A DNA stretch of 64,000 bases from Dioscorea cayenensis subsp. rotundata (taxonomy: Eukaryota > Streptophyta > Magnoliopsida > Dioscoreales > Dioscoreaceae): assembly GCF_009730915.1 (NCBI RefSeq), contig NC_052489.1, forward strand, positions 2,259,622-2,323,621, read 5' to 3'. The notes under the pieces are model-generated. The model saw nothing but the letters and a program-made list of their open reading frames with translations, made no database searches and had not been told where the DNA came from. The translations under genes and the position numbers were made by a program. Shown here piece by piece: positions 1-64,000 of the stretch. Position 1 is the first letter of the stretch, and every line of letters starts with the position of its first letter.

Positions 1-243
1 AAAAATGGATAGTATACTTTTATAAAAAAAGTAAGAAAAAGAAAAAGAACAAAAAGATACTATGCTAATAACATGTAATATGGAAGATATATGACTTCAT
101 ATAAATTATTATATTTCCTTGGTCCATGATGTTTGCTCATGTCTCATATTTATCCAAGTAATTCATGCATTAGCTAGGATGAGTATTATCATTCTCATGT
201 ATTTGCATGTGCGGAACTTATCTTGATACAACTTTGCACTCAG

Positions 244-1727
244 GTTTCTGTCACAGATGCAAGAAAGACAGTGAATCTCTGGTATAATGATAGAAAGGAA
301 GTTCTGAAATGGCAAGAAGAGAGGAAAGCACAAGCTGCTCGGGAACAGCTTGTATACACATTACTTGGGCGTGCACGGCGGTTCCCTCCTATTTCCAAAG
401 CAACCAATGCCCAGAAAGGCCATATTGAACGAGCTGCTATTAATACCCCAGTACAGGTACTTGTTTTCCTATCAACTTGCAGTCACTCCTGGGTATATTT
501 CTTCTGCCATCCTATTATTGTGTATGTTTTTAATGAGTCATTGATATATGCAAACTTGTTTATAAATAATGTGTTAAATTCAATTTCTGTTTGGATTTTT
601 GTGGATTTTTTATTCAATAAAAAAAATTAACTTGATAAACAACCCATGATTAGCCAAATAACTGACAAAAGTTTCATCTACTAATTCATTGAATATTTTC
701 CCTTGTTTAATATTGTTTTTCATGCAATATATGGATGTGTAACTGTGCCTATGGATTGATTAGAGAGGATGAGAGATTGTTGATAACTTACAAGCTGATT
801 AATATTGTTTCTGACATGAAGTTGATGAATAGAGAGGAGTCTCATTTGATTGTTATAGTCTTGAACTGGCAATGACTTTGATATAGTAGCTTGATTAACT
901 ATCTTAGATGGCCTTTAGGCCTTTAAGTTGTTAGTTATTGGAGGTTGGAATCGTTGGATGTGATTCTTCTTTTAAGAGAGCCTTCAAAATTTTCCTGAAA
1001 GAGACGGAAGAAAAATAAAAGAATTAGCTATCTTAGATGGTCATCAGACTTTCAAGATGCCAACGGGAATCTGTATCCTTCACTGATAGTATTTTTTCTT
1101 TTCTAATTTCGTTTAATATAAATGATGTGTATATCATTGTCAAATGAATGGAAATGGAAACACAGAATTGCTTCTGATCTTTCAAGCAGGATTGTAAAAA
1201 TGGTTAGAAGAGCACAAAATATAAGAAGAGAAGTTTTGGTCTAAACTTGGAATTTTGTTATTTTAGCTGCTGAATTTAATGAGAATTTATTTTATTGATC
1301 TTAGTTAATTCACATAGTTTACTCTCACATGTTTTTCTTTCGCTCTATCGTTACAACAGGGCAGTGCAGCAGATGTTGCTATGTGTGCAATGCTTGAGAT
1401 AGACAGAAATCCTCGTCTAAAGGAGCTAGGATGGAAACTGCTCTTGCAGGTTCTTCTGATGCACTTTCTATTTTTCAACTTTTTTCTTTTTTGTAATCTT
1501 TGATCTTGATTTAAGAAAAGTAGGCAATTTCTAGGGAATAATAAAATTATTTATTTTGGATATAGGTGCATGATGAAGTGATATTAGAAGGGCCTACAGA
1601 ATCTGCTGAACTCGCTAAGGAGATCGTTGTCGAGTGCATGTCGAAACCCTTCTATGGAACAAACTTCCTCAAAGTCGACCTAGCTGTTGATGCCAAGTGC
1701 GCACAGAACTGGTATGCTGCCAAGTAA
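244..1727 (+). CDS. Plant organellar DNA polymerase I (family A), last three exons; 5' part outside window
   Basis: Three phase-0 exons can be read: 244-456, 1360-1449 and 1566-1727, each bounded by AG acceptors and GT donors and ending in TAA. Together they give about 154 residues. The third exon opens with VHDEVILEG, the family-A polymerase motif C, whose HDE residues bind the catalytic metals. The first two exons carry the helical part of the palm and fingers before it (KGHIERAAINTPVQ, then GSAADVAMCAM). The end NWYAAK closely matches the C terminus of the plant organellar polymerases (POLIA/POLIB, also called POP), which replicate and repair mitochondrial and plastid DNA. The 3'-5' exonuclease, motif A and motif B lie upstream of the window, so the two paralogues cannot be told apart. 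The downstream open frame past 456 is intron. Confidence 0.93.
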
Positions 1728-3181
1728 TTAAGCAGGTTTTATGAGTATCAGATCCTTGTTTTGATCACAAATACGAGCCCCATTTTTGTGGCTGTCCTAG
1801 TATCGCTTAAGCGTATGGCTCATCTTGATCGAGAGATCGATAACATCAATCATAACGGCTGTCGAAAAAGATGCATTTTACGTTCATAATGGTACTGATG
1901 GTGGTGCTCAGACTACAGCTTCTTGTACACTAAATTATCGGAAATTGGCTGGTTTCTTCTGACCTAATGTCTTGCCTACATGTATGTAACATGTGAGAGT
2001 ATGTAATTTAGAGCTTCCTGTATAGTGTTGCAGATTAGATGTACCTTGTTAAATGTTTTTGCCTGAATTTGAATGAGCATCTGAATTATGATTGTCATTG
2101 TTATTGTTGGTTTCTTCACACATGTGGATAAGTCACGTGCCAGGGATAGACACGTGAGAAGTTTTATTCAACCACTCTTGTGCTATCCATTCGTGTGAGC
2201 TGGAATTTGAATCCATTTTTTCAGCGGGACAAACACTTTATACTGGTAAAGTGTTTATAGATCAAATGATTGTTGTTGTTGTTGTTTTAATTGTGTACAT
2301 CTCGGGCAGATAATTCCTCTTTAACTTGTGCTTTTAAGCATTTTTCTGCATTTATAAATGCACAGCAAGTGATTTGTTTATTATTTATTTATTTTTATTA
2401 TTTGTGTGTGTGTTTTTCTTATCTCCTGGTTTTTGTCATGGTCTTATAACCAGTAATTTTCTACTTTAAAACTCTCTATTTGTATTGTGTCTGAATATAC
2501 CTTCATAAAAATATATGCTTTTTATTTTACCCCTTGTAAAAGCATTATTTATATTTATATATTTATTCAAAGGTTTAGAGGTTTGATTCCGTGCCTGGTT
2601 CACATATATAAAAAAGAAAAATATTATATATATATATATATATATAAAATTTATTATTATCTGTTTATGTATATAACTAGGAATTAACAAAAATATACAC
2701 ACATGTATAAATATTATTTTACCCATTTTGATGATAAAAATTTATAAATGAATAAAATAGTTTATGGGCTTTCAGTGCGGTCGTTAATTGTTGGCAAGAG
2801 ATTGATTCCATAAAGGTAAAAGTTTTTATTTGAGAGTTAAGAGTACGAAATGTGAATGCCCGTTATGCCTATGTGTGTACAGGCTTCACAAACCATAACC
2901 GAGACACATTTATATTTCTCTCTCTCTAGTGATTAGTCACTCATCTTGACAAAAAAAATTAAAATAAAATAAAATAGTTTTATAGGCCCCGGCCGATAGT
3001 TGTATATCAGCAATGGGACAATTTTATATTGGATGTATAACACTATACAAGTAATTTTCTCATATTTTGGATCCGAAACTTAACGGGTCGGATTCAACAT
3101 CCACAAGGATCCGATCCGAATCGTCCTTGCTATGTCATTCCATCGTTCTGAAACGGTGAAACCCAAAACCTCACTGCTCTT
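1728..3181. other. Intergenic region after the polymerase gene
   Basis: It holds the polymerase 3' UTR (AATAAA-like AT-rich DNA) and then AT-rich spacer with a short (TA)n run near 2629-2646. A box-B-like stretch near 2580-2600 followed by A-rich DNA could be SINE debris, but no second pol III box is convincing. No supported gene is seen. Confidence 0.5.
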
Positions 3182-3197
3182 AATGCCCTCCATCTCC

Positions 3198-3425
3198 CTG
3201 CCAACGACCGTGGGTCTATCGTGACACGGGTGCGTCGATCAGGCTCACTCGGAGTGGTGAGAGTCTCGATTCTCAGTGAGCAGCAGTTTCTGGGAGTTGT
3301 GAATAGTGGTTGTGTACGGGTGGTTTTCACGCACGCAGCGTGGCCCTGTCCCCCACTTGTTCCACCGGAGGCTGCGACGTCCCTGGGCTCTCAGTGGGTT
3401 TCGCCCCGCTCCTCTTTCCCAAAAA
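3198..3425 (+). mobile_element. SINE-like short retroposon with 16-bp target-site duplication
   Basis: A 228-bp GC-rich block ends in an A run (3421-3427) and is flanked by a perfect 16-bp direct repeat, AATGCCCTCCATCTCC, at 3182-3197 and 3426-3441. A short insert with a 3' A tail between perfect direct repeats of this size is the signature of LINE-mediated retroposition. No open reading frame is convincing. GGTTTCGCCCC near 3398 resembles a pol III B box but lies near the 3' end, so this may be a SINE or a retroposed transcript piece. The insertion splits the leader region of the mTERF gene at 3913. Confidence 0.65.
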
Positions 3426-3615
3426 AATGCCCTCCATCTCCTTCTCTTCCTCTTTCCGGCGATCTTGAATCTTCAATCTCAGGTCGATGTTTGCGATTTC
3501 ATTCTCTTAGGGGTTTTACTGGTATGAGCTTTCAATCATCATCCTTCTCCTTCCTTTTAGTATCACCAATTTATTAATTTTGCCCATTAGAGATTATGTT
3601 TTCGTACTTGATATT

Positions 3616-3950
3616 CAGTGCTGAAAATTGAAAACTTTTTCCCTCAAAATTACTATTTTTGCTTGTGATTTTGCATAACATTGTTGACATGATCCCTTTG
3701 ATGTTTCAGAGAACAAGAGGAGCAATCAGTGGTGAAAATTGAAAACTTTTCCACCAAAATTACTAGTTTTGCTTGTGATTTGGCATATAACTGTCAACAT
3801 GATCTGTTTTGATGTTTCAAAGAACAAGAGGAGCAATCAGTTGTGAAAAGTGAAAACCTTTACCCCCACAAAAGTAATAGTTTTGCATGTGATTTGGCAC
3901 AGCACTGTTAACATGATCAGTTTGATGTTTCAAAGAACAAGAGGGGCAAT
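3616..3950 (+). repeat. Three tandem copies of a ~111-bp unit at the 5' end of mTERF gene A
   Basis: Copies lie at 3616-3726 (111 bp), 3727-3837 (111 bp) and 3838-3950 (113 bp). Each runs from CAGT(G/T)GTGAAAA through TTTTGC(T/A)TGTGAT and TGATGTTTCA(G/A)AGAACAAGAGG to GCAAT. Copy 1 has TTTCAG before AGAACAAGAG, a good splice acceptor; copies 2 and 3 have TTTCAAAG. The third copy leads straight into the mTERF reading frame, so the triplication has copied an intron end and exon start. Confidence 0.85.
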
Positions 3951-5041
3951 TATATTGCCCATTCCTGAGAAGAGTATCTTCTCTTTGTTCAGTTCTTCTG
4001 TAGTTCCAAAGTGTAACACATTCATCTTGAATTACCTTACTCAAACTTTCGGTGTCTCTGAAAGCCGGGTTCTTTCCTCTTTGAATGTTCCACATGTTGA
4101 AACACTAGATGGTCCAAACTCTGTTGTTAACCTGTTCAAACAATATGAATTCTTGGACGCTGATATTCGGAAGGCTGTCCGAGTTTGCCCACAGATACTC
4201 TTTTTGAATGCTGATAAAGAACTTGAAACCCAAACTCCAATTTTTCCAAGATCTTGGTTTCACTGGTCCTCAGATGAGTCCCTTCCTATCCAAAAGTTCT
4301 ACCATGCTTACCCACAGCCTTGAGAAGCGGATTGCGCCGTCAGTTGATGTCTTGCTAGGAATTTTGTCCACTCGTGACCTGCTCCGAGTCCTTGGGAGAT
4401 GCCCATGGGTTATAAAGGAAGACCCAGCATTGAAACTCATCCCCAACATCTCCTTCTTGAAGAAAACTTGCCACATTGACCAATCTCAGCTGTTGATGCT
4501 ACTGGTGAGGCAGCCATCTTTGTTTGTTATGAGACAATCAGCTCTTCAAGATCTTGCTCACAAGATCACGGAAATGGGTGTGTCAGTGGACTCTAGGGTG
4601 TTTGCTCAGGCTTTATACTCATTCTCTTGCATGTCCTCAGAGACATTTAAGAAGAAATTTGACCTCCTTCACAGCTATGGTTTCTCAGATGAGCAGACAA
4701 CACTGTTATTCCAAAAGGCACCTGCTGTGTTTAGGACATCTGAAAAGAAGCTGATCTCTGGTTTGGAGTTTTTCATGAACAAAGTTGGTGTCGATCACTG
4801 CAAACTTCTTCGATATCCATCTAGTTTAATGTATAGTATGGAGAAACGAGTCGTCCCTCGGTATAGTGTTCTTGAAGTTCTATATTCAATGAAATTGCTC
4901 GAGAAAGGTGATCAACTTCTTTCTGCAATCTTGTTATCTGAGGAGGATTTCCTGAAGAAATATGTATGGAAGCATATTGAGACAGTGCCCGAGTTGTTAG
5001 GTGCCTACAAGTTGAAAACTAAGGTTGTTCCTCTTTGTTGA
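3913..5041 (+). CDS. mTERF protein (copy A), interrupted by one single-base frameshift
   Basis: The frame starting at ATG 3913 (next Met at 3925) runs to about 4217 and continues in the next frame to TGA at 5039-5041, giving about 375 residues once the shift is ignored. The shift lies at about 4214-4219: the family pattern needs ...LFLNADK followed by NLKPKLQFFQDLGF, and one extra base separates the two frames. The protein shows mTERF repeats (leucine-rich helical ~30-residue units with LGF and P(x)LL patterns) such as FFQDLGFTGPQM, LLHSYGFSDEQT and RYPSSLMYSMEKRVVPRY. Plant mTERF proteins act in mitochondria or plastids in organelle transcription and RNA maturation. It is the only copy on the + strand and is more diverged than the other four. 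The start is uncertain because the 5' end overlaps the 111-bp triplication. Confidence 0.8.
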
Positions 5042-5939
5042 CAGTTTCCAATAGCTTGTTCATTTTGATTATGGACTATCAATCAACTTTTGACATGCTC
5101 AAAAATGTCTACATGTTTAAATTCTCAGTAATGGAAATCAACCAGGTTCATCAGTCTTGATTATTTGATATTTTTTTCTTTCTTTCTTTCTCTTTGGTTG
5201 ATTGTAATCTCTGTTGCATAGTGAGTTTTTGAGCAACTGAGTTTGTTCATCTATGTACCTTTAAATTAGTAAAAGAAGAGTTTCTCTGGAACCATGAATA
5301 AGCAAGCATCCTCAGCATTCATCAAAGATTACAAACAGAATAATAACACTTACAAAGATGTCCGAATTAAAAACTAAAAATTTGACAACATTGTGCATTA
5401 AATCTTCTGAATGTTTTTACATCATAAGCTTGCTCAAGCAGTTAATAACAATTACAGTGGCAATTTTCTCAGAGCAATAGAAACTGTTTGATTTTCTACA
5501 CAGGCCTGTGCTTCATTCAGTATTCAAAGCTCATGAACATAAATATCATTCTGATTGCTGCTATTTGTTGTTTTTTGTAAAGATCAAACCACAATGAAGC
5601 TTCTAAGCAATCTGGTTCAAAAGAACTTGAAATTTGGTCATTGCAATTATCACCCGAAGGTAATATCGACGCAAAGAATACATGTGCATGACATCTGCAT
5701 GCAATTCTCAAACAGGACCAGTAAAACAAAGCTAACGGAAATCTACCATAATTTCCTCAGCCTATTTCTCTTAAGACTATTACATTGTCACTTGCTACCT
5801 AAGACAGACACATTTATCTTTGCTTCATGAATTCCAATTTGAACACACTGGCTTTCAGAGAATAATCTCAAAAGCTAATAGACATTGTAATGCCTCACCT
5901 AAGTAACAAAGAGTAGAAACTGGCACCTCACTTCAAAAC
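5042..5939. other. 3' flanks between convergent mTERF genes A and B
   Basis: It holds the 3' UTR of gene A and the 3' flank of gene B. From about 5505 to 5940 it is clearly similar to 13215-13850 beyond mTERF gene D, showing that the duplication unit includes downstream DNA. No separate gene is supported. Confidence 0.6.
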
Positions 5940-5956
5940 TCATTCATTGACCGGTT

Positions 5957-7120
5957 TCAACTCAGAATTAGAATGTCCGCGCCCCTTGTGGATGGACATG
6001 TACCAACCATACAATTCGGGGCATCCTTTTTATGGAAGAGAAGAAAGTTCTTCACAAACATCTTCTCCGAGTAGGACATTATCGTCAAGAGGCTATACTT
6101 CCCCTTATTCAGCCTTTTCGATTTCAAGACTTGCATGACATGATAGCGAGGAATAAGCCTCTTCTCCAAACTAAACATGAGAAGTATCGGACTCTGAACA
6201 AGTTCAGATGGCTTGAAACCAGCTTCATTCACTAAAAAATCAATCTTTTTCTTCAACATTGTCTCAGAAACTGTTAGAAATATCGGGTTTTTCTGAAACG
6301 CTGACAGAAAATCTGCCTCCGACCATCCCAAACTCTTCAAAACTTCCAATTTACCATCAAACTTTTCTTTGGAGATTTTCAGAAGAGTGTTAAGAGCCCA
6401 AACAAACAGTCTTGAATCACGACGTATCCCCATTCCCTCAACCCTCTCAGCTAATTCCTTCAACTTTACCAGCTTTTGAGTAAGAAATCTCGGGTGTCTT
6501 TGCACAATCAAAGTGATCCTTTCATCTGAAATGCCGAATTCTCGCAGGAACTCAAGGTTTGGTAGCACCCTCTGCTCCAAACTAAAATTAAGTAAACAAT
6601 GCTTTGCCCTCAAGGATTTGCTCATTAGCTCAAAAGAACCAAAAATTCCTCGCCAGAACTCGATCTTCGGCCGCACATTGCCCTCAAAGCTGCAGCGAAG
6701 GATCACGGGATTGGAAAAGATCAGCTGAGTGAGCTCAGGCCCTGAAAATCCAAGACTTTGCAAACCTTCAAACTTTGGCTTCAAGGTTGTTTCTACATCA
6801 AAGCAGAGCCAATTTGGGTACCAAAATATAAGCTTTTTGATCTCAGAATCCTCAAAACCATAACTTTTCAAGAAACTCAATACTGATTCAGGATTTTCAA
6901 GGGATTTGAGATGGTTTAGTTGCTCAGAGGCAGAGGTTGCTTTCTCAGGAGAGAAGCCAAGTGTGCTCAATAGGTATTCCTCCACAAAGGAGTGAGGTTT
7001 AAGAGGCAGTTTGCTCTGAGTTATGGTGGTGGAGGAGCAGAAGGAACATCTGATGATTTGATTTTGAGAACATGAATGGAAGATCTTTGATCTACAAAGC
7101 TTCCTCAGAAGCAAAGTCAT
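5957..7120 (-). CDS. mTERF protein (copy B), mitochondrial-type presequence, C terminus shifted
   Basis: It is an intronless frame of 387 residues from ATG 7120, the first true ATG and conserved in context in copies B, C and D. The start MTLLLRKLCRSKIFHS is basic, hydroxylated and lacks acidic residues, as expected for a mitochondrial presequence. Residues ~40-370 contain tandem mTERF motifs (LGFSPEK, LKSYGFEDSEIKKL, LQSLGFSGPELTQL, LKSLGWSEADF), with the signature FQKNPIFLTVSE near the end. After KKDAP the frame departs from copy D: copy D reads ELYDWYIS, while here a C4 run (G4 on +, 6018-6021) appears to lack one base. The restored frame would end at 5940-5942. Only the last ~24 residues change, so the product may still work. 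Likely role: organelle gene expression; the precise target is unknown. Confidence 0.87.
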   Translation of the reverse strand: MTLLLRKLCRSKIFHSCSQNQIIRCSFCSSTTITQSKLPLKPHSFVEEYLLSTLGFSPEKATSASEQLNHLKSLENPESVLSFLKSYGFEDSEIKKLIFWYPNWLCFDVETTLKPKFEGLQSLGFSGPELTQLIFSNPVILRCSFEGNVRPKIEFWRGIFGSFELMSKSLRAKHCLLNFSLEQRVLPNLEFLREFGISDERITLIVQRHPRFLTQKLVKLKELAERVEGMGIRRDSRLFVWALNTLLKISKEKFDGKLEVLKSLGWSEADFLSAFQKNPIFLTVSETMLKKKIDFLVNEAGFKPSELVQSPILLMFSLEKRLIPRYHVMQVLKSKRLNKGKYSLLTIMSYSEKMFVKNFLLFHKKDAPNCMVGTCPSTRGADILILS

Positions 7121-7323
7121 CTTGAATTTCAGAAAGAACAAGCAAGCAAAGGGTGCGCCTTTCTTTTACCTGATTTATGGATTTCTATGAAACCACCATT
7201 GATATGCACCAAGATTCCTGCTTTCCATCTCCTCTATCTTTCCATAATCAAAAGAAAAAGAAAATTTCGAGCTGGAGTTGTTGATGAGGAGGATCGGTGA
7301 AGGGATTTGGCAGGGCTTATTGT

Positions 7324-7331
7324 TAGGGTTT
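7324..7331 (-). promoter_or_regulatory. Telo-box AAACCCTA upstream of mTERF B
   Basis: TAGGGTTT on + reads as AAACCCTA on the gene strand, about 200 bp before the ATG. The same motif stands at similar distance before copies C and D, and twice before E. Telo-boxes are common in promoters of plant ribosomal and organelle-biogenesis genes; their function here is inferred. Confidence 0.45.
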
Positions 7332-7930
7332 TGGATGTGCTGTTTGGAGGGTCATTTTGCATATAAAAGGCATCTGTGTTTATATAATTATAAATGAGTC
7401 CTTTAATTTGTTAATTTAATCCAAGAAAAATACTTTTTGACTAATTTTTTATTCAAAAAGAATTTCTCGCTTATCTCTTATTTTATTTTATTTATTTATT
7501 TATGTGGTTTATCCACTTTTATTATTTAAAAAAAAAATTCTTTCATGGCCCCTGTTAACATGGCCAATTGCTGACAGGCCCTTGAAAAAGTCATTTGGGT
7601 TTATGCCTCCTATAAATATAAAAAACATCCTTAAAAATCCCCATAAAAACACAAATGTGTCAAAATGATTTATAGATTAGATTAACAAATATAAGATCCG
7701 TTTGATAGACATGATAAAAATGATAAAATATATTGCTTTGTCCTTTGTTTGGAGTGCCAATAGGATATGATAGTTTTATTTTATTGACCCACTTTATCCT
7801 GCCGATCACATGATAATGAATCTTATGAAGGAGTCAGGATAGAAACATGTATCCACCAATTGCCCACAGTTTTCATGGGGGTATAATAACAATTATCCAT
7901 TTTTAATACATATGTAAAGTTAAAACCATT
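7332..7930. other. AT-rich spacer upstream of mTERF B
   Basis: AT-rich DNA without a supported gene. It contains the distal promoter side of copy B and runs up to the truncated LINE. Confidence 0.5.
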
Positions 7931-7939
7931 TTACTCTCA

Positions 7940-8770
7940 TGAGAGCTCTAATTTTTTAGCCTCTTTGATTGCTGCAACTTTGTGGCAAATATGGAAATGC
8001 AGATGCAACCTTGTGTTCAGACAAGTTAAACCAAACATCATTAAGAGTGCTAATGCAGTTGTAATGCAGGTGAAAGAATTTTCTATAAGGCCTAACAATC
8101 ACAAAATGAGATGCTATATTATGCAGAATAGGCCCAATCCTGGTTGCTTGGGGATTTTTTCTGCAGCTGCTTGGAATGAGGTTACAGGTAAGGGGGGACT
8201 TGGTTTTGTTATGCTTGACTCTAATGGGGTTGTTTGTTGTGCAGGCATGGCCCCTTGTGCTTTCACTGGTAGACTGGAGATTGGTTTCTTGGCTATCAGT
8301 CTGGCTCTTCATCAGTGCATTGTAGCTCGCAATAGATGTTCCCATATTTACATCAACTCGGATGATATCTGGAAGGCAATTCTGCACACTGATGACTTAA
8401 TTCATTGGCGCCAAAAGGATGCATTTGATTCTCTAAAAGCTAAGTTAAACATACTGAACAATCCTAAGATTGACCTCATCCCACACCATTGGAATAGAAT
8501 TGCTACTGCTTTGGCTGCTCATGGCATCAATTCGGCTCATCTATCTTTATTTCACTTGGGCATAGAGAGACCATTTTGGCTTATGAAGTTGATCAATCAG
8601 TCTGGTTTTTCCTACTAGTATCTTTGTTTTTTTTCTTATTGTTCTTGTTTCTCTGTGTATCCTTAGTTTTTATTTTGGTTTTGTTTTCTTTGTTTGTACT
8701 CAGACTTTTGTTTCCTGACTCTCTTTAATAATATTTAGCTACTTTGTAGCTCTTTCTCAAAAAAAAAAAC
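7940..8770 (+). mobile_element. 5'-truncated LINE fragment: ORF2 C-terminal RNase H region with poly(A)
   Basis: The open frame to 8618 reads LWQIWKCRCNLVFRQ, then GGLGFVMLD...GRLEIGFLAISLALHQC and LFHLGIERPFWLMKLI, which aligns with the RNase H tail of the LINE at 16.2-22.4 kb (MEADVLAISFALHNC...LFHQGRDLPKWIMKSI). A T-rich 3' UTR with TTTGTACT and a poly(A) run at 8759-8769 ends it. The junction of the 5' truncation lies somewhere near 7930-7950. I found no convincing target-site duplication. It is a dead copy of the same or a related LINE family. Confidence 0.82.
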
Positions 8771-9904
8771 CAGATGAATCAAAACAACTCTCTTGTTTTA
8801 TTTCTGTTGATTGTCCTTTGACAGATTAAAAAAATCATATCAGACATAATAAAAAAAAATCAACAAATTAACAGCAAAAATCAAGACACAGAATCATCAA
8901 TAATCAGTTCACTAATGTTAACAAGAATGCATTGTTTCAAAATAATTACTGCATTTGATCAATTATCAAGAGCTTGTCAGGTACCAATGAACAAACAAAC
9001 ATCCCAGCATTTTGCACAACAAAATATAATAATTTCTGGATTTACATTGTGCTTCTGTTGTTTCCAATTAAATAGAAATTTAGAGCTAAAATGTGCAATT
9101 CTGTGCATAAAATCTTCATAACATCGAAAGAGTCGAAAAGGTATCAGAAATGAAGATTTCACCCTGATGGTACATTGAACAATTTCAAATTTTTCTTCAC
9201 TTGAACAACAGTGTAAGCTCGCCTTTGTCAAACATGTTGGAGATGATTACGTCAAAAAGGAAATTAGTTAATAGTGTTGAGAGGTATATGAAAGGAATCA
9301 TTAACAGCTCCAAAGGATAAGTGATCTCCCAAAATGTCTCAATTAGCATCTGAAATAGCCTGCACCACCAAGCAGGCATCGATTAGTATAATCAAAGATA
9401 AAATAAAAGAAAGCTCTCATCTTAATTAGCAAAAAGTGAGAACATGGAAAATATGGATAAAAGCTCAAAAGTGAGATCATGACATGGTTAAAAAAACCTT
9501 TGAAAAATAAGAGCCAATGAAAAATCTTTGAAGACAACAACCTCTTCAGTCTTAACAAGTAATGTCTACTTAAAATGGTAATAAAAGTAAAGCCTTGACT
9601 AAGTTGTAGAAATACAGAATATCCATTCTCTCACATATTAAGATCTCAAGTAGCAAGATCCATAATTGACAAGAATTTGCTCCTTAATTTGTAATACCAA
9701 GGGTACATCTATCTTGGCATAAGAAATTTCAACTTGAACACATTGAGTTTCATAATCAACAAATTCAAATCCAAAAAATCTCACATTGATACAATCACTG
9801 TGGTGCTTGTTCAAATGTTGCACTAGCCATCATCCACACAAATTCAAGAGCATGGCTCAAATAAGTTCTCAAGTATAGAAAGTAATAGTACCTCACTTTA
9901 ACAC
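8771..9904. other. 3' flank of mTERF C, duplicated at copy E
   Basis: No gene is supported. The stretch 9508-9900 is similar to 23008-23400 beyond copy E (shared CTTTCACAT-like blocks, TTGACAAGAATTTGCTCC and TTGCACTAGCCATCATCC), so copies C and E share downstream DNA. Confidence 0.6.
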
Positions 9905-11065
9905 TCATTTCTCTTTTTGTTTCAGTCCAGAATTAGAATGTGCTCCTCCTTTGCTGTTGGCAATATACCAATCAAGCAATTCGGGAACCTTTTCCTCGTG
10001 AGAGATGAGATACTTCTTCACAAACTTCTTTTCCGAGTAACTCATAATGTACCCTAGGCTAAAATTTCCATTATACAACCCTTTTGATTTCAAGACTTGC
10101 ATGACATGATGCCGAGGAACCAGCCGCTTATCCAAGCTAAACATGAGAAGTCTTGGATCACGAGCAAGCTTGGATAGCTTGCAACCAGCTTCATTCACTA
10201 AGAAATCAATCTTTTTCTTCATCATGGTCTCAGAAACTGTCAAAAATATTGGATTTTTCTGAAACGCGGATAGGAAATCCACCTCAGACCATCCCAAGCT
10301 CTTCATAAACTCCAATTTGGCATGAAACCTGGTCATGGTGATTTTCATAAGAATGCTAAGAGCCCACACAAACATGCTTGATTCATGAGGTATCCCCATT
10401 CCCTCAATCTTCTTAGCTAGTGCCTTCAAATAATCGGGCTTTTGGAAAACGAGTCTCGGGTGTCTCTGCACAATCAAAGTTATCCTCTCATCTGGAACAC
10501 CAACTTCTCGCAACAATGCAAGGTTTGGTAGCACTCTCAGCTCCAAACTGGCATTAAGCAGCCATTGCTTTGCCTTAAATAACTTGCACAAAAGCTCGAC
10601 AGAGCCAAGGATGCCTCGCCAAAACTCGATCTTTGGCCGCACATTGCGCTCAAAATTACACCTGAGGACCATGTGATTGGAAAGGATCAGATGTGCAAGC
10701 TCCTGCCCTGAGAAGCCAAGACCCTGTAAACCTTCAAACTTTGGCTTCAAGGTCCTCTCAACATCACAGCAGAGAGCTTGCGGATACAAAGATACAAGCT
10801 TTTTGATCTGGGATTCATCAAAACCATAACTTTTCAAGAAATACAACACGGTCTCAGCCTTTTCAAGGGATTTGAGATGGTTTAGGTGCTTGGAGGCCCA
10901 GGCTGCTTTCTCGGGAGAGAAGCCAAGTCTGCTCAACAGGTAGTCCACCACAATGGAATGGGATTTGGGAACTGTTTTGCTATGGATTATGGTAGTAGTA
11001 GAGAAGCGAAAGGTACATGAATACAAGATATTTGATCTGAAAAGCTTCTTGAGTAGCAAAACCAT
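9905..11065 (-). CDS. mTERF protein (copy C), intact, mitochondrial-type presequence
   Basis: An uninterrupted intronless frame of 386 residues from ATG 11065. The presequence MVLLLKKLFRSNILYS followed by FRFSTTTI has the Arg/Ser pattern of a mitochondrial signal. About eight mTERF motifs follow, including LKSYGFDESQIKKL, LQGLGFSGQELAHL, REVGVPDERITL, MKSLGWSEVDF and the FQKNPIFLTVSE block, ending in KKYLISHEEKVPELLDWY. Length is normal for the tandem plant mTERF group. The N-terminal half is closest to copy D, and the C-terminal half to pseudogene E. An AAG before the ATG is shared with copies B and D; a 5' UTR intron (donor CAG/GTAAAA just upstream) is possible. Role inferred: mitochondrial transcription or RNA processing. 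Confidence 0.9.
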   Translation of the reverse strand: MVLLLKKLFRSNILYSCTFRFSTTTIIHSKTVPKSHSIVVDYLLSRLGFSPEKAAWASKHLNHLKSLEKAETVLYFLKSYGFDESQIKKLVSLYPQALCCDVERTLKPKFEGLQGLGFSGQELAHLILSNHMVLRCNFERNVRPKIEFWRGILGSVELLCKLFKAKQWLLNASLELRVLPNLALLREVGVPDERITLIVQRHPRLVFQKPDYLKALAKKIEGMGIPHESSMFVWALSILMKITMTRFHAKLEFMKSLGWSEVDFLSAFQKNPIFLTVSETMMKKKIDFLVNEAGCKLSKLARDPRLLMFSLDKRLVPRHHVMQVLKSKGLYNGNFSLGYIMSYSEKKFVKKYLISHEEKVPELLDWYIANSKGGAHSNSGLKQKEK

Positions 11066-11246
11066 CTTGAATTCAAGCAAGAACAAGCAAGAAGGTTGGT
11101 TTTTACCTGATTTATGGATTCAATCAACACTGAGATGCTCCAAAGTTCCAGCTTTCCAACTCGTTTCTCTTTCCGTGGGAAGAACAAAGGAAAGACGGAG
11201 ATTTAGAGCTCGAGCTGGTGGATTTGGAGAATGGATTTGCAGGGCT

Positions 11247-11254
11247 TAGGGTTT
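11247..11254 (-). promoter_or_regulatory. Telo-box upstream of mTERF C
   Basis: AAACCCTA on the gene strand, about 185 bp before the ATG, inside a flank (11190-11460) that is clearly homologous to 15130-15385 upstream of copy D. Confidence 0.45.
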
Positions 11255-11922
11255 GGTTCGTGTGGGGATACGCGCGGAGGGCCTCACGGCAAATAGAGCA
11301 TTAGTTTTCCATAATTACAATAAAGTCCTTGTTTGGCTTTATTTAAATTATTTTTGCCAAGAGAATATTTTTGACGAATTATTAAAACTTCAAGTGCTTA
11401 TATAAAAATTAGAGTTTTTATCATGTAAGCCCCTGAAAAAATAACGGACTAATAAGTAATTTCCTATACACCTCTAAATGAAAACTCCCAAATTCTTAGT
11501 CTCTCGTTAAACGAAAATAATAAAGCAAAAGCATGAAAAATATAGTATTTTTTAGACGAAAGAATCATAATCCAGTGATATTATCCCCATTGTCAAAACG
11601 GTGTAGTAACAAATTCTGGATTATATATGCGAATTTGCAATCTGAATCTCATATTACCAAGTGAGAGGGCACATATTAACCAATTAATTCTCTATTTTGT
11701 TGTGCATGCTCTTGATACATTTGTTAAAAAAAAAAATCATAACAAAAATATTGTTTTAATGAGTAATCTAGTTGTTTCAAATCTTTTTCTTTATCCAAAA
11801 CAAAAATATAAACTCATAACTTATGTAATCCTACCATCTCAAACAGAAAAAAAAAAAAATTCAGAGCATTTAATGAAGTTATTCTCTTGTTGAAATTCTT
11901 GAAAAACAAGTTTGAATGAAAT

Positions 11923-12744
11923 TAGGAATGGGGGTGGGGTGGGGCGGAGAATGGGATCCCTGTCCCCATCCCTCGGCTCCACGGACGGGATTCCCCTGCT
12001 AAAATTCCCGTGAAAAAAATCCTCCCTGCTCACTCATGATCCCCGCCCGTCCTAAACATTAATATAAAAATTTTCTATAAATAACTATAATATTTCAATG
12101 ACGTTTATGTTATACATATAATGTATGTATTTAAAAATCTGTATCAAAACTGGATATTTGAATAAAAAAATATAACACATGGATATTTGAATAAAAAAAA
12201 TCTAGACAAATTACAATTACCTAATTATCCAATTTATTTAAATTAAATAAATAAATAGTTTTTATGAATATTAGAAATTTGAAAATTAGAAGTTTGAATT
12301 TTAATTTTGTAGATATATTATATAATAATTTTATTAAAATAATTTAAGATTTTATTAAATAAATATGTTTTAATGAAATATATAAATTTAAATAGTTAAT
12401 AAGTTGTATGAAATAATTGTGAGTTCCATAATAATAACTAAAAATATTAACAAATAAATATTTATTGATTATATATATATAATATTATGTTAATGTTGAA
12501 ATAATCTTTAATAAATATATTAAAAATATATAATATATTCTTTTGGAGAATCCCCATTCCTTACGGGGTTCCCCGCGGGGAGCAGGGCGGGGATCCCCGT
12601 GGGGCAGGGAGACCATTCCCCACCCCCGCCCCGCTAGACAGGGAGGAATTTTTCCCCGCGGGGCGCGAGGGATGTTTCGGGGAATCCCCGCCCCGTCGCG
12701 AGCCCCGCGGGGAACAGGGATTCCCCGCCCCACCCCCATTCCTA
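11923..12744. mobile_element. 822-bp hAT-type MITE with 8-bp target-site duplication
   Basis: The ends are inverted repeats beginning TAGGAATGGGGGTGGGG (left from 11923; right end reads CCCCCATTCCTA to 12744). The direct repeat AATGAAAT flanks it at 11915-11922 and 12745-12752. An 8-bp duplication plus a TAGG-type terminus fits the hAT superfamily. The outer ~110-200 bp are very GC-rich with further inverted GGGGATCCCC words, and the interior is very AT-rich. No transposase frame exists, so it is non-autonomous. It lies between mTERF copies C and D. Confidence 0.85.
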
Positions 12745-12752
12745 AATGAAAT

Positions 12753-13838
12753 CTGAGACAATATTATTAACAAGGATTCACAACATAAAAAATTCAATTA
12801 TTATACCTTTTCTCTTAGTATAATCTTAACAAAAATGGAGCATGAACATGAAAAAAAAATCACTTTAATTCCATAACTAAATAAATATATTCATTTCTTC
12901 TATTTGAACCATACAAATATGTTCAATTTGCTTTTATAAGAAATAAATATAATCATCACAGCATAAGCTTTTCATGATTTACAGTGTGCTTCTTCTGTTT
13001 CCAGGAACAGAAACAGAATAATAACAATGACAGAGATGAATAATAATAAACTTTATTTATTACACAAGACTCTGATTAAAATTTTCTAAACAGTTACCTT
13101 CATAAGCTCACTCAAGCTGTTAATAGAATCCCAGATCATTTTACTGCAACACTTGTTATCAATAACCAATTGACTCATCCTATCATCTGCCATAGTTGAT
13201 TTTGTTATATACATGCCTGTGCTTCATTCAGTTTTGAGTCTTAATTTAAGTAGTCAAAGCTTATGAACATTTCCTTTTTTAATTGCTTGCAGATATTTGT
13301 CACCTGAAACACCTACACAAAATCAGCATCAACAAAGAAACAATAAAAAGTTAATCTTGTTCTGATAACTAATACATGTCATTTTTTTTAAGAGATTAAA
13401 AAGCCATGGTAAAATCTGTCCAAAGGAACTAGAGACTTTGGCAATGTAATATCACCCAAAAGTAATGTCAGCACAATAAACCCATGTAGGCCTTCACTAC
13501 AGTCCATATTTGTAATACCTTGATGCCAAGCATGTTGAAACTCTTGTTCATGACATCAGTATGTAATTCTCAAACAGCAGAAGATATTTAACATGCTGCT
13601 CTAATATCCGACAAGTAAAGTATGAGCCAGTGAAAACTATACAAAAATTTTCTAAGGCTGTTTCTTTTCAGACTATTACCGTATCATGCAAACAACACAT
13701 TTATCTCTGGTTCATAAATTTCAATTTGAACACACTGACTTTCAGAGAACAATCCCAAAAGCTGATAAGCATCTCACATGTTGTTTATGTGATCGTTATG
13801 CCTCACCTTAGTGCTAAGGGGTAGAGAGTAGTACCTCA
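12753..13838. other. 3' flank of mTERF D
   Basis: AT-rich spacer without a supported gene. The part from 13215 to 13838 is similar to the 3' flank of copy B (5505-5950). Confidence 0.55.
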
Positions 13839-15005
13839 CTACAAAACACATTTATCTACTGGTTTCAACACAGAATGAGAATGTTCGCTGCCTTTGCAGG
13901 AGGAAATGTACCAATCATATAATTCAGGAGCATCCTTTTTACGGCAGAGAAGAAAATTCTTCACAAACATCTTCTCCGAGTAGGACATTGTGGACAACAG
14001 GCTATAATTCACATTATTTAATCTTTTCGATTTCAAGACTTGCATGACATGATATCGAGGAATCAACCTCTTCTCCAAGCTAAACATGAGAAGTGTCGGA
14101 CTCTGAGCAAGTTCCGATGGCTTGCAACCAGCTTCGTTCACTAAGAAATCAATCTTCTTCTTCAACATTGTCTCAGAAACCGTTAGGAATATTGGGTTCT
14201 TCTGAAACGCCAAGAGGAAATCTGCCTCCGACCACCCCAAACTCTTCAGAACTTCCAACTTACCGTCAAACTTTGTTTTGGAGACCATCCGAAGAGTGTT
14301 AAGAGCCCAAACAAACATCCTAGAGTCACGACGTATCCCCATTCCCTCAACCTTCTCAGCTAATTCCTTCAGCTCGTCAGGCTTTTGAGCAAGGAATCTT
14401 GGGTGTCTTTGCACAATCAAAGTGATCCTTTCATTTGAAACACCGAATTCCCGCAGGAATGCAAGGTTTGGTAGCGCCCTCTGCTCCAAACTAAAACTAA
14501 GTATACATTGCTTTCCCCTCAAGGATTTGCTCATAAGCTCAAAAGAACCAAGAATCTCTTCCCAGAACTCAATCTTCGGCCGCACATTGCGCTCAAAATT
14601 GCACCCGAGGACCATATAATTGGAAAGGATTAGATGAACAAGCTCCTGACCTGAGAAGCCAAGGCTCTGCAAACCTTCAAACTTTGGCTTCAAGTTCCTT
14701 TCAACATTACAGCAAAGAGCTTTTGGATACAAAGATACGAGCTTTTTGATCTGGGAATCATCAAAACTATAACTTTTCAAGAAATCCAACACTGTTTCAG
14801 CCTTTTCAAGGAATTTGAGACGGTCAAGGTGCTTGGAGGCCCAAGCTGCTTTCTCCCGAGAGAAGCCAAATCTGCTCAACAGGTAGTCCACCACAATGGA
14901 TTGGGTTTTGGTAATTGTCTTGCTATGAATTATGGTAGTAGAGAAGCAAAAGGTATATGAATACAAGATATTCGATTTGAAAAGTTTCTTGAGAAGCAAA
15001 ACCAT
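13839..15005 (-). CDS. mTERF protein (copy D), intact, mosaic of the C and B types
   Basis: An uninterrupted frame of 388 residues from ATG 15005, with presequence MVLLLKKLFKSNILYS. Up to about residue 155 it matches copy C (KAETVL, CNFERNVRPKIEFW). From FELMSKSLR onward it matches copy B (RRDSRMFVWALNTL, FDGKLEVLKSLGWSEADF, SEKMFVKNFLL). The changeover lies near 14540-14570. The upstream flank is also C-like and the downstream flank B-like, so a crossover or long conversion between tandem copies made this gene. The domain is a full run of mTERF motifs. Function is inferred to be organelle gene expression, as for its paralogues. Confidence 0.9.
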   Translation of the reverse strand: MVLLLKKLFKSNILYSYTFCFSTTIIHSKTITKTQSIVVDYLLSRFGFSREKAAWASKHLDRLKFLEKAETVLDFLKSYSFDDSQIKKLVSLYPKALCCNVERNLKPKFEGLQSLGFSGQELVHLILSNYMVLGCNFERNVRPKIEFWEEILGSFELMSKSLRGKQCILSFSLEQRALPNLAFLREFGVSNERITLIVQRHPRFLAQKPDELKELAEKVEGMGIRRDSRMFVWALNTLRMVSKTKFDGKLEVLKSLGWSEADFLLAFQKNPIFLTVSETMLKKKIDFLVNEAGCKPSELAQSPTLLMFSLEKRLIPRYHVMQVLKSKRLNNVNYSLLSTMSYSEKMFVKNFLLCRKKDAPELYDWYISSCKGSEHSHSVLKPVDKCVL

Positions 15006-15172
15006 CTTGAATTCAAGCAAGAACAAGCAAGAAGGTTGCTTTGTTTTACCTGATTTTTGGATCTAATCAACACTGAGATTGCTCCAAGGCTCCATCTTTT
15101 CAACTCATTTGTCTTTCCTCCAGAGATTGGGAGCTCGAGCTGATGGATTTGGAGCAAGGGATATGCAGGGCT

Positions 15173-15180
15173 TAGGGTTT
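15173..15180 (-). promoter_or_regulatory. Telo-box upstream of mTERF D
   Basis: AAACCCTA on the gene strand about 170 bp before the ATG, in the flank shared with copy C. Confidence 0.45.
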
Positions 15181-16139
15181 GGTTTTTGTGCGGATGCGCG
15201 CGGGGGGACCTTACTACAAAATAGAGCATCATGGAAAACTTTCCATAATTACTAAATAAGTCCTTTTTAGTTGCTTTTTTGTGCAAAAGAATTTTTGACT
15301 ACCGTAATTATTAAAACTTCAAGTGCTTTTATATAAAATTAAAGTTTTTATTATGTATGCCCCTGACTAAAAGAGGGACTAATAATGAAAATTCTCATTC
15401 ATATTAACTCAGTAAGCAAAATTATTAAGAAAAAATAATCATTAACAAGCAATGTAATCATTAAAAGTATCATTTTAATGTGTAAATCCAAATGTTCCAA
15501 ATCTTTTCTCTTTATATCCAATAATCCACAGATTCCAAACTTGGAAAAAAGAGAACATTTGATCATGTTGTTCTATTCTTGAAGTTCTGGAAAAACAAGT
15601 TTGAATGAAGTATTGTACAATAACAAGGTCTCAATGTCTCATAATGTTCCAATATTCAATTATTTTATCTACAATAATGTTAACAAGAATGAGTAGTAAA
15701 ATTCCACATAAATAAAAAGTATTAAAAGTCCACAACTTAGTCCATGAACACTGGATATAAGTTTAAAAACAAGATAAATATATTCATTTTTATCATTGAA
15801 GAGTACAAATATGTTCAATTTCACTTTTGCCTTTGAATAACATAAATATATTAATTACTTCAGTCTGTGATACCCCAACAAAAAACTAAGATGAAAATTT
15901 TGTACACAAACCACAGCAGAAACAGAGAATTCCAAACTAACAGCCTCAAAATGTTCTTCGACGAAGTAGCAGCAGCAGTGGAATCCATTCAATTCGAGGA
16001 TTCTCTCAGAGTTGAGTAAAATCCAATGTGTACATGGCAGACGACCATTTTTTTTTGGATGCTCGGCAAATTAGTAATCAAAAGATCCTGTTATAACTGC
16101 AACACCAACAAGGAAAGTGAATCTCATTTTGATTATCAA
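15181..16139. other. Spacer between mTERF D and the LINE
   Basis: Upstream flank of copy D (to about 15385 shared with copy C), then AT-rich DNA. No gene is supported. Confidence 0.5.
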
Positions 16140-16275
16140 AGATAACATTATTTACTCCTTCTTGAATTGTTAGATGCAAAGAGGAAAAAGTCTTGTCATC
16201 CCCACAACTTGAGTTGTGAAACCCTCAATCGTGAAACCCTCAATCGTCCTTTCCATTTATCCTCTCCCCCTTGCC

Positions 16276-17952
16276 ATGGCAAGTGGGGGGCAATCACCCC
16301 CTCCTGTTTTGCAGTCTAAGTCCTGGGCGGATGTAGCTGCTACACCTCAAGGAAAGGCTAATGTTTCACTGTTAGCTGATGGACCAGTGCTAAATAAAAT
16401 GAAAGCGAACTCCTCCAATTTCGTCCGTCTGGACCAAGAGACCATCTCCAGAGCTCGGATGCGGTTTCAAACGGCACTCTATGGGAAGTTTTTCGGTAAA
16501 CCACCACCTTTCGAACAAGTAAAAGAGATACTGACTGTGAAATGGAAGGACCTTGGTCTATTCCAGATCTCCGATTTACCGAATGGGTATCTGTTGATTC
16601 GATGTAGCTCTCACGAAGCAATGCAAAAGCTGTTGTTTGAAGGACCCTGGGCGGTGAATGGTATTGTATTGCAACTGGTTCCTTGGAAGCCTTATTTTGA
16701 GCCGGCTTTCTCAAAGCTCAACACGGCGGCGCTCTGGGTGCAGCTCCATAACTTACCAGTAGAGTTCTGGGAAGGGGAGGCCCTGGAGACTATCTCTTCT
16801 GTATTTGGCCGGTTGCTTAAAATTGACGAGTTTACCTCTTCTCTCTCTAGGTCAAAATATGCCCGTCTCTGTGTGGAAATCGATTTATCTAAACCCCTGA
16901 AACAGGGCTTTTGGATTGGGGATGATGAACAAAGGGTTTTTGTGGTAGTGCTGTATGAGCGTCTCCCGACGTTCTGTTATCATTGTGGGCTGGTCGGACA
17001 TGGATCAAGCTCCTGCAACCGCCGAAGCTCTGGGAGTTCAGAGACTCCCTCTCCACCCTGTTGCAATGATCCGGGTGATCAGCAACTGCAGGAGGTCAGG
17101 GTTTCCTCTGGACTCAAGGGTGATGGCATGGATGTGGGAATGATCTCACGGCCGACAGACCAAATGGAGTTGAGGGAGAGAGAGGAGGTGACGCCGGAAA
17201 CGGACTACGGACCCTGGATGTTGGTCTCGAGACGACGGGGTCGTGGAGGAGGTCGTGGCGGTGCTGGTGGTCCTGGGTTTCCGGGATCACGTGCAGTGCT
17301 TGCGAACTCACGTGATCAGCCCATTCCTCTCCCCAACGTCTCGAAAACAAGGAATTCTGCCGCATGGCCGACACGTGGCGGGAGTTCCTTGAGAGGTAGG
17401 GGAGGCACTGTCAGGGCCACGACTCTCGGTCATGGCAACGTCTCTGGGGAATCGTCCAAATCCTCTGACAAGGTGGGTGGGCACAACGCGCAAGACTCTG
17501 TCCCGGTACTCGGTCCTCTCTTGGAAACGGTAGTGGAGAATATCAGCACGCTTCCTGACAATACCCTTTCGTCTCTCGAGGGGTCCTGGAGAACCGAACA
17601 TGGTCGGAATCCCGAGGAGACAAACCCTGATGAGGAGACGTCTCAATCTCTAGCTTCCGTGTTATTGAAAGGAAAAATGAGTCTCTCGTCTCAGTCTCAA
17701 AAGCCCATGGAGAGCCGTCCTATTCTGAGAACTTCTAACTTAGTTCCTGAAGCCTTAACATCCGGTGGACTCTCGGAACCTCATCAGATGATTGTCGATA
17801 AAGTTACAGAGGTCCTGGCTTCCCCTTCCCCACCGGATGGAGTTTCGGATCAGGATATGAGTGATTCGGAGGAAGGAGACGCGGAGGATGAGGAGTTAGT
17901 GGAAGCTGAGACACAAGAGCCGGATGATCAAATGACTCTTGATCAGTACTAA
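16276..17952 (+). CDS. LINE ORF1: DUF4283 and zinc-knuckle nucleic-acid-binding protein
   Basis: A frame of 558 residues from ATG 16276 (context CCATGG); the longer frame upstream begins with GTG, not ATG. Residues ~60-230 form the DUF4283-like domain (YGKFFGKPPPFEQV, PNGYLLIRCSS, FEGPWAVNG, WVQLHNLPVEFW). A CCHC knuckle follows with C-x2-C-x4-H-x4-C spacing (CYHCGLVGHGSSSC, genomic 16975-17016). The C-terminal half is low-complexity: a Gly/Arg-rich stretch and then an acidic tail. Such ORF1 proteins coat LINE RNA and act as chaperones. The stop is 208 bp before ORF2, so ORF2 is probably translated by reinitiation or a similar route. No internal break. Confidence 0.92.
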   Translation: MASGGQSPPPVLQSKSWADVAATPQGKANVSLLADGPVLNKMKANSSNFVRLDQETISRARMRFQTALYGKFFGKPPPFEQVKEILTVKWKDLGLFQISDLPNGYLLIRCSSHEAMQKLLFEGPWAVNGIVLQLVPWKPYFEPAFSKLNTAALWVQLHNLPVEFWEGEALETISSVFGRLLKIDEFTSSLSRSKYARLCVEIDLSKPLKQGFWIGDDEQRVFVVVLYERLPTFCYHCGLVGHGSSSCNRRSSGSSETPSPPCCNDPGDQQLQEVRVSSGLKGDGMDVGMISRPTDQMELREREEVTPETDYGPWMLVSRRRGRGGGRGGAGGPGFPGSRAVLANSRDQPIPLPNVSKTRNSAAWPTRGGSSLRGRGGTVRATTLGHGNVSGESSKSSDKVGGHNAQDSVPVLGPLLETVVENISTLPDNTLSSLEGSWRTEHGRNPEETNPDEETSQSLASVLLKGKMSLSSQSQKPMESRPILRTSNLVPEALTSGGLSEPHQMIVDKVTEVLASPSPPDGVSDQDMSDSEEGDAEDEELVEAETQEPDDQMTLDQY

Positions 17953-18160
17953 AGTAGCTTCAGGAAAGAAGTTTTATCAAGAAAAAGTTCTCAGTCACAG
18001 TTGACCCCTCAGAAGAAGGGGAGATTGGTAGCAGGAGAGGACTCTTGAGTTTTCTCTTTTGATCTCTGCCAGTTTTTTGGGTTATCTCTTGATTCAGTAT
18101 TATTGTTTCTACTGTTTCAGATTGATGTTTTTTGTGTTTTTCTCTATTTCAGTTATTATT

Positions 18161-21100
18161 ATGTTTACGGATACTACTAAATTGATTTGTTGGAACTGCA
18201 GGGGAGTTTCTAGTAGAGATACAGTCTCCAAAATTTTTCATCTAATGAAGAAGTTCAACCCCATTATAATTTGTTTAGTAGAAACCAGAGCGAATGACGA
18301 AAGATTGAAGAGGTTTTGCTCTAAATTAAAGGACAAATGGAAATGGGCGGCGATTGTTGCGGAAGGTTATTCGGGTGGAATAATTACAATCTGGAATTCT
18401 AGTATCGGGTATGTTACTCCTATAGTTAGGTCCAAATATGTGCTTCACCTTGTGGTTACTACAGGTACTGTTAAGAATTGGATTTTATCCACGGTGTATA
18501 ACTCTAATCTTCTACAAGGGCAAGGTATTCTTTGGAGGGAGCTTACAGGTTTGAGTTTGCTTAATTTACCTTGGATAATAATGGGAGACTTTAATGCTGT
18601 TACTTCTCAGGATGAACACAGAGGTGGTTCTCATTATTATTACAGTCGTAAGGCCAGTGCTTTTTCGGATTTTATTTGTTCTAACCATTTGATGGATATT
18701 GATTATGTAGGCCCTCAATTCACCTGGTGCAATAATCAAAGTGGTTTAGCTCGACGGTGGGCCCGACTGGATCGCTGTCTAGCTAACTCGTTTTGGTTAA
18801 ATAATTTTGATTCCTGTTTGATTAAGCATCTCCCGCGTTTTATGTCTGACCACTCTCCCCTTCTTCTTACTATTTCTCCTCGTGTTTTAAATAAAAAGAG
18901 AATTTTTCGGTTTGAGAATTACTGGTTGGATTATATGGGTTATCACTCGGTGGTTAGGGAAGCTTGGTATTTTAAACCTCACTCTAATCCTATGCACGCC
19001 GTCTCTCATCTCATTGCTCGTACTAGGTGGATGCTTCTAGAGTGGAAGGCCAAAGGTTTAAATCCTCTAGAGTCTGATATTGAAAAACTAGAGGCCTCCA
19101 TCCTAGAAGCAGAAACCAAGGATGGATCGAGTGAGATGAATGATTTTTCTCCTCAATCTCTTTCACTTATGTATAATAGACTTTCTGCTTTGCAGCGGCA
19201 AAATAGTACTAAATGGGCGCAAAGGGCTAGACTTATGTGGGTGCATGGTGGGGATAATAACTCCTCTTTTTTCCATAATTCTGTTCGGTTTCGTAATCAT
19301 ACTAATACTATCTCTTATATTATGGACTCCAATGATAATGTGTTTACTGATAAAGGTAATATAAATCAGGTTCTTGTCAAGCACTTCTCTGAGCTTTGGC
19401 AAGACAGTACTAACTATAATTTTCAGGAGACGTATCATGCTCTACCTACTGATCTCCCTCAAGTGTCGTCTGTTGATGGGGAGCAGTTAACTAAAGATAT
19501 TACAATGAAAGAAGTCCATGAAGCATTGTTTTCTCTCCCTACGGGTAAGAGTCCAGGTCCTGACGGCTTGAATGTGGAATTCTATCGATATTATTGGAAT
19601 GAGATTGGTGATTCACTGGTTGAGGCAATCAGGTATTTTTTTGAGTTTTCTTTCTTGCCTAATCATTGGGGTAGGACCTTTATTACTTTGATCCCTAAAA
19701 AATCCAACCCCAAATATGCTACAGATTACCGGCCTATATCTCTTTGCAATGTTTGTTACAAGATTATCTCTAAGATTCTTGCTAATAGATTAAAACATGT
19801 TCTTCCTAGTTTGATTGGGAGGGAACAATGTGGTTTTGTTAGTGGCAGGACCCCTTTTGATAATATCATTACTCTTCAGGAAGTGGCCCATTCGATTGAT
19901 AATGATAAAAATTACCCCCCTAGGATGTTGATTAAGTTAGACATTGAGAAAGCATATGATTCTTTGAGCTGGACTGCAATTCTTGCAACCCTTACCAAGA
20001 TGAATTTCCCTGGCAGGTGGATAAGTTGGATCAAGGCCTGTGTTAGTAAAGTGTCTTTTGCTTTGTTGATTAATAAATCCCCCTCCATTTGGTTTAATTC
20101 CACTAGGGGTCTTAGACAGGGAGATCCTCTATCCCCCTATCTATTCATCCTAGTTGCTCAGAACCTGACTTCTATGCTTAATTTTGCTTTGGGTAACAAT
20201 ATGATTCCAGGCTTTAACTCAGGTCTTAGTAATAATTTCAACCATTTGATGTATGCTGATGACCTAATTCTAATTACTCAGGCCTCTAGGAAAATTTCCC
20301 GCAATGTGAAGCTTTGTTTGTCTATATATGGGAATTTAACTGGTCAAAAAGTGAACAACTCTAAATCTGAAATTATCTTTCCTTCCCGTTTTAATAAGAG
20401 GCTTAAGAACAGCATATCAGGTATTCTGGGGTATAAGGTTGGTTCTTTCCCTTTCAATTACTTGGGAATTCTGATTTCACCGAAAAAACTGGCACTCTCT
20501 TATTTCTCATCTCTGGTGAATAAGATTGAGAAGTCAGTCACTTTTTGGAGGAAATCTAGATTATCTCCAGCAGGAAAGACTATCCTTATTAACTCAGCTA
20601 TAATGTCTACCCCGTTATACTACTTGTCGGCTTATCCTGTCCCTGATTCTATACTCAGTCGAATTACAAAAGCAGCTAGGGTGTTCTTTTGGTCAAAGGG
20701 TTGCAATCGAAATGGCATTCACTCTGTGGGTTGGAATGAAATAACACTTAATCGATCTGAGGGGGGATTATCAATTCGGGATCTTGGATTATCTAAAATT
20801 TCGCTGATGGCCAAAAATGTCTTTCAAATGCTTAACAATTCCAATGTGTGGTGGGTTTCTATTATGAATAAAAAATATGGTAATTTTAGAATCTGGGGTG
20901 ATGATGTGCCAGCCTATTGTTCATGGTTTTATAGGGGTTTATATCGTAATGCCATGCATATTAGACCTTACCTTTGGGTTAATACTATCAATCCTGCAGT
21001 AACCTCTTTTTTGAAAGACCCTTGGTATTTTGAGCTTCCCTTGTCTCACAAACCAACATATCTAAACATGGATATTGATCATGACATTTCTCAATTTAAT

Positions 21101-21883
21101 GGTTTAATTATTGGTAATTGCTGGAATATTAACTCTCTGCATTTGATGTTTGGTTCTCATTTGAATGATTATCTGTTGGGTCATAGCCACATTAGGAATG
21201 ATCAAGGTAATAACTGGGTTTGGTTCCCTGAGTCTAAGGGAACTAAATTATCAACAATGATCTACTCTCATTTTAACCAGCTTAAATCTGGGTGTGACTT
21301 TTGGAAAGGTTGGTCTATTCTCTGGCGACTTATGGTTGCTCCTAGGGTTAAACATTTTTTGTGGCTAATGTTTCATAATGCAGTGTTAACTCAGGAGTTC
21401 CTCTACAGATTGAATTTGGGGCCTCAAACTTATTGTTGTTTCTGTAATTTGAATGCTGAATCTGTTGAACATTTATTTTTTACATGTTCGAAGGCCCAAG
21501 AGATCTGGAATCTGATTAGTAATGCATTAAGGAAGTCAATTATTTTTCCTAACGGTATCTCTTCAGGTGATTGGCTTAACAAAGAATTTTCAGGGAATGA
21601 TTCCTATACTCAATCGGTCATTGGGGCAACAGTGTGGTTCATATGGAAGGCTAGATGTAATAAGATATTTAACAATGCTCCTCTGAATACAGTGATGGTG
21701 TTTTCTCAAGCATTGGGGCATGTCAGGGAGTATAGTTTCTCTTTCTCTTCATATGTTGGAAGGAAATGCTTATATAATAACCTCTGTTTTTCTGATAGCC
21801 CTATCTTGTGTAGTGCAGCTGTTTATGATGAAGAGTCTCAATATGCAGGTGGTGGATTTTTAGTTTTTCAATTATCAGGGTAA
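18161..21883 (+). CDS. LINE ORF2: APE endonuclease, reverse transcriptase, zf-RVT
   Basis: A frame of 1240 residues from ATG 18161; the open frame further upstream starts with a non-ATG codon. The apurinic-type endonuclease comes first (LICWNCRG ~7, GDFNAV ~142, SDHSPLL ~229). The reverse transcriptase follows with SPGPDGLN, FITLIPKK, DYRPISLCN, GLRQGDPLSPYLF and catalytic YADD (~698, genomic 20252-20263). A zf-RVT domain lies near 1060-1120 (WRLMVAPRVKHFLW, CCFC...HLFFTC). The frame stops at TAA 21881-21883, just after GGGFLVF, where the RNase H domain should continue. A one-base excess in the T runs at 21857-21868 explains this. Confidence 0.94.
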   Translation: MFTDTTKLICWNCRGVSSRDTVSKIFHLMKKFNPIIICLVETRANDERLKRFCSKLKDKWKWAAIVAEGYSGGIITIWNSSIGYVTPIVRSKYVLHLVVTTGTVKNWILSTVYNSNLLQGQGILWRELTGLSLLNLPWIIMGDFNAVTSQDEHRGGSHYYYSRKASAFSDFICSNHLMDIDYVGPQFTWCNNQSGLARRWARLDRCLANSFWLNNFDSCLIKHLPRFMSDHSPLLLTISPRVLNKKRIFRFENYWLDYMGYHSVVREAWYFKPHSNPMHAVSHLIARTRWMLLEWKAKGLNPLESDIEKLEASILEAETKDGSSEMNDFSPQSLSLMYNRLSALQRQNSTKWAQRARLMWVHGGDNNSSFFHNSVRFRNHTNTISYIMDSNDNVFTDKGNINQVLVKHFSELWQDSTNYNFQETYHALPTDLPQVSSVDGEQLTKDITMKEVHEALFSLPTGKSPGPDGLNVEFYRYYWNEIGDSLVEAIRYFFEFSFLPNHWGRTFITLIPKKSNPKYATDYRPISLCNVCYKIISKILANRLKHVLPSLIGREQCGFVSGRTPFDNIITLQEVAHSIDNDKNYPPRMLIKLDIEKAYDSLSWTAILATLTKMNFPGRWISWIKACVSKVSFALLINKSPSIWFNSTRGLRQGDPLSPYLFILVAQNLTSMLNFALGNNMIPGFNSGLSNNFNHLMYADDLILITQASRKISRNVKLCLSIYGNLTGQKVNNSKSEIIFPSRFNKRLKNSISGILGYKVGSFPFNYLGILISPKKLALSYFSSLVNKIEKSVTFWRKSRLSPAGKTILINSAIMSTPLYYLSAYPVPDSILSRITKAARVFFWSKGCNRNGIHSVGWNEITLNRSEGGLSIRDLGLSKISLMAKNVFQMLNNSNVWWVSIMNKKYGNFRIWGDDVPAYCSWFYRGLYRNAMHIRPYLWVNTINPAVTSFLKDPWYFELPLSHKPTYLNMDIDHDISQFNGLIIGNCWNINSLHLMFGSHLNDYLLGHSHIRNDQGNNWVWFPESKGTKLSTMIYSHFNQLKSGCDFWKGWSILWRLMVAPRVKHFLWLMFHNAVLTQEFLYRLNLGPQTYCCFCNLNAESVEHLFFTCSKAQEIWNLISNALRKSIIFPNGISSGDWLNKEFSGNDSYTQSVIGATVWFIWKARCNKIFNNAPLNTVMVFSQALGHVREYSFSFSSYVGRKCLYNNLCFSDSPILCSAAVYDEESQYAGGGFLVFQLSG

Positions 21884-22271
21884 CTTTATTAGTGCAGGGA
21901 GCTGCTGGTGCGCTGCAGGCTCAAGGATGGAAGCAGATGTGCTGGCGATTAGTTTTGCTCTTCACAACTGTTCAAGTTGGGGGATAGCTATCAAGACGGT
22001 TTTCACATCTAATGAAGAGCTGGTCAAGGTGATCAAGCAGGGATTCTCAGAGAATGTTTGGAGGATAAATTTGCAGGTCAATGCCATTAGAGAGCTGTTT
22101 GCTAAATCGGGTGGTCCAAGACTGAGTGCTACTCCAAAATGCTGGAGTCGGGCAGCGTCATCTCTAGCTCTATATGGGTTAAGTCATCATGAGATTGCTT
22201 TATTCCATCAGGGTAGGGATCTACCTAAATGGATAATGAAAAGCATTAAACTTCTAGGGATTAACTTTTAG
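21870..22271 (+). CDS. LINE RNase H tail, separated from ORF2 by a one-base frameshift
   Basis: In the frame next to ORF2 the sequence continues NYQGNFISAGSCW, then MEADVLAISFALHNC and ends LFHQGRDLPKWIMKSIKLLGINF. This is the C-terminal RNase H-like domain of plant L1 ORF2; the Glu of MEADV fits a conserved acidic position. The first ATG is 21927, but it is an internal codon of the original ORF2. Deleting one T in 21857-21868 would fuse it to ORF2. The same domain occurs in the fragment at 7940-8618. Confidence 0.88.
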   Translation, partial: NYQGNFISAGSCWCAAGSRMEADVLAISFALHNCSSWGIAIKTVFTSNEELVKVIKQGFSENVWRINLQVNAIRELFAKSGGPRLSATPKCWSRAASSLALYGLSHHEIALFHQGRDLPKWIMKSIKLLGINF

Positions 22272-22435
22272 CTTTCTGTTTGTTCAGGTTGTGGGTTTTT
22301 TTTTTTTGGTTTATTTTTGTAATTTGCTTTTGTTTTGTTGGTTTGTAATATCGAACTCTTTTGTATTTTTTACTTATATTAATAAAATAGCTCCATGAGC
22401 TCCTTTCCCTCAAAAAAAAAAGATAACATTATTTA

Positions 22436-22896
22436 AGGTAGAAGAATAAGAAGCCAAATATGTGAATGAGAAATGTGCTTGCTATTCTAACTGTTAATGC
22501 TGAAGCATTTGTTGTGTTAAAAATAATACGAAAAGTTTGTTGGTTTTTATAAAGATTTACAAAACTGAAGGCCAGATTCTACTCAAAAACGGGATCAAGA
22601 GAAACCCTAAGTGCAAACTTGTGCACTAATCTTGATATTTCTTTAATTTTTTCTTTCATAATTGAAAATGACATCCTAAATGCCGTGAGAGTCAAAACTT
22701 GATCCTTGATACATCTTAAATTCATCAAATTTCACATTTGCAATGTTTTGATGCCATGTTTGTAGAAACAATCACTCATAGCACCTGACTAGCTAAAAAG
22801 GCAACAAAAAAAGGGGAGGGGGTGTCGAAACTTCGGAGGATAATAAATTATAACAACGACTAATTAAGCAACTCATACGAAATTTCAAGCAAAAAC

Positions 22897-22950
<54 letters not shown>

Positions 22951-23428
22951 CATGACACCACAAACATCTCACGTTTATTTTTTTCACTCTAATTGTAAAA
23001 TGAGCAAAATAAGAGCCAATGAAAATTCTATGAAGATGACAACCTCTTAACAATTAATACCTACTTATAACAAACAATAAAAGCAAAGCCCCCACTAAGT
23101 TGTAAAACTACAAAGTATCCATTCTCTAACATACTAAGATCTCGAGTGACCACATCCATAATTGACAAGAATTTGCTCCATAATTTGCAACACCAAGGGC
23201 ACATCTATCTTGGCTTTAAAACTTTCAACTCGGACACATTTTGAGTTTCATAACCAACAAATTCAAAAGCTGAAAAATTTCACATGGATATAGTCAAGTG
23301 CTTGGGTGAATGTTGCACTAGCCATCATCCACACAAATTCAAGAGCATGGTTCAATCAAGTACTCAAGTATGGAAACTAAAAATACCTTACTTTCAAACT
23401 CATTTCTCTTTGTGCTTCAATCCAGGAT
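22436..23428. other. Spacer after the LINE; 3' flank of mTERF pseudogene E; (TA)n run
   Basis: No gene is supported. A (TA)n microsatellite runs about 22899-22931. The part 23008-23400 is the homologue of the copy C 3' flank (9508-9900). Confidence 0.55.
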
Positions 23429-24576
23429 TCAAATGTGCTCTCCTTTGCTTTTGGAAATATACCAATCAAGCAATTTGGGAACCTTTTCCTTGTGACAGAT
23501 AAGATAATTCTTCACAAACATCTCTTCCGACTTACTCATAATATATCCCAGGCTACAATTCCCGCTATGCAATTTTTTTTATTTCAAAACTTGCATGACA
23601 TGGTGCCGAGGAAACAGCCTTTTATCCAAGCTAAACACGAGAAGTCTTGGATCACGAACAAGTTCAGATAGCTTGCAACCAGCTTCATTCACTAAGAAAT
23701 CAATCTTTCTCTTCATCATCATTTCAGAAACCGTCAAGAATATTGGATTTTTCTGAAACGCGGATAGAAAATCCACCTCCGACCATCCCAAACTCTTCAT
23801 AAACTCCAGTTTGGCATGAAACCTGGTCTTGTTGATTTTCTGAAGAATGCTAAGAGCCCAAACAAACATGTTTGATTCATGAGGGACCCCCATTTCCTCA
23901 ACCTTCCTAGCTAGTGCCTTCAAATCATCAGGCTTTAGTAAGATGAGTCTCGGCTGTCTCTGCACAATCAAAGTGATCCTATTATCAGGAATGCCAAATT
24001 CTCGCAACAACCAAAAGTTCGGTAGCACCCTCCGCTCCAAACTATAACTAAGAAGCCATGGTTTTGCCTTGAATAGTTTCATTGCATTCTCAACCGAGCC
24101 AAGTAAGTCTCTCCAGAACAATATCCTCGGCCGCAAACTGCTTTTCGAGACTCTGGTGAGGGATAATTGGATTAAAAAGAACCAATTGCCTGAGATTGGA
24201 TCCAGAGAAACCTAGAGCCTGAAAAGCTTCAAACTTTGGCCTCAGTGTCTTTTCAACATCACACAAAAGCCACTTTGGATGCCAAGAGACAAGTTTTTTT
24301 GATCTGAGATTCATCAAAACCATAACTTCTCAAGAAATTCAACACGGATTCAGGGTTTGCAGGGAATCTGAGAGGGGAGAGATGCTTGGAGGCAATGGCT
24401 GCTTTCTCCGAGGACAATCCAAGCGAGGTCATCAGATATTCCACAACAGGGCCAGATTTTAGGGTTTCTCTCCGGGTTGTGGAAGTTGAGAAGCAAATGG
24501 AACATGTGAAGATGTGATTTTGGGAACAAGAATAGTAGATATTATACCTGTAGATCTTCTTGAACAGCCAAGCCAT
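23429..24576 (-). pseudogene. mTERF pseudogene (copy E): two frameshifts and one nonsense codon
   Basis: It starts at ATG 24576 (MAWLFKKIYRYNIYYS, matching the starts of copies B-D). Breaks relative to its paralogues: an extra T in a seven-T run (24292-24299) shifts the frame after DESQIKK; one extra base at about 24140-24147 shifts it again between SLEK and LRPRILFWRD; and a TAA replaces Ser after HVMQVLK near 23578-23580. After the stop the frame stays readable (LHSGNCSLGYIM, VPKLLDWY) to TGA at 23429-23431. The N-terminal half is B-like (SCSQN, NPESVL) and the C-terminal half C-like (HESNMFVWALSIL, FHAKLEFMKSLGW). Two shifts could be consensus errors, but the nonsense change makes loss of function more likely. 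Confidence 0.88.
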
Positions 24577-24670
24577 CACGAATTCAAGCAAAACGAAGAA
24601 GAAAAAGGGCAAGAAGAGCTTTTTGTTTTTCAAAACCCTAATTTTTAGTTTTATTTGGAGGGAAGCTCAC

Positions 24671-24691
24671 TAGGGTTTATAACTAGGGTTT
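24671..24691 (-). promoter_or_regulatory. Two telo-boxes upstream of mTERF pseudogene E
   Basis: TAGGGTTT at 24671-24678 and 24684-24691 reads AAACCCTA on the pseudogene strand, about 100 bp before its ATG. The same shared upstream motif is found before B, C and D. Confidence 0.4.
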
Positions 24692-25164
24692 TAAAATTTA
24701 TAGTTTAGTCCCTGTGATTCAAATTATTAATGATAAAAAACGAATCAAAATTAATGGGGAGTGTTGCAATTCAAACTATTAATTCTAAATTAAAAATCAT
24801 AAACAAAAAGTGAATAATAATTATAAAATTATTAATTTAATTAATATGAATTATCTAATTTAAATATTTAATAAAAATAAAATATTTTTTTGATTATTTA
24901 TTAAGGTAAAATCTTAAAAGAGTAATAAATATTCAGAAGGTGGAGTAATTTACTTTCTAAAAAAATGCAAAAAATCAAATTTAGTATAAATTTAGGGTTT
25001 TTATGCAAAATGAGAGGGTATGTATAGAGAGAGAAAGGACCCACATGCGTTGTTTTCTCGCCCGGCGTTCCCGCTTTCAAAGAGAGAGAGAGAGAGACGC
25101 AGTCTTCGAAGCTCCGAGTGTCGCCTCCTCGTCGCTGCCCACCTTCTCGATCGAAATCTCTGTT
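24692..25164 (+). promoter_or_regulatory. Promoter and leader region of the Grx-DEP-DUF547 gene
   Basis: AT-rich DNA gives way near 25015 to a GA-rich then GC-richer leader (GAGAGAGA run near 25081-25097), typical of a plant 5' UTR. A donor-like TGTT/GTGAGC at 25165 and an acceptor ACATCAG ending at 25882 suggest a ~718-bp leader intron that ends 19 bp before the ATG. This is inference from splice consensus only. Confidence 0.45.
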
Positions 25165-25901
25165 GTGAGCCTCTGGTCTTATCGTTGATTCATCCCTGCA
25201 CGTCTTTTGATTCCCTTTGATCCGTGCGTTTCTTTTGAATATATGTACATTATGTGCGTTCAATCAGATCCCCATTTCCGGGGGTTTTGTCCATTGTTTT
25301 TCTGGGAATCTCTTTTTGATCGCTGGTTGAGGAGCGTTTTGCAATCTTCTGGTTCGTTTTCTGGTTTGCTTTGCTGAGTTTCGTGATAAAGATTGGATTT
25401 TTACCGTTTTTGGTTTTTGATTGGGTTTTTGTCGGTGCGTGTGGCTAGGGTTTATTAGATGTAATATTTTGCGGCGTTTTATTGATTTATTTATGGTTTT
25501 TGATGATCGTCAGCGCTATGCGTGACTGGTTGAATTGGTCTATGTGTTGATAAAAGTTTCTTCATCTTTTTATCTTGTGATTGCTCACGTGTTTGAGATG
25601 GTAGCTTTTTGTAGGAAGTCATTTTTTCTTAATCTGAATAAATGATTTTTTTTCAATATTTCAAAATGTAATATTGCGTTCTTTGTGATTGAAATTTGAG
25701 CGTATATAATGGATGGTGAGATTTGAAGGTTGTTGCTTTGATGTCTATATAGAAGGTATTTGCTACTTGATTTTGATGATTATTCATGTGATTTTGTCGT
25801 CAGCTTGTAGAAGAGAGGGCCTGGATTTGAGCTAGTTTCATATAAGAATTTAAACCTGCTGTTCTTGAATTTTCTACATCAGTATTGAACTCAATTGTGC
25901 C

Positions 25902-28900
25902 ATGGAGAATGGAGCCAAGGATGACAAGAAACTTGCTGATACTTCAGCGTCAGAAAATTTTCCGAGTAGCACTCAGGAGACTGAAGGAAATGCTGGACTG
26001 GAGGTATTGAATGAGATGGAAACTTTGACTGTTCATAAAGACAATGAAAACCTCCAGCTTGAGGAAGAAGGCAAAGAAAAGAAACTGGTTGATGCTTTGT
26101 CCTCAGAAAATTCTCCAAGGAGCATCCATGATCCTGAAGTGAAAAATGGAGAGACACCACCAAGTGACATGGATTCTCTGAATGTCAAGGATGATAACAC
26201 AAAACTTCACAATGAACAAGGAGAAGGTTTGGACAGTCAGGTGTTGTCTGAGGTCAGAGCTTTGGGCTCTGAGAAAGTTAGGGATAAGGAGCAGATTCTT
26301 GATGAAGACCTTCCCGAAGAAAAGGAGGCAGATCCTGTTTTTGATGGAACAGAGGAGGTTTCAGAAATGGATGGAAGACAAAGGTCATCCAATGAACCTT
26401 ATGGATATGAAACCGAGGTTCAGGCATTTGCCTGGCCTGAAAAGGCTGTTGCACTTAAAAATTTTGTGAAGGAGAAAAGTACAGTTACTACAGTTGCTGT
26501 TTCCACTTTTCTCCGGCGCTTGTCAGGTAGAAGGGATGAGGATGGGCACAGTATTCCTTATGAGGATGGGAAGAATGATGATTCAGCTGTGAGCACTGAG
26601 GAAGCTGACTCTGCCACAGAATCTAAGTTTAAAGAGGCCCTGCTAAAGGCAGGAGAACTTGCTTCATGGAATCCTTTGAACTACATTAAGATTGGGCGAG
26701 ATACAGAGGTTCAGAACAAGCCTGGCCAACTAGAGGGTGTCACCACAGAAAATAAAGTAGAAGAGCAACATATGAATGGAAGAATTATAATTTATACAAG
26801 GCTTGGATGCCCAGATTGCAAAGAGGTTAGGCTATTCTTTCAGCAGAGAAGGCTTAGGTATGTAGAAATAAACCTTGATATTTATCCTAGTAGAAAGTTG
26901 GAGCTGGAAAAGAATACTGGTTCTTCTGCTGTTCCGAGGGTGTACTTCAATGATTTCCTTGTTGGGGGGTTAAGTGAACTTAAGGCGTTGGAAGACTCTG
27001 GCAGATTTGATGAGAAGATTAACTATGTTATCAGTGATGATCCCTCACCTGAAGCTCCTTCACCACCATTGCCTGGGGAAGATGATATGTCCAGTAGTGG
27101 TAAAATTGATGAGTTGGTAGCCATTGTTAGGAAAATGAAGGAATCAATTGTTCTCAAGGACAGGTTTTACAAGATGCGAAGATTCAGCAACTGTTTTCTT
27201 GGGTCTGAAGCTGTTGATTTCTTGTCAGAAGATCAGTACTTGGAGAGAGAGGAGGTTAGTTGTCCATCTAGTTTGCAACATATTTCTTCCTTTCCCTTTC
27301 TGCTAAATCTAGTAAATATGAATTGGACGCTATAATCCGTTAATAATAAATAAAATTCTATCTGATCTTCATGTAAGCAATGAACACTCAATTATATTAT
27401 TTCAAATATCTCATCCATTTCTTCCGTTTCCATTGAACTGTACATTATGGCTTAAATGCTTTATTTCTTTCTATAGACATCTTAGATTTTAATAGTTCTC
27501 AACTAGAAATTTTTTTAGAAGAATTTAGGTAATATTTTCCTTTAATCAAGAAATTTCAGTATTTACAAGAGGTTCTATATTAAAGGATTTGTCGTCTTCT
27601 GTATGCCATGTATTTTATTCAGGCAGTGGAGTTTGGAAAGAAGCTTGTAAGTGAGCACTTTTTCCACCATGTTATGGAGTAAGTAATTGACTGCATCTTT
27701 GGTTCTTGACAATCATTGATCTTCCAATTTTTGTGCATTGTTATTCAAAATCATTTTTTTAAATTATGAGGGATGATTTCTGATCTGTTTACTTTATGGT
27801 TCATATACTGCTTCAGTGAGAACATATTTGAAGATGGTAACCACGTATATCGGTTCTTGGAGAATGATCCTGTTGTTTCCAGCCAATGCTGCAACATTCC
27901 AAGGGGCCTGAGTGATGTTAAACCTAAGCCAATTGTTGAAATTGCATCTAGGCTAAGATTTTTATCATATGCAATTTTTGAAGCTTATGTATCTGAAGAT
28001 GGAAAACATATTGATTACAATAGCATTTATGGTTCTGAGGAGTTTCGCAGGTTGGTTATGACCTAATGTGATCATCTATATTTCACTGAGAATTTATATT
28101 GGATTTATTGGCTACTTGTTGATAGGCTTTTGTGCAGGATTGCTCCATGTTATGGTTAAAACCTTATCATATATTTTATTTTGTTCCAGTTCTGCAACTT
28201 TCTGTTTATCAATAAGTATGCCAAAATAATTCAGCAATGATCTAGGACATAGTTGAGTTCAAACTTGGATTTTATTAAGATGCTTTCAAATACAATATCA
28301 AAACCATTGCTCTAATATTTCTTGCCTTTCCTTATTTCTTTAATTTTGATTACTAGGTATAAAAGAATAATCGAGGAGCTCCACAGGGTGGACTTGGATA
28401 ATGTGTCTAGGGAAGAAAAGCTTGCCTTTTTCATAAACCTTCATAATATGATGGCTATTGATGTTGTATTGACATGGGGTTATCCAGTTCGAGCCTTGGA
28501 CAGGAGAAGGTTTCTTGGAGACTTCAAATATGTTGTTGGTGGGTGTGCTTATTCATTGTCAGCTATCCAAAATGGTATCCTACGGGGCAATCAACGTCCC
28601 CCATATAATCTCACCAAGCCTTTTGGCCCGAAAGACAGACGCTCCGAGGTGAAGAGAATGCTTCTTTCCTTTCCTATGCCTTTTGAAAAAGAAGTTTGAT
28701 CTTTTACTTGATATGTTCACAAAACAGGCCATCTCAGTAGCTTGTTGGTTGAATGAGTTGTTTTTGCAGAGCATGAGGAAGTATCAATAACTAGTGAAGT
28801 TTCAGGAACTAAATAGGAATATCTCGTTGTTCATATTAGTGAAACTTGACATAACTTGCTTTTTCATGATTGCAAGTTCCAGTAAGGAAAATCTCAAAAT

Positions 28901-29666
28901 CGTGTCTAGCTGTATTTCATGTTCAATAAAGGCTAGTTTTAAGTCTAGCTGCATTATCAAATTAGTAGTTGCATTCAATTCAAAAGATCATGCCCATGTT
29001 AAGTAAATGTCATGTACTTTAATGCATGTTCGATGATGTTTGGTTTTCAACTACATGTAGAATATAACATCAGATCATATTCCTAATGCTATTGTTATAA
29101 CTCGTACGTATATTCCACATCAATACTTCCTATGTTTACAACTCTGTTGTTGAACATCATTTTGTATTCATATTGAAATCTTGTATCCATGAATCAGGTG
29201 GCTCTTCCATACACAGAACCACTAGTTCACTTTGCACTGGTATGTGGAAGCCGATCAGGCCCTGCACTTAGATGTTACTCTCCCGGAAACATTGATAAAG
29301 AACTAATGGAAGCTGCACGTGATTTTCTGAGGACCGGTGGGCTTATTATCGACAAAGAAGCCAAGGTGGCATCAGTCAGCAAAATTCTTCGGTGGTAAGC
29401 AATTCATCTTAATTATCGAAGGCCTATGTTAGCATCCTCCTAGACATTTTTATAAATGGAAAATCACAAAGAACATCTCCATCTTCTTACATTTTAATCA
29501 TTCCTTTTTCAGGTATAGTGTAGATTTCGGTAAGAATGAGATGGAAATGCTGAAACATGCAGCTAATTATTTAGAGCCATCAAAAACAGAGGAATTGTTG
29601 GAGTTGCTTGTGAGCAATCAGTTGAAGGTTACATACCAGCCTTATGATTGGGGCTTGAATTGCTAG
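25902..29666 (+). CDS. Glutaredoxin-like, DEP and DUF547 domain protein, six exons, intact
   Basis: Coding exons 25902-27254, 27623-27678, 27817-28050, 28357-28648, 29198-29394 and 29513-29666 join in frame with GT/AG borders to 761 residues. The first ~270 residues are acidic and low-complexity. A glutaredoxin-like domain follows with RLGCPDCKEVR (Cys303 and Cys306) and the cis-Pro motif AVPRVYFNDF. A DEP domain spans ~405-490 (RFYKMRRFSNCFLGSEAVDFL, HVYRFLEND). DUF547 makes up the C-terminal part (LAFFINLHNMMAIDVVLTWGYP, PFGPKDRRSEVALPYTEPLVHFALVCGS), ending YQPYDWGLN as in other plant members. This architecture is a known plant family of unknown biochemical role; the CxxC suggests thiol or iron-sulphur chemistry, the DEP domain membrane or signalling links. 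Start ATG has context CCATGG. Confidence 0.93.
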
Positions 29667-30008
29667 TCCTTCATACCTTTTCTTTTTAGCTATTTATACC
29701 AGAGAGACTATACAAAACACGTCGTATTGACTCGACCGTCAATTTTACAGAGTCAATTAATAATGTTGGGAGGGGACTTGTATGAACTTCCAAACTTTAG
29801 CTGTAATTGAATATATCATAGAATTTACCCTTGGTTTAAATTGAAGAATTTGGGGTTATTATATATTTCTTGTTCTTCATTTTTCAGACTGTCCAATGGA
29901 GAACAAAGATCAATTGGATTGACATGAAGTTCACTCAAATCAAACTGATGAAAGTGAACTAAATTTTCAGTAATAAATGAATACAAAATGTATAATTGAA
30001 TCATTCTT
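29667..30008. other. Spacer between convergent Grx-DEP-DUF547 gene and PPR fragment
   Basis: 3' UTRs of the two convergent loci; no further gene is seen. Confidence 0.6.
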
Positions 30009-30640
30009 CTACCAGTAATCTTTGCAAGAACAGAGTCCATCCCTGAAATGATGAAATCTGGTAGCGTCTCTCACGATGATCTCTCTTCCGACGACCTTGG
30101 CAATAAACTTAATTGCAGAGTGACAGTCATTGCACACTCTAAGGTTCTTCATAATCCTCAATGTCGTATTCTCCGCGTGCTAATCAACCCGAAGGCAATT
30201 GCTAATTTCTCGCTGTGATGACAGAGCATCTGCTCCTTCAGTTCATCATCGATGTCATGCAACACCGACTGTATGTTAGGAACGAATCCAGCTTTCTTGA
30301 TCTCCTGCCAAATATTTGCAGCCATTTCATATATAGCATCTCTCTGAGGGTGATGTACGTCTTCGGCCTGGAAGACATGAACTTTGTTCTTAATCTGAAG
30401 CCAACTGAAACCTTGTTCTTTCTTCACTCCTTTATCCTTCATCAACTTCCATATTTTCGCCGCATCATTCCATCTCCCACAAGCAGAGTAGACATTTGCA
30501 AGAGCCGAATAGGCTCCGCTATTTTCAGGATCGATAGCGAGTAATTTCTCAGCAGCAAATTTTGCCATATCTGCATTCTTGTGGACCTTGCAAGCAGCGA
30601 GAAGCGATCCCCAGGCTATCGCATCTGGCCTAATGATGAT
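30009..30640 (-). pseudogene. C-terminal third (E/E+ and DYW) of a PPR gene, detached and frameshifted
   Basis: Reading on the minus strand, the block begins at RPDAIAWGSLLAACKVH, passes the E domain (NSGAYSALANVYSACGRW), E+ (GFSWLQIKNKVHVF) and the DYW deaminase signature ([15 protein letters not shown], then in the next frame [13 protein letters not shown]) and ends in KDYW with TAG at 30009-30011. The DYW domain is the cytidine deaminase used in plant organelle C-to-U RNA editing; its HSE and CxxCH zinc/catalytic motifs are all present. One base is missing near 30178-30182, between ISTR and the ENTTLR frame. No PPR repeats precede it: similarity stops at about 30640. It continues, residue for residue, the PPR gene that breaks off at 55628. 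Confidence 0.88.
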
Positions 30641-30647
30641 CTCATAA

Positions 30648-30670
30648 ATAATCTCTCTAAGAGAGATTAT
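30648..30670. repeat. 23-bp perfect palindrome at the PPR break point
   Basis: Arms ATAATCTCTCT (30648-30658) and AGAGAGATTAT (30660-30670) flank a single base. It begins eight bases beyond the last recognisable PPR codon. The following ~180 bp (CTAATCAAATACGAG..., TTCTCCTAAAATCTACTCC) resembles LTR-type DNA but has no coding support. Confidence 0.7.
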
Positions 30671-31022
30671 CCTAATCAAATACGAGTAGAAATGTGATTT
30701 CTCCTAAAATCTACTCCACATGATTGCAAAAGAGGTAATCACTAACCCACTCGGAGGATTGAAGGAGACAGTGTTCTCTAAAGTCCCTAACTAGAGGTTT
30801 ACTCTACAATCCTCTAATTACGGCATGTCTATATTAGGTGGGAATTTCTTCTCGCTACCAAGCACATCAAACATATGAAAACTACAGGGTTTGCCACAAT
30901 AGTAATCATTTAATAAAAACACGAATTAGATACAAAACATGAATTGCAATTAATGAAATAAAATAACACAAGCATCCACAACCATTGTCAAAGTATAAAC
31001 CCTATATTTCAACTATGCCGTA
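30671..31022. other. Non-coding, possibly LTR-derived spacer
   Basis: No gene is supported. The sequence style (TCCTAAAATC, CTCCTAA, ACTCTACAATCCTC) is that of plant LTR retrotransposon ends, without an identifiable element. Confidence 0.3.
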
Positions 31023-31489
31023 ATCATGTGGTCATTGTTATGCCCGATTTTCATTCTGGTCATTATGTTTTTAATTTATATGGTAGCCGTGGGTATTGAT
31101 TTGTTTCAGCTGGGAGGTCAATTGGGGTTTCCTATGCACTCGTGTGATGGGAAGCACAAGGTACTGCCATGTGACATTATTTTAATGTGTTCTTCCATCC
31201 AGGTTGGAGAGAACACACTGAACCTCGATGTCGACTCGCTTACTTGATCCAAGTCGGCACATCATCAACTGCCTCCACTCGCCTTTCCTCGCCTCGAGTT
31301 CCTCTCGCGACTTCCCAAGCCTCGGCCTCATTGCCTCCATATGGCCGGCTTCTTCGGCCTCCTCACTGGCCGGCTACTCGCTTCCTCCAAGGCCTCTTCA
31401 CCCTTTGCCCGCCAGACAATATCCCCTTTGATTTCATCTCCAACAAATAGGCTGTGAGACCACCCCTTTGCTTTGTTTTTATGTGAAGT

Positions 31490-33300
31490 TCATTGACACA
31501 CCTCTTGCGTGTGTGTACCATAAGTGCATGGGTTGTCGAGTAATAAAAAGTACACGATGTAGTAGGTAAACGTCGTATTTACTGAGGAATAGTTGTTAGG
31601 AAAGCAAGTAGTGATGCTATTTAGCTATCAATTGAATCAATTCGTGAGTTAAGTGAATAATATCGAGTGCAAATAAAATAAAGAAAAAGAGAAAGGAAAT
31701 GCAATAGGGATAAGGAGAGGTAATTGAGATGGGGTACCAGACATTTGCTCACCCTAGGACTATTGTTTCAAGTGCAAGATTAATTATTATGCCTCCTAAG
31801 CTGATATTTATTGAGTGCGTGAAAAATCCAAAGACACACATCGTCCCCAAACCTAAGGTCAAACGTGACTCAACCCTACACTATGCTCTACTTGCGGGAA
31901 GGGATACTCCCGACGCCTCACACTATGTAAGGTTGCTTAAAGCTCTAGGGACTCGAAGTGATAAACCTTATTCCCTGATGTAGATCTAACCCTTTGGTCC
32001 AAGCAAAAGACCCCTAGTCACAATTAAGCCCCAGCACTAAGGATTACTTCAACACTTCACTATGTTGCTCGCGCAACTAAGCCCCAGTGGAGTTTGTCTC
32101 TTAGCACTTTACTCTATCATGATCGCAAAGAACTCTTAAAATGTGGAGGTAGGATAAAACCACATTGGAAGGGAAAAGGGACATTCCGCCACCTCTCGAC
32201 TCACCCTTCGACCCTCCCCAACCTTGCTTTGTCTAATTCTAATGGAGTGTCACTCATCCACAAGGATTACCAAGATAGATTCTTAACCCTAGTGTCACTC
32301 TAAGGGAAAATTGAATCAATAAGCATTCAATGTTGAAACTCAATTAGAACATTAATTAAAGAAACATAATAGTAGTCAATGAAACAAAATCATCCTAGGG
32401 TTTACAAGTCCAAGCACCTACTAGGGGTTTAGCTCTCCATGGAGTAATACAAAAGCAAATATGAAATCAAAAGGAAATGCATGCAATCCATAGATAAAAC
32501 AACCTTATAGTCCATATCGATGGTCTTGTGGAGCCGCCTGCCTTCTCAAAGGTTCCTTTGTCAGCTCTAGGGCATACCTCGTCGACCATTGCCGACGAAA
32601 GCTCCCTCAATAGCTTTCTTGGAAGGAACTCGATGTCGAAGACCAGTAGAACTGCTCTAAAAAAACCTAGCAAAAGCATCTCCAAACCCTAGCCGCAAAT
32701 GCCTCCAAAGATCTGCAAATGATAGGGAAAGATCCTTAAAAATAACTCAAAGCGCTGTATTTATAGGGGCTGGAACAGGGCATCCACATGGGTGTGTGGA
32801 ATTTCCACACGGCCGTGTGGATTTCGAGAATTGGTTTTCGTGAGCTATAAATAGTAATTGCTACGATACTTTTTATTCTGATGATTTGCTACTGATGAAC
32901 CATTATAGTACTTCACCCGAAATTCTCCCAAATCCATCTTTTCATCAAGGACACATGAATGGGCACACATCCATGCAGGTAGATCGCGTCGCGTCGCGTC
33001 TTCAATGAAACCACATTGATGGAGCTCTTGTTAATGTTGCACGAGTCGGGATATATGAGTGTGACTTTCTTTGTGTCCCTCCACCTTGGTGTATTCACTT
33101 GAGCACAATGGAGATTGGCACACACTCACATATCTTTGAGCACAACTTGTGTCTTCACATTTGTTCAATCCAAGAACTTCATCAATAAATGCATCCACGA
33201 TCTACTTTTGCTTCCTTTCTTCCAAATTATCTCCACAACCCTAAATGCACAAAAGAACACAAATACACATGCATAAGTGATAAAATCTGATAAAAGTGAT
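31490..33300. repeat. Non-coding nested repeat, probably LTR-derived
   Basis: No gag, protease or polymerase frame is seen. The stretch has the texture of a plant LTR or LTR-flanking region: CTAGGGGTTTAGCTC, a 16-bp perfect palindrome CCACACGGCCGTGTGG at 32805-32820 preceded by an imperfect copy, and a short (CGCGT)n run near 32986-33000. It sits between the left arm of the MULE and the captured gene fragment, so it probably inserted later. Confidence 0.35.
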
Positions 33301-33360
33301 ATTCAATGTAAGAAAAAAATACTTCATATTACTTATACACAAGCATTTATCATTCATTAC

Positions 33361-34015
33361 AGATAACAACCCTAGGTTGCTTTGGAGACGCTACAAGGTT
33401 GAGCTTTCCGGATCGAACTCTAATAGAAGGTCGTCACTTTCCGACCTTGGCTTCGAGTCGCAAAAGCTCATCACCTCGCGATCCATCCTGCGACGCCAAT
33501 GAAAGACCTTTGATCACCTATCATCTCCATCGTCCATATCTAAACTTCTAGACAATGAAGCGCAGCTGGGTATCTACGAGGGTTGTTCCTCGTTTGTGGA
33601 TTTTACTACCATTCCTGAGGATCATCTTCATGGTGAGTATGAAATTCTTCAGCTTTGGTATTCTTGTTTGATTTCTTAGTTTTAGTGAGTGTTAATCAAT
33701 AACTTGTAACTATAAATCATGAAAAAAATCGAGTAATTGTACTTGATTCTTTAGTTGGAAAAAGATTATGGGATTGTTGATAAGGATGTGGATGTATTTT
33801 GAGCTTAGAGAAGTGGAAGTGATTAAGAAGTTAGAGAAAGCATTATAGGAGAAGCAGAATCGCATATGCTTTGCTCTTTGTCTTGAATTGGAGAAAGAAG
33901 TGTTGTCGCCCGGTTAGACGATGAGGCCATGACTATGATATTGAGGTTGCAGGGAGGAGAAAACAACTATAGAGATGGAGGATCGGCAATATCGTAGAAT
34001 GAGTGAAGAGAAATC
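33361..34015 (+). pseudogene. Captured fragment of a GTD-binding (DUF593, myosin-binding) protein gene
   Basis: Degenerate frames within the inverted-repeat element read, in order, a Ser-rich stretch (NSNRRSSLSDLGFES), LLDNEAQLGIYEGCSSFVDF with TTIPEDHLHGEYE, then after a probable intron KLEKAL, ALCLELEKE, LDDEAMTMILRLQ and EKTTIEMEDRQYRRMSEEKS. The last blocks match the coiled-coil GTD-binding domain, whose consensus has LE...LYLELEKER, ADEAMAMILRLQEEK and EMEARQYQRM. That domain binds the globular tail of class XI myosins on plant endomembranes. Frameshifts and a stop make it non-functional. Acceptor-like ATTACAG precedes it at 33361. The donor gene is not in the window. Confidence 0.72.
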
Positions 34016-34679
34016 GACACATCAATCGAAATGTCTCTTTTGAGGATGGGTGTGGATCGATGGGGGACGTTGACTTGGACCAAGTAGGTCGAGTCGACAT
34101 TGGGTTGATGTGTTCTCTAGTCGGGATGGAGAACACACTAAAAACAATGTGACGTAGCATTCTACCTGCCACATCGAGTTAAAATTGGCCAGAAAACCCC
34201 AAGTGACTTCTCGGTGAAAACAAATAAATATCTAATGACCAAAAAGATACAAATTAAAACATAATGACCAAAAATGACAAATGGGCATAACACGGTGACC
34301 ACATGAAAAATTTCCCCAATTATGCCCAAGCATCTAACAAATTAGCTCTCCATAGAGGGAGAGTTTTTCAATCCAAATACAATACACAATGAATACGATA
34401 GAATGTATTAAACCCCCTTCTCAATCATGCCGGAGAAGGATGACCCGGAGAACTAACCGGAGAACTCTACAAGAATTTTCATGCAAGCGACCAAGGTGAG
34501 CTTGGCGACTCACGATCTCTAATCTTCTTAAATGTGGATCCAAATCTCCCTTGGAATAGTCCCTTGAGCCCTAGAGATTTTTCCCCTTACTTCCCTAATT
34601 TCACCTCCAAGAATGGCCCAAAAGAAAAGCAAAGAATGCCCTAAAAATCCTCATAAGTTCTATTTATACCCAGTCTACT

Positions 34680-35035
34680 TACGGGCATAAGGGACGTGGT
34701 CGTGAGGAAGCTAGAGAAGATGGTCGTGAGCCTTACGGGAACACTTATAGCCGTAAGTCACGTCCGTAAGGTTTTTCTATTTGTGTTACGGTCCAGCTTG
34801 CCACCGTAAGCTCTAGAGCAGTAAACTTTCATCTGTGCTACTTCTTACTGATCTGCCCTTTACGAGCGTAAGCTTTGGTCATAAGCTCCTCTGGATGGTC
34901 CTTACGAGTGTAAGCCTTGCTCGTAAGGTCCTCTGATTTGACTCTGAATCCTTCTTACGAGCATAAGCATACCCGTAAGGTTCTCTAGAAAGCACTTACA
35001 GCCGTAAGGTAGGTTGTAAATTACTCGTAAGCCAT
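34680..35035. repeat. Cluster of quasi-palindromic CTTACG-CGTAAG motifs
   Basis: About ten short units such as CTTACGGGCATAAG, TTTACGAGCGTAAG, CTTACGAGTGTAAG and CTTACGAGCATAAG recur over 350 bp, most separated by 20-40 bp. Each can form a small hairpin or bind a dimeric protein. The surrounding 34340-35300 bp is non-coding and LTR-like in style. Confidence 0.7.
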
Positions 35036-36114
35036 CCAATTTACATTGTCCTTAATCAAATAATGCCGAGGGAGCTCCAACTTCTCGTTTAAGGTTTGGA
35101 ATGCTTCTTTTTGTCTCTCTCTCATCTTGAAGTCTTGCCCTAAGCCTAAGAATGTAAAATACACTAGATTTAGCATCGAATCCCACAATATAATTCTAAT
35201 ACAAGCCAAATAATTAAGTGTACAAAATGATATGAAATGCATGAACATTGTACACTCATCATATAATAATGATTTGGTTCTTACATTTTTCTTCAAGATT
35301 TTTAATATGATTAAAATGAAAGTATGGGTAGAGATGGGCAAGGGTTGTTAACTTGCACGAGTTGGATCGACCTTTGGCCCCACCCGTAGCTGCCCAACCT
35401 ACAATGCCGACCCTCTAGTTCATCAATATTTAATATGATCAAATAACGATATAGGTAGAGGTGGGTATGGGTCGATTCCGAGGGAATAAAGGACCCAAAA
35501 ATCAAACACAATTCGTTATCAACCATACTACACTTTATTTGTGTTTTTGTTTGTAAATAAATAAATAAATAACACAAAAAAATGGGTCTATGGGGTCATT
35601 TCTCTAAGGGGAGAGTGGTAGAAAAGAAGGTCTTGGGGGTTCAATCCCTTAAGACACATTGTTTTTAAAAAAATAATAATAATAATTCAACCTAACGAGG
35701 TTAGTGGCTCACGGTTTAGGAATATCCCAACCAATAACATAGCTCGCTAAAATTCGGGACTATTATAGGTTACCAACCCAATCCACTCGGATAGATGACC
35801 TAGAGGGTTTTTGCGAGTCGAACTACGGGCCAAATGTTGTCCCTTTTGCCTTTTCTGAGGCATGGGATACGATAATGCATGTAATAAATTCATTCAAATT
35901 TATTTATTTATTTTTTAACTAAGTGGACGAGCATCATCAAGGTCGTGCACAAACGAGAGTTAATATCTCAATCATTTATGCCCTTATCTTGTGTGAGCTA
36001 ATGTTTAAACTCACATGTTTAGTAAAGGCACGAGCATCCTACCCAAGGGAGACTTAGTGTCAATAGACATCATAAGTATTTGATTGAAATTTGTAAAAAT
36101 AAAATCAAATTGAA

Positions 36115-36152
<38 letters not shown>

Positions 36153-38749
36153 TATTAAAAAGATTGTTAGTAGTAGTGTAACACAAAAAAATTCAGTAAA
36201 AATAAATGGAAATAATCACATAAGTAAAAAGTAGCATCATGAAAATCTTTTTCCGATTCTATAATCAAATACCCTACTTTGAGCAAAAATAGAGCGTGAC
36301 ACATTAAAAAGCGATGTATAGAGAGTGTGTTAAGGTGTGCTCCCTCAACATATATATTTGTACCTTTATTCTATATAAGTTAAAATTTAAGTCGACCTTC
36401 TTAGTAGGATACGAATGTTTTATGTAAGAAATTTGGTGTCAATAGGCCAATAGATTGTTGGCTATCAAATATATCCTCATGACAAATTATTTTCTTAAAA
36501 GAATGTTTTTCTATTTGCTAAAAAGACAGATATTTTTCCACATTTTTTGATATTTTGTTAGATGAGAAAACCAATGTTTACATGTATTTTTATAGTTAAG
36601 GTCAATTGGATGTTTTATTCTTTCTCTCAAAAAAGTATTTATGATGTTATTATTTTTATTATATTATTTATGGAAGTGAAACTTAAGTGAAAGGATATTG
36701 GCAAAACAGTATTTTGAGAAAAATAAATTTAAATTTTTCCAAAACACACACACATATATAAATACATATATATTATTTTAGAAAATAGTTGTAGAAATGT
36801 TTGTTTCCTAACTCACATGTAACAATGTTTTTCTTGTAATTTTTTAAATGTTTTGCTTTTTGCTAATGAATTGCTAATACCCAAAAAAACAAAAGTCCGT
36901 TTTATATTCGTTGCAAATAACTTTTGGACGACAAATCAATTAATGAAAATTTTAAATTTAATGATTCTACTTTTTAAACTGTTTGGTTATTACATATTTT
37001 CTTTCAAAATTTTTAAAATGCATATATATATATATATATATCTTGTTTGTGTTTAATGATGAGTAAATAGAATGAGAATATATACAATATCTTGTATATA
37101 TATGTATATATATTTTTAAGAATAATTTGTATTTTAAAATATTATAATTTATAAACTAATATAATTATTTAATTAAGTTTATCAATTTTGCTATTAAAAT
37201 TTTAGTGTTTTATGTTCATATTTAAGGTACATACTATGTCCAAGGACTTTCTATTTCTATGTATATATATATATATATATTAAAATTGTAGTTATAACAA
37301 CCTAAGGAATTTACTATCATAAAATATTCTTCACTTAAGTTTACTTTTGTGACAAAATTGAGAATATGTTTACAACTTAGAAATTTTTGATTAATTTTGA
37401 TTTTAAATATTTTTATTTGTTTAACTCATAAAATAAATTTATTTCATCTAAAAGATGTTCCATTTGGCATTTGGTGTCCTTCATGTGAAAGTTATTTTTC
37501 TAACTAATAATAATTAGTTTTGAATCATATATATATATATATATAAGAAACTTTCATATAAATATATATTATACCCAAATGTTTATAACTAATCAACTAG
37601 GTCGATATTTATTCCCAAATTTAAATTATACTATATTATATTTCGTATGATTATAAAGATATTCAGTCGATCGACAATTTAGAATTATCTAATGGTATTA
37701 AACAAAGAGCTAATCGTTCTCGCAACAATACTATTCTACTGCTATGGTCATTCGGATCAATATTGTCCATCGTATTATTCATGGACCGGGTGTGGGTGTC
37801 ACGAAGAGAGAAATGTAGTGCACCCATATTCTGTGCATAGGAATTTTTCAAGAGATCCGATGGCATGAGTTTATCGAAATCTCGACTTATATGCCTCCCC
37901 TTAGAAACGAAACCTCTCAAATGTATTTTGTCGGCGCATTCTTCGATATATATATATATATATATTCATTTAATATAAAATAGGAATATTTTGAAGTTAG
38001 AAAGACGTCAAGAGCAGCTCATTAGTTTCTGATTAAAAACACTTTTTAAAAGTTACAGGATGTTCATTAGTAGAATTTTTGGGATATATAAACCAAAAGG
38101 ATTTGGACATCATATCATATAGAAATGAAAAGGCATGAAACGCTCAGAAGCTTTTGATTTCTTCATCTATATCTATTTAAACCTCTATAAACCACTCCGA
38201 TCATTAAATTAATATTTTTATGATGAAGATTTCTTTATGTTTTCTAATGATCTAAAACTCACATTTATATGATTATTATATTTTCCACCATTTAAAATGA
38301 CATTATGTCTTCACTCGTTATATTTAATTTTTAAACATTTAGGGAAATAATATAAAAATTCAATGTGCATATTTCCATCCATGGAAAACTAAATTTTCTT
38401 TAGTTTATTTCACATTTAAAAATATTATTTTATTCATTGAGCCCTTTGAGATGTCTGTAATCATAGAAAAGAAAAACTAACTTTTAATAGGTATACCAGG
38501 ATACAGAAAAGAAAGGTAAAACATTGAAAAATATAAATATAAATATAAATACTCGATAGGATGATCCGCTTATTCACATTTGTTCCATCAGTTCCACAAA
38601 GAGCAAATATAAACGCATAAGAAAGTAGAATAGAAACAACAAACAGTTTAACAAATAAACTGGGCTGAAGAAACTAATGACCAAAGATCTACAAGATGAC
38701 GCTGAAATTAAGGTTGAAAAACAGCGAATTACTACTATAAAAATAAAAC
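35036..38749. other. AT-rich intergenic DNA with (TA)n runs and hAT-like GC patches
   Basis: No gene is supported. (TA)n runs occur near 36119-36149, 37023-37041, 37262-37280, 37529-37545 and 37948-37966. Two GC-richer patches near 35325-35420 and 35455-35490 (GTAGAGATGGGCAAGGG, CTCTAGTTC, GTAGAGGTGGGTATGGG) look like worn ends of a hAT-type MITE. Near 35625-35650, GGGTTCAATCCC resembles a pol III B box followed by A-rich DNA, but a tRNA fold is not supported. Confidence 0.5.
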
Positions 38750-41700
38750 AACTACAAAACACCGGCAAGACATGAGATCACTGCAGTATAAGAGCTGAGC
38801 CCTGGCTTAATTCTTCCGATCTGGGTGCCGATTCAAGGCATAGGGACTGTCTGGAGCAGCAAGTTGTAAAGAGTTTCTACAAAATACCTTTGCTGAATGG
38901 ATGAACCCTTTCTGGAACTCCCCTGGATTTACCGACTTTTCTGTAAGTACTCAATAGTTGCAGTTTATATTAGTTGTATGGGATTGTAAATGTTTGTACC
39001 TTAAGTATAATGAGCGGTAGCACTTACAAGCTCATATGTTGTCTGATTTGTCAAGACGAGATAGCTGCAAAGAGGAATTGGAAAAGAACAAGAACAAGAA
39101 AATCATTAATTGTATGATGAGAAGAATAAATAGAGGAAATAAACAGCCAAACCAGGCAAAATCAATGATTTTATGAATCATAGTAACATCACTGGAGAAA
39201 AGAACTTTCAAATATTATAACACCATTGTTAATGGGATCTTACGTATGGAAAAACAGTAGTAGCAGTAGAAAGATGAGGCATAATATCAATAGCGCCAAG
39301 AGTAATATTGCAATACAATCCTGCCACCTGAGAACAAATGGGATGAGAACCTTTTATCAGAATATCCCAACATCAGAGAAGAATAAACAGCTTCATATTC
39401 ATATTATTTTCTATTTCAGATGTGTCTTCTGTTTTTGTTATTGAATTTTTAGTTTCATCAAGTGATAAGAAGAGTAGGAAAGCAACAGATTCAGAATGTG
39501 GAACCATACCAAGCCTTTTCAGTTCTGGAATGCAAGAAGCTGATGTACACATGCGAGTCCAAATGCACAAGATTGATTCTTCAAAATGTACCACCTGCAT
39601 TACATTTGCAAAAGATCACACAAATCTCACTCTTGAAGAAACCAACTACAAACGTTTGCATACACAAGGGCAAAAGATAGAACTGTATGTATACATAGTA
39701 CTGTGAACTGATCGGCATAGCAATTCACTGTTTGAACATTTCAATCTGTTCAATGAAGCAGATATTATGAAGCAGATTGATAAAATTAAGAATTTCTAAT
39801 CGTAATTTTACATGATAAAGGGACCCAACTATAATGAGCATCATAACTTTATTTTGAGGTAATCAAAATCTAGAGACTAAATGACAGGGGTGGAAGAATA
39901 TTTTAGCCTGAACCTGCCAACATAGGGATGTTTTGAAATGATAGTAGCATATATATTCATTCTTCCCACTGAAAATTTTTACCACATACATAAAACTAAA
40001 GATCTGCCAGTGTTGCAGAGAATACAGAAAACTCATTGAAGAACTCTATTACAAACCCAATTGTGGATAAGCCATAAATTCGAACCCTCGACCTCAACCT
40101 TTGACTTGGGAGGAGAATGAAATACCAACTCTTCATAGTAGAAGTGATCTCCCATTGAAAGCAAACAAACAAACAAACAAAAGGACAATTGCGAAATTGT
40201 GGACAGAAAGTGTTTATCGAGCGATCAGATGCTGTGAGAGCTCTTCATGGGCTGGAGATAGTGATCAATTGGTGCCTTCACAACTCCTCATGGATATTAC
40301 CAGTCAAATTATCATATTGATATCTCAAATTGTCCCTCATCCCTTGGGATTGGAAAAAGGATTTCAAATAGATTCAACTTTCTTATTCCATCAAGGATGG
40401 AAACACCTCACTGGCTTTAAGTGCAAGTTGCTGCAAAAGTTTGGCCTTTCTATTAGTTAATTTTGCTGTTTTAGCTGTTCGTTCTTGTATCTTTTCTGGG
40501 TTTAAGATTCTGTTTTCCTTTTTTGTACTCTTGTTTTTAGTTTATCAATAAAAATAGCTACGCTGTCAACTCTTTTCCTCAACAGGGCATGCTTTTGTAC
40601 TATTTTGCAAAAGGACATCTGATGCTTTGAAATGAATTGAGATGCTCCAGGCACATTCATTGTGCTTCAAAATGCACCAGATTCTTTTAACATAAACCAA
40701 GGTTTAATAGACACTTAGTAGCACTAGTCACTCAATTGTGTGTGGCTATCTTTTCCAATTAAGACAATTTCAGTATCGCTCAATGTTGTTAAAGGCGGAT
40801 AAAGAATCATTTGACAATTTGGGCTCATGATTGTCTAAGCAATAGCTAGTTAGACACCCTACTACCGATTATCCCGGCACAAGACCCTAAACAGATGCCT
40901 CTCCAGGTATCTATTCAATCAGCATTTCCCCAGCTTCTAACAAAATCAACCCAATGTGACCAGAAAAATGAACCAAATCAAATCCATTATGTAGCAAAAT
41001 CAAAAGATGCATTTGTTACATTTAAATTAATCTGCTAATCAAGCATACTTCTGTTAATAATTTGCCACTTTTGAGGCTTCAAGCATGTTGTGTTTGATTG
41101 ATTTCATTTGAGTCTTTATACAAATTTTTTTCAGTATTATTTATAAAATCATAAACAATAGATTTAAAAAAAAAAAATCGTGACTCACTAGATCATAATG
41201 CAGTGCACCCAGGTTCCTAGATAGTTTAAGTTTTCCAAAACCTAATAATTGCCCAGGCATCTTATCAAACTAGGCAGCCCGAATTGAGTGTAGGTATCAT
41301 ATTCTAAATGGTTAAACATAATACAACTGTGTTCCAATAAACATAACCTGTAGCAAACACAGATAAACTCCCAACATATCAGATATTTGTCCCGCTACAA
41401 TTAGTAAATACAAGTTCTCAAAATTCAACAAATGTTAACCATCAAAGGAGCGCACAGATCCCTAAAAACCCAGCAAAGGATAACTAAATGGATAGCATCG
41501 GTATCCCACAAGAAAGATGAATACCAAACAAGTAGTTTTGGATAATAGTAAAGCTCACCAAAATCGGCAATGATTCCCTTGTCCAATACATGCCCCCAGC
41601 CACAAACAGTGATGATCGAACTGAAGTACACATTTATCACAATCATGACAATGCTTTGTGCGCGGAGGCTGCAAAAGGGATTTAACAAATTTTAAGGGTG

Positions 41701-44700
41701 ACTAAGACATAGGCCACAGAAATCTTTCAAACCAATGTAATATGCAACACCTTAAAAAAAAAATTTTGCAAAGTAATTTAAGATGGATAAATACTTCACT
41801 CATCCTTTGAAAATCAATTGTACCAAGTAATTGGATAGGCAAAATACATATTACCAGTAGACAATGATAAATAGCAAGCCCACAAGACAAAAACCAAAGG
41901 ATATAAGAAAGTATTCAAGAACACATCTTTCGATGTACATCACAAACAACCAGTTGCTGCCCAAGGTTTGATCGGCTTGAGTTATACTTGGAAGTATAAA
42001 ACTACAGAATACAATTTCGTGAATTTCTATAGAACGGACAAATGTTTCATTAACATGAACATGTTTAAAGCAGGATTGTACCTTCTAGTTTCAAATTTTA
42101 ATTTTTTAAAACTGATGTTCACAAATAACAAACCTCCGTCCAAAGAATACAAAGAATGATGATGCATGAGTGCATGGCCAAAAAGTTGCTTTACTTGCCT
42201 TCCAATGTAACTCTAGTAAAAAGCATCAATTTTGAAAAACCAGTTTGATGAGCCGGTATATCATAACTTTCTCACAAAATTTGACAATAGCAGCATTTTT
42301 CATGTCATCTTGAAACCAAAACAAAATCTCAACACTTATAAATTGTTCTACATAAATTTATTTGGACTTGGAACATGAATATATTTGAAATCAAGTATAT
42401 TTATAAATAAAGATACAGGATATTGTGGCCTCAAACTGCATGTTGTCAATTAATTGTTGGTATGCCTAAGCATCCATAAGACTGACATATAAGCTTGTAT
42501 AGGGATATGTGAACATGGCAAAGGAAATAGAAATTGAGTAGATTCATACGTGCACCAAACAAAAGTATAAGATTTGACAGCCAATATCGCATCTCTAATC
42601 GCATTAATTAGATTGCTATAATAATAATTTGAATTGAGATGTCAAAATGGCATAAATCATTTAAAAATGAGAGTATCTAAGACTACAGATTAGATGCTAT
42701 AGTAGTAAATGCACTATTAGTGGATAATAATTAAGAGAGCATTCTAGAACCTAGGATTTAGCACAATTGCACTGGGGCAGCGCATGAGTTTTACCGCAGA
42801 AACAAGAATTAAAGTATCTGAACATCGTAAATGGAGAAACAATATTGATATGAGAGCAATAAACAAAAGAAAATTAAGAATATCAACATGGTACCTGAAT
42901 AACAATATTACAGTATGCACGGAATCCAGTTCCTGCCACAATGAAGTAAAATGTTGTCACACAATTTGAGAGCATCAGGAATGGACAATTACACCATTAT
43001 CAAAGAATCTAATATTAAAAGTCGTCTGGGAAAATCAGGAAAATTTGATACTATGTGCTCACTGTCAAAAGAAGTGAAGTTGAATATCACAAATGAAGGT
43101 ATTCAAGAATGCTTTAGCCTTGAAGTTGGAAATTTTCACAGCAAACTAAATTTCACAAACTAATGTGCATGATTTAATCTAATATAGTGATTTATAGTTT
43201 TGATATCCAAGAATATTTACAATAAAATAAGCTTAAAGGTTCTAAAGGAAGAGTCTTCCTAATTAACAGATCATGTAATAATTACTTATAACGGAGCATG
43301 ATTTGGAATACAGAATGCTCTCAACAAACTAGATTTAAACTACAGTTAGTGTCGAGCAAATCCGCTAAAACTGATGCCCAAAATCCAAGCTGAAAACTAG
43401 AAAAACATTTGTGGAATGAGTAAGTTAGCTCATCAAAATCTAGAAGGCAAATGCATGAGATCCATGAGACTGAACATCATGATGACACAGTACATAGTCT
43501 TAAGCTCAGAAAGCTAATGTGCACCCACTCTTAATTCACTTGGGCAATAATAATTGTGTTTCACATATGTGGAATGGAATACAATTTTAGTAAATGTTGC
43601 TACCCCTCTCTAACCAGTAGGAATGAGTTCATTTTCTAGTACGGAGCTCTCACTACCCTCTCATTTCATTAATCTCATAGGTTGTCAGGATGAGTGCTGT
43701 GAAATCATTAAAAGCCAACAACAGTTTTATGATCAAAAACTGAGCTTTGATGAGATTTTTCACTTAAGTGACTGCAGGTACTCATGCATTCAGTCAGATA
43801 ACATTAGTACCAACAACGCTTATTACAGATTTATCCTTTTCATTTGCCTTTCCAAGCAAACACCAATCCTCAATGCTAGCAGTAAAACATCCCAAATAAC
43901 TACAAACATCCATTCCAGACACACTGATCATCCTAGGCATGTAATTTTAGCGTGTCCCATTTGGGACGAGTCCTGCATTCAACATGTGTCACATCAACAG
44001 CAGCATCACAATGAAAGAAATTATATATCTCCAGCCTCTCCTAGAACAACTCTAAATAAATAAGCATAGCACTTATTGAACGAGGAATTTATGACATGAA
44101 TCTACTATACAATGAAAGCTTTTTGAAAATCTATATATATATATATAGATAGAATTTCCACCTGCTGGATGATCCAGGGGGATACAAATCCATGACAATT
44201 TTCAACCATTCTGAAGGGTACTTTCCAAAATGGCTGCGATCTGTGGAAGGAATCAAATTTCCATTTCTTGAAGTAGACTGTCTTTGCTTGATCATTAGAA
44301 AAATACAGAAGTAAGATGCAAGAAAGAACAATAAATAAGATTGCATTTCCAAACAGATAACAGGAAACCTTACTTGGGAATCGCAATGGCTCAGAAGGAA
44401 GCAGTTGTCTCATACTCGGACCTCATTAAAAGCATCAAATGACAACATACCTATTATGCTCATGATACGATGCACAGGAAGATAAAGAGTAGCTTAGCAT
44501 TCTTTTTATTTAAATGATGACCAAAGTGAAATTCAAAGGGCCAGAGAGAGGCAAGTGTCACTACCCTGGTGATGAACCCGATGTGAAGAAGTATTGAACT
44601 AATGTAGCAGCAAACAGCCCCAAGTATAATATAGTATACCTAAAACAATAAGGAAGAGGTAAAATAAAGGCAAATTCAATTGAATAAATATGTAAACTCT

Positions 44701-47700
44701 ATGAAAAGATATTCACACCGATTATTGATCTAAGCTCAGAACATAATAAAAGTCAACCAGAAAATGAAAAGTATTGCATTGCCATTTAGTCAACCAAAGA
44801 ACAGCATACCAAAAAATAAAGGGAATTTTGCATACAAAACCTACAGAAGTGCATGATTATATATATAATTGAATTTCAACAGTCTACTAATATTCGGGGG
44901 TATGCATTCCAATATGATTTTCATGGAATATATATGCAATTATGCACTTTCACAGAGAAACATACTCAAATTACCAAAAGTAAACATGCTGAAGAGACTA
45001 TGGAAAGGGATTTTCCACAAGAACTGGAGTCTGTTTACAATTTGAAAGTCGTCATGAAAGATGAAGAGATAAGGGAGCACTCAATCCATTATATATTACA
45101 GAATCAATACATATTGACAATAAAGAAACTTTTCAAACTATAAATTACTCGCAGATTTATGTTCAACATGTAAAAGAGTCTGCTGAACCTAGTTATTCAC
45201 ACTACATGCAAGGTAAGTTACAATTCTATGATCCAAAGTATTGAAAAAAGGAGAAAACCTTTATGACCATCAAATGAACGTAAATTCTTATGCAGATTTA
45301 ACTGCAAGATATCCATAACATGAAAATTCAGCCTTCAACAAAGGGGGTTATCTTAGTAGCATATGCATTTCAAACACAAAAATTACACAGATCAAATATG
45401 TTCCAACTAAATGATGGAACGTATAAACTAATAGCAGAATATGATGCATGTTGTGATATTTGTATGAACAGACACCGAACTGAATGAAGTTGGTGCAAGA
45501 AGATATGAGGATGATAATTTTCCTTTTAAGGGAGTGCAGCTAAAATGGAGAAAAGCACATTAAGAAACACAACAAGTTGGTACAGTTTTGATAAGTCAAT
45601 ATAGCATCACTAGAAAAAGGCTTACCAAAAATTCAGTAGAATAAAGGAAAATATTTGACTAGTATCAGAAGTGATTTAGGACATTAGGTTTTGGTTTTAG
45701 GCATTGTCCTAATTAAGAGAGGTTAAGGAATCATACATCCCTGCACACATTGTAAAAAGGGAAAAGAAGAAGATCTAAAGAAGAAGAACATCAGAACATT
45801 CAAAGTATGTGCAATTCAATAGTGTCTCATGGTCGCTGGTTTGGTCCAAGCTACACAGTTTAACTATTAGCAAACAAATATTCTGAATACAGGTTACGCA
45901 TTAAGTAAGTATTATTTTCACCATAAATATATTAAGAACCACACTACGAGTGAATTATCATTTATACTACTGCATACCACAAGACTGAGACATCACAATA
46001 TCTAATCATCAACAATAGATTGCAAAAATTGTTTCTTCAAAGCCAAATTGAGAGAATGTTGTATACCTTTATTCTAACAAAATCAGATGGAACTATAGAA
46101 AGAGATGGTCATTAGCCGCGCTTCTTGAGTTTGTGGCCACATATTTCTAATTTCAAGGATGCATAAAGAAAATGTTGTAGACAACTACGGTGAGTTTGTT
46201 TCACTCTCAAACTTATACTTGCAAACAGATCCAACTTATTAAGAAGTTTTAGTAAAGATAAAAGGAGAGAATAAATAAAAACAGTACTTAATACATCAAA
46301 TATATTGTGAAAAGCTTTTATGCTCACATGAAAGGACTCTGTCAAAAGCAGTTTTGAGGCCTAACTTTTCCACAGAATCTAAGGAAAATCAGGTATTTGT
46401 TGATCAACTGGGTGTCCTCTTCTACTCTACACTTGTGTTGGCAACCTTTTATTTTCTTTTAAGGTACTCACTGTTTCTTACATAAACAAAGAACCCAATA
46501 TCATAGTGACCTCGTATTCTTTAGCAGATTTGGGGAAGATTCACATCCTACATTATATAACAGAATTAATTTATACCTTACAGTAAAGGTACTCTAAGCT
46601 AAGTGGTGTCAGTTGAAGTGCAAAAGTAGTATCTCTGTGTGAATGGTAAGTCTGCTACATCTAACCTTCTCATACCTAATGCTAGAAGGAACCTATATGG
46701 ATCAGATTTTGTTTATTTTAAGTTTCAAAAAAAGAAACCATTATCGGCTATAACCTAAACTTGGCAATCAAAGTTAATTTGTACATTTCCAAGATAATTC
46801 AATGACATGCACACATACAAAAGTTGAAATCTCAAACTAGCACCTTGGTTGAGAATTTTCTTCTGTAGAAAAGGTGATGCCAATAGTTCAAGTCCTACTT
46901 TTTAATTATTAATAACTTAGGCTGGGGCCATCAGGAGAACATTGAGTATGCAGCAACAAACCCCACAGAATTGTCCATTAATAATTAGTGTCATTCAAGA
47001 TCATGTACTTCATGTATCTTTGGTGATCTTCCTATTGGTCTCAATGAAAAGCCTCCTCATACGAATATTATAAAGGGACAGTGCATTCAAACCCTAACCT
47101 TTGAGTCTCCATTTACATCCAACCGCTATGAATTACTCATTTAATCTGGTTCCCACAATTTCGTTCTAACATCAATTTAAACCTTCAATTTAACAATAAT
47201 TTTCATCTATTCCACCTAAATTGGGTATCCTAGAATTTTCTCCAATAACACATACAATAGAGCTTCGGGATTAAACTCAGGTTCATTCAGCATATTGAGA
47301 TATATTCCACTGCGACACCTTCAGATCAGCAACTAAAATATTTATATACGTTATTTAACATTAAGTAAACTGAGAAGAACATATCTAAAAGCATTACAAG
47401 TTCAATATAACTTCTCCAACAAAATTATACAGTCTACAATATAATTGTCTAGATTCTTAATAGTTTTCAATCAATTAAACTATTCAACCTAAGAGAGAGT
47501 ATAATCAGAGAAAAGCCTGGCTCCTCTAAAAGTTGATTCCGAGCAAAGAGAATCACATATACAAAGTGCAGCTGGAATTGAAATAGAGAAGAACAATGTC
47601 ACCAAAATAGAAAGGATATGAAAATTGAACGAAAAGCAAAAGAGCGAGGAAGAACAAAAAGTACCAAGACTCCTCCTTTGTCTTCTGTATCAAATCGGCA

Positions 47701-47945
47701 TCCAAGAGGAACAAGACCCCCACGAACACAACATGGAGAGCACGCCGCGTGCTTTCAATCCCAAGACGATCTTCTCCCTTTCAACAAAAAGGGCACGAAA
47801 TCAGAGAACATCAAGCATTAGCAAATCGAGGAGAAAACCCTCGGAGTTTTGGAGAGAGATTGCGTACCAGGATCGCAGAGAGCAGGAACTGCCGAGGAAC
47901 AGTGATCGCAGAGCTTCTCCCAGGCTTCTCGCGCGCCGCCATCAT
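38750..47945 (-). pseudogene. PAT10: DHHC protein S-acyltransferase, PAT10 type: ~10 exons, several single-base frameshifts
   Basis: Minus-strand exons (uncertain at both ends): 47868-47945, 47665-47777, 44565-44639, 44374-44450, 44162-44286, 42895-42932, 41559-41668, 39510-39594, 39244-39327, 39028-39064 and about 38940-38750. They encode a first membrane helix (HVVFVGVLFLLDADLIQKTK), TSGSSPG, VMDLYPPGSSSR, the catalytic DHHC Cys-rich domain (PPRTKHCHDCDKCVLQFDHH), a helix (IAILLLALLILCLIFLLLLL), NQTTYEL (family TTxE motif), RGVPERVHPFSKG and a Cys-rich end (YTCSDLMSCRC). Such enzymes palmitoylate membrane proteins; PAT10 acts at Golgi and tonoplast. GT/AG borders persist and phases agree, but exon lengths are off by +1 (42895-42932, 44374-44450) and -2 (39510-39594), with more shifts in the first and last exons. 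Either a recent pseudogene or a poor consensus. Confidence 0.75.
40190..40590 (+). mobile_element. LINE 3'-end fragment in an intron of the PAT10-like gene
   Basis: The frame ends with STFLFHQGWKHLTGFKCKLLQKFGLSIS, resembling the end of the LINE RNase H tail (ALFHQGRDLPKWIMKSIKLLG), and is followed by a similar 3' UTR (TTTTGTACTCTTG, AATAAAAATAGCTACG, CTCTTTTCCTC). The poly(A) has been lost. It lies antisense in the large intron between the exons at 41559 and 39594. Confidence 0.6.
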
Positions 47946-49119
47946 CGGCCGGAGACGAACGGGTTCTCTGATTGAGTGCTGGCGCTCTTAAAGGGCATAT
48001 GATGGGAGATGGAACAGCATATCGCTCTTCCGTATCGATACGCTGAACCGCAGGATCAATGTACCTTTTTGTTCTTATTATATAATTTATATGGTCCCTA
48101 ATTATCTGTCATTTGTAATTTGTATTTAAGTTTTTATAAAAAATAAATAAAAATATTATTAAAATTTTAAAAATTTAAAAGAAAATTATAATAGGATAAT
48201 TTTTACTTTTTATATTTTATTATATACTAAAAGTTTTTAAATAAACTTTATTTAATAATAGTGATAAAATTGGAAAAATCATAATTAATGTTTATAGAAT
48301 GAGCGATGTTATAGCAAATAGATTTATCTGATAGATGACAATGTAGATGCCAAGTTTATCATCCACATCCTCATCCATATTTACTAGTATTATGAAACTT
48401 CAGATTTAGACCTTAAAATCATCCTTAAAGTTTTTAAAAGGGTATCTTAAAAGATGTTGACGTCTAAATCATCAAGATATTAAACCCTGAAACCCTAAAT
48501 CCAAAACCTCTAATACTTATGCTTTCTAAACTCATATACTAGAAAGTCACACAACCTTGTCAGACGAGTTTGTGATTTTCAGTTTAGGGTTTAGAAATGG
48601 AGTTTTAGGTTTATCATTTACAAGTTTATTTTTTATAATGTTTAAATTTAGGATTTAAATAATAAAGATAAATTATTTTTATAAAGAAAGAATAACATGG
48701 CATTTACGATATTTGAGAAATTTACTCGGTAAATTACTCTTATAGAATTTTTAAAAATGATAACTAATTTATCCAAACTCGATGAGTTAATTTGGACCGG
48801 AACAGTGTTATGGGTAATATGTATATAATTAATTGTAGGTTAATGAGTCTAATTTACAGCATTATTTTCAATCATAGATTTCAAGAAATTTATTTAATAA
48901 TGAAATATATTTAAATTGTTATCCCTCTAAATATCACAATTAAATTATTTAGTTTATTTAAATATTTAATATGAAGTTCAGTTGAAATATAATTGGAACT
49001 AAAAATTATCACACACTTTATTTGATTTCCTTTGACATCTAAAAAATGTTATATCAATAAGCAAACAATTTATTATTATGATGGTTTGAAATAGATGAGC
49101 AGACCGCGTACAAAATGAG

Positions 49120-49173
<54 letters not shown>

Positions 49174-49345
49174 GGTTTGTTATTATTTTCATTGCTAATA
49201 TATGTTATAGAATAAGTCACCATGAAAATAATGTGACATTTTACATACACAATGAAATGCATTTTATGAATTAATAATATGAAATTTATTTAAATTAGAG
49301 TATATATATATATAATTTCAATTTAAATTTACTGAAATCGAGGGA
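47946..49345. other. Upstream DNA of the PAT10-like gene and AT-rich spacer with long (TA)n
   Basis: Probable promoter side of the PAT10-like gene, then AT-rich DNA. A (TA)n microsatellite of about 46 bp lies at 49123-49168. No gene is supported. Confidence 0.5.
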
Positions 49346-52300
49346 AAATTATTGTTCACCCCTCGTGAATTTTCAAACTTCTCAAAAACCCCTCCTACTT
49401 TTACATCATTCCCTGACAAAGACTCACAGTGTCAAGACTCCTATTACCTCTCACTGCCTCACCTCAAATGGGTCCATGTTATGAAATCCCATTTCGGCCT
49501 CGAAAATGTGCGGAGAGCCGAGCGCCAAATCACATCATGCTCCCAACCTTTTCATGCCGTCGTGCTTCGACAGATATACGACGAGTTGCATTATGCGATC
49601 TTGTTATTCTCCTTATTTCTCCTCATTTGAGTTGTTCCGACTTTCGGCCTCGGGATTTCAAGCTAGTAATACGGTGAGAATCTCTTCGTTACTGGCTTTG
49701 ACTATATCTGCCAGAGGAGTTTATTATGGTCGTATCATCTGTGGTAGTCCTGGGCAGTTTACGTCATACTCAAACATATAAATCGGGTGCTCCAACAGAA
49801 ATGAAGTTGATTTCCATTCTGATCGTCTAGTGCGACTTTCATCTTCAAAACTGAGCCGTATTCGATTTTACTGTTGAGGCGAGTGGCATGTGCCATATTG
49901 TCATCTCCGGCTTGACGGTAGCTCATTTGCATGTAAAGTCTCTTCTCGCTTTATGGTTATCTTTTCGTATATTTTAAATAATGTTTAAACTCCATTTGCT
50001 ATGCACATCCGCTAAATATATTACTATTATGTTTAATAATTAAGCCACATCCGCTTATTTCACTTGTCATCTCCGCTAACATTATCTCTGCATGTACAAC
50101 TTTTCATATTAACGTTTAAATTCTCAAAGCCTCCGGGCAGAAACGGTGATCTTTTCAGCTTTGATCCGCCAATTGTTGCGGTGTACCGGCACGTAAGATG
50201 TGGCAGCGTATAGTCTGAGACTAACGACATGACACCTTATGCACAGAATATAAAATATCCCGGAACACCCGCTCTGCTGTAACTCACCAATGTCTGGCCC
50301 ACTGCGGCTTGATTTTTTCTCTGACATGAAGAGTCACCCGGCCAGGGACTTCTACACTATAAATAAACCGTGAAGAGACCCTTCCCATAGACAACCACCG
50401 TCTGGCCGCCCCTCATCATCCTCCTCCTCCTCCCTCCTCCTCTCTTCTCCTCTTCCCACGGACAACCACTCAGACCGGAAGGATGTTTCGCTAACCTCTT
50501 CCTATCTTGAGAATCAATCAGCCGTAATCACGCAACAAAGAACTATCTCGCCCAGTGCCGAAAATGCTCGTGACACCGTCAATGCGTAGGATTCTCCAAT
50601 GGGATGACGGGCAAGCAATTAAGCTGAGCTTTTCGACTTGGTAAGAGAAAAAGAAAGTTTTCACGATGACATGGATCATGGAGGATTCCCGAGGAGTGGC
50701 GTCGTGAAACATCCTTTAAGACGGCTGTCGAGTATTTATCACTGAAAGAGACCTTTTAGTTACCGCTTAAGAACACTACGTCACAGGTGCATAACCATGT
50801 CGTGCCTCGCGGTTTAACTACACAAGTATTCTTCGGCAGTCCCGACCATGATTGGCACATCGATGGATAGTCGTTTTCATGAATGCGTTTGTTTCGTTTT
50901 AACCTAATGTCAGTATCGCCGACGTTGTGTTCGCCGATGCGCATGTTACGCAGAATCACACGTCAAGTATCTCGAACGTGCAAACACTTCTGTTTCGTGC
51001 TATACTGAGGTTGAGCCGTGAGTGTCCAAAGTCCCTTGTAAATATTGTAAATGTTTTGTAAATGTTTTGTAAATGTTTTGTAAATGTTGTAAACGAATGT
51101 TTTATTTGATGAACTTCTCGAATTTAAACAGAGACCTAGTAAAAACAATGTGGGAAACAAAAGAACGTCATTATAAACAATAAAAAGTTAAACAATACTC
51201 AAGTTACTCTTAAACAATGACAACGTGTTTAAGAAAATATGTAAAGATGTTTAACAACACCCAAGAGGTACCTTATCTTCAACGCATGTCGTTGAAAGCA
51301 TTCAATTTAAAAAATAACATATATTTTAAACAAGTAAGTCACTATATTTAAACGTTTTACGTATTATTTATATGATATAGACTTTATTTAAACCGTAATC
51401 GTTATGTTAAACACTATATGTATCTGTTTAAACATAAAAAACTCGATTTGCTAAACTGGATACTCATGTCGAGCGATGACAATATCTTCATCGCGACAAT
51501 GACATATATTTTTCCTTTTTGCCCTCCGATGGAGGAAAATATCGCCAATCACATCACGCCTAGTCTAACCTCTATGCACTTTGTCTTCATCACATGCGAT
51601 ATATATATATGCACTTTTTGTTTGCCTATCCGATCGTTGTTTGTTGTTTACATCTTCTTCTTCTTCTTCTTCTTCATCCTCATCAACTCCCGCCAGATAA
51701 GACGCCTGTGCCAACCCATTTCTTCTTCTTCGAATAAAGCTCGGTGCCGCCTCGTCCCATTTTGATCGCCTTGATCATCTCTCTCGTTCTTGGTCGGGTC
51801 TTCAAAGATCATCTTCCTTCGACGTGGGGACGATGGCGACAAAGATCAACTCCAGACACATCCTCATGGTTGTTCTTGTTGTGGGATTGTGTCTGCTTCG
51901 ATGCGGGGACGGCGACAAAGATCAACCGCATAACATCCTTACATGGTTCTGTGTGGGTGGGATTGTGTCCCCGCTTGACGCGGTATTGGCCGCCGCCACG
52001 GCCACGGCCACGGTAACGATTCAACGATCTTCCTCAACCGTGCCATGACAACATCATCATTGGGAGAACACTTAACTTTTTTGATCTTCAGGGATTGTGT
52101 CCATCTTTGATGCCGCACTCTGGCAACATGGTTCCACCGGTCGAGGATTCATCAAGAAGAGAGTTAACGATCTTCCCCAACCGCGGGAACGGCCACATCA
52201 TCTACGATGTCCTCCACCGTCATGGCCATGTCATCAACGGCGACAGACTCAGTAACAGCATCAGCCGCCGATGGTGTTGCTATTGTTTCATCGCTAGCCG

Positions 52301-54627
52301 GGCGGTGGAGACAAGAGGCAAGATTGTTTCCTCTCTTCGCAAGTCTCTTCGAATGTGGCGCCTTTGAACGCATCTTTCCTCGACGATGTCGCCGCTACGG
52401 CCACTCGCACGCCTCGCTCTGGGTCTCCGGTGCTTTCAGCTTCTGAGGGATTTCGCGCACGTGCTAGAACGCCCTCCAGGCTCTCAACACGAGTCGTATG
52501 TCGAGGAAAACTCGCCTGTCATCGGCTATCTCGGCACTGCGCATAAGAGTCATGCGCGACATCTTCACTCAATGTCGCCGTGGTACCGCCACCACGGACG
52601 GGTCGCCATGGCTGCACATGCCACAATCGGGGACCGTCATTGTCGGGTTGGGGGTCGTTGCACCACGCGGTGGTGGCGTCTCGCGCACGAGGAATGCGCG
52701 CTGGGTGGCATGGGCTCGGAGGGCAGGGAGAATCGGGCGCCTGGGCCGGCCAAGCACGACAGAGGGACGCCTCCTCATCCCGCCTCGAGCAAGTGGGTCC
52801 CGGAGCAATAGCTTCCGTCCGCTTGCATGGCAACAAATATTTCTCTCGTCAAAGATTCGCGAAATCCGCCTCAGAAACTAACATATGTAAACCAAACAAT
52901 TTCAGCGAAACCATTCATTTTAAAACTATAAAAACTATATTTAAATCGTAGTTGGTTTATATATTTAAACGTTATAGAATATATTTAAAACGGAGAACAA
53001 AATATTTAAACCAAGATGAATCAGTGCTTTAAACGGTAAATACTAAAGTTAAATCGCTGAAATAAAACATGTTTGGGAAACATTAAAAGACTTATGTTAA
53101 ACATCGTCCATGATTTTATTACCCTTTTCCATCGAGCTGTACTTAGACAGTTTCTGGTTTCCCGGGGTCATTGGCTTCCTGTAAGTACTTTCATCGATAG
53201 CACAAGATCCTTGGGATTCTGTACCGAAACGACTCTTTCTTCCCTGCTCCGTCGCACTGTGAAACGCACTGCTAAGCACGCACCGAGCAACCCTTAATGT
53301 ACCCGTCAGGTCGGGTCTCTTCCCGGCGCATCTATCTTTGCACCCTGCCACGCCGTCAGGAATATCCTCCATAAGCCACTTGTAAGCGCCGCCTCGCGCC
53401 TACGCGCAAGACGCCCCATGGTCGTAGATCATCGACATAATCAACGAATCTCAATTCGGAACCGAGCACGACGTATGGAGAAGAGGACTGCACCTGCACG
53501 AGCGTACACCATCGTGAGTTTCGACAAAATTATCTTCTTCTCCCTCCGGCCGAACGTTGCACTGCAGACGTGCTCTGACGGAGTCTCTGTGCTCTCAGAG
53601 GGTTTCGATATAGATACCTCCCTCGAACGCCGACCGGCTCTTTCTTCCTCGAAGACCACCGCGTCGCCATCGCAGAACGCTGGTACTCAAGAACGAGGGC
53701 CACATCTCGAGGTCTGAAACGCCAGAAGCTTTCGATCCCCGAATTGCTATCGGTGCCACCATCGCACCTTTGCAAAAGAGAATCAAGAAGTGGCCCTCTC
53801 GTATATAGCTTCCACGCTGAACTGCGCAAACGGTGTCCGGTCAATAATCTCCCAAAGGTCGTAGGTCATGTTATTCCTTCTCACTCGCCTAAAGGTCTCC
53901 ACCACCGCGTCAAATAGCATCGCCCATTAACTCGTCGACCGCCTACAATCACCAGCCCGACGATAACACAACACATTCAACATGCAAAGATTTCACAAAA
54001 GTTTCAAGCCGCTAAATTAAGGTTTTAAACTGTAACCTCTCACAGGTTGGGTAAACGGTAGATATCAAATGTTAAACAGAGACCCATATTTATTAAATGC
54101 AGAGACGAGAATACTTAAACAATGACAACAAACTTAAACTCAGAATATCTCATTTCTTAAACGTCAACCTCATTTGTAAATCAGAACCATATCAAATGAA
54201 AGTGGAAATGTACATTATAAATATTACATAAATCATAATAATCGAAAAACTTTTTCGATAGTGTACAGTATCGAAAATGCAAACAAAACAAAACCCCAGC
54301 CGAGAAATCTCCGCACTCAACAAAACCCGAGAAACCTCAGATTATCTCCACACAAAACAAAACCGAAAAATCTTCTTTGTAATGTATCAGCTAATATAAA
54401 ACCATACTAATACCTTAGATTGCAAATCATGAAAATGCCAACTAGTTGATGGGGACTTCTCCATACCGTGGAAAGGAAAGTCAAGAATACGGAGGTCACG
54501 AGAGACAATCTCGGAGACAATTTCGAAATGGAAGATAAGACGCGAAGGAGAAAAGCAAGTAAACGGCTCCAATAAATTGCCTCGGGTTACCCCTAATGAA
54601 AACCACCCCACTTCCTCTCAACGCCGA
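49346..54627. repeat. Patchwork of GC-rich and TTTAAAC-rich blocks up to the gap, probable large non-autonomous transposon
   Basis: Composition changes sharply at about 49346, where GGGAAAATTATTGTTCACCCCTC looks like a transposon terminus. GC-rich blocks (about 49.4-51.0, 51.45-52.85, 53.1-53.95 kb) alternate with AT-rich blocks full of TTTAAAC/GTTTAA words (51.1-51.4, 52.87-53.1, 54.0-54.2 kb). Short open frames occur on both strands but none has a recognisable domain or codon bias. A TATA-like CTATAAATAAAC (50357-50368) followed by a pyrimidine-rich stretch looks like a captured promoter. No matching inverted end is visible; it would fall in the gap. Confidence 0.45.
51036..51095. repeat. 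11-bp tandem repeat (TGTAAATGTTT)n
   Basis: About four and a half consecutive units of TGTAAATGTTT, with degenerate units on each side, lie at the start of a TTTAAAC-rich block. Confidence 0.85.
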
Positions 54628-55627
54628 NNNNNNNNNNNNNNNNNNNNNNNNNNNNNNNNNNNNNNNNNNNNNNNNNNNNNNNNNNNNNNNNNNNNNNNNN
54701 NNNNNNNNNNNNNNNNNNNNNNNNNNNNNNNNNNNNNNNNNNNNNNNNNNNNNNNNNNNNNNNNNNNNNNNNNNNNNNNNNNNNNNNNNNNNNNNNNNNN
54801 NNNNNNNNNNNNNNNNNNNNNNNNNNNNNNNNNNNNNNNNNNNNNNNNNNNNNNNNNNNNNNNNNNNNNNNNNNNNNNNNNNNNNNNNNNNNNNNNNNNN
54901 NNNNNNNNNNNNNNNNNNNNNNNNNNNNNNNNNNNNNNNNNNNNNNNNNNNNNNNNNNNNNNNNNNNNNNNNNNNNNNNNNNNNNNNNNNNNNNNNNNNN
55001 NNNNNNNNNNNNNNNNNNNNNNNNNNNNNNNNNNNNNNNNNNNNNNNNNNNNNNNNNNNNNNNNNNNNNNNNNNNNNNNNNNNNNNNNNNNNNNNNNNNN
55101 NNNNNNNNNNNNNNNNNNNNNNNNNNNNNNNNNNNNNNNNNNNNNNNNNNNNNNNNNNNNNNNNNNNNNNNNNNNNNNNNNNNNNNNNNNNNNNNNNNNN
55201 NNNNNNNNNNNNNNNNNNNNNNNNNNNNNNNNNNNNNNNNNNNNNNNNNNNNNNNNNNNNNNNNNNNNNNNNNNNNNNNNNNNNNNNNNNNNNNNNNNNN
55301 NNNNNNNNNNNNNNNNNNNNNNNNNNNNNNNNNNNNNNNNNNNNNNNNNNNNNNNNNNNNNNNNNNNNNNNNNNNNNNNNNNNNNNNNNNNNNNNNNNNN
55401 NNNNNNNNNNNNNNNNNNNNNNNNNNNNNNNNNNNNNNNNNNNNNNNNNNNNNNNNNNNNNNNNNNNNNNNNNNNNNNNNNNNNNNNNNNNNNNNNNNNN
55501 NNNNNNNNNNNNNNNNNNNNNNNNNNNNNNNNNNNNNNNNNNNNNNNNNNNNNNNNNNNNNNNNNNNNNNNNNNNNNNNNNNNNNNNNNNNNNNNNNNNN
55601 NNNNNNNNNNNNNNNNNNNNNNNNNNN
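54628..55627. other. Assembly gap of exactly 1000 N
   Basis: A fixed-length N run marks a scaffold join of unknown true size. Frames that cross it are artefacts. The PPR gene to its right breaks off exactly at its border. Confidence 1.
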
Positions 55628-57327
55628 GCCTTTATGAACTCTTCAGCTTCTTTAAGTAATCCAGAACGTGCAAAAAGATCGATCATACACGCATAATGAC
55701 TCGATGTTGGCTCAATCTTGTGCTTATTCTGCATCATAGTATAGTAACTTTTTACCTTCTTCAACCAGTCCTGCATGTGTGCAAGCCGAGATAACACCTA
55801 CATAAGTTATATGATCGGGTTGAATACCACTGACAATCATCTCTTCGAAAAGCTTAACCGCTTCTTCTCCAAAAACCATGCTGAGCTAAAGCAATGATCA
55901 TTGATGTCCAAGAAATAGGTTCTCGACCAAATCTGATCTGATCGAATACTCGCCTTTGCTGCTGGGAGGTTCCCAGACTTTGCATACATTGTGATAAGTG
56001 CATTGCACACTGAAACCGATAGCTCCCGTCTGGACTTGATCGCCCTCGAATGTATCTGCTTGCCGTGATCTAGCATTGCCGAGCTGGAACAAACGGTCAA
56101 TACTGCAGTAAGAGTGTAATTGTTTGGCTTTGGCCCTTTGTTCACCATCAATCTAAAGAGTTCCATAGCATCATTGTGATGCCCATTCTGCACATATCCT
56201 ACAACCATTGCAGTCCATGCCACCACATCAGGATTTCTCATCGACTCGAAGATTTTCCTCGCCGGTTGAAGCTCACCAAGCTTGACATAGCCTTCGAGAA
56301 GAGCAGTAGAGCGATATTAAATTAAGCTCAGAAGCCATCGAGATGCTTCATGATTCTCTCAGCAATCTCAACACCACCAGACTTGAGTACATTGATATCA
56401 ATGCATTCCCAAGCTCCCCTTTGCAAACAATCTCGTGTCGCACAATGTGAGCATGAACTTGCTCTCAAATCTTAACATTCCTAGATTGGCACAAGCAGAT
56501 AAAACACTCGTTAGAGTGAAGTTATCAGGCACCATCGAAGACTCATTGAGCATTCGAGCGAAAAACCTCAATGCTTCAAAATCTAACCCATTCTGATTAT
56601 ACCCAGCAATCACTGCATTCCATGAAACAATGTTACGCTCTGTCATCTGCTCAAACTGAGCCAATGCAAGATCAAGTCGTCCTGATTGCGCATACAAAGA
56701 AATCATCGCATTCCAACTCGATAAACTTCTCAACGTCAATCTATCAAAAACAACTCTTGCCATCTCCAAATCCCCAGACTTTCCATACATGCTCAAAAGC
56801 GAATTAGAGACATGGACACAACTACTCATTCCAAGCTTCACAACAAATGAATGCACATTTCTACCAACACTAAGCCCCTCCATAGCAGCACAAGCAGCAA
56901 GAACATTAGCAAACGTGAACTCAGTAAGAGGAACTCCGTTCCAAACCATATCTACAAACACACGCACTGAACTCTCAAACCAACCCATTTGTTTACAACC
57001 AACAATCATCGTCGTCCATGACACGGAATCTCTCTCAGGCATTTCATCAAACAGTTGAGCTGCAACATCCATGCAACCACTCTTAGCATACATTGAGAGA
57101 ATGGAATTCCAAGTAAACATGTTCTTCAGCGGCATTTCGTCAAACAGGCGGCAGGCATCAACGGAAAAGCCGAGTTTGGAGTAGACATTGATGAGATTGT
57201 TGGCGAGATAGGTGCTGAAAATGAGGCCAGTTTTGAAGAAGTAGCCATGGATGGACTTGCCAGCCAATGCGTTCTTGGAAAGCAAGCATCTTTGGAGAAG
57301 GGAAGCTAAGGGAGTGAAAGACGCCAT
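55628..57327 (-). CDS. PLS-class PPR protein, N-terminal two thirds; C terminus missing at gap, frameshifts near contig end
   Basis: From ATG 57327 a clean frame of about 290 residues (to ~56465) carries PLS-type pentatricopeptide repeats: NNLINVYSKLGF, FTWNSILSMYAKSG, VSWTTMIVGCKQMG, SNSLLSMYGKSGDLEMA, SSWNAMISLYAQSG and VSWNAVIAGYNQNG. Similarity then goes on with frame changes at about 56464, 56385, 56330, 56310, 55945 and 55800: HIVRHEIVCKGELGNALISMY, SGGVEIAERIM, ARKIFESMRNPDVVAWTAM, HGKQIHSRAIKS and SSHYACMIDLFARSGLLKEA. It ends at EEFIK at the gap. It resembles Arabidopsis At2g22070 along its whole length. Such proteins bind organellar RNA, one base per repeat, and direct C-to-U editing through a C-terminal DYW domain, which here appears only at 30009-30640. 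Frameshifts cluster toward the contig end. Confidence 0.85.
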
Positions 57328-57624
57328 GGATTTTTCTTCTCATTCTCAAACTCGATGCTTCGGCCTTTTTTTTCTTTTTCTTTTTTATAATAATAAATTG
57401 GATTTGGGTTTGGATCCCAAAGAATATAGTTTAGATTTGACTGTCGTGGTTTTTTACTTATCACCCCTTTGAAAAACTTAATATTAAAAATACATTAAAA
57501 AATATACATCTTTTAGCTGATGATTACAACACCATATATATATAGAACAAAAAAATCAAGCAAAAATAAGGAGGAAAAAAGGAAAAATAAATAAATAAAC
57601 ATATATATATATATATATGAACAA
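57328..57624. other. Upstream DNA of the PPR gene
   Basis: AT-rich, with a (TA)n run near 57601-57619; 3' side of the next gene. No gene is supported. Confidence 0.5.
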
Positions 57625-57831
57625 TTAATGATGAATTCCATTAGGATGAATCTTTCTCCCTAAACCAAACATACTCTTCCAGTCCTTCTTATTATTCTTC
57701 TTCTTCTCTTGATCATGTTGTTGTTCAATATGTTTGGACTCTTTGGACACTTTGTTTTCAGCCATGATCTTCTCCTTTTGGAGCTTCATGAGTACATAAG
57801 CTTCAAGAAACTCTCCTCCCATAGATGCCAT
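57625..57831 (-). CDS. Small basic plant protein of unknown function (68 aa)
   Basis: A complete frame from ATG 57831 to a stop at 57625-57627. It begins MASMGGEFLEAYVLMKLQKEK, an amphipathic start, followed by a highly charged Lys/Glu/Gln middle and a short basic end with FGLGRKIHP. I do not recognise a named family, although small plant proteins with an EAYV-x-(R/K)KL start exist. Upstream on the minus strand stand a CAA/GAA-rich leader and a TATA box about 85 bp before the ATG, which support a real transcription unit. No signal peptide or membrane segment is seen. It lies just upstream of neither gene's operon-like partner; the PPR gene is on the same strand 300 bp away and independent. 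Confidence 0.65.
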   Translation of the reverse strand: MASMGGEFLEAYVLMKLQKEKIMAENKVSKESKHIEQQHDQEKKKNNKKDWKSMFGLGRKIHPNGIHH

Positions 57832-57914
57832 TACTTCTTCTTCTTGTTCTTGCTCTTGTTGTTGTTGTTGTTGAGAGTTGGTTGTGATTAGAGAGTTGAA
57901 AGAATGGGAATGAA

Positions 57915-57920
57915 TTTATA
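57915..57920 (-). promoter_or_regulatory. TATA box of the 68-aa gene
   Basis: CTCTATAAATTC on the minus strand, 84-89 bp before the ATG. A short leader with CAACAACAA and AAGAAGAAG runs follows, as in many plant 5' UTRs. Confidence 0.6.
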
Positions 57921-57925
57921 GAGGT

Positions 57926-58448
57926 TGAGTTGGATTTCAATTGCTTGTGTTCCAAGTTCCAAACAAGGTACGTTTTCTTGGAGAGGAGGGAAAAACATAT
58001 GTCATCAATGACGTTGAAGAAACCAGAAGTTCAGTGGTTATTTCTTATTTGGGTTGGGGTCCAACTTGGCAGGCTTCTTTGCATGCATGCATGGTCACCT
58101 ACTAGTCTTTCTAGTCTTTCTCAAAGTCTTCTTTATATCTTGTCTGAAAAGAATAATTATATATATATATATATTATAGAATTTTTAATGGTCATGGATG
58201 ACACATGCGGAGAAATAATAAGAATCACATGTTTATTTTTTTATGGTAGGCCAAGTCAAAGTCAAAGCCATCATTAGACTCAAAGTCTATGCCAATGCAT
58301 CCTGTTTTCATGCATGGAAAAAATACATCTACTAACCTTTTTTGAAATTCTCAAACCGCCTTTGAACTCAAACTTATGTCATTTATAAGGCTTTTTAAAT
58401 GTACTAAAGTTTGAAAAACTGTGTTTTGGTGTCAAATAAGATGATGTA
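57926..58448. other. Spacer upstream of the 68-aa gene
   Basis: Probable distal promoter; AT-rich with a short (TA)n near 58158-58176. No gene is supported. Confidence 0.5.
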
Positions 58449-61400
58449 TTTTTTTTTTTTAATAAAAATGGATAAACCACATTCATTAAAAAGCCAAAAT
58501 TACAAAAGATACAACAGCACTGAAATACAGACCCACCAGCAGTGGGAGAGAACCAAAACAAAGCTACCAATAAGCATACAACAATGAGAGCCCCCCACCG
58601 GCCAGAGGTCTCCTCACAAGATGAACATTAGAGCTAAACTTCTCCCGTTGAAGAGATATGCTCCGGAGGGGCATTGAGCTCCACCTCCCTAGTCGCCACA
58701 AATTCCAGGCTCCTCTTGATTTTCTTCATGGGCTCCTCCAGCTTAGTCCTTTTAGCTTCAGGAACTGCATTCAACCACATAAGAAGCATATGAACAATTT
58801 TCACAATAATTGTAGCATTCGAAGCACTAGAGGATGAGAAAATGCGTGCATTTCTTTCGATCCAAATGTTCCAAGTAATGGCCCTAGTCAAGAAATCGCA
58901 AAAGGTGGATAGAGGCCTCTTAATATTTTTTCGCCAATTACCCCACAAGTCTCTCATGGAAGAAGGATTCGATCGGACATCAAACAGGTGTCCAAAGAAA
59001 CCCCACACATGTAAAGCAACATGGCACTGGAGAATGAGATGACTAGTTGACTCCACATTAGAATGGCACATCACACAAGTGGTCGACGGTAGCAGATTGC
59101 ATCTTCTTAAAGCTAAATTTTTCGAGGAGAGAATCTTATCCTCCCAAGCTAACCAATTGAATAGGTTAACTTTTCTCGGACAGCTTCCCTTCAAGATGAC
59201 GGGCGTCCAGGAACATCGAATCCCCCCATCAATTAGGAAGGAATAAAAAGACTTAGCCGAGAACACCCTATTTGAGGATAATCTCCACTGCTTTAGATCC
59301 TCCCCAGGCCCCGTATGGTTGGCCAAGCCCGGAATTAATCTATTCAAAGAGGGGTAATCACCCCGAGGAAGCCAATCCTCTCGACCAACCAAATCCCTCA
59401 CCGTTCCTTCCTTCTCCAAGGCCAGTAAGAAACGATGAGGCCATAACTCAGCCGGTGCTCGACCCTCCAGCCAGTTATCCAACCAAAACAAAGTGGCGGA
59501 CCCATCTTTCACCGTGGCGGTCAAATTTATCCTAAAGGCCGGCAAGGATTGAAGAAATCCATTTCAAAGAAAAGACCTCTGCTTAGGTTGCTTATGAAAC
59601 AGATTCCAACAGGGATTCCTTCCGAAATAGTTTACATGGAAATTAAACAACATCACCGCACCATCTGCCGCTAGACCCAAGCTTCCACCACCACTTCCCC
59701 AAAAGGGCCATGTTGAAGGTAGCTAAGTCAAGAATACCCCAACCCCCTTGTTCTCTCGGTCGACATAGTCTTGCCCAAATCTTGGGATGATGGATATTAG
59801 GGCCAGACCACAAGAAGTCCCTCCTAATCTTATCAATGCTTTTAATGACCCAGCAGGGAATCTTGTAAATTGACATCCAGTAGGTTGGCATAGCAAATAA
59901 AACCGAATTAATCAGGGTCAGGCGACCCCCCAGGGATAGAAATGGAGATTTCCAAAAGGCTAGTTTGGACCTGATCTTATGAATAAGAACATCCCAGTCC
60001 TGCTTCCTGGGTCGGCTACCAAAAAAATAGGTAACCCTGGGTAGGTCATAGGCAAGACCCCAGATCACAGAATGTAAAGTTCTAGCTAGGTAAGCCTGAG
60101 GCTCCAAATTTCTTTGGGAAGAGAATAAGCGTGATTTCTCCGTATTAACCCTTAGACCCGAGAGGCCTTCAAAAAAGAAGAGGATCATCTTGATAATTCG
60201 CAAGTCCTCTCCACCCCCCGCCGTCATGATAAGTAGGTCGTCAGCAAACTGCAGATGGCACATCTTACAACCAGAATCCCCCAGAGGAACCCCAACTATG
60301 ACCCCTGAATTTAACGCATTATTGAATAAAGTACTCAGCACATCCACAACCAGGGTGAAAAGCAAAGGGGAAAGAGGGTCCCCCTGTCGAAGCCCTCTTT
60401 TGAATCTAACATATCCACTCTCCTTCCCATTAATAAGAAATTTGGCCTTAAAAGAAAAGAGAATGGATTTGATCTAGCCCACCCATCGCTCGCTAAAACC
60501 CCGAGCCTTTAAGAGATCGAAAAGGAAGTTCCAATCAATCGTATCAAAAGCCTTGAAAAAATCCACTTTAAAGATATGGCCTTGAAGACAGTGTCTTTGC
60601 ATGAAGTAAATGAGCTCCTGGGCAGCTGCAATGTTGTCGACAATGCATCTACCTTTGATAAAGGCAGATTGAGTCGTGTCAATCAACTCGCTTATCCCAC
60701 AGTTAAGCCTATTTGCCAGAAGCTTGGAGAGAATTTTGAGAGAACAATTAATTAAGCTAATTGGGCGATAGTGCGAGGGGTCTTGTAGGGTTTGAGTTAT
60801 CGGAATCAGTGCAATGTTTGACCAATTAATTCGTTCTAGATTGGCCCTACCCCAATAGAAGTCATCACACAGCTTGTAAATGTCATCTTTCACCAAGTCC
60901 CAAAATTTCTGGAAGAAAAATACTGGAAACCCATCCGGCCCTGGCGCTTTATCAGCACTCATGCTAAACACCGCCTTTTTGATTTCCTCATGGGTGAATG
61001 GGGCGTCTAAATAGGAGAGGTTGTGTTGGGTTTTATGACCAAGTAAGGCATCCCAGTTAATCTGGTGACGATAATCTTGAGTCGAGCCATAGAGGTTTTC
61101 GAAGAAGGAGGCAAACACCTCTGCAATTTTCTTGTCATTGTCAACCCTCTCATTTCCTTTCAAAACCCAAGGAATTAAGTTTCTATTTCGGCGACCATTT
61201 GCCACAGAATTGAAAAATTTTGTATTTTCATCCCCTTCCCTCAACCAGGTCACTCTCGCGCGCTGCTTCCAGTAAGTTTCCTCTTGCTTGAGAATTAAGT
61301 CCAACTCCTGCCTCCTCAGTGTCTCAATAGAGATTTCCTCCTCCGAAAGAGGCTTAACCTCACGGGCAATGTGAAAAACTTCCAATTCATTCATCAGGGC

Positions 61401-62130
61401 CAACTTCATAAGTTTTATCGACCCAAAATCAAATTTAGCCCATTTTTTGAGTTGCATTCTCAATTGCGAGAGCTTCTTAGCCAGAATGAATGCACCGCAT
61501 CCTTGTAAGGATGGGGAGTCCCACAATCCCTAACAAGGTCCTGAAGTTTTCAGCAAGGCACCAAGCTTGTTCAAAACAAAAGAATCGAGGAATAGGACTG
61601 TGGGCACCCGATTCAAGCCTAATTGGCACATGGTCAGACCTCAGCCGAGGAAGGATGTGTTGCAGGACCTTTGGGAACATCTCCACCCAGTCCGAATTAA
61701 TTAGGAATCTATCAAGCCAAACCCAAATTGGATTAGCTTGCCCGTTAGTCCAAGTAAATTTCTTTCCTATGCTAGGTGGCTCAAGAAGCTGGAGGTCCCT
61801 AAGTAAATCCTGTGCCATTCTAATGTCTTCACGATTGGCAATACCATTCATCTTATCAGCAGGGGTAAAGATTGAGTTGAAATCCCCACAAATCGTCCAA
61901 GGAATGCCCAATCCCGGACGACATCATCTAATTTCATTCCAAAAATTTAATCTCAAATGTCGATCAACGGGTCCATAAACCGAAGTACAAACCCAAGACA
62001 CATTATTGGTTAGATTAGTGAATTTGATAGAAAGGCAATGAGCCCCTCTGTGGACCTCTTCACCCTTAAAAAGAATATTATTCCAACCAACAATGATTCC
62101 ACCCGCCGAGCCATTGGCCGGGATAAAGAA
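58449..62130 (-). mobile_element. Dead 5'-truncated L1-type LINE (second family)
   Basis: On the minus strand the order is: C-terminal half of the endonuclease (ANGSAGG, WTICGDFNSIF, RSDHVPIRL; ~62110-61480), reverse transcriptase (SADKAPGPDGFPVFFF, HYRPISLINCSLKILSKLLANRL, GLRQGDPLSPLLF, catalytic FADD; ~61500-59640) and zf-RVT (FNWLAWEDKILSSKNLALRR, CVMC; to ~58640). A 3' UTR and poly(A) (T run on +, 58449-58460) end it. Lesions: a stop in the endonuclease near 61922, a frame change near 61500, TAG for Trp at 60474-60476, a frameshift near 59650 and TGA for Trp near 59580. No ORF1 or RNase H tail is seen. The RT has FADD rather than YADD, so it belongs to another lineage than the 16-kb LINE. 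Confidence 0.88.
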
Positions 62131-62138
62131 AAGTGGTC

Positions 62139-62176
62139 TAAACAGTGGATATTCATTATATATTCTCCACTGTTTA
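62139..62176. repeat. Hairpin at the 5' end of the dead LINE
   Basis: Arms TAAACAGTGGA (62139-62149) and TCCACTGTTTA (62166-62176) flank a 16-base AT-rich loop. It stands just where LINE similarity fades, so it may record a rearranged 5' junction. Confidence 0.6.
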
Positions 62177-62265
62177 TGTTAGAGGAGAAAAAATTGGATG
62201 GAGCCGGCTTCACCCGGGTCTCTCACTCATATGATGACACATGTATATTCATTAAATGTACAAGG

Positions 62266-62765
62266 TATAATTGCCATATAAGTCCCTATAATTGTGTACT
62301 TTTTGCCTTTTTAGTCCTTGTAATACTTTTAGGTACATTTAAGTCCTCATATTTGATCGAGTTGGGACTTTCGAGTCTGAGGCGTAGATGGCGTTATCTT
62401 CGCCGTTTCTTTTGAGCTGGCATGGTTTTAAATATTTGCTGTTATGTACAATTAAGTCCTTGTATTTGATCGAGTTGGGACTTTTTAGTCCCCCTATTTC
62501 GTAATAAAAAAGTCACATTTGCAGTTAGGTCCAATTAAGTCCTCATATTTGATCGATTTGGGACTTTTTAGTCCCCCAATTTCATAATAAAAAAAGTCAC
62601 GTCGAGCAAGAAAGAAAGCGGCAAAGTTAACGCCATCTATGCCATGACTAGAAAGTCTCAACTCGATCAAATATGAGGGACTTAAATGTACCTAAAAATA
62701 TTACAAGTACTAAAAAGGCAGAGAAAAGTACACAATTACAGGGGACTCGTATGGCAATTAAGAAG
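62266..62765. mobile_element. ~500-bp MITE with long terminal inverted repeats
   Basis: About 62266-62400 is inverted at about 62625-62765: TAATTGCCATA, AATTGTGTACTTTT, GCCTTTTTAGT, TTAGGTACATTTAAGTCC and CATATTTGATCGAGTTG occur in both arms in mirror order. The centre holds two direct copies of an ~70-bp unit (AATTAAGTCC ... AAAAGTCAC). No coding frame. The long arms suggest a Mutator-like or foldback type; the target-site duplication is not clear. Confidence 0.75.
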
Positions 62766-64000
62766 TTTTGGTTACCCTGCAACTACTGTAAGTAGTCAAA
62801 TGTAACCGGTTTTACATGTAAAAAAAGTCGTTTGGTTTGTTGTGAAATCGCTTTTTACATGTAAACTGATTTTAGCGTTTTTGTACTTTTTCATGCATTT
62901 TCAACTTACACAGAATTTTCTTTCGTAAGTTGAAATCTGACAAAAACATTTAGCTAAAATCATCATTCTTCACTCTCAAATTATGCATTAAAAATGAAAA
63001 CTTACATGTAATCAATTGTTAATATAATTAAACTTATACTTATTTATATTTTATTAAATTTATATTTAAAAATAAAACCAATTTGTATTTAATTTTAATT
63101 AAAACAATATTTTTTTATATAAAAATTAAAGAATTTTATATATTTTTTTAATTTAATAAAATTATTATTAATTTAATTAATTAATTAATTTACATTAGTG
63201 TTAAGAGTAGATGGGGAGAGTTAAATTAATTATTTAGAGTTAGTGTTTAATTATTTATGTTTCTTCTTATTATTTGGCTTAGTTATTTGAGTTTTCGATT
63301 ATTATTTTTTTAATGTAATAAATACTTTTATTAAATTATTTAATTAATTTAAAAAAATTAAATTAAATTAAATTAAATTAATTATTTTTAGTTTAAATTA
63401 TTTTTAAATGTATTAAATAATTAATAATAATACAGATATATTGGGGAGTAATCTCACCCTCTACTTTATATGGTGACTATGTCTTCTAATTTTACATCAA
63501 ACCAAAACAAATTAAAAGTAATGCAAACGATTTTTAAGTTACAACAAACCAAACATCGATGATGTAAATAGAAATCGCAAAGATTTTTCACTTACGACCG
63601 TAATTTCATTTTACATGTAATTTCACTCACGGATCGTCGATTCGGGCTTGGCCCATCGGGACCCCACCCCACCAAATAAAAATGGGCGGGTTGGGTTGAT
63701 CTTTTATAGGCCCACCCGGGAGACTGGGCTTTAAACGGGCCAACCCGTGCGGGCCGCGGGTTGGGCGGGGCGGGCCGCGAGTTGGGGCGGGTCGGCCCGC
63801 CTCTAATATATATATAATATATTTTATATATAATATATATATATATATATATTGATATTGACATATTGTTAAGGATTTAAATTAAAAAATAAATAAATAA
63901 TTTTAATGAAGTTTAATATGCATTTAATTATGTTTTAAAAGAAATATGGAGATAACAAAACATTTTAATGACTATTGATTTTTGATGAATATTATGATTA
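62766..64000. other. AT-rich DNA with further inverted-repeat and GC-rich MITE pieces
   Basis: Blocks with TTTTACATGTAAA and TTTGGTTTGTTGTGA near 62810-62860 recur inverted near 63540-63625, suggesting another ~850-bp foldback MITE. A GC-rich patch at 63631-63807 (GGGCGGGTTGGG, GGGCCGCGGG, ending CCCGCCTCTA) looks like one end of a hAT-type MITE. A (TA)n run follows. No gene is supported. Confidence 0.5.

Follow-up and report, generated by a model that had tools for sequence, protein, structure and literature searches.

A split PPR-DYW gene in the white Guinea yam reference is very probably the product of an assembly mis-join inside a repeat

Mis-joined contigs, linked between repeats or between haplotypes, are a class of error known in heterozygous plant assemblies. 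The 2017 yam assembly (TDr96_F1) was built from map-ordered scaffolds joined with exactly 1000 N (PMC5604175), and a passage of the same report describes the sequenced clone as a heterozygous individual. For the v2 assembly, one passage of a further report attributes the few differences from Dioscorea alata either to real divergence or to imperfections arising from the reliance on linkage mapping (PMC9010478). Here we analyzed a stretch of 64,000 nucleotides (the window) from D. cayenensis subsp. rotundata, the white Guinea yam, at positions 2259622-2323621 of contig C19 (31,611,005 bp), in which a gene for a pentatricopeptide repeat (PPR) protein with a DYW domain is found in two distant parts. 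Searches of the yam's own assembly covered 584,211,761 bases in 2249 contigs, and tRNA and Rfam searches of the window gave no match. The features discussed below are as follows.

25902-29663, plus strand, glutaredoxin/DEP/DUF547 gene (LOC120249621), neighbour of the PPR gene, from Pfam and protein matches
30012-30628, minus strand, 3' coding part of the PPR gene with E motif and DYW deaminase, matching codons 571-776 of P0001 from D. alata, with a 1-nt frame break at 30174
30629-30630, no strand, junction: PPR sequence (alignment with contig C1614) ends at 30629 and PAT10-locus sequence (alignment with contig C1447) starts at 30630
30630-31019, plus strand, interior piece of a high-copy repeat whose family continues to the left of 30630 in other copies
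30630-54627, no strand, 24-kb segment, probably misplaced, collinear with C1447 in two alignments
38756-47998, minus strand, PAT10-like protein S-acyltransferase gene in 11 exon stretches with bounds set by eye, the DHHC exon at 41561-41671
54628-55627, no strand, run of 1000 N, read as a scaffold spacer by the spacer rule of the 2017 assembly
55628-57327, minus strand, 5' coding part of the PPR gene (codons 1-565 and two further bases), with seven 1-nt frame breaks

The original prediction held that the two PPR blocks belong to one gene and lie on the same strand, and this was borne out, as both are on the minus strand and carry complementary codons of P0001: codons 1-565 align to 57327-55630 and codons 571-776 to 30628-30012. 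The two parts are about 25 kb apart and fall 12 nt short of rejoining. Five codons (ALPKE in D. alata) lie at the break, and 12 nt of these are absent from both blocks. The 5' part contains tandem PPR repeats (Pfam PPR, 1.5e-44, and PPR_2, 2.7e-38, at 56398-57339) and begins at the edge of the 1000-N run, while the 3' block matches E_motif (6.5e-19) and DYW_deaminase (1.2e-44) in a piece where X stands in for one frame break. The 3' block had been taken to reach 30640; the block itself was confirmed, but not its end, as the homology stops at 30629 and the residues just before PDAIAWG are non-native. Since the label "editing factor" derives from the protein class, we use it for this PPR-DYW gene as a putative one.

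When read through, the PPR protein of the window is 94-95% identical to P0001 along its length. The gene has eight one-base frame breaks, of which one is at 30174 and seven are in 55753-56465 (55753, 55874, 55956, 56311, 56342, 56385 and 56465), with none in 56466-57327. All eight lie at most 838 nt from the break. The clustering is a modest result: the seven breaks of the 5' part all fall in the first 838 of its 1700 nt (chance 0.007 if uniform; 0.024 for both blocks).

The check proposed with the original prediction, a search for a second intact copy in the genome, led to C1614, a separate contig of the same assembly (17,972 bp) that carries the PPR gene whole. The yam's own genome gave one further near-identical match to the 3' block, and it lies on this contig, covering bases 1-621 of the 632-nt query, that is, up to window position 30629, at 100% after rounding and with one 1-nt gap. 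Positions 2184-4179 of C1614 align to window 28635-30629 at 99.8% (3 mismatches, 1 gap) and positions 4192-12557 to window 55628-64000 at 95.5%, and only 12 nt on C1614 separate its alignments to window 30629 and 55628. A single open frame of 776 codons, from Met to stop, occupies C1614 3558-5888 and encodes a protein ending in CKDYW, so that the continuous coding frame lacking from the window copy, which is split and has eight frame breaks, is present there. The contig is itself imperfect: its left 2.2 kb is only 73% like the window, and window 27631-28634 is skipped.

None of the eight frame breaks of the window gene occurs on C1614. Over 2321 nt, the two copies of the gene differ by 2 mismatches and eight one-base indels, five of which lie in base runs. 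The frame breaks would thus follow the pattern of consensus error rather than of decay, because they are single-base indels, mostly in base runs, beside so few mismatches. Decay of the window copy into a pseudogene was considered and rejected on the same mismatch count and because none of the 763 aligned codons had been turned into a stop by substitution.

The C1614 alignments also bear on the idea that the blocks are two truncated duplicates unrelated to each other, for which nothing speaks besides the distance between them. Around the break, C1614 is 99.8% and 99.4% identical to the two window blocks and holds both in one gene, and the other genome matches of the 3' block are at most 84% identical and shorter than 300 nt (26 matches, 25 candidates scored); no different intact gene for either block turned up in that search. 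We regard this explanation as having a negligible probability. It had been anticipated that finding the DYW domain complete immediately to the left of 55628 would mark the block near 30 kb as an unrelated duplicate; the complete domain was indeed found in that place, on C1614, but the 30-kb block proved to be the 3' end of the same gene.

The sequence between the two PPR parts was found on another contig. C1447 (67,821 bp) aligns to the window in two parts, 39725-60674 to window 30630-51675 at 90% and 64815-67759 to window 51676-54627 at 81%; 4.1 kb between these parts is present only in C1447, which is otherwise collinear with the segment. There the segment stands in another setting, as C1447 has other sequence to the left of 39725, and a search of this contig with P0001 gave no match to the PPR gene. 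Each side of the junction therefore continues differently on another contig, the PPR side on C1614 and the segment side on C1447. The alignment of the segment with C1447 has 1191 mismatches and 827 gap openings in 24,742 columns, and a poor consensus in the segment copy, in C1447 or in both is likely, because there are so many gaps between them.

The base at which the window leaves the PPR gene was examined with the adjoining repeat, 30630-31019, of which 40 of 2023 candidates were scored and flanks were fetched for 12 copies. With C1447 as the reference, the flank to the left of the point matching 30630 was alike in all ten further copies, which scored 85-138 against at most 25.5 for shuffles. 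In contrast, the window flank was unlike that of C1447: it scored 6.5, and shuffles reached 14. When the C1447 flank served as the query, many copies were found whose matches end at or near the start of copies of 30630-31019. The window thus switches in mid-repeat, because the repeat runs on to the left of this point in C1447 and in all ten further copies, and such a switch fits a wrong extension in a repeat and not the end of a transposon. That many copies start at base 1 of the query had made the junction a candidate transposon end; this was discarded, as the query itself began at 30630.

The original prediction offered two readings, a large insertion or transposition and a contig chimeric near 30.65 kb. 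The chimera is supported, with the switch located at 30629/30630, whereas transposition is not: the segment duplicates part of an ordinary contig bearing PAT10, with which it is collinear, and the junction lies inside a repeat family that crosses it, not at an element terminus. Two observations favor delivery of the PAT10 segment into the PPR gene by a transposon: there is a repeat next to the junction, and the segment has a pair of inverted repeats (31024-31255 and 34072-34306). The right border of the segment, where one side of a target-site duplication would be expected, falls in or at the 1000 N. However, neither transposase nor integrase nor reverse transcriptase domains came up in a six-frame Pfam search of 30630-54621 (in pieces, at E up to 0.1), and comparison of the window with itself gave no LTR pair around the segment. 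The Pfam matches in the segment were DHHC (PAT10), Zein-binding (E 1.2e-5) and CUB_CDCP1_1 (0.085, taken as chance). Transposition is accordingly considered highly improbable.

Two further features inside the segment were observed in passing. A degenerate Zein-binding (GTD-binding) domain at 33828-34035 passes its cut-off (E 1.2e-5) but is in a frame with stops, and sits between the inverted-repeat arms; it is perhaps a gene fragment inside a terminal-inverted-repeat element. A dispersed repeat of about 1.86 kb occupies 31493-33352, and most of its best-scored genome matches are 79-84% identical over it (40 of 18034 candidates scored).

We consider it highly probable that the split of the PPR gene is an artefact of assembly, caused by a mis-join at 30629/30630. 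The plant itself would have the DUF547 gene beside an undivided PPR-DYW gene, tail to tail. Within the high-copy repeat, the left contig would have been wrongly continued beyond PPR base 30629 and so have acquired one of the PAT10 copies, and the sequence that should have followed, with the 5' part of the gene, would have become the start of the next contig; both would later have been placed adjacent with 1000 N between them. The window has one run of N, at 54628-55627, of exactly 1000 N, and the spacer rule of the 2017 assembly presumably holds also for the assembly of the present window. The repeat would be the cause of the wrong extension, map order would have placed the two contigs, and the junction is probably absent from every haplotype of the plant.

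Against the mis-join, C1614 and C1447 could represent the other haplotype, and a heterozygous rearrangement would leave the same contigs; the placement of the two contigs next to each other also fits a true insertion. One may thus suppose that in one haplotype the PAT10 locus was truly joined, by insertion or translocation, to the 3' end of the PPR gene, with C1614 and C1447 as the unrearranged haplotype. As expected of two haplotypes, there are two copies each of the PPR locus (C19 and C1614) and of the PAT10 segment (C19 and C1447), and much of the left part of C1447 recurs on C892; the sequenced clone is called heterozygous in the passage of PMC5604175 mentioned above, and the junction is base-sharp on both sides. 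On the other hand, the switch lies inside a repeat and not at an element end, and no return junction is found in the window, where the segment runs up to the 1000 N and halts 62 nt short of the end of C1447 itself. The many gap openings and mismatches between the segment and C1447, with the poor consensus that they make likely, also speak against it. If this explanation, which we regard as unlikely, were true, the plant would be heterozygous for the loss of a putative organelle RNA editing factor.

The contig C892 (34,923 bp; L050-L053) duplicates the left part of C1447, at 98% identity over a 1500-nt probe, and is collinear in pieces with C1447 (L017-L023) over C1447 1-32824. Stretches of several kb are present in only one of the two contigs, a sign of unmerged haplotypes in the assembly. 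The idea that C892 and the segment together form one lost haplotype was set aside as suggestive only, since C892 matches C1447 in pieces to 32824 and then no further, short of 39725.

The gene brought next to the PPR gene, PAT10, was recognized by its DHHC domain (Pfam, 1.4e-17) and by exons matching P0122 and P0121, and its best three matches (P0121-P0123) are named S-acyltransferase or belong to that set of matches. A 3-kb PAT10 probe (39000-42000) gave full-length matches only in the window and in C1447, and the exons of the D. rotundata PAT10 protein, P0122, were found on C1447. The window copy has no intact frame: 5 of the 11 exon stretches are clean (E3, E5, E7, E9 and E10) and the other 6 have frame breaks or an in-frame stop. 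P0122 has an abnormal DHHC stretch, whereas the window copy is clean there, and the two PAT10 copies of the assembly thus seem to be damaged at different places. The abnormal DHHC stretch of the public P0122 corresponds to C1447 50648-50767 (L022) and possibly comes from base errors in C1447.

The gene order supposed for the plant was compared with that of other species. The DUF547 gene of the window is 100% identical to the D. rotundata protein P0241 in three stretches (451, 99 and 50 residues), and two further matches, at 67% and 73%, are read as running into introns. On C1614, the 3' end of the DUF547 gene, the part of that gene compared, is tail to tail with the whole PPR gene. D. zingiberensis has PPR J5N97_017087 and DUF547 J5N97_017088, adjacent in number and on a contig of the same size, and its PAT10 (J5N97_024839) is on a contig of another size. 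Similarly, PPR HHK36_004079 and DUF547 HHK36_004078 are adjacent in Tetracentron, with PAT10 (HHK36_008771) on a contig of another size. The order in these two species speaks for the mis-join. Among the best 120 matches per search, with matches lacking a contig size omitted and paralogues unsorted, DUF547 and PPR share a contig size in 10 of the 37 species listed for both, and PPR and PAT10 do so in 7 of 22. The DUF547-PPR neighborhood is therefore widespread but often absent among the species listed. That DUF547 and PPR share a contig size in only 10 of 37 species and that PPR and PAT10 share a chromosome in some plants are further points against the mis-join; of the seven species with PPR and PAT10 together, two have locus numbers of one series, and the two loci are hundreds of genes apart there (Cinchona 013094/013583, Ulmus 038688/039672). 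PAT10 is thus sometimes on the PPR chromosome, and far off where the locus numbers tell.

Beyond the DUF547 gene, we observed an array of mTERF genes at 3847-24666, with copies at 4208-5041 (plus strand) and at 5957-7165, 9905-11119 and 13839-15062 (minus strand), each with an mTERF domain, and a further minus-strand copy at about 23385-24666, detected by self-similarity and split over two frames. An L1-type LINE lies inside this array at 16213-22271, with an open ORF1 (DUF4283, zinc knuckle) and an ORF2 of 1283 residues with endonuclease, reverse transcriptase and zf-RVT, and a second LINE, spread over three frames, is at 58634-61529.

For users of the yam reference, a conserved PPR gene and one copy of PAT10 would be broken at this locus by the assembly, the assembly puts PAT10 on a chromosome that may not be its own, and an unbroken PPR gene is to be found on the small separate contig C1614. 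Calls of gene loss or of structural variants at this locus would probably be wrong. The locus offers a clean example of gene halves in a raw window being traced to a mis-join.

Taken together, the split is very probably not a real feature of the plant and nothing biologically new. Its closest counterpart is the mis-joined contig of heterozygous plant assemblies, which it resembles in the sharp switch in a repeat, the rightful continuations on separate contigs, the fixed N run and the frame breaks near contig edges. The PPR gene itself resembles an At2g22070-type PPR-DYW protein in its PPR repeats, E motif and DYW domain, and the C1614 protein, with 776 residues, has the length of P0001-P0003; the window copy differs in being split and frame-broken. 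The window copy of PAT10 likewise has the DHHC domain of its class but differs in that 6 of its 11 exon stretches are broken.
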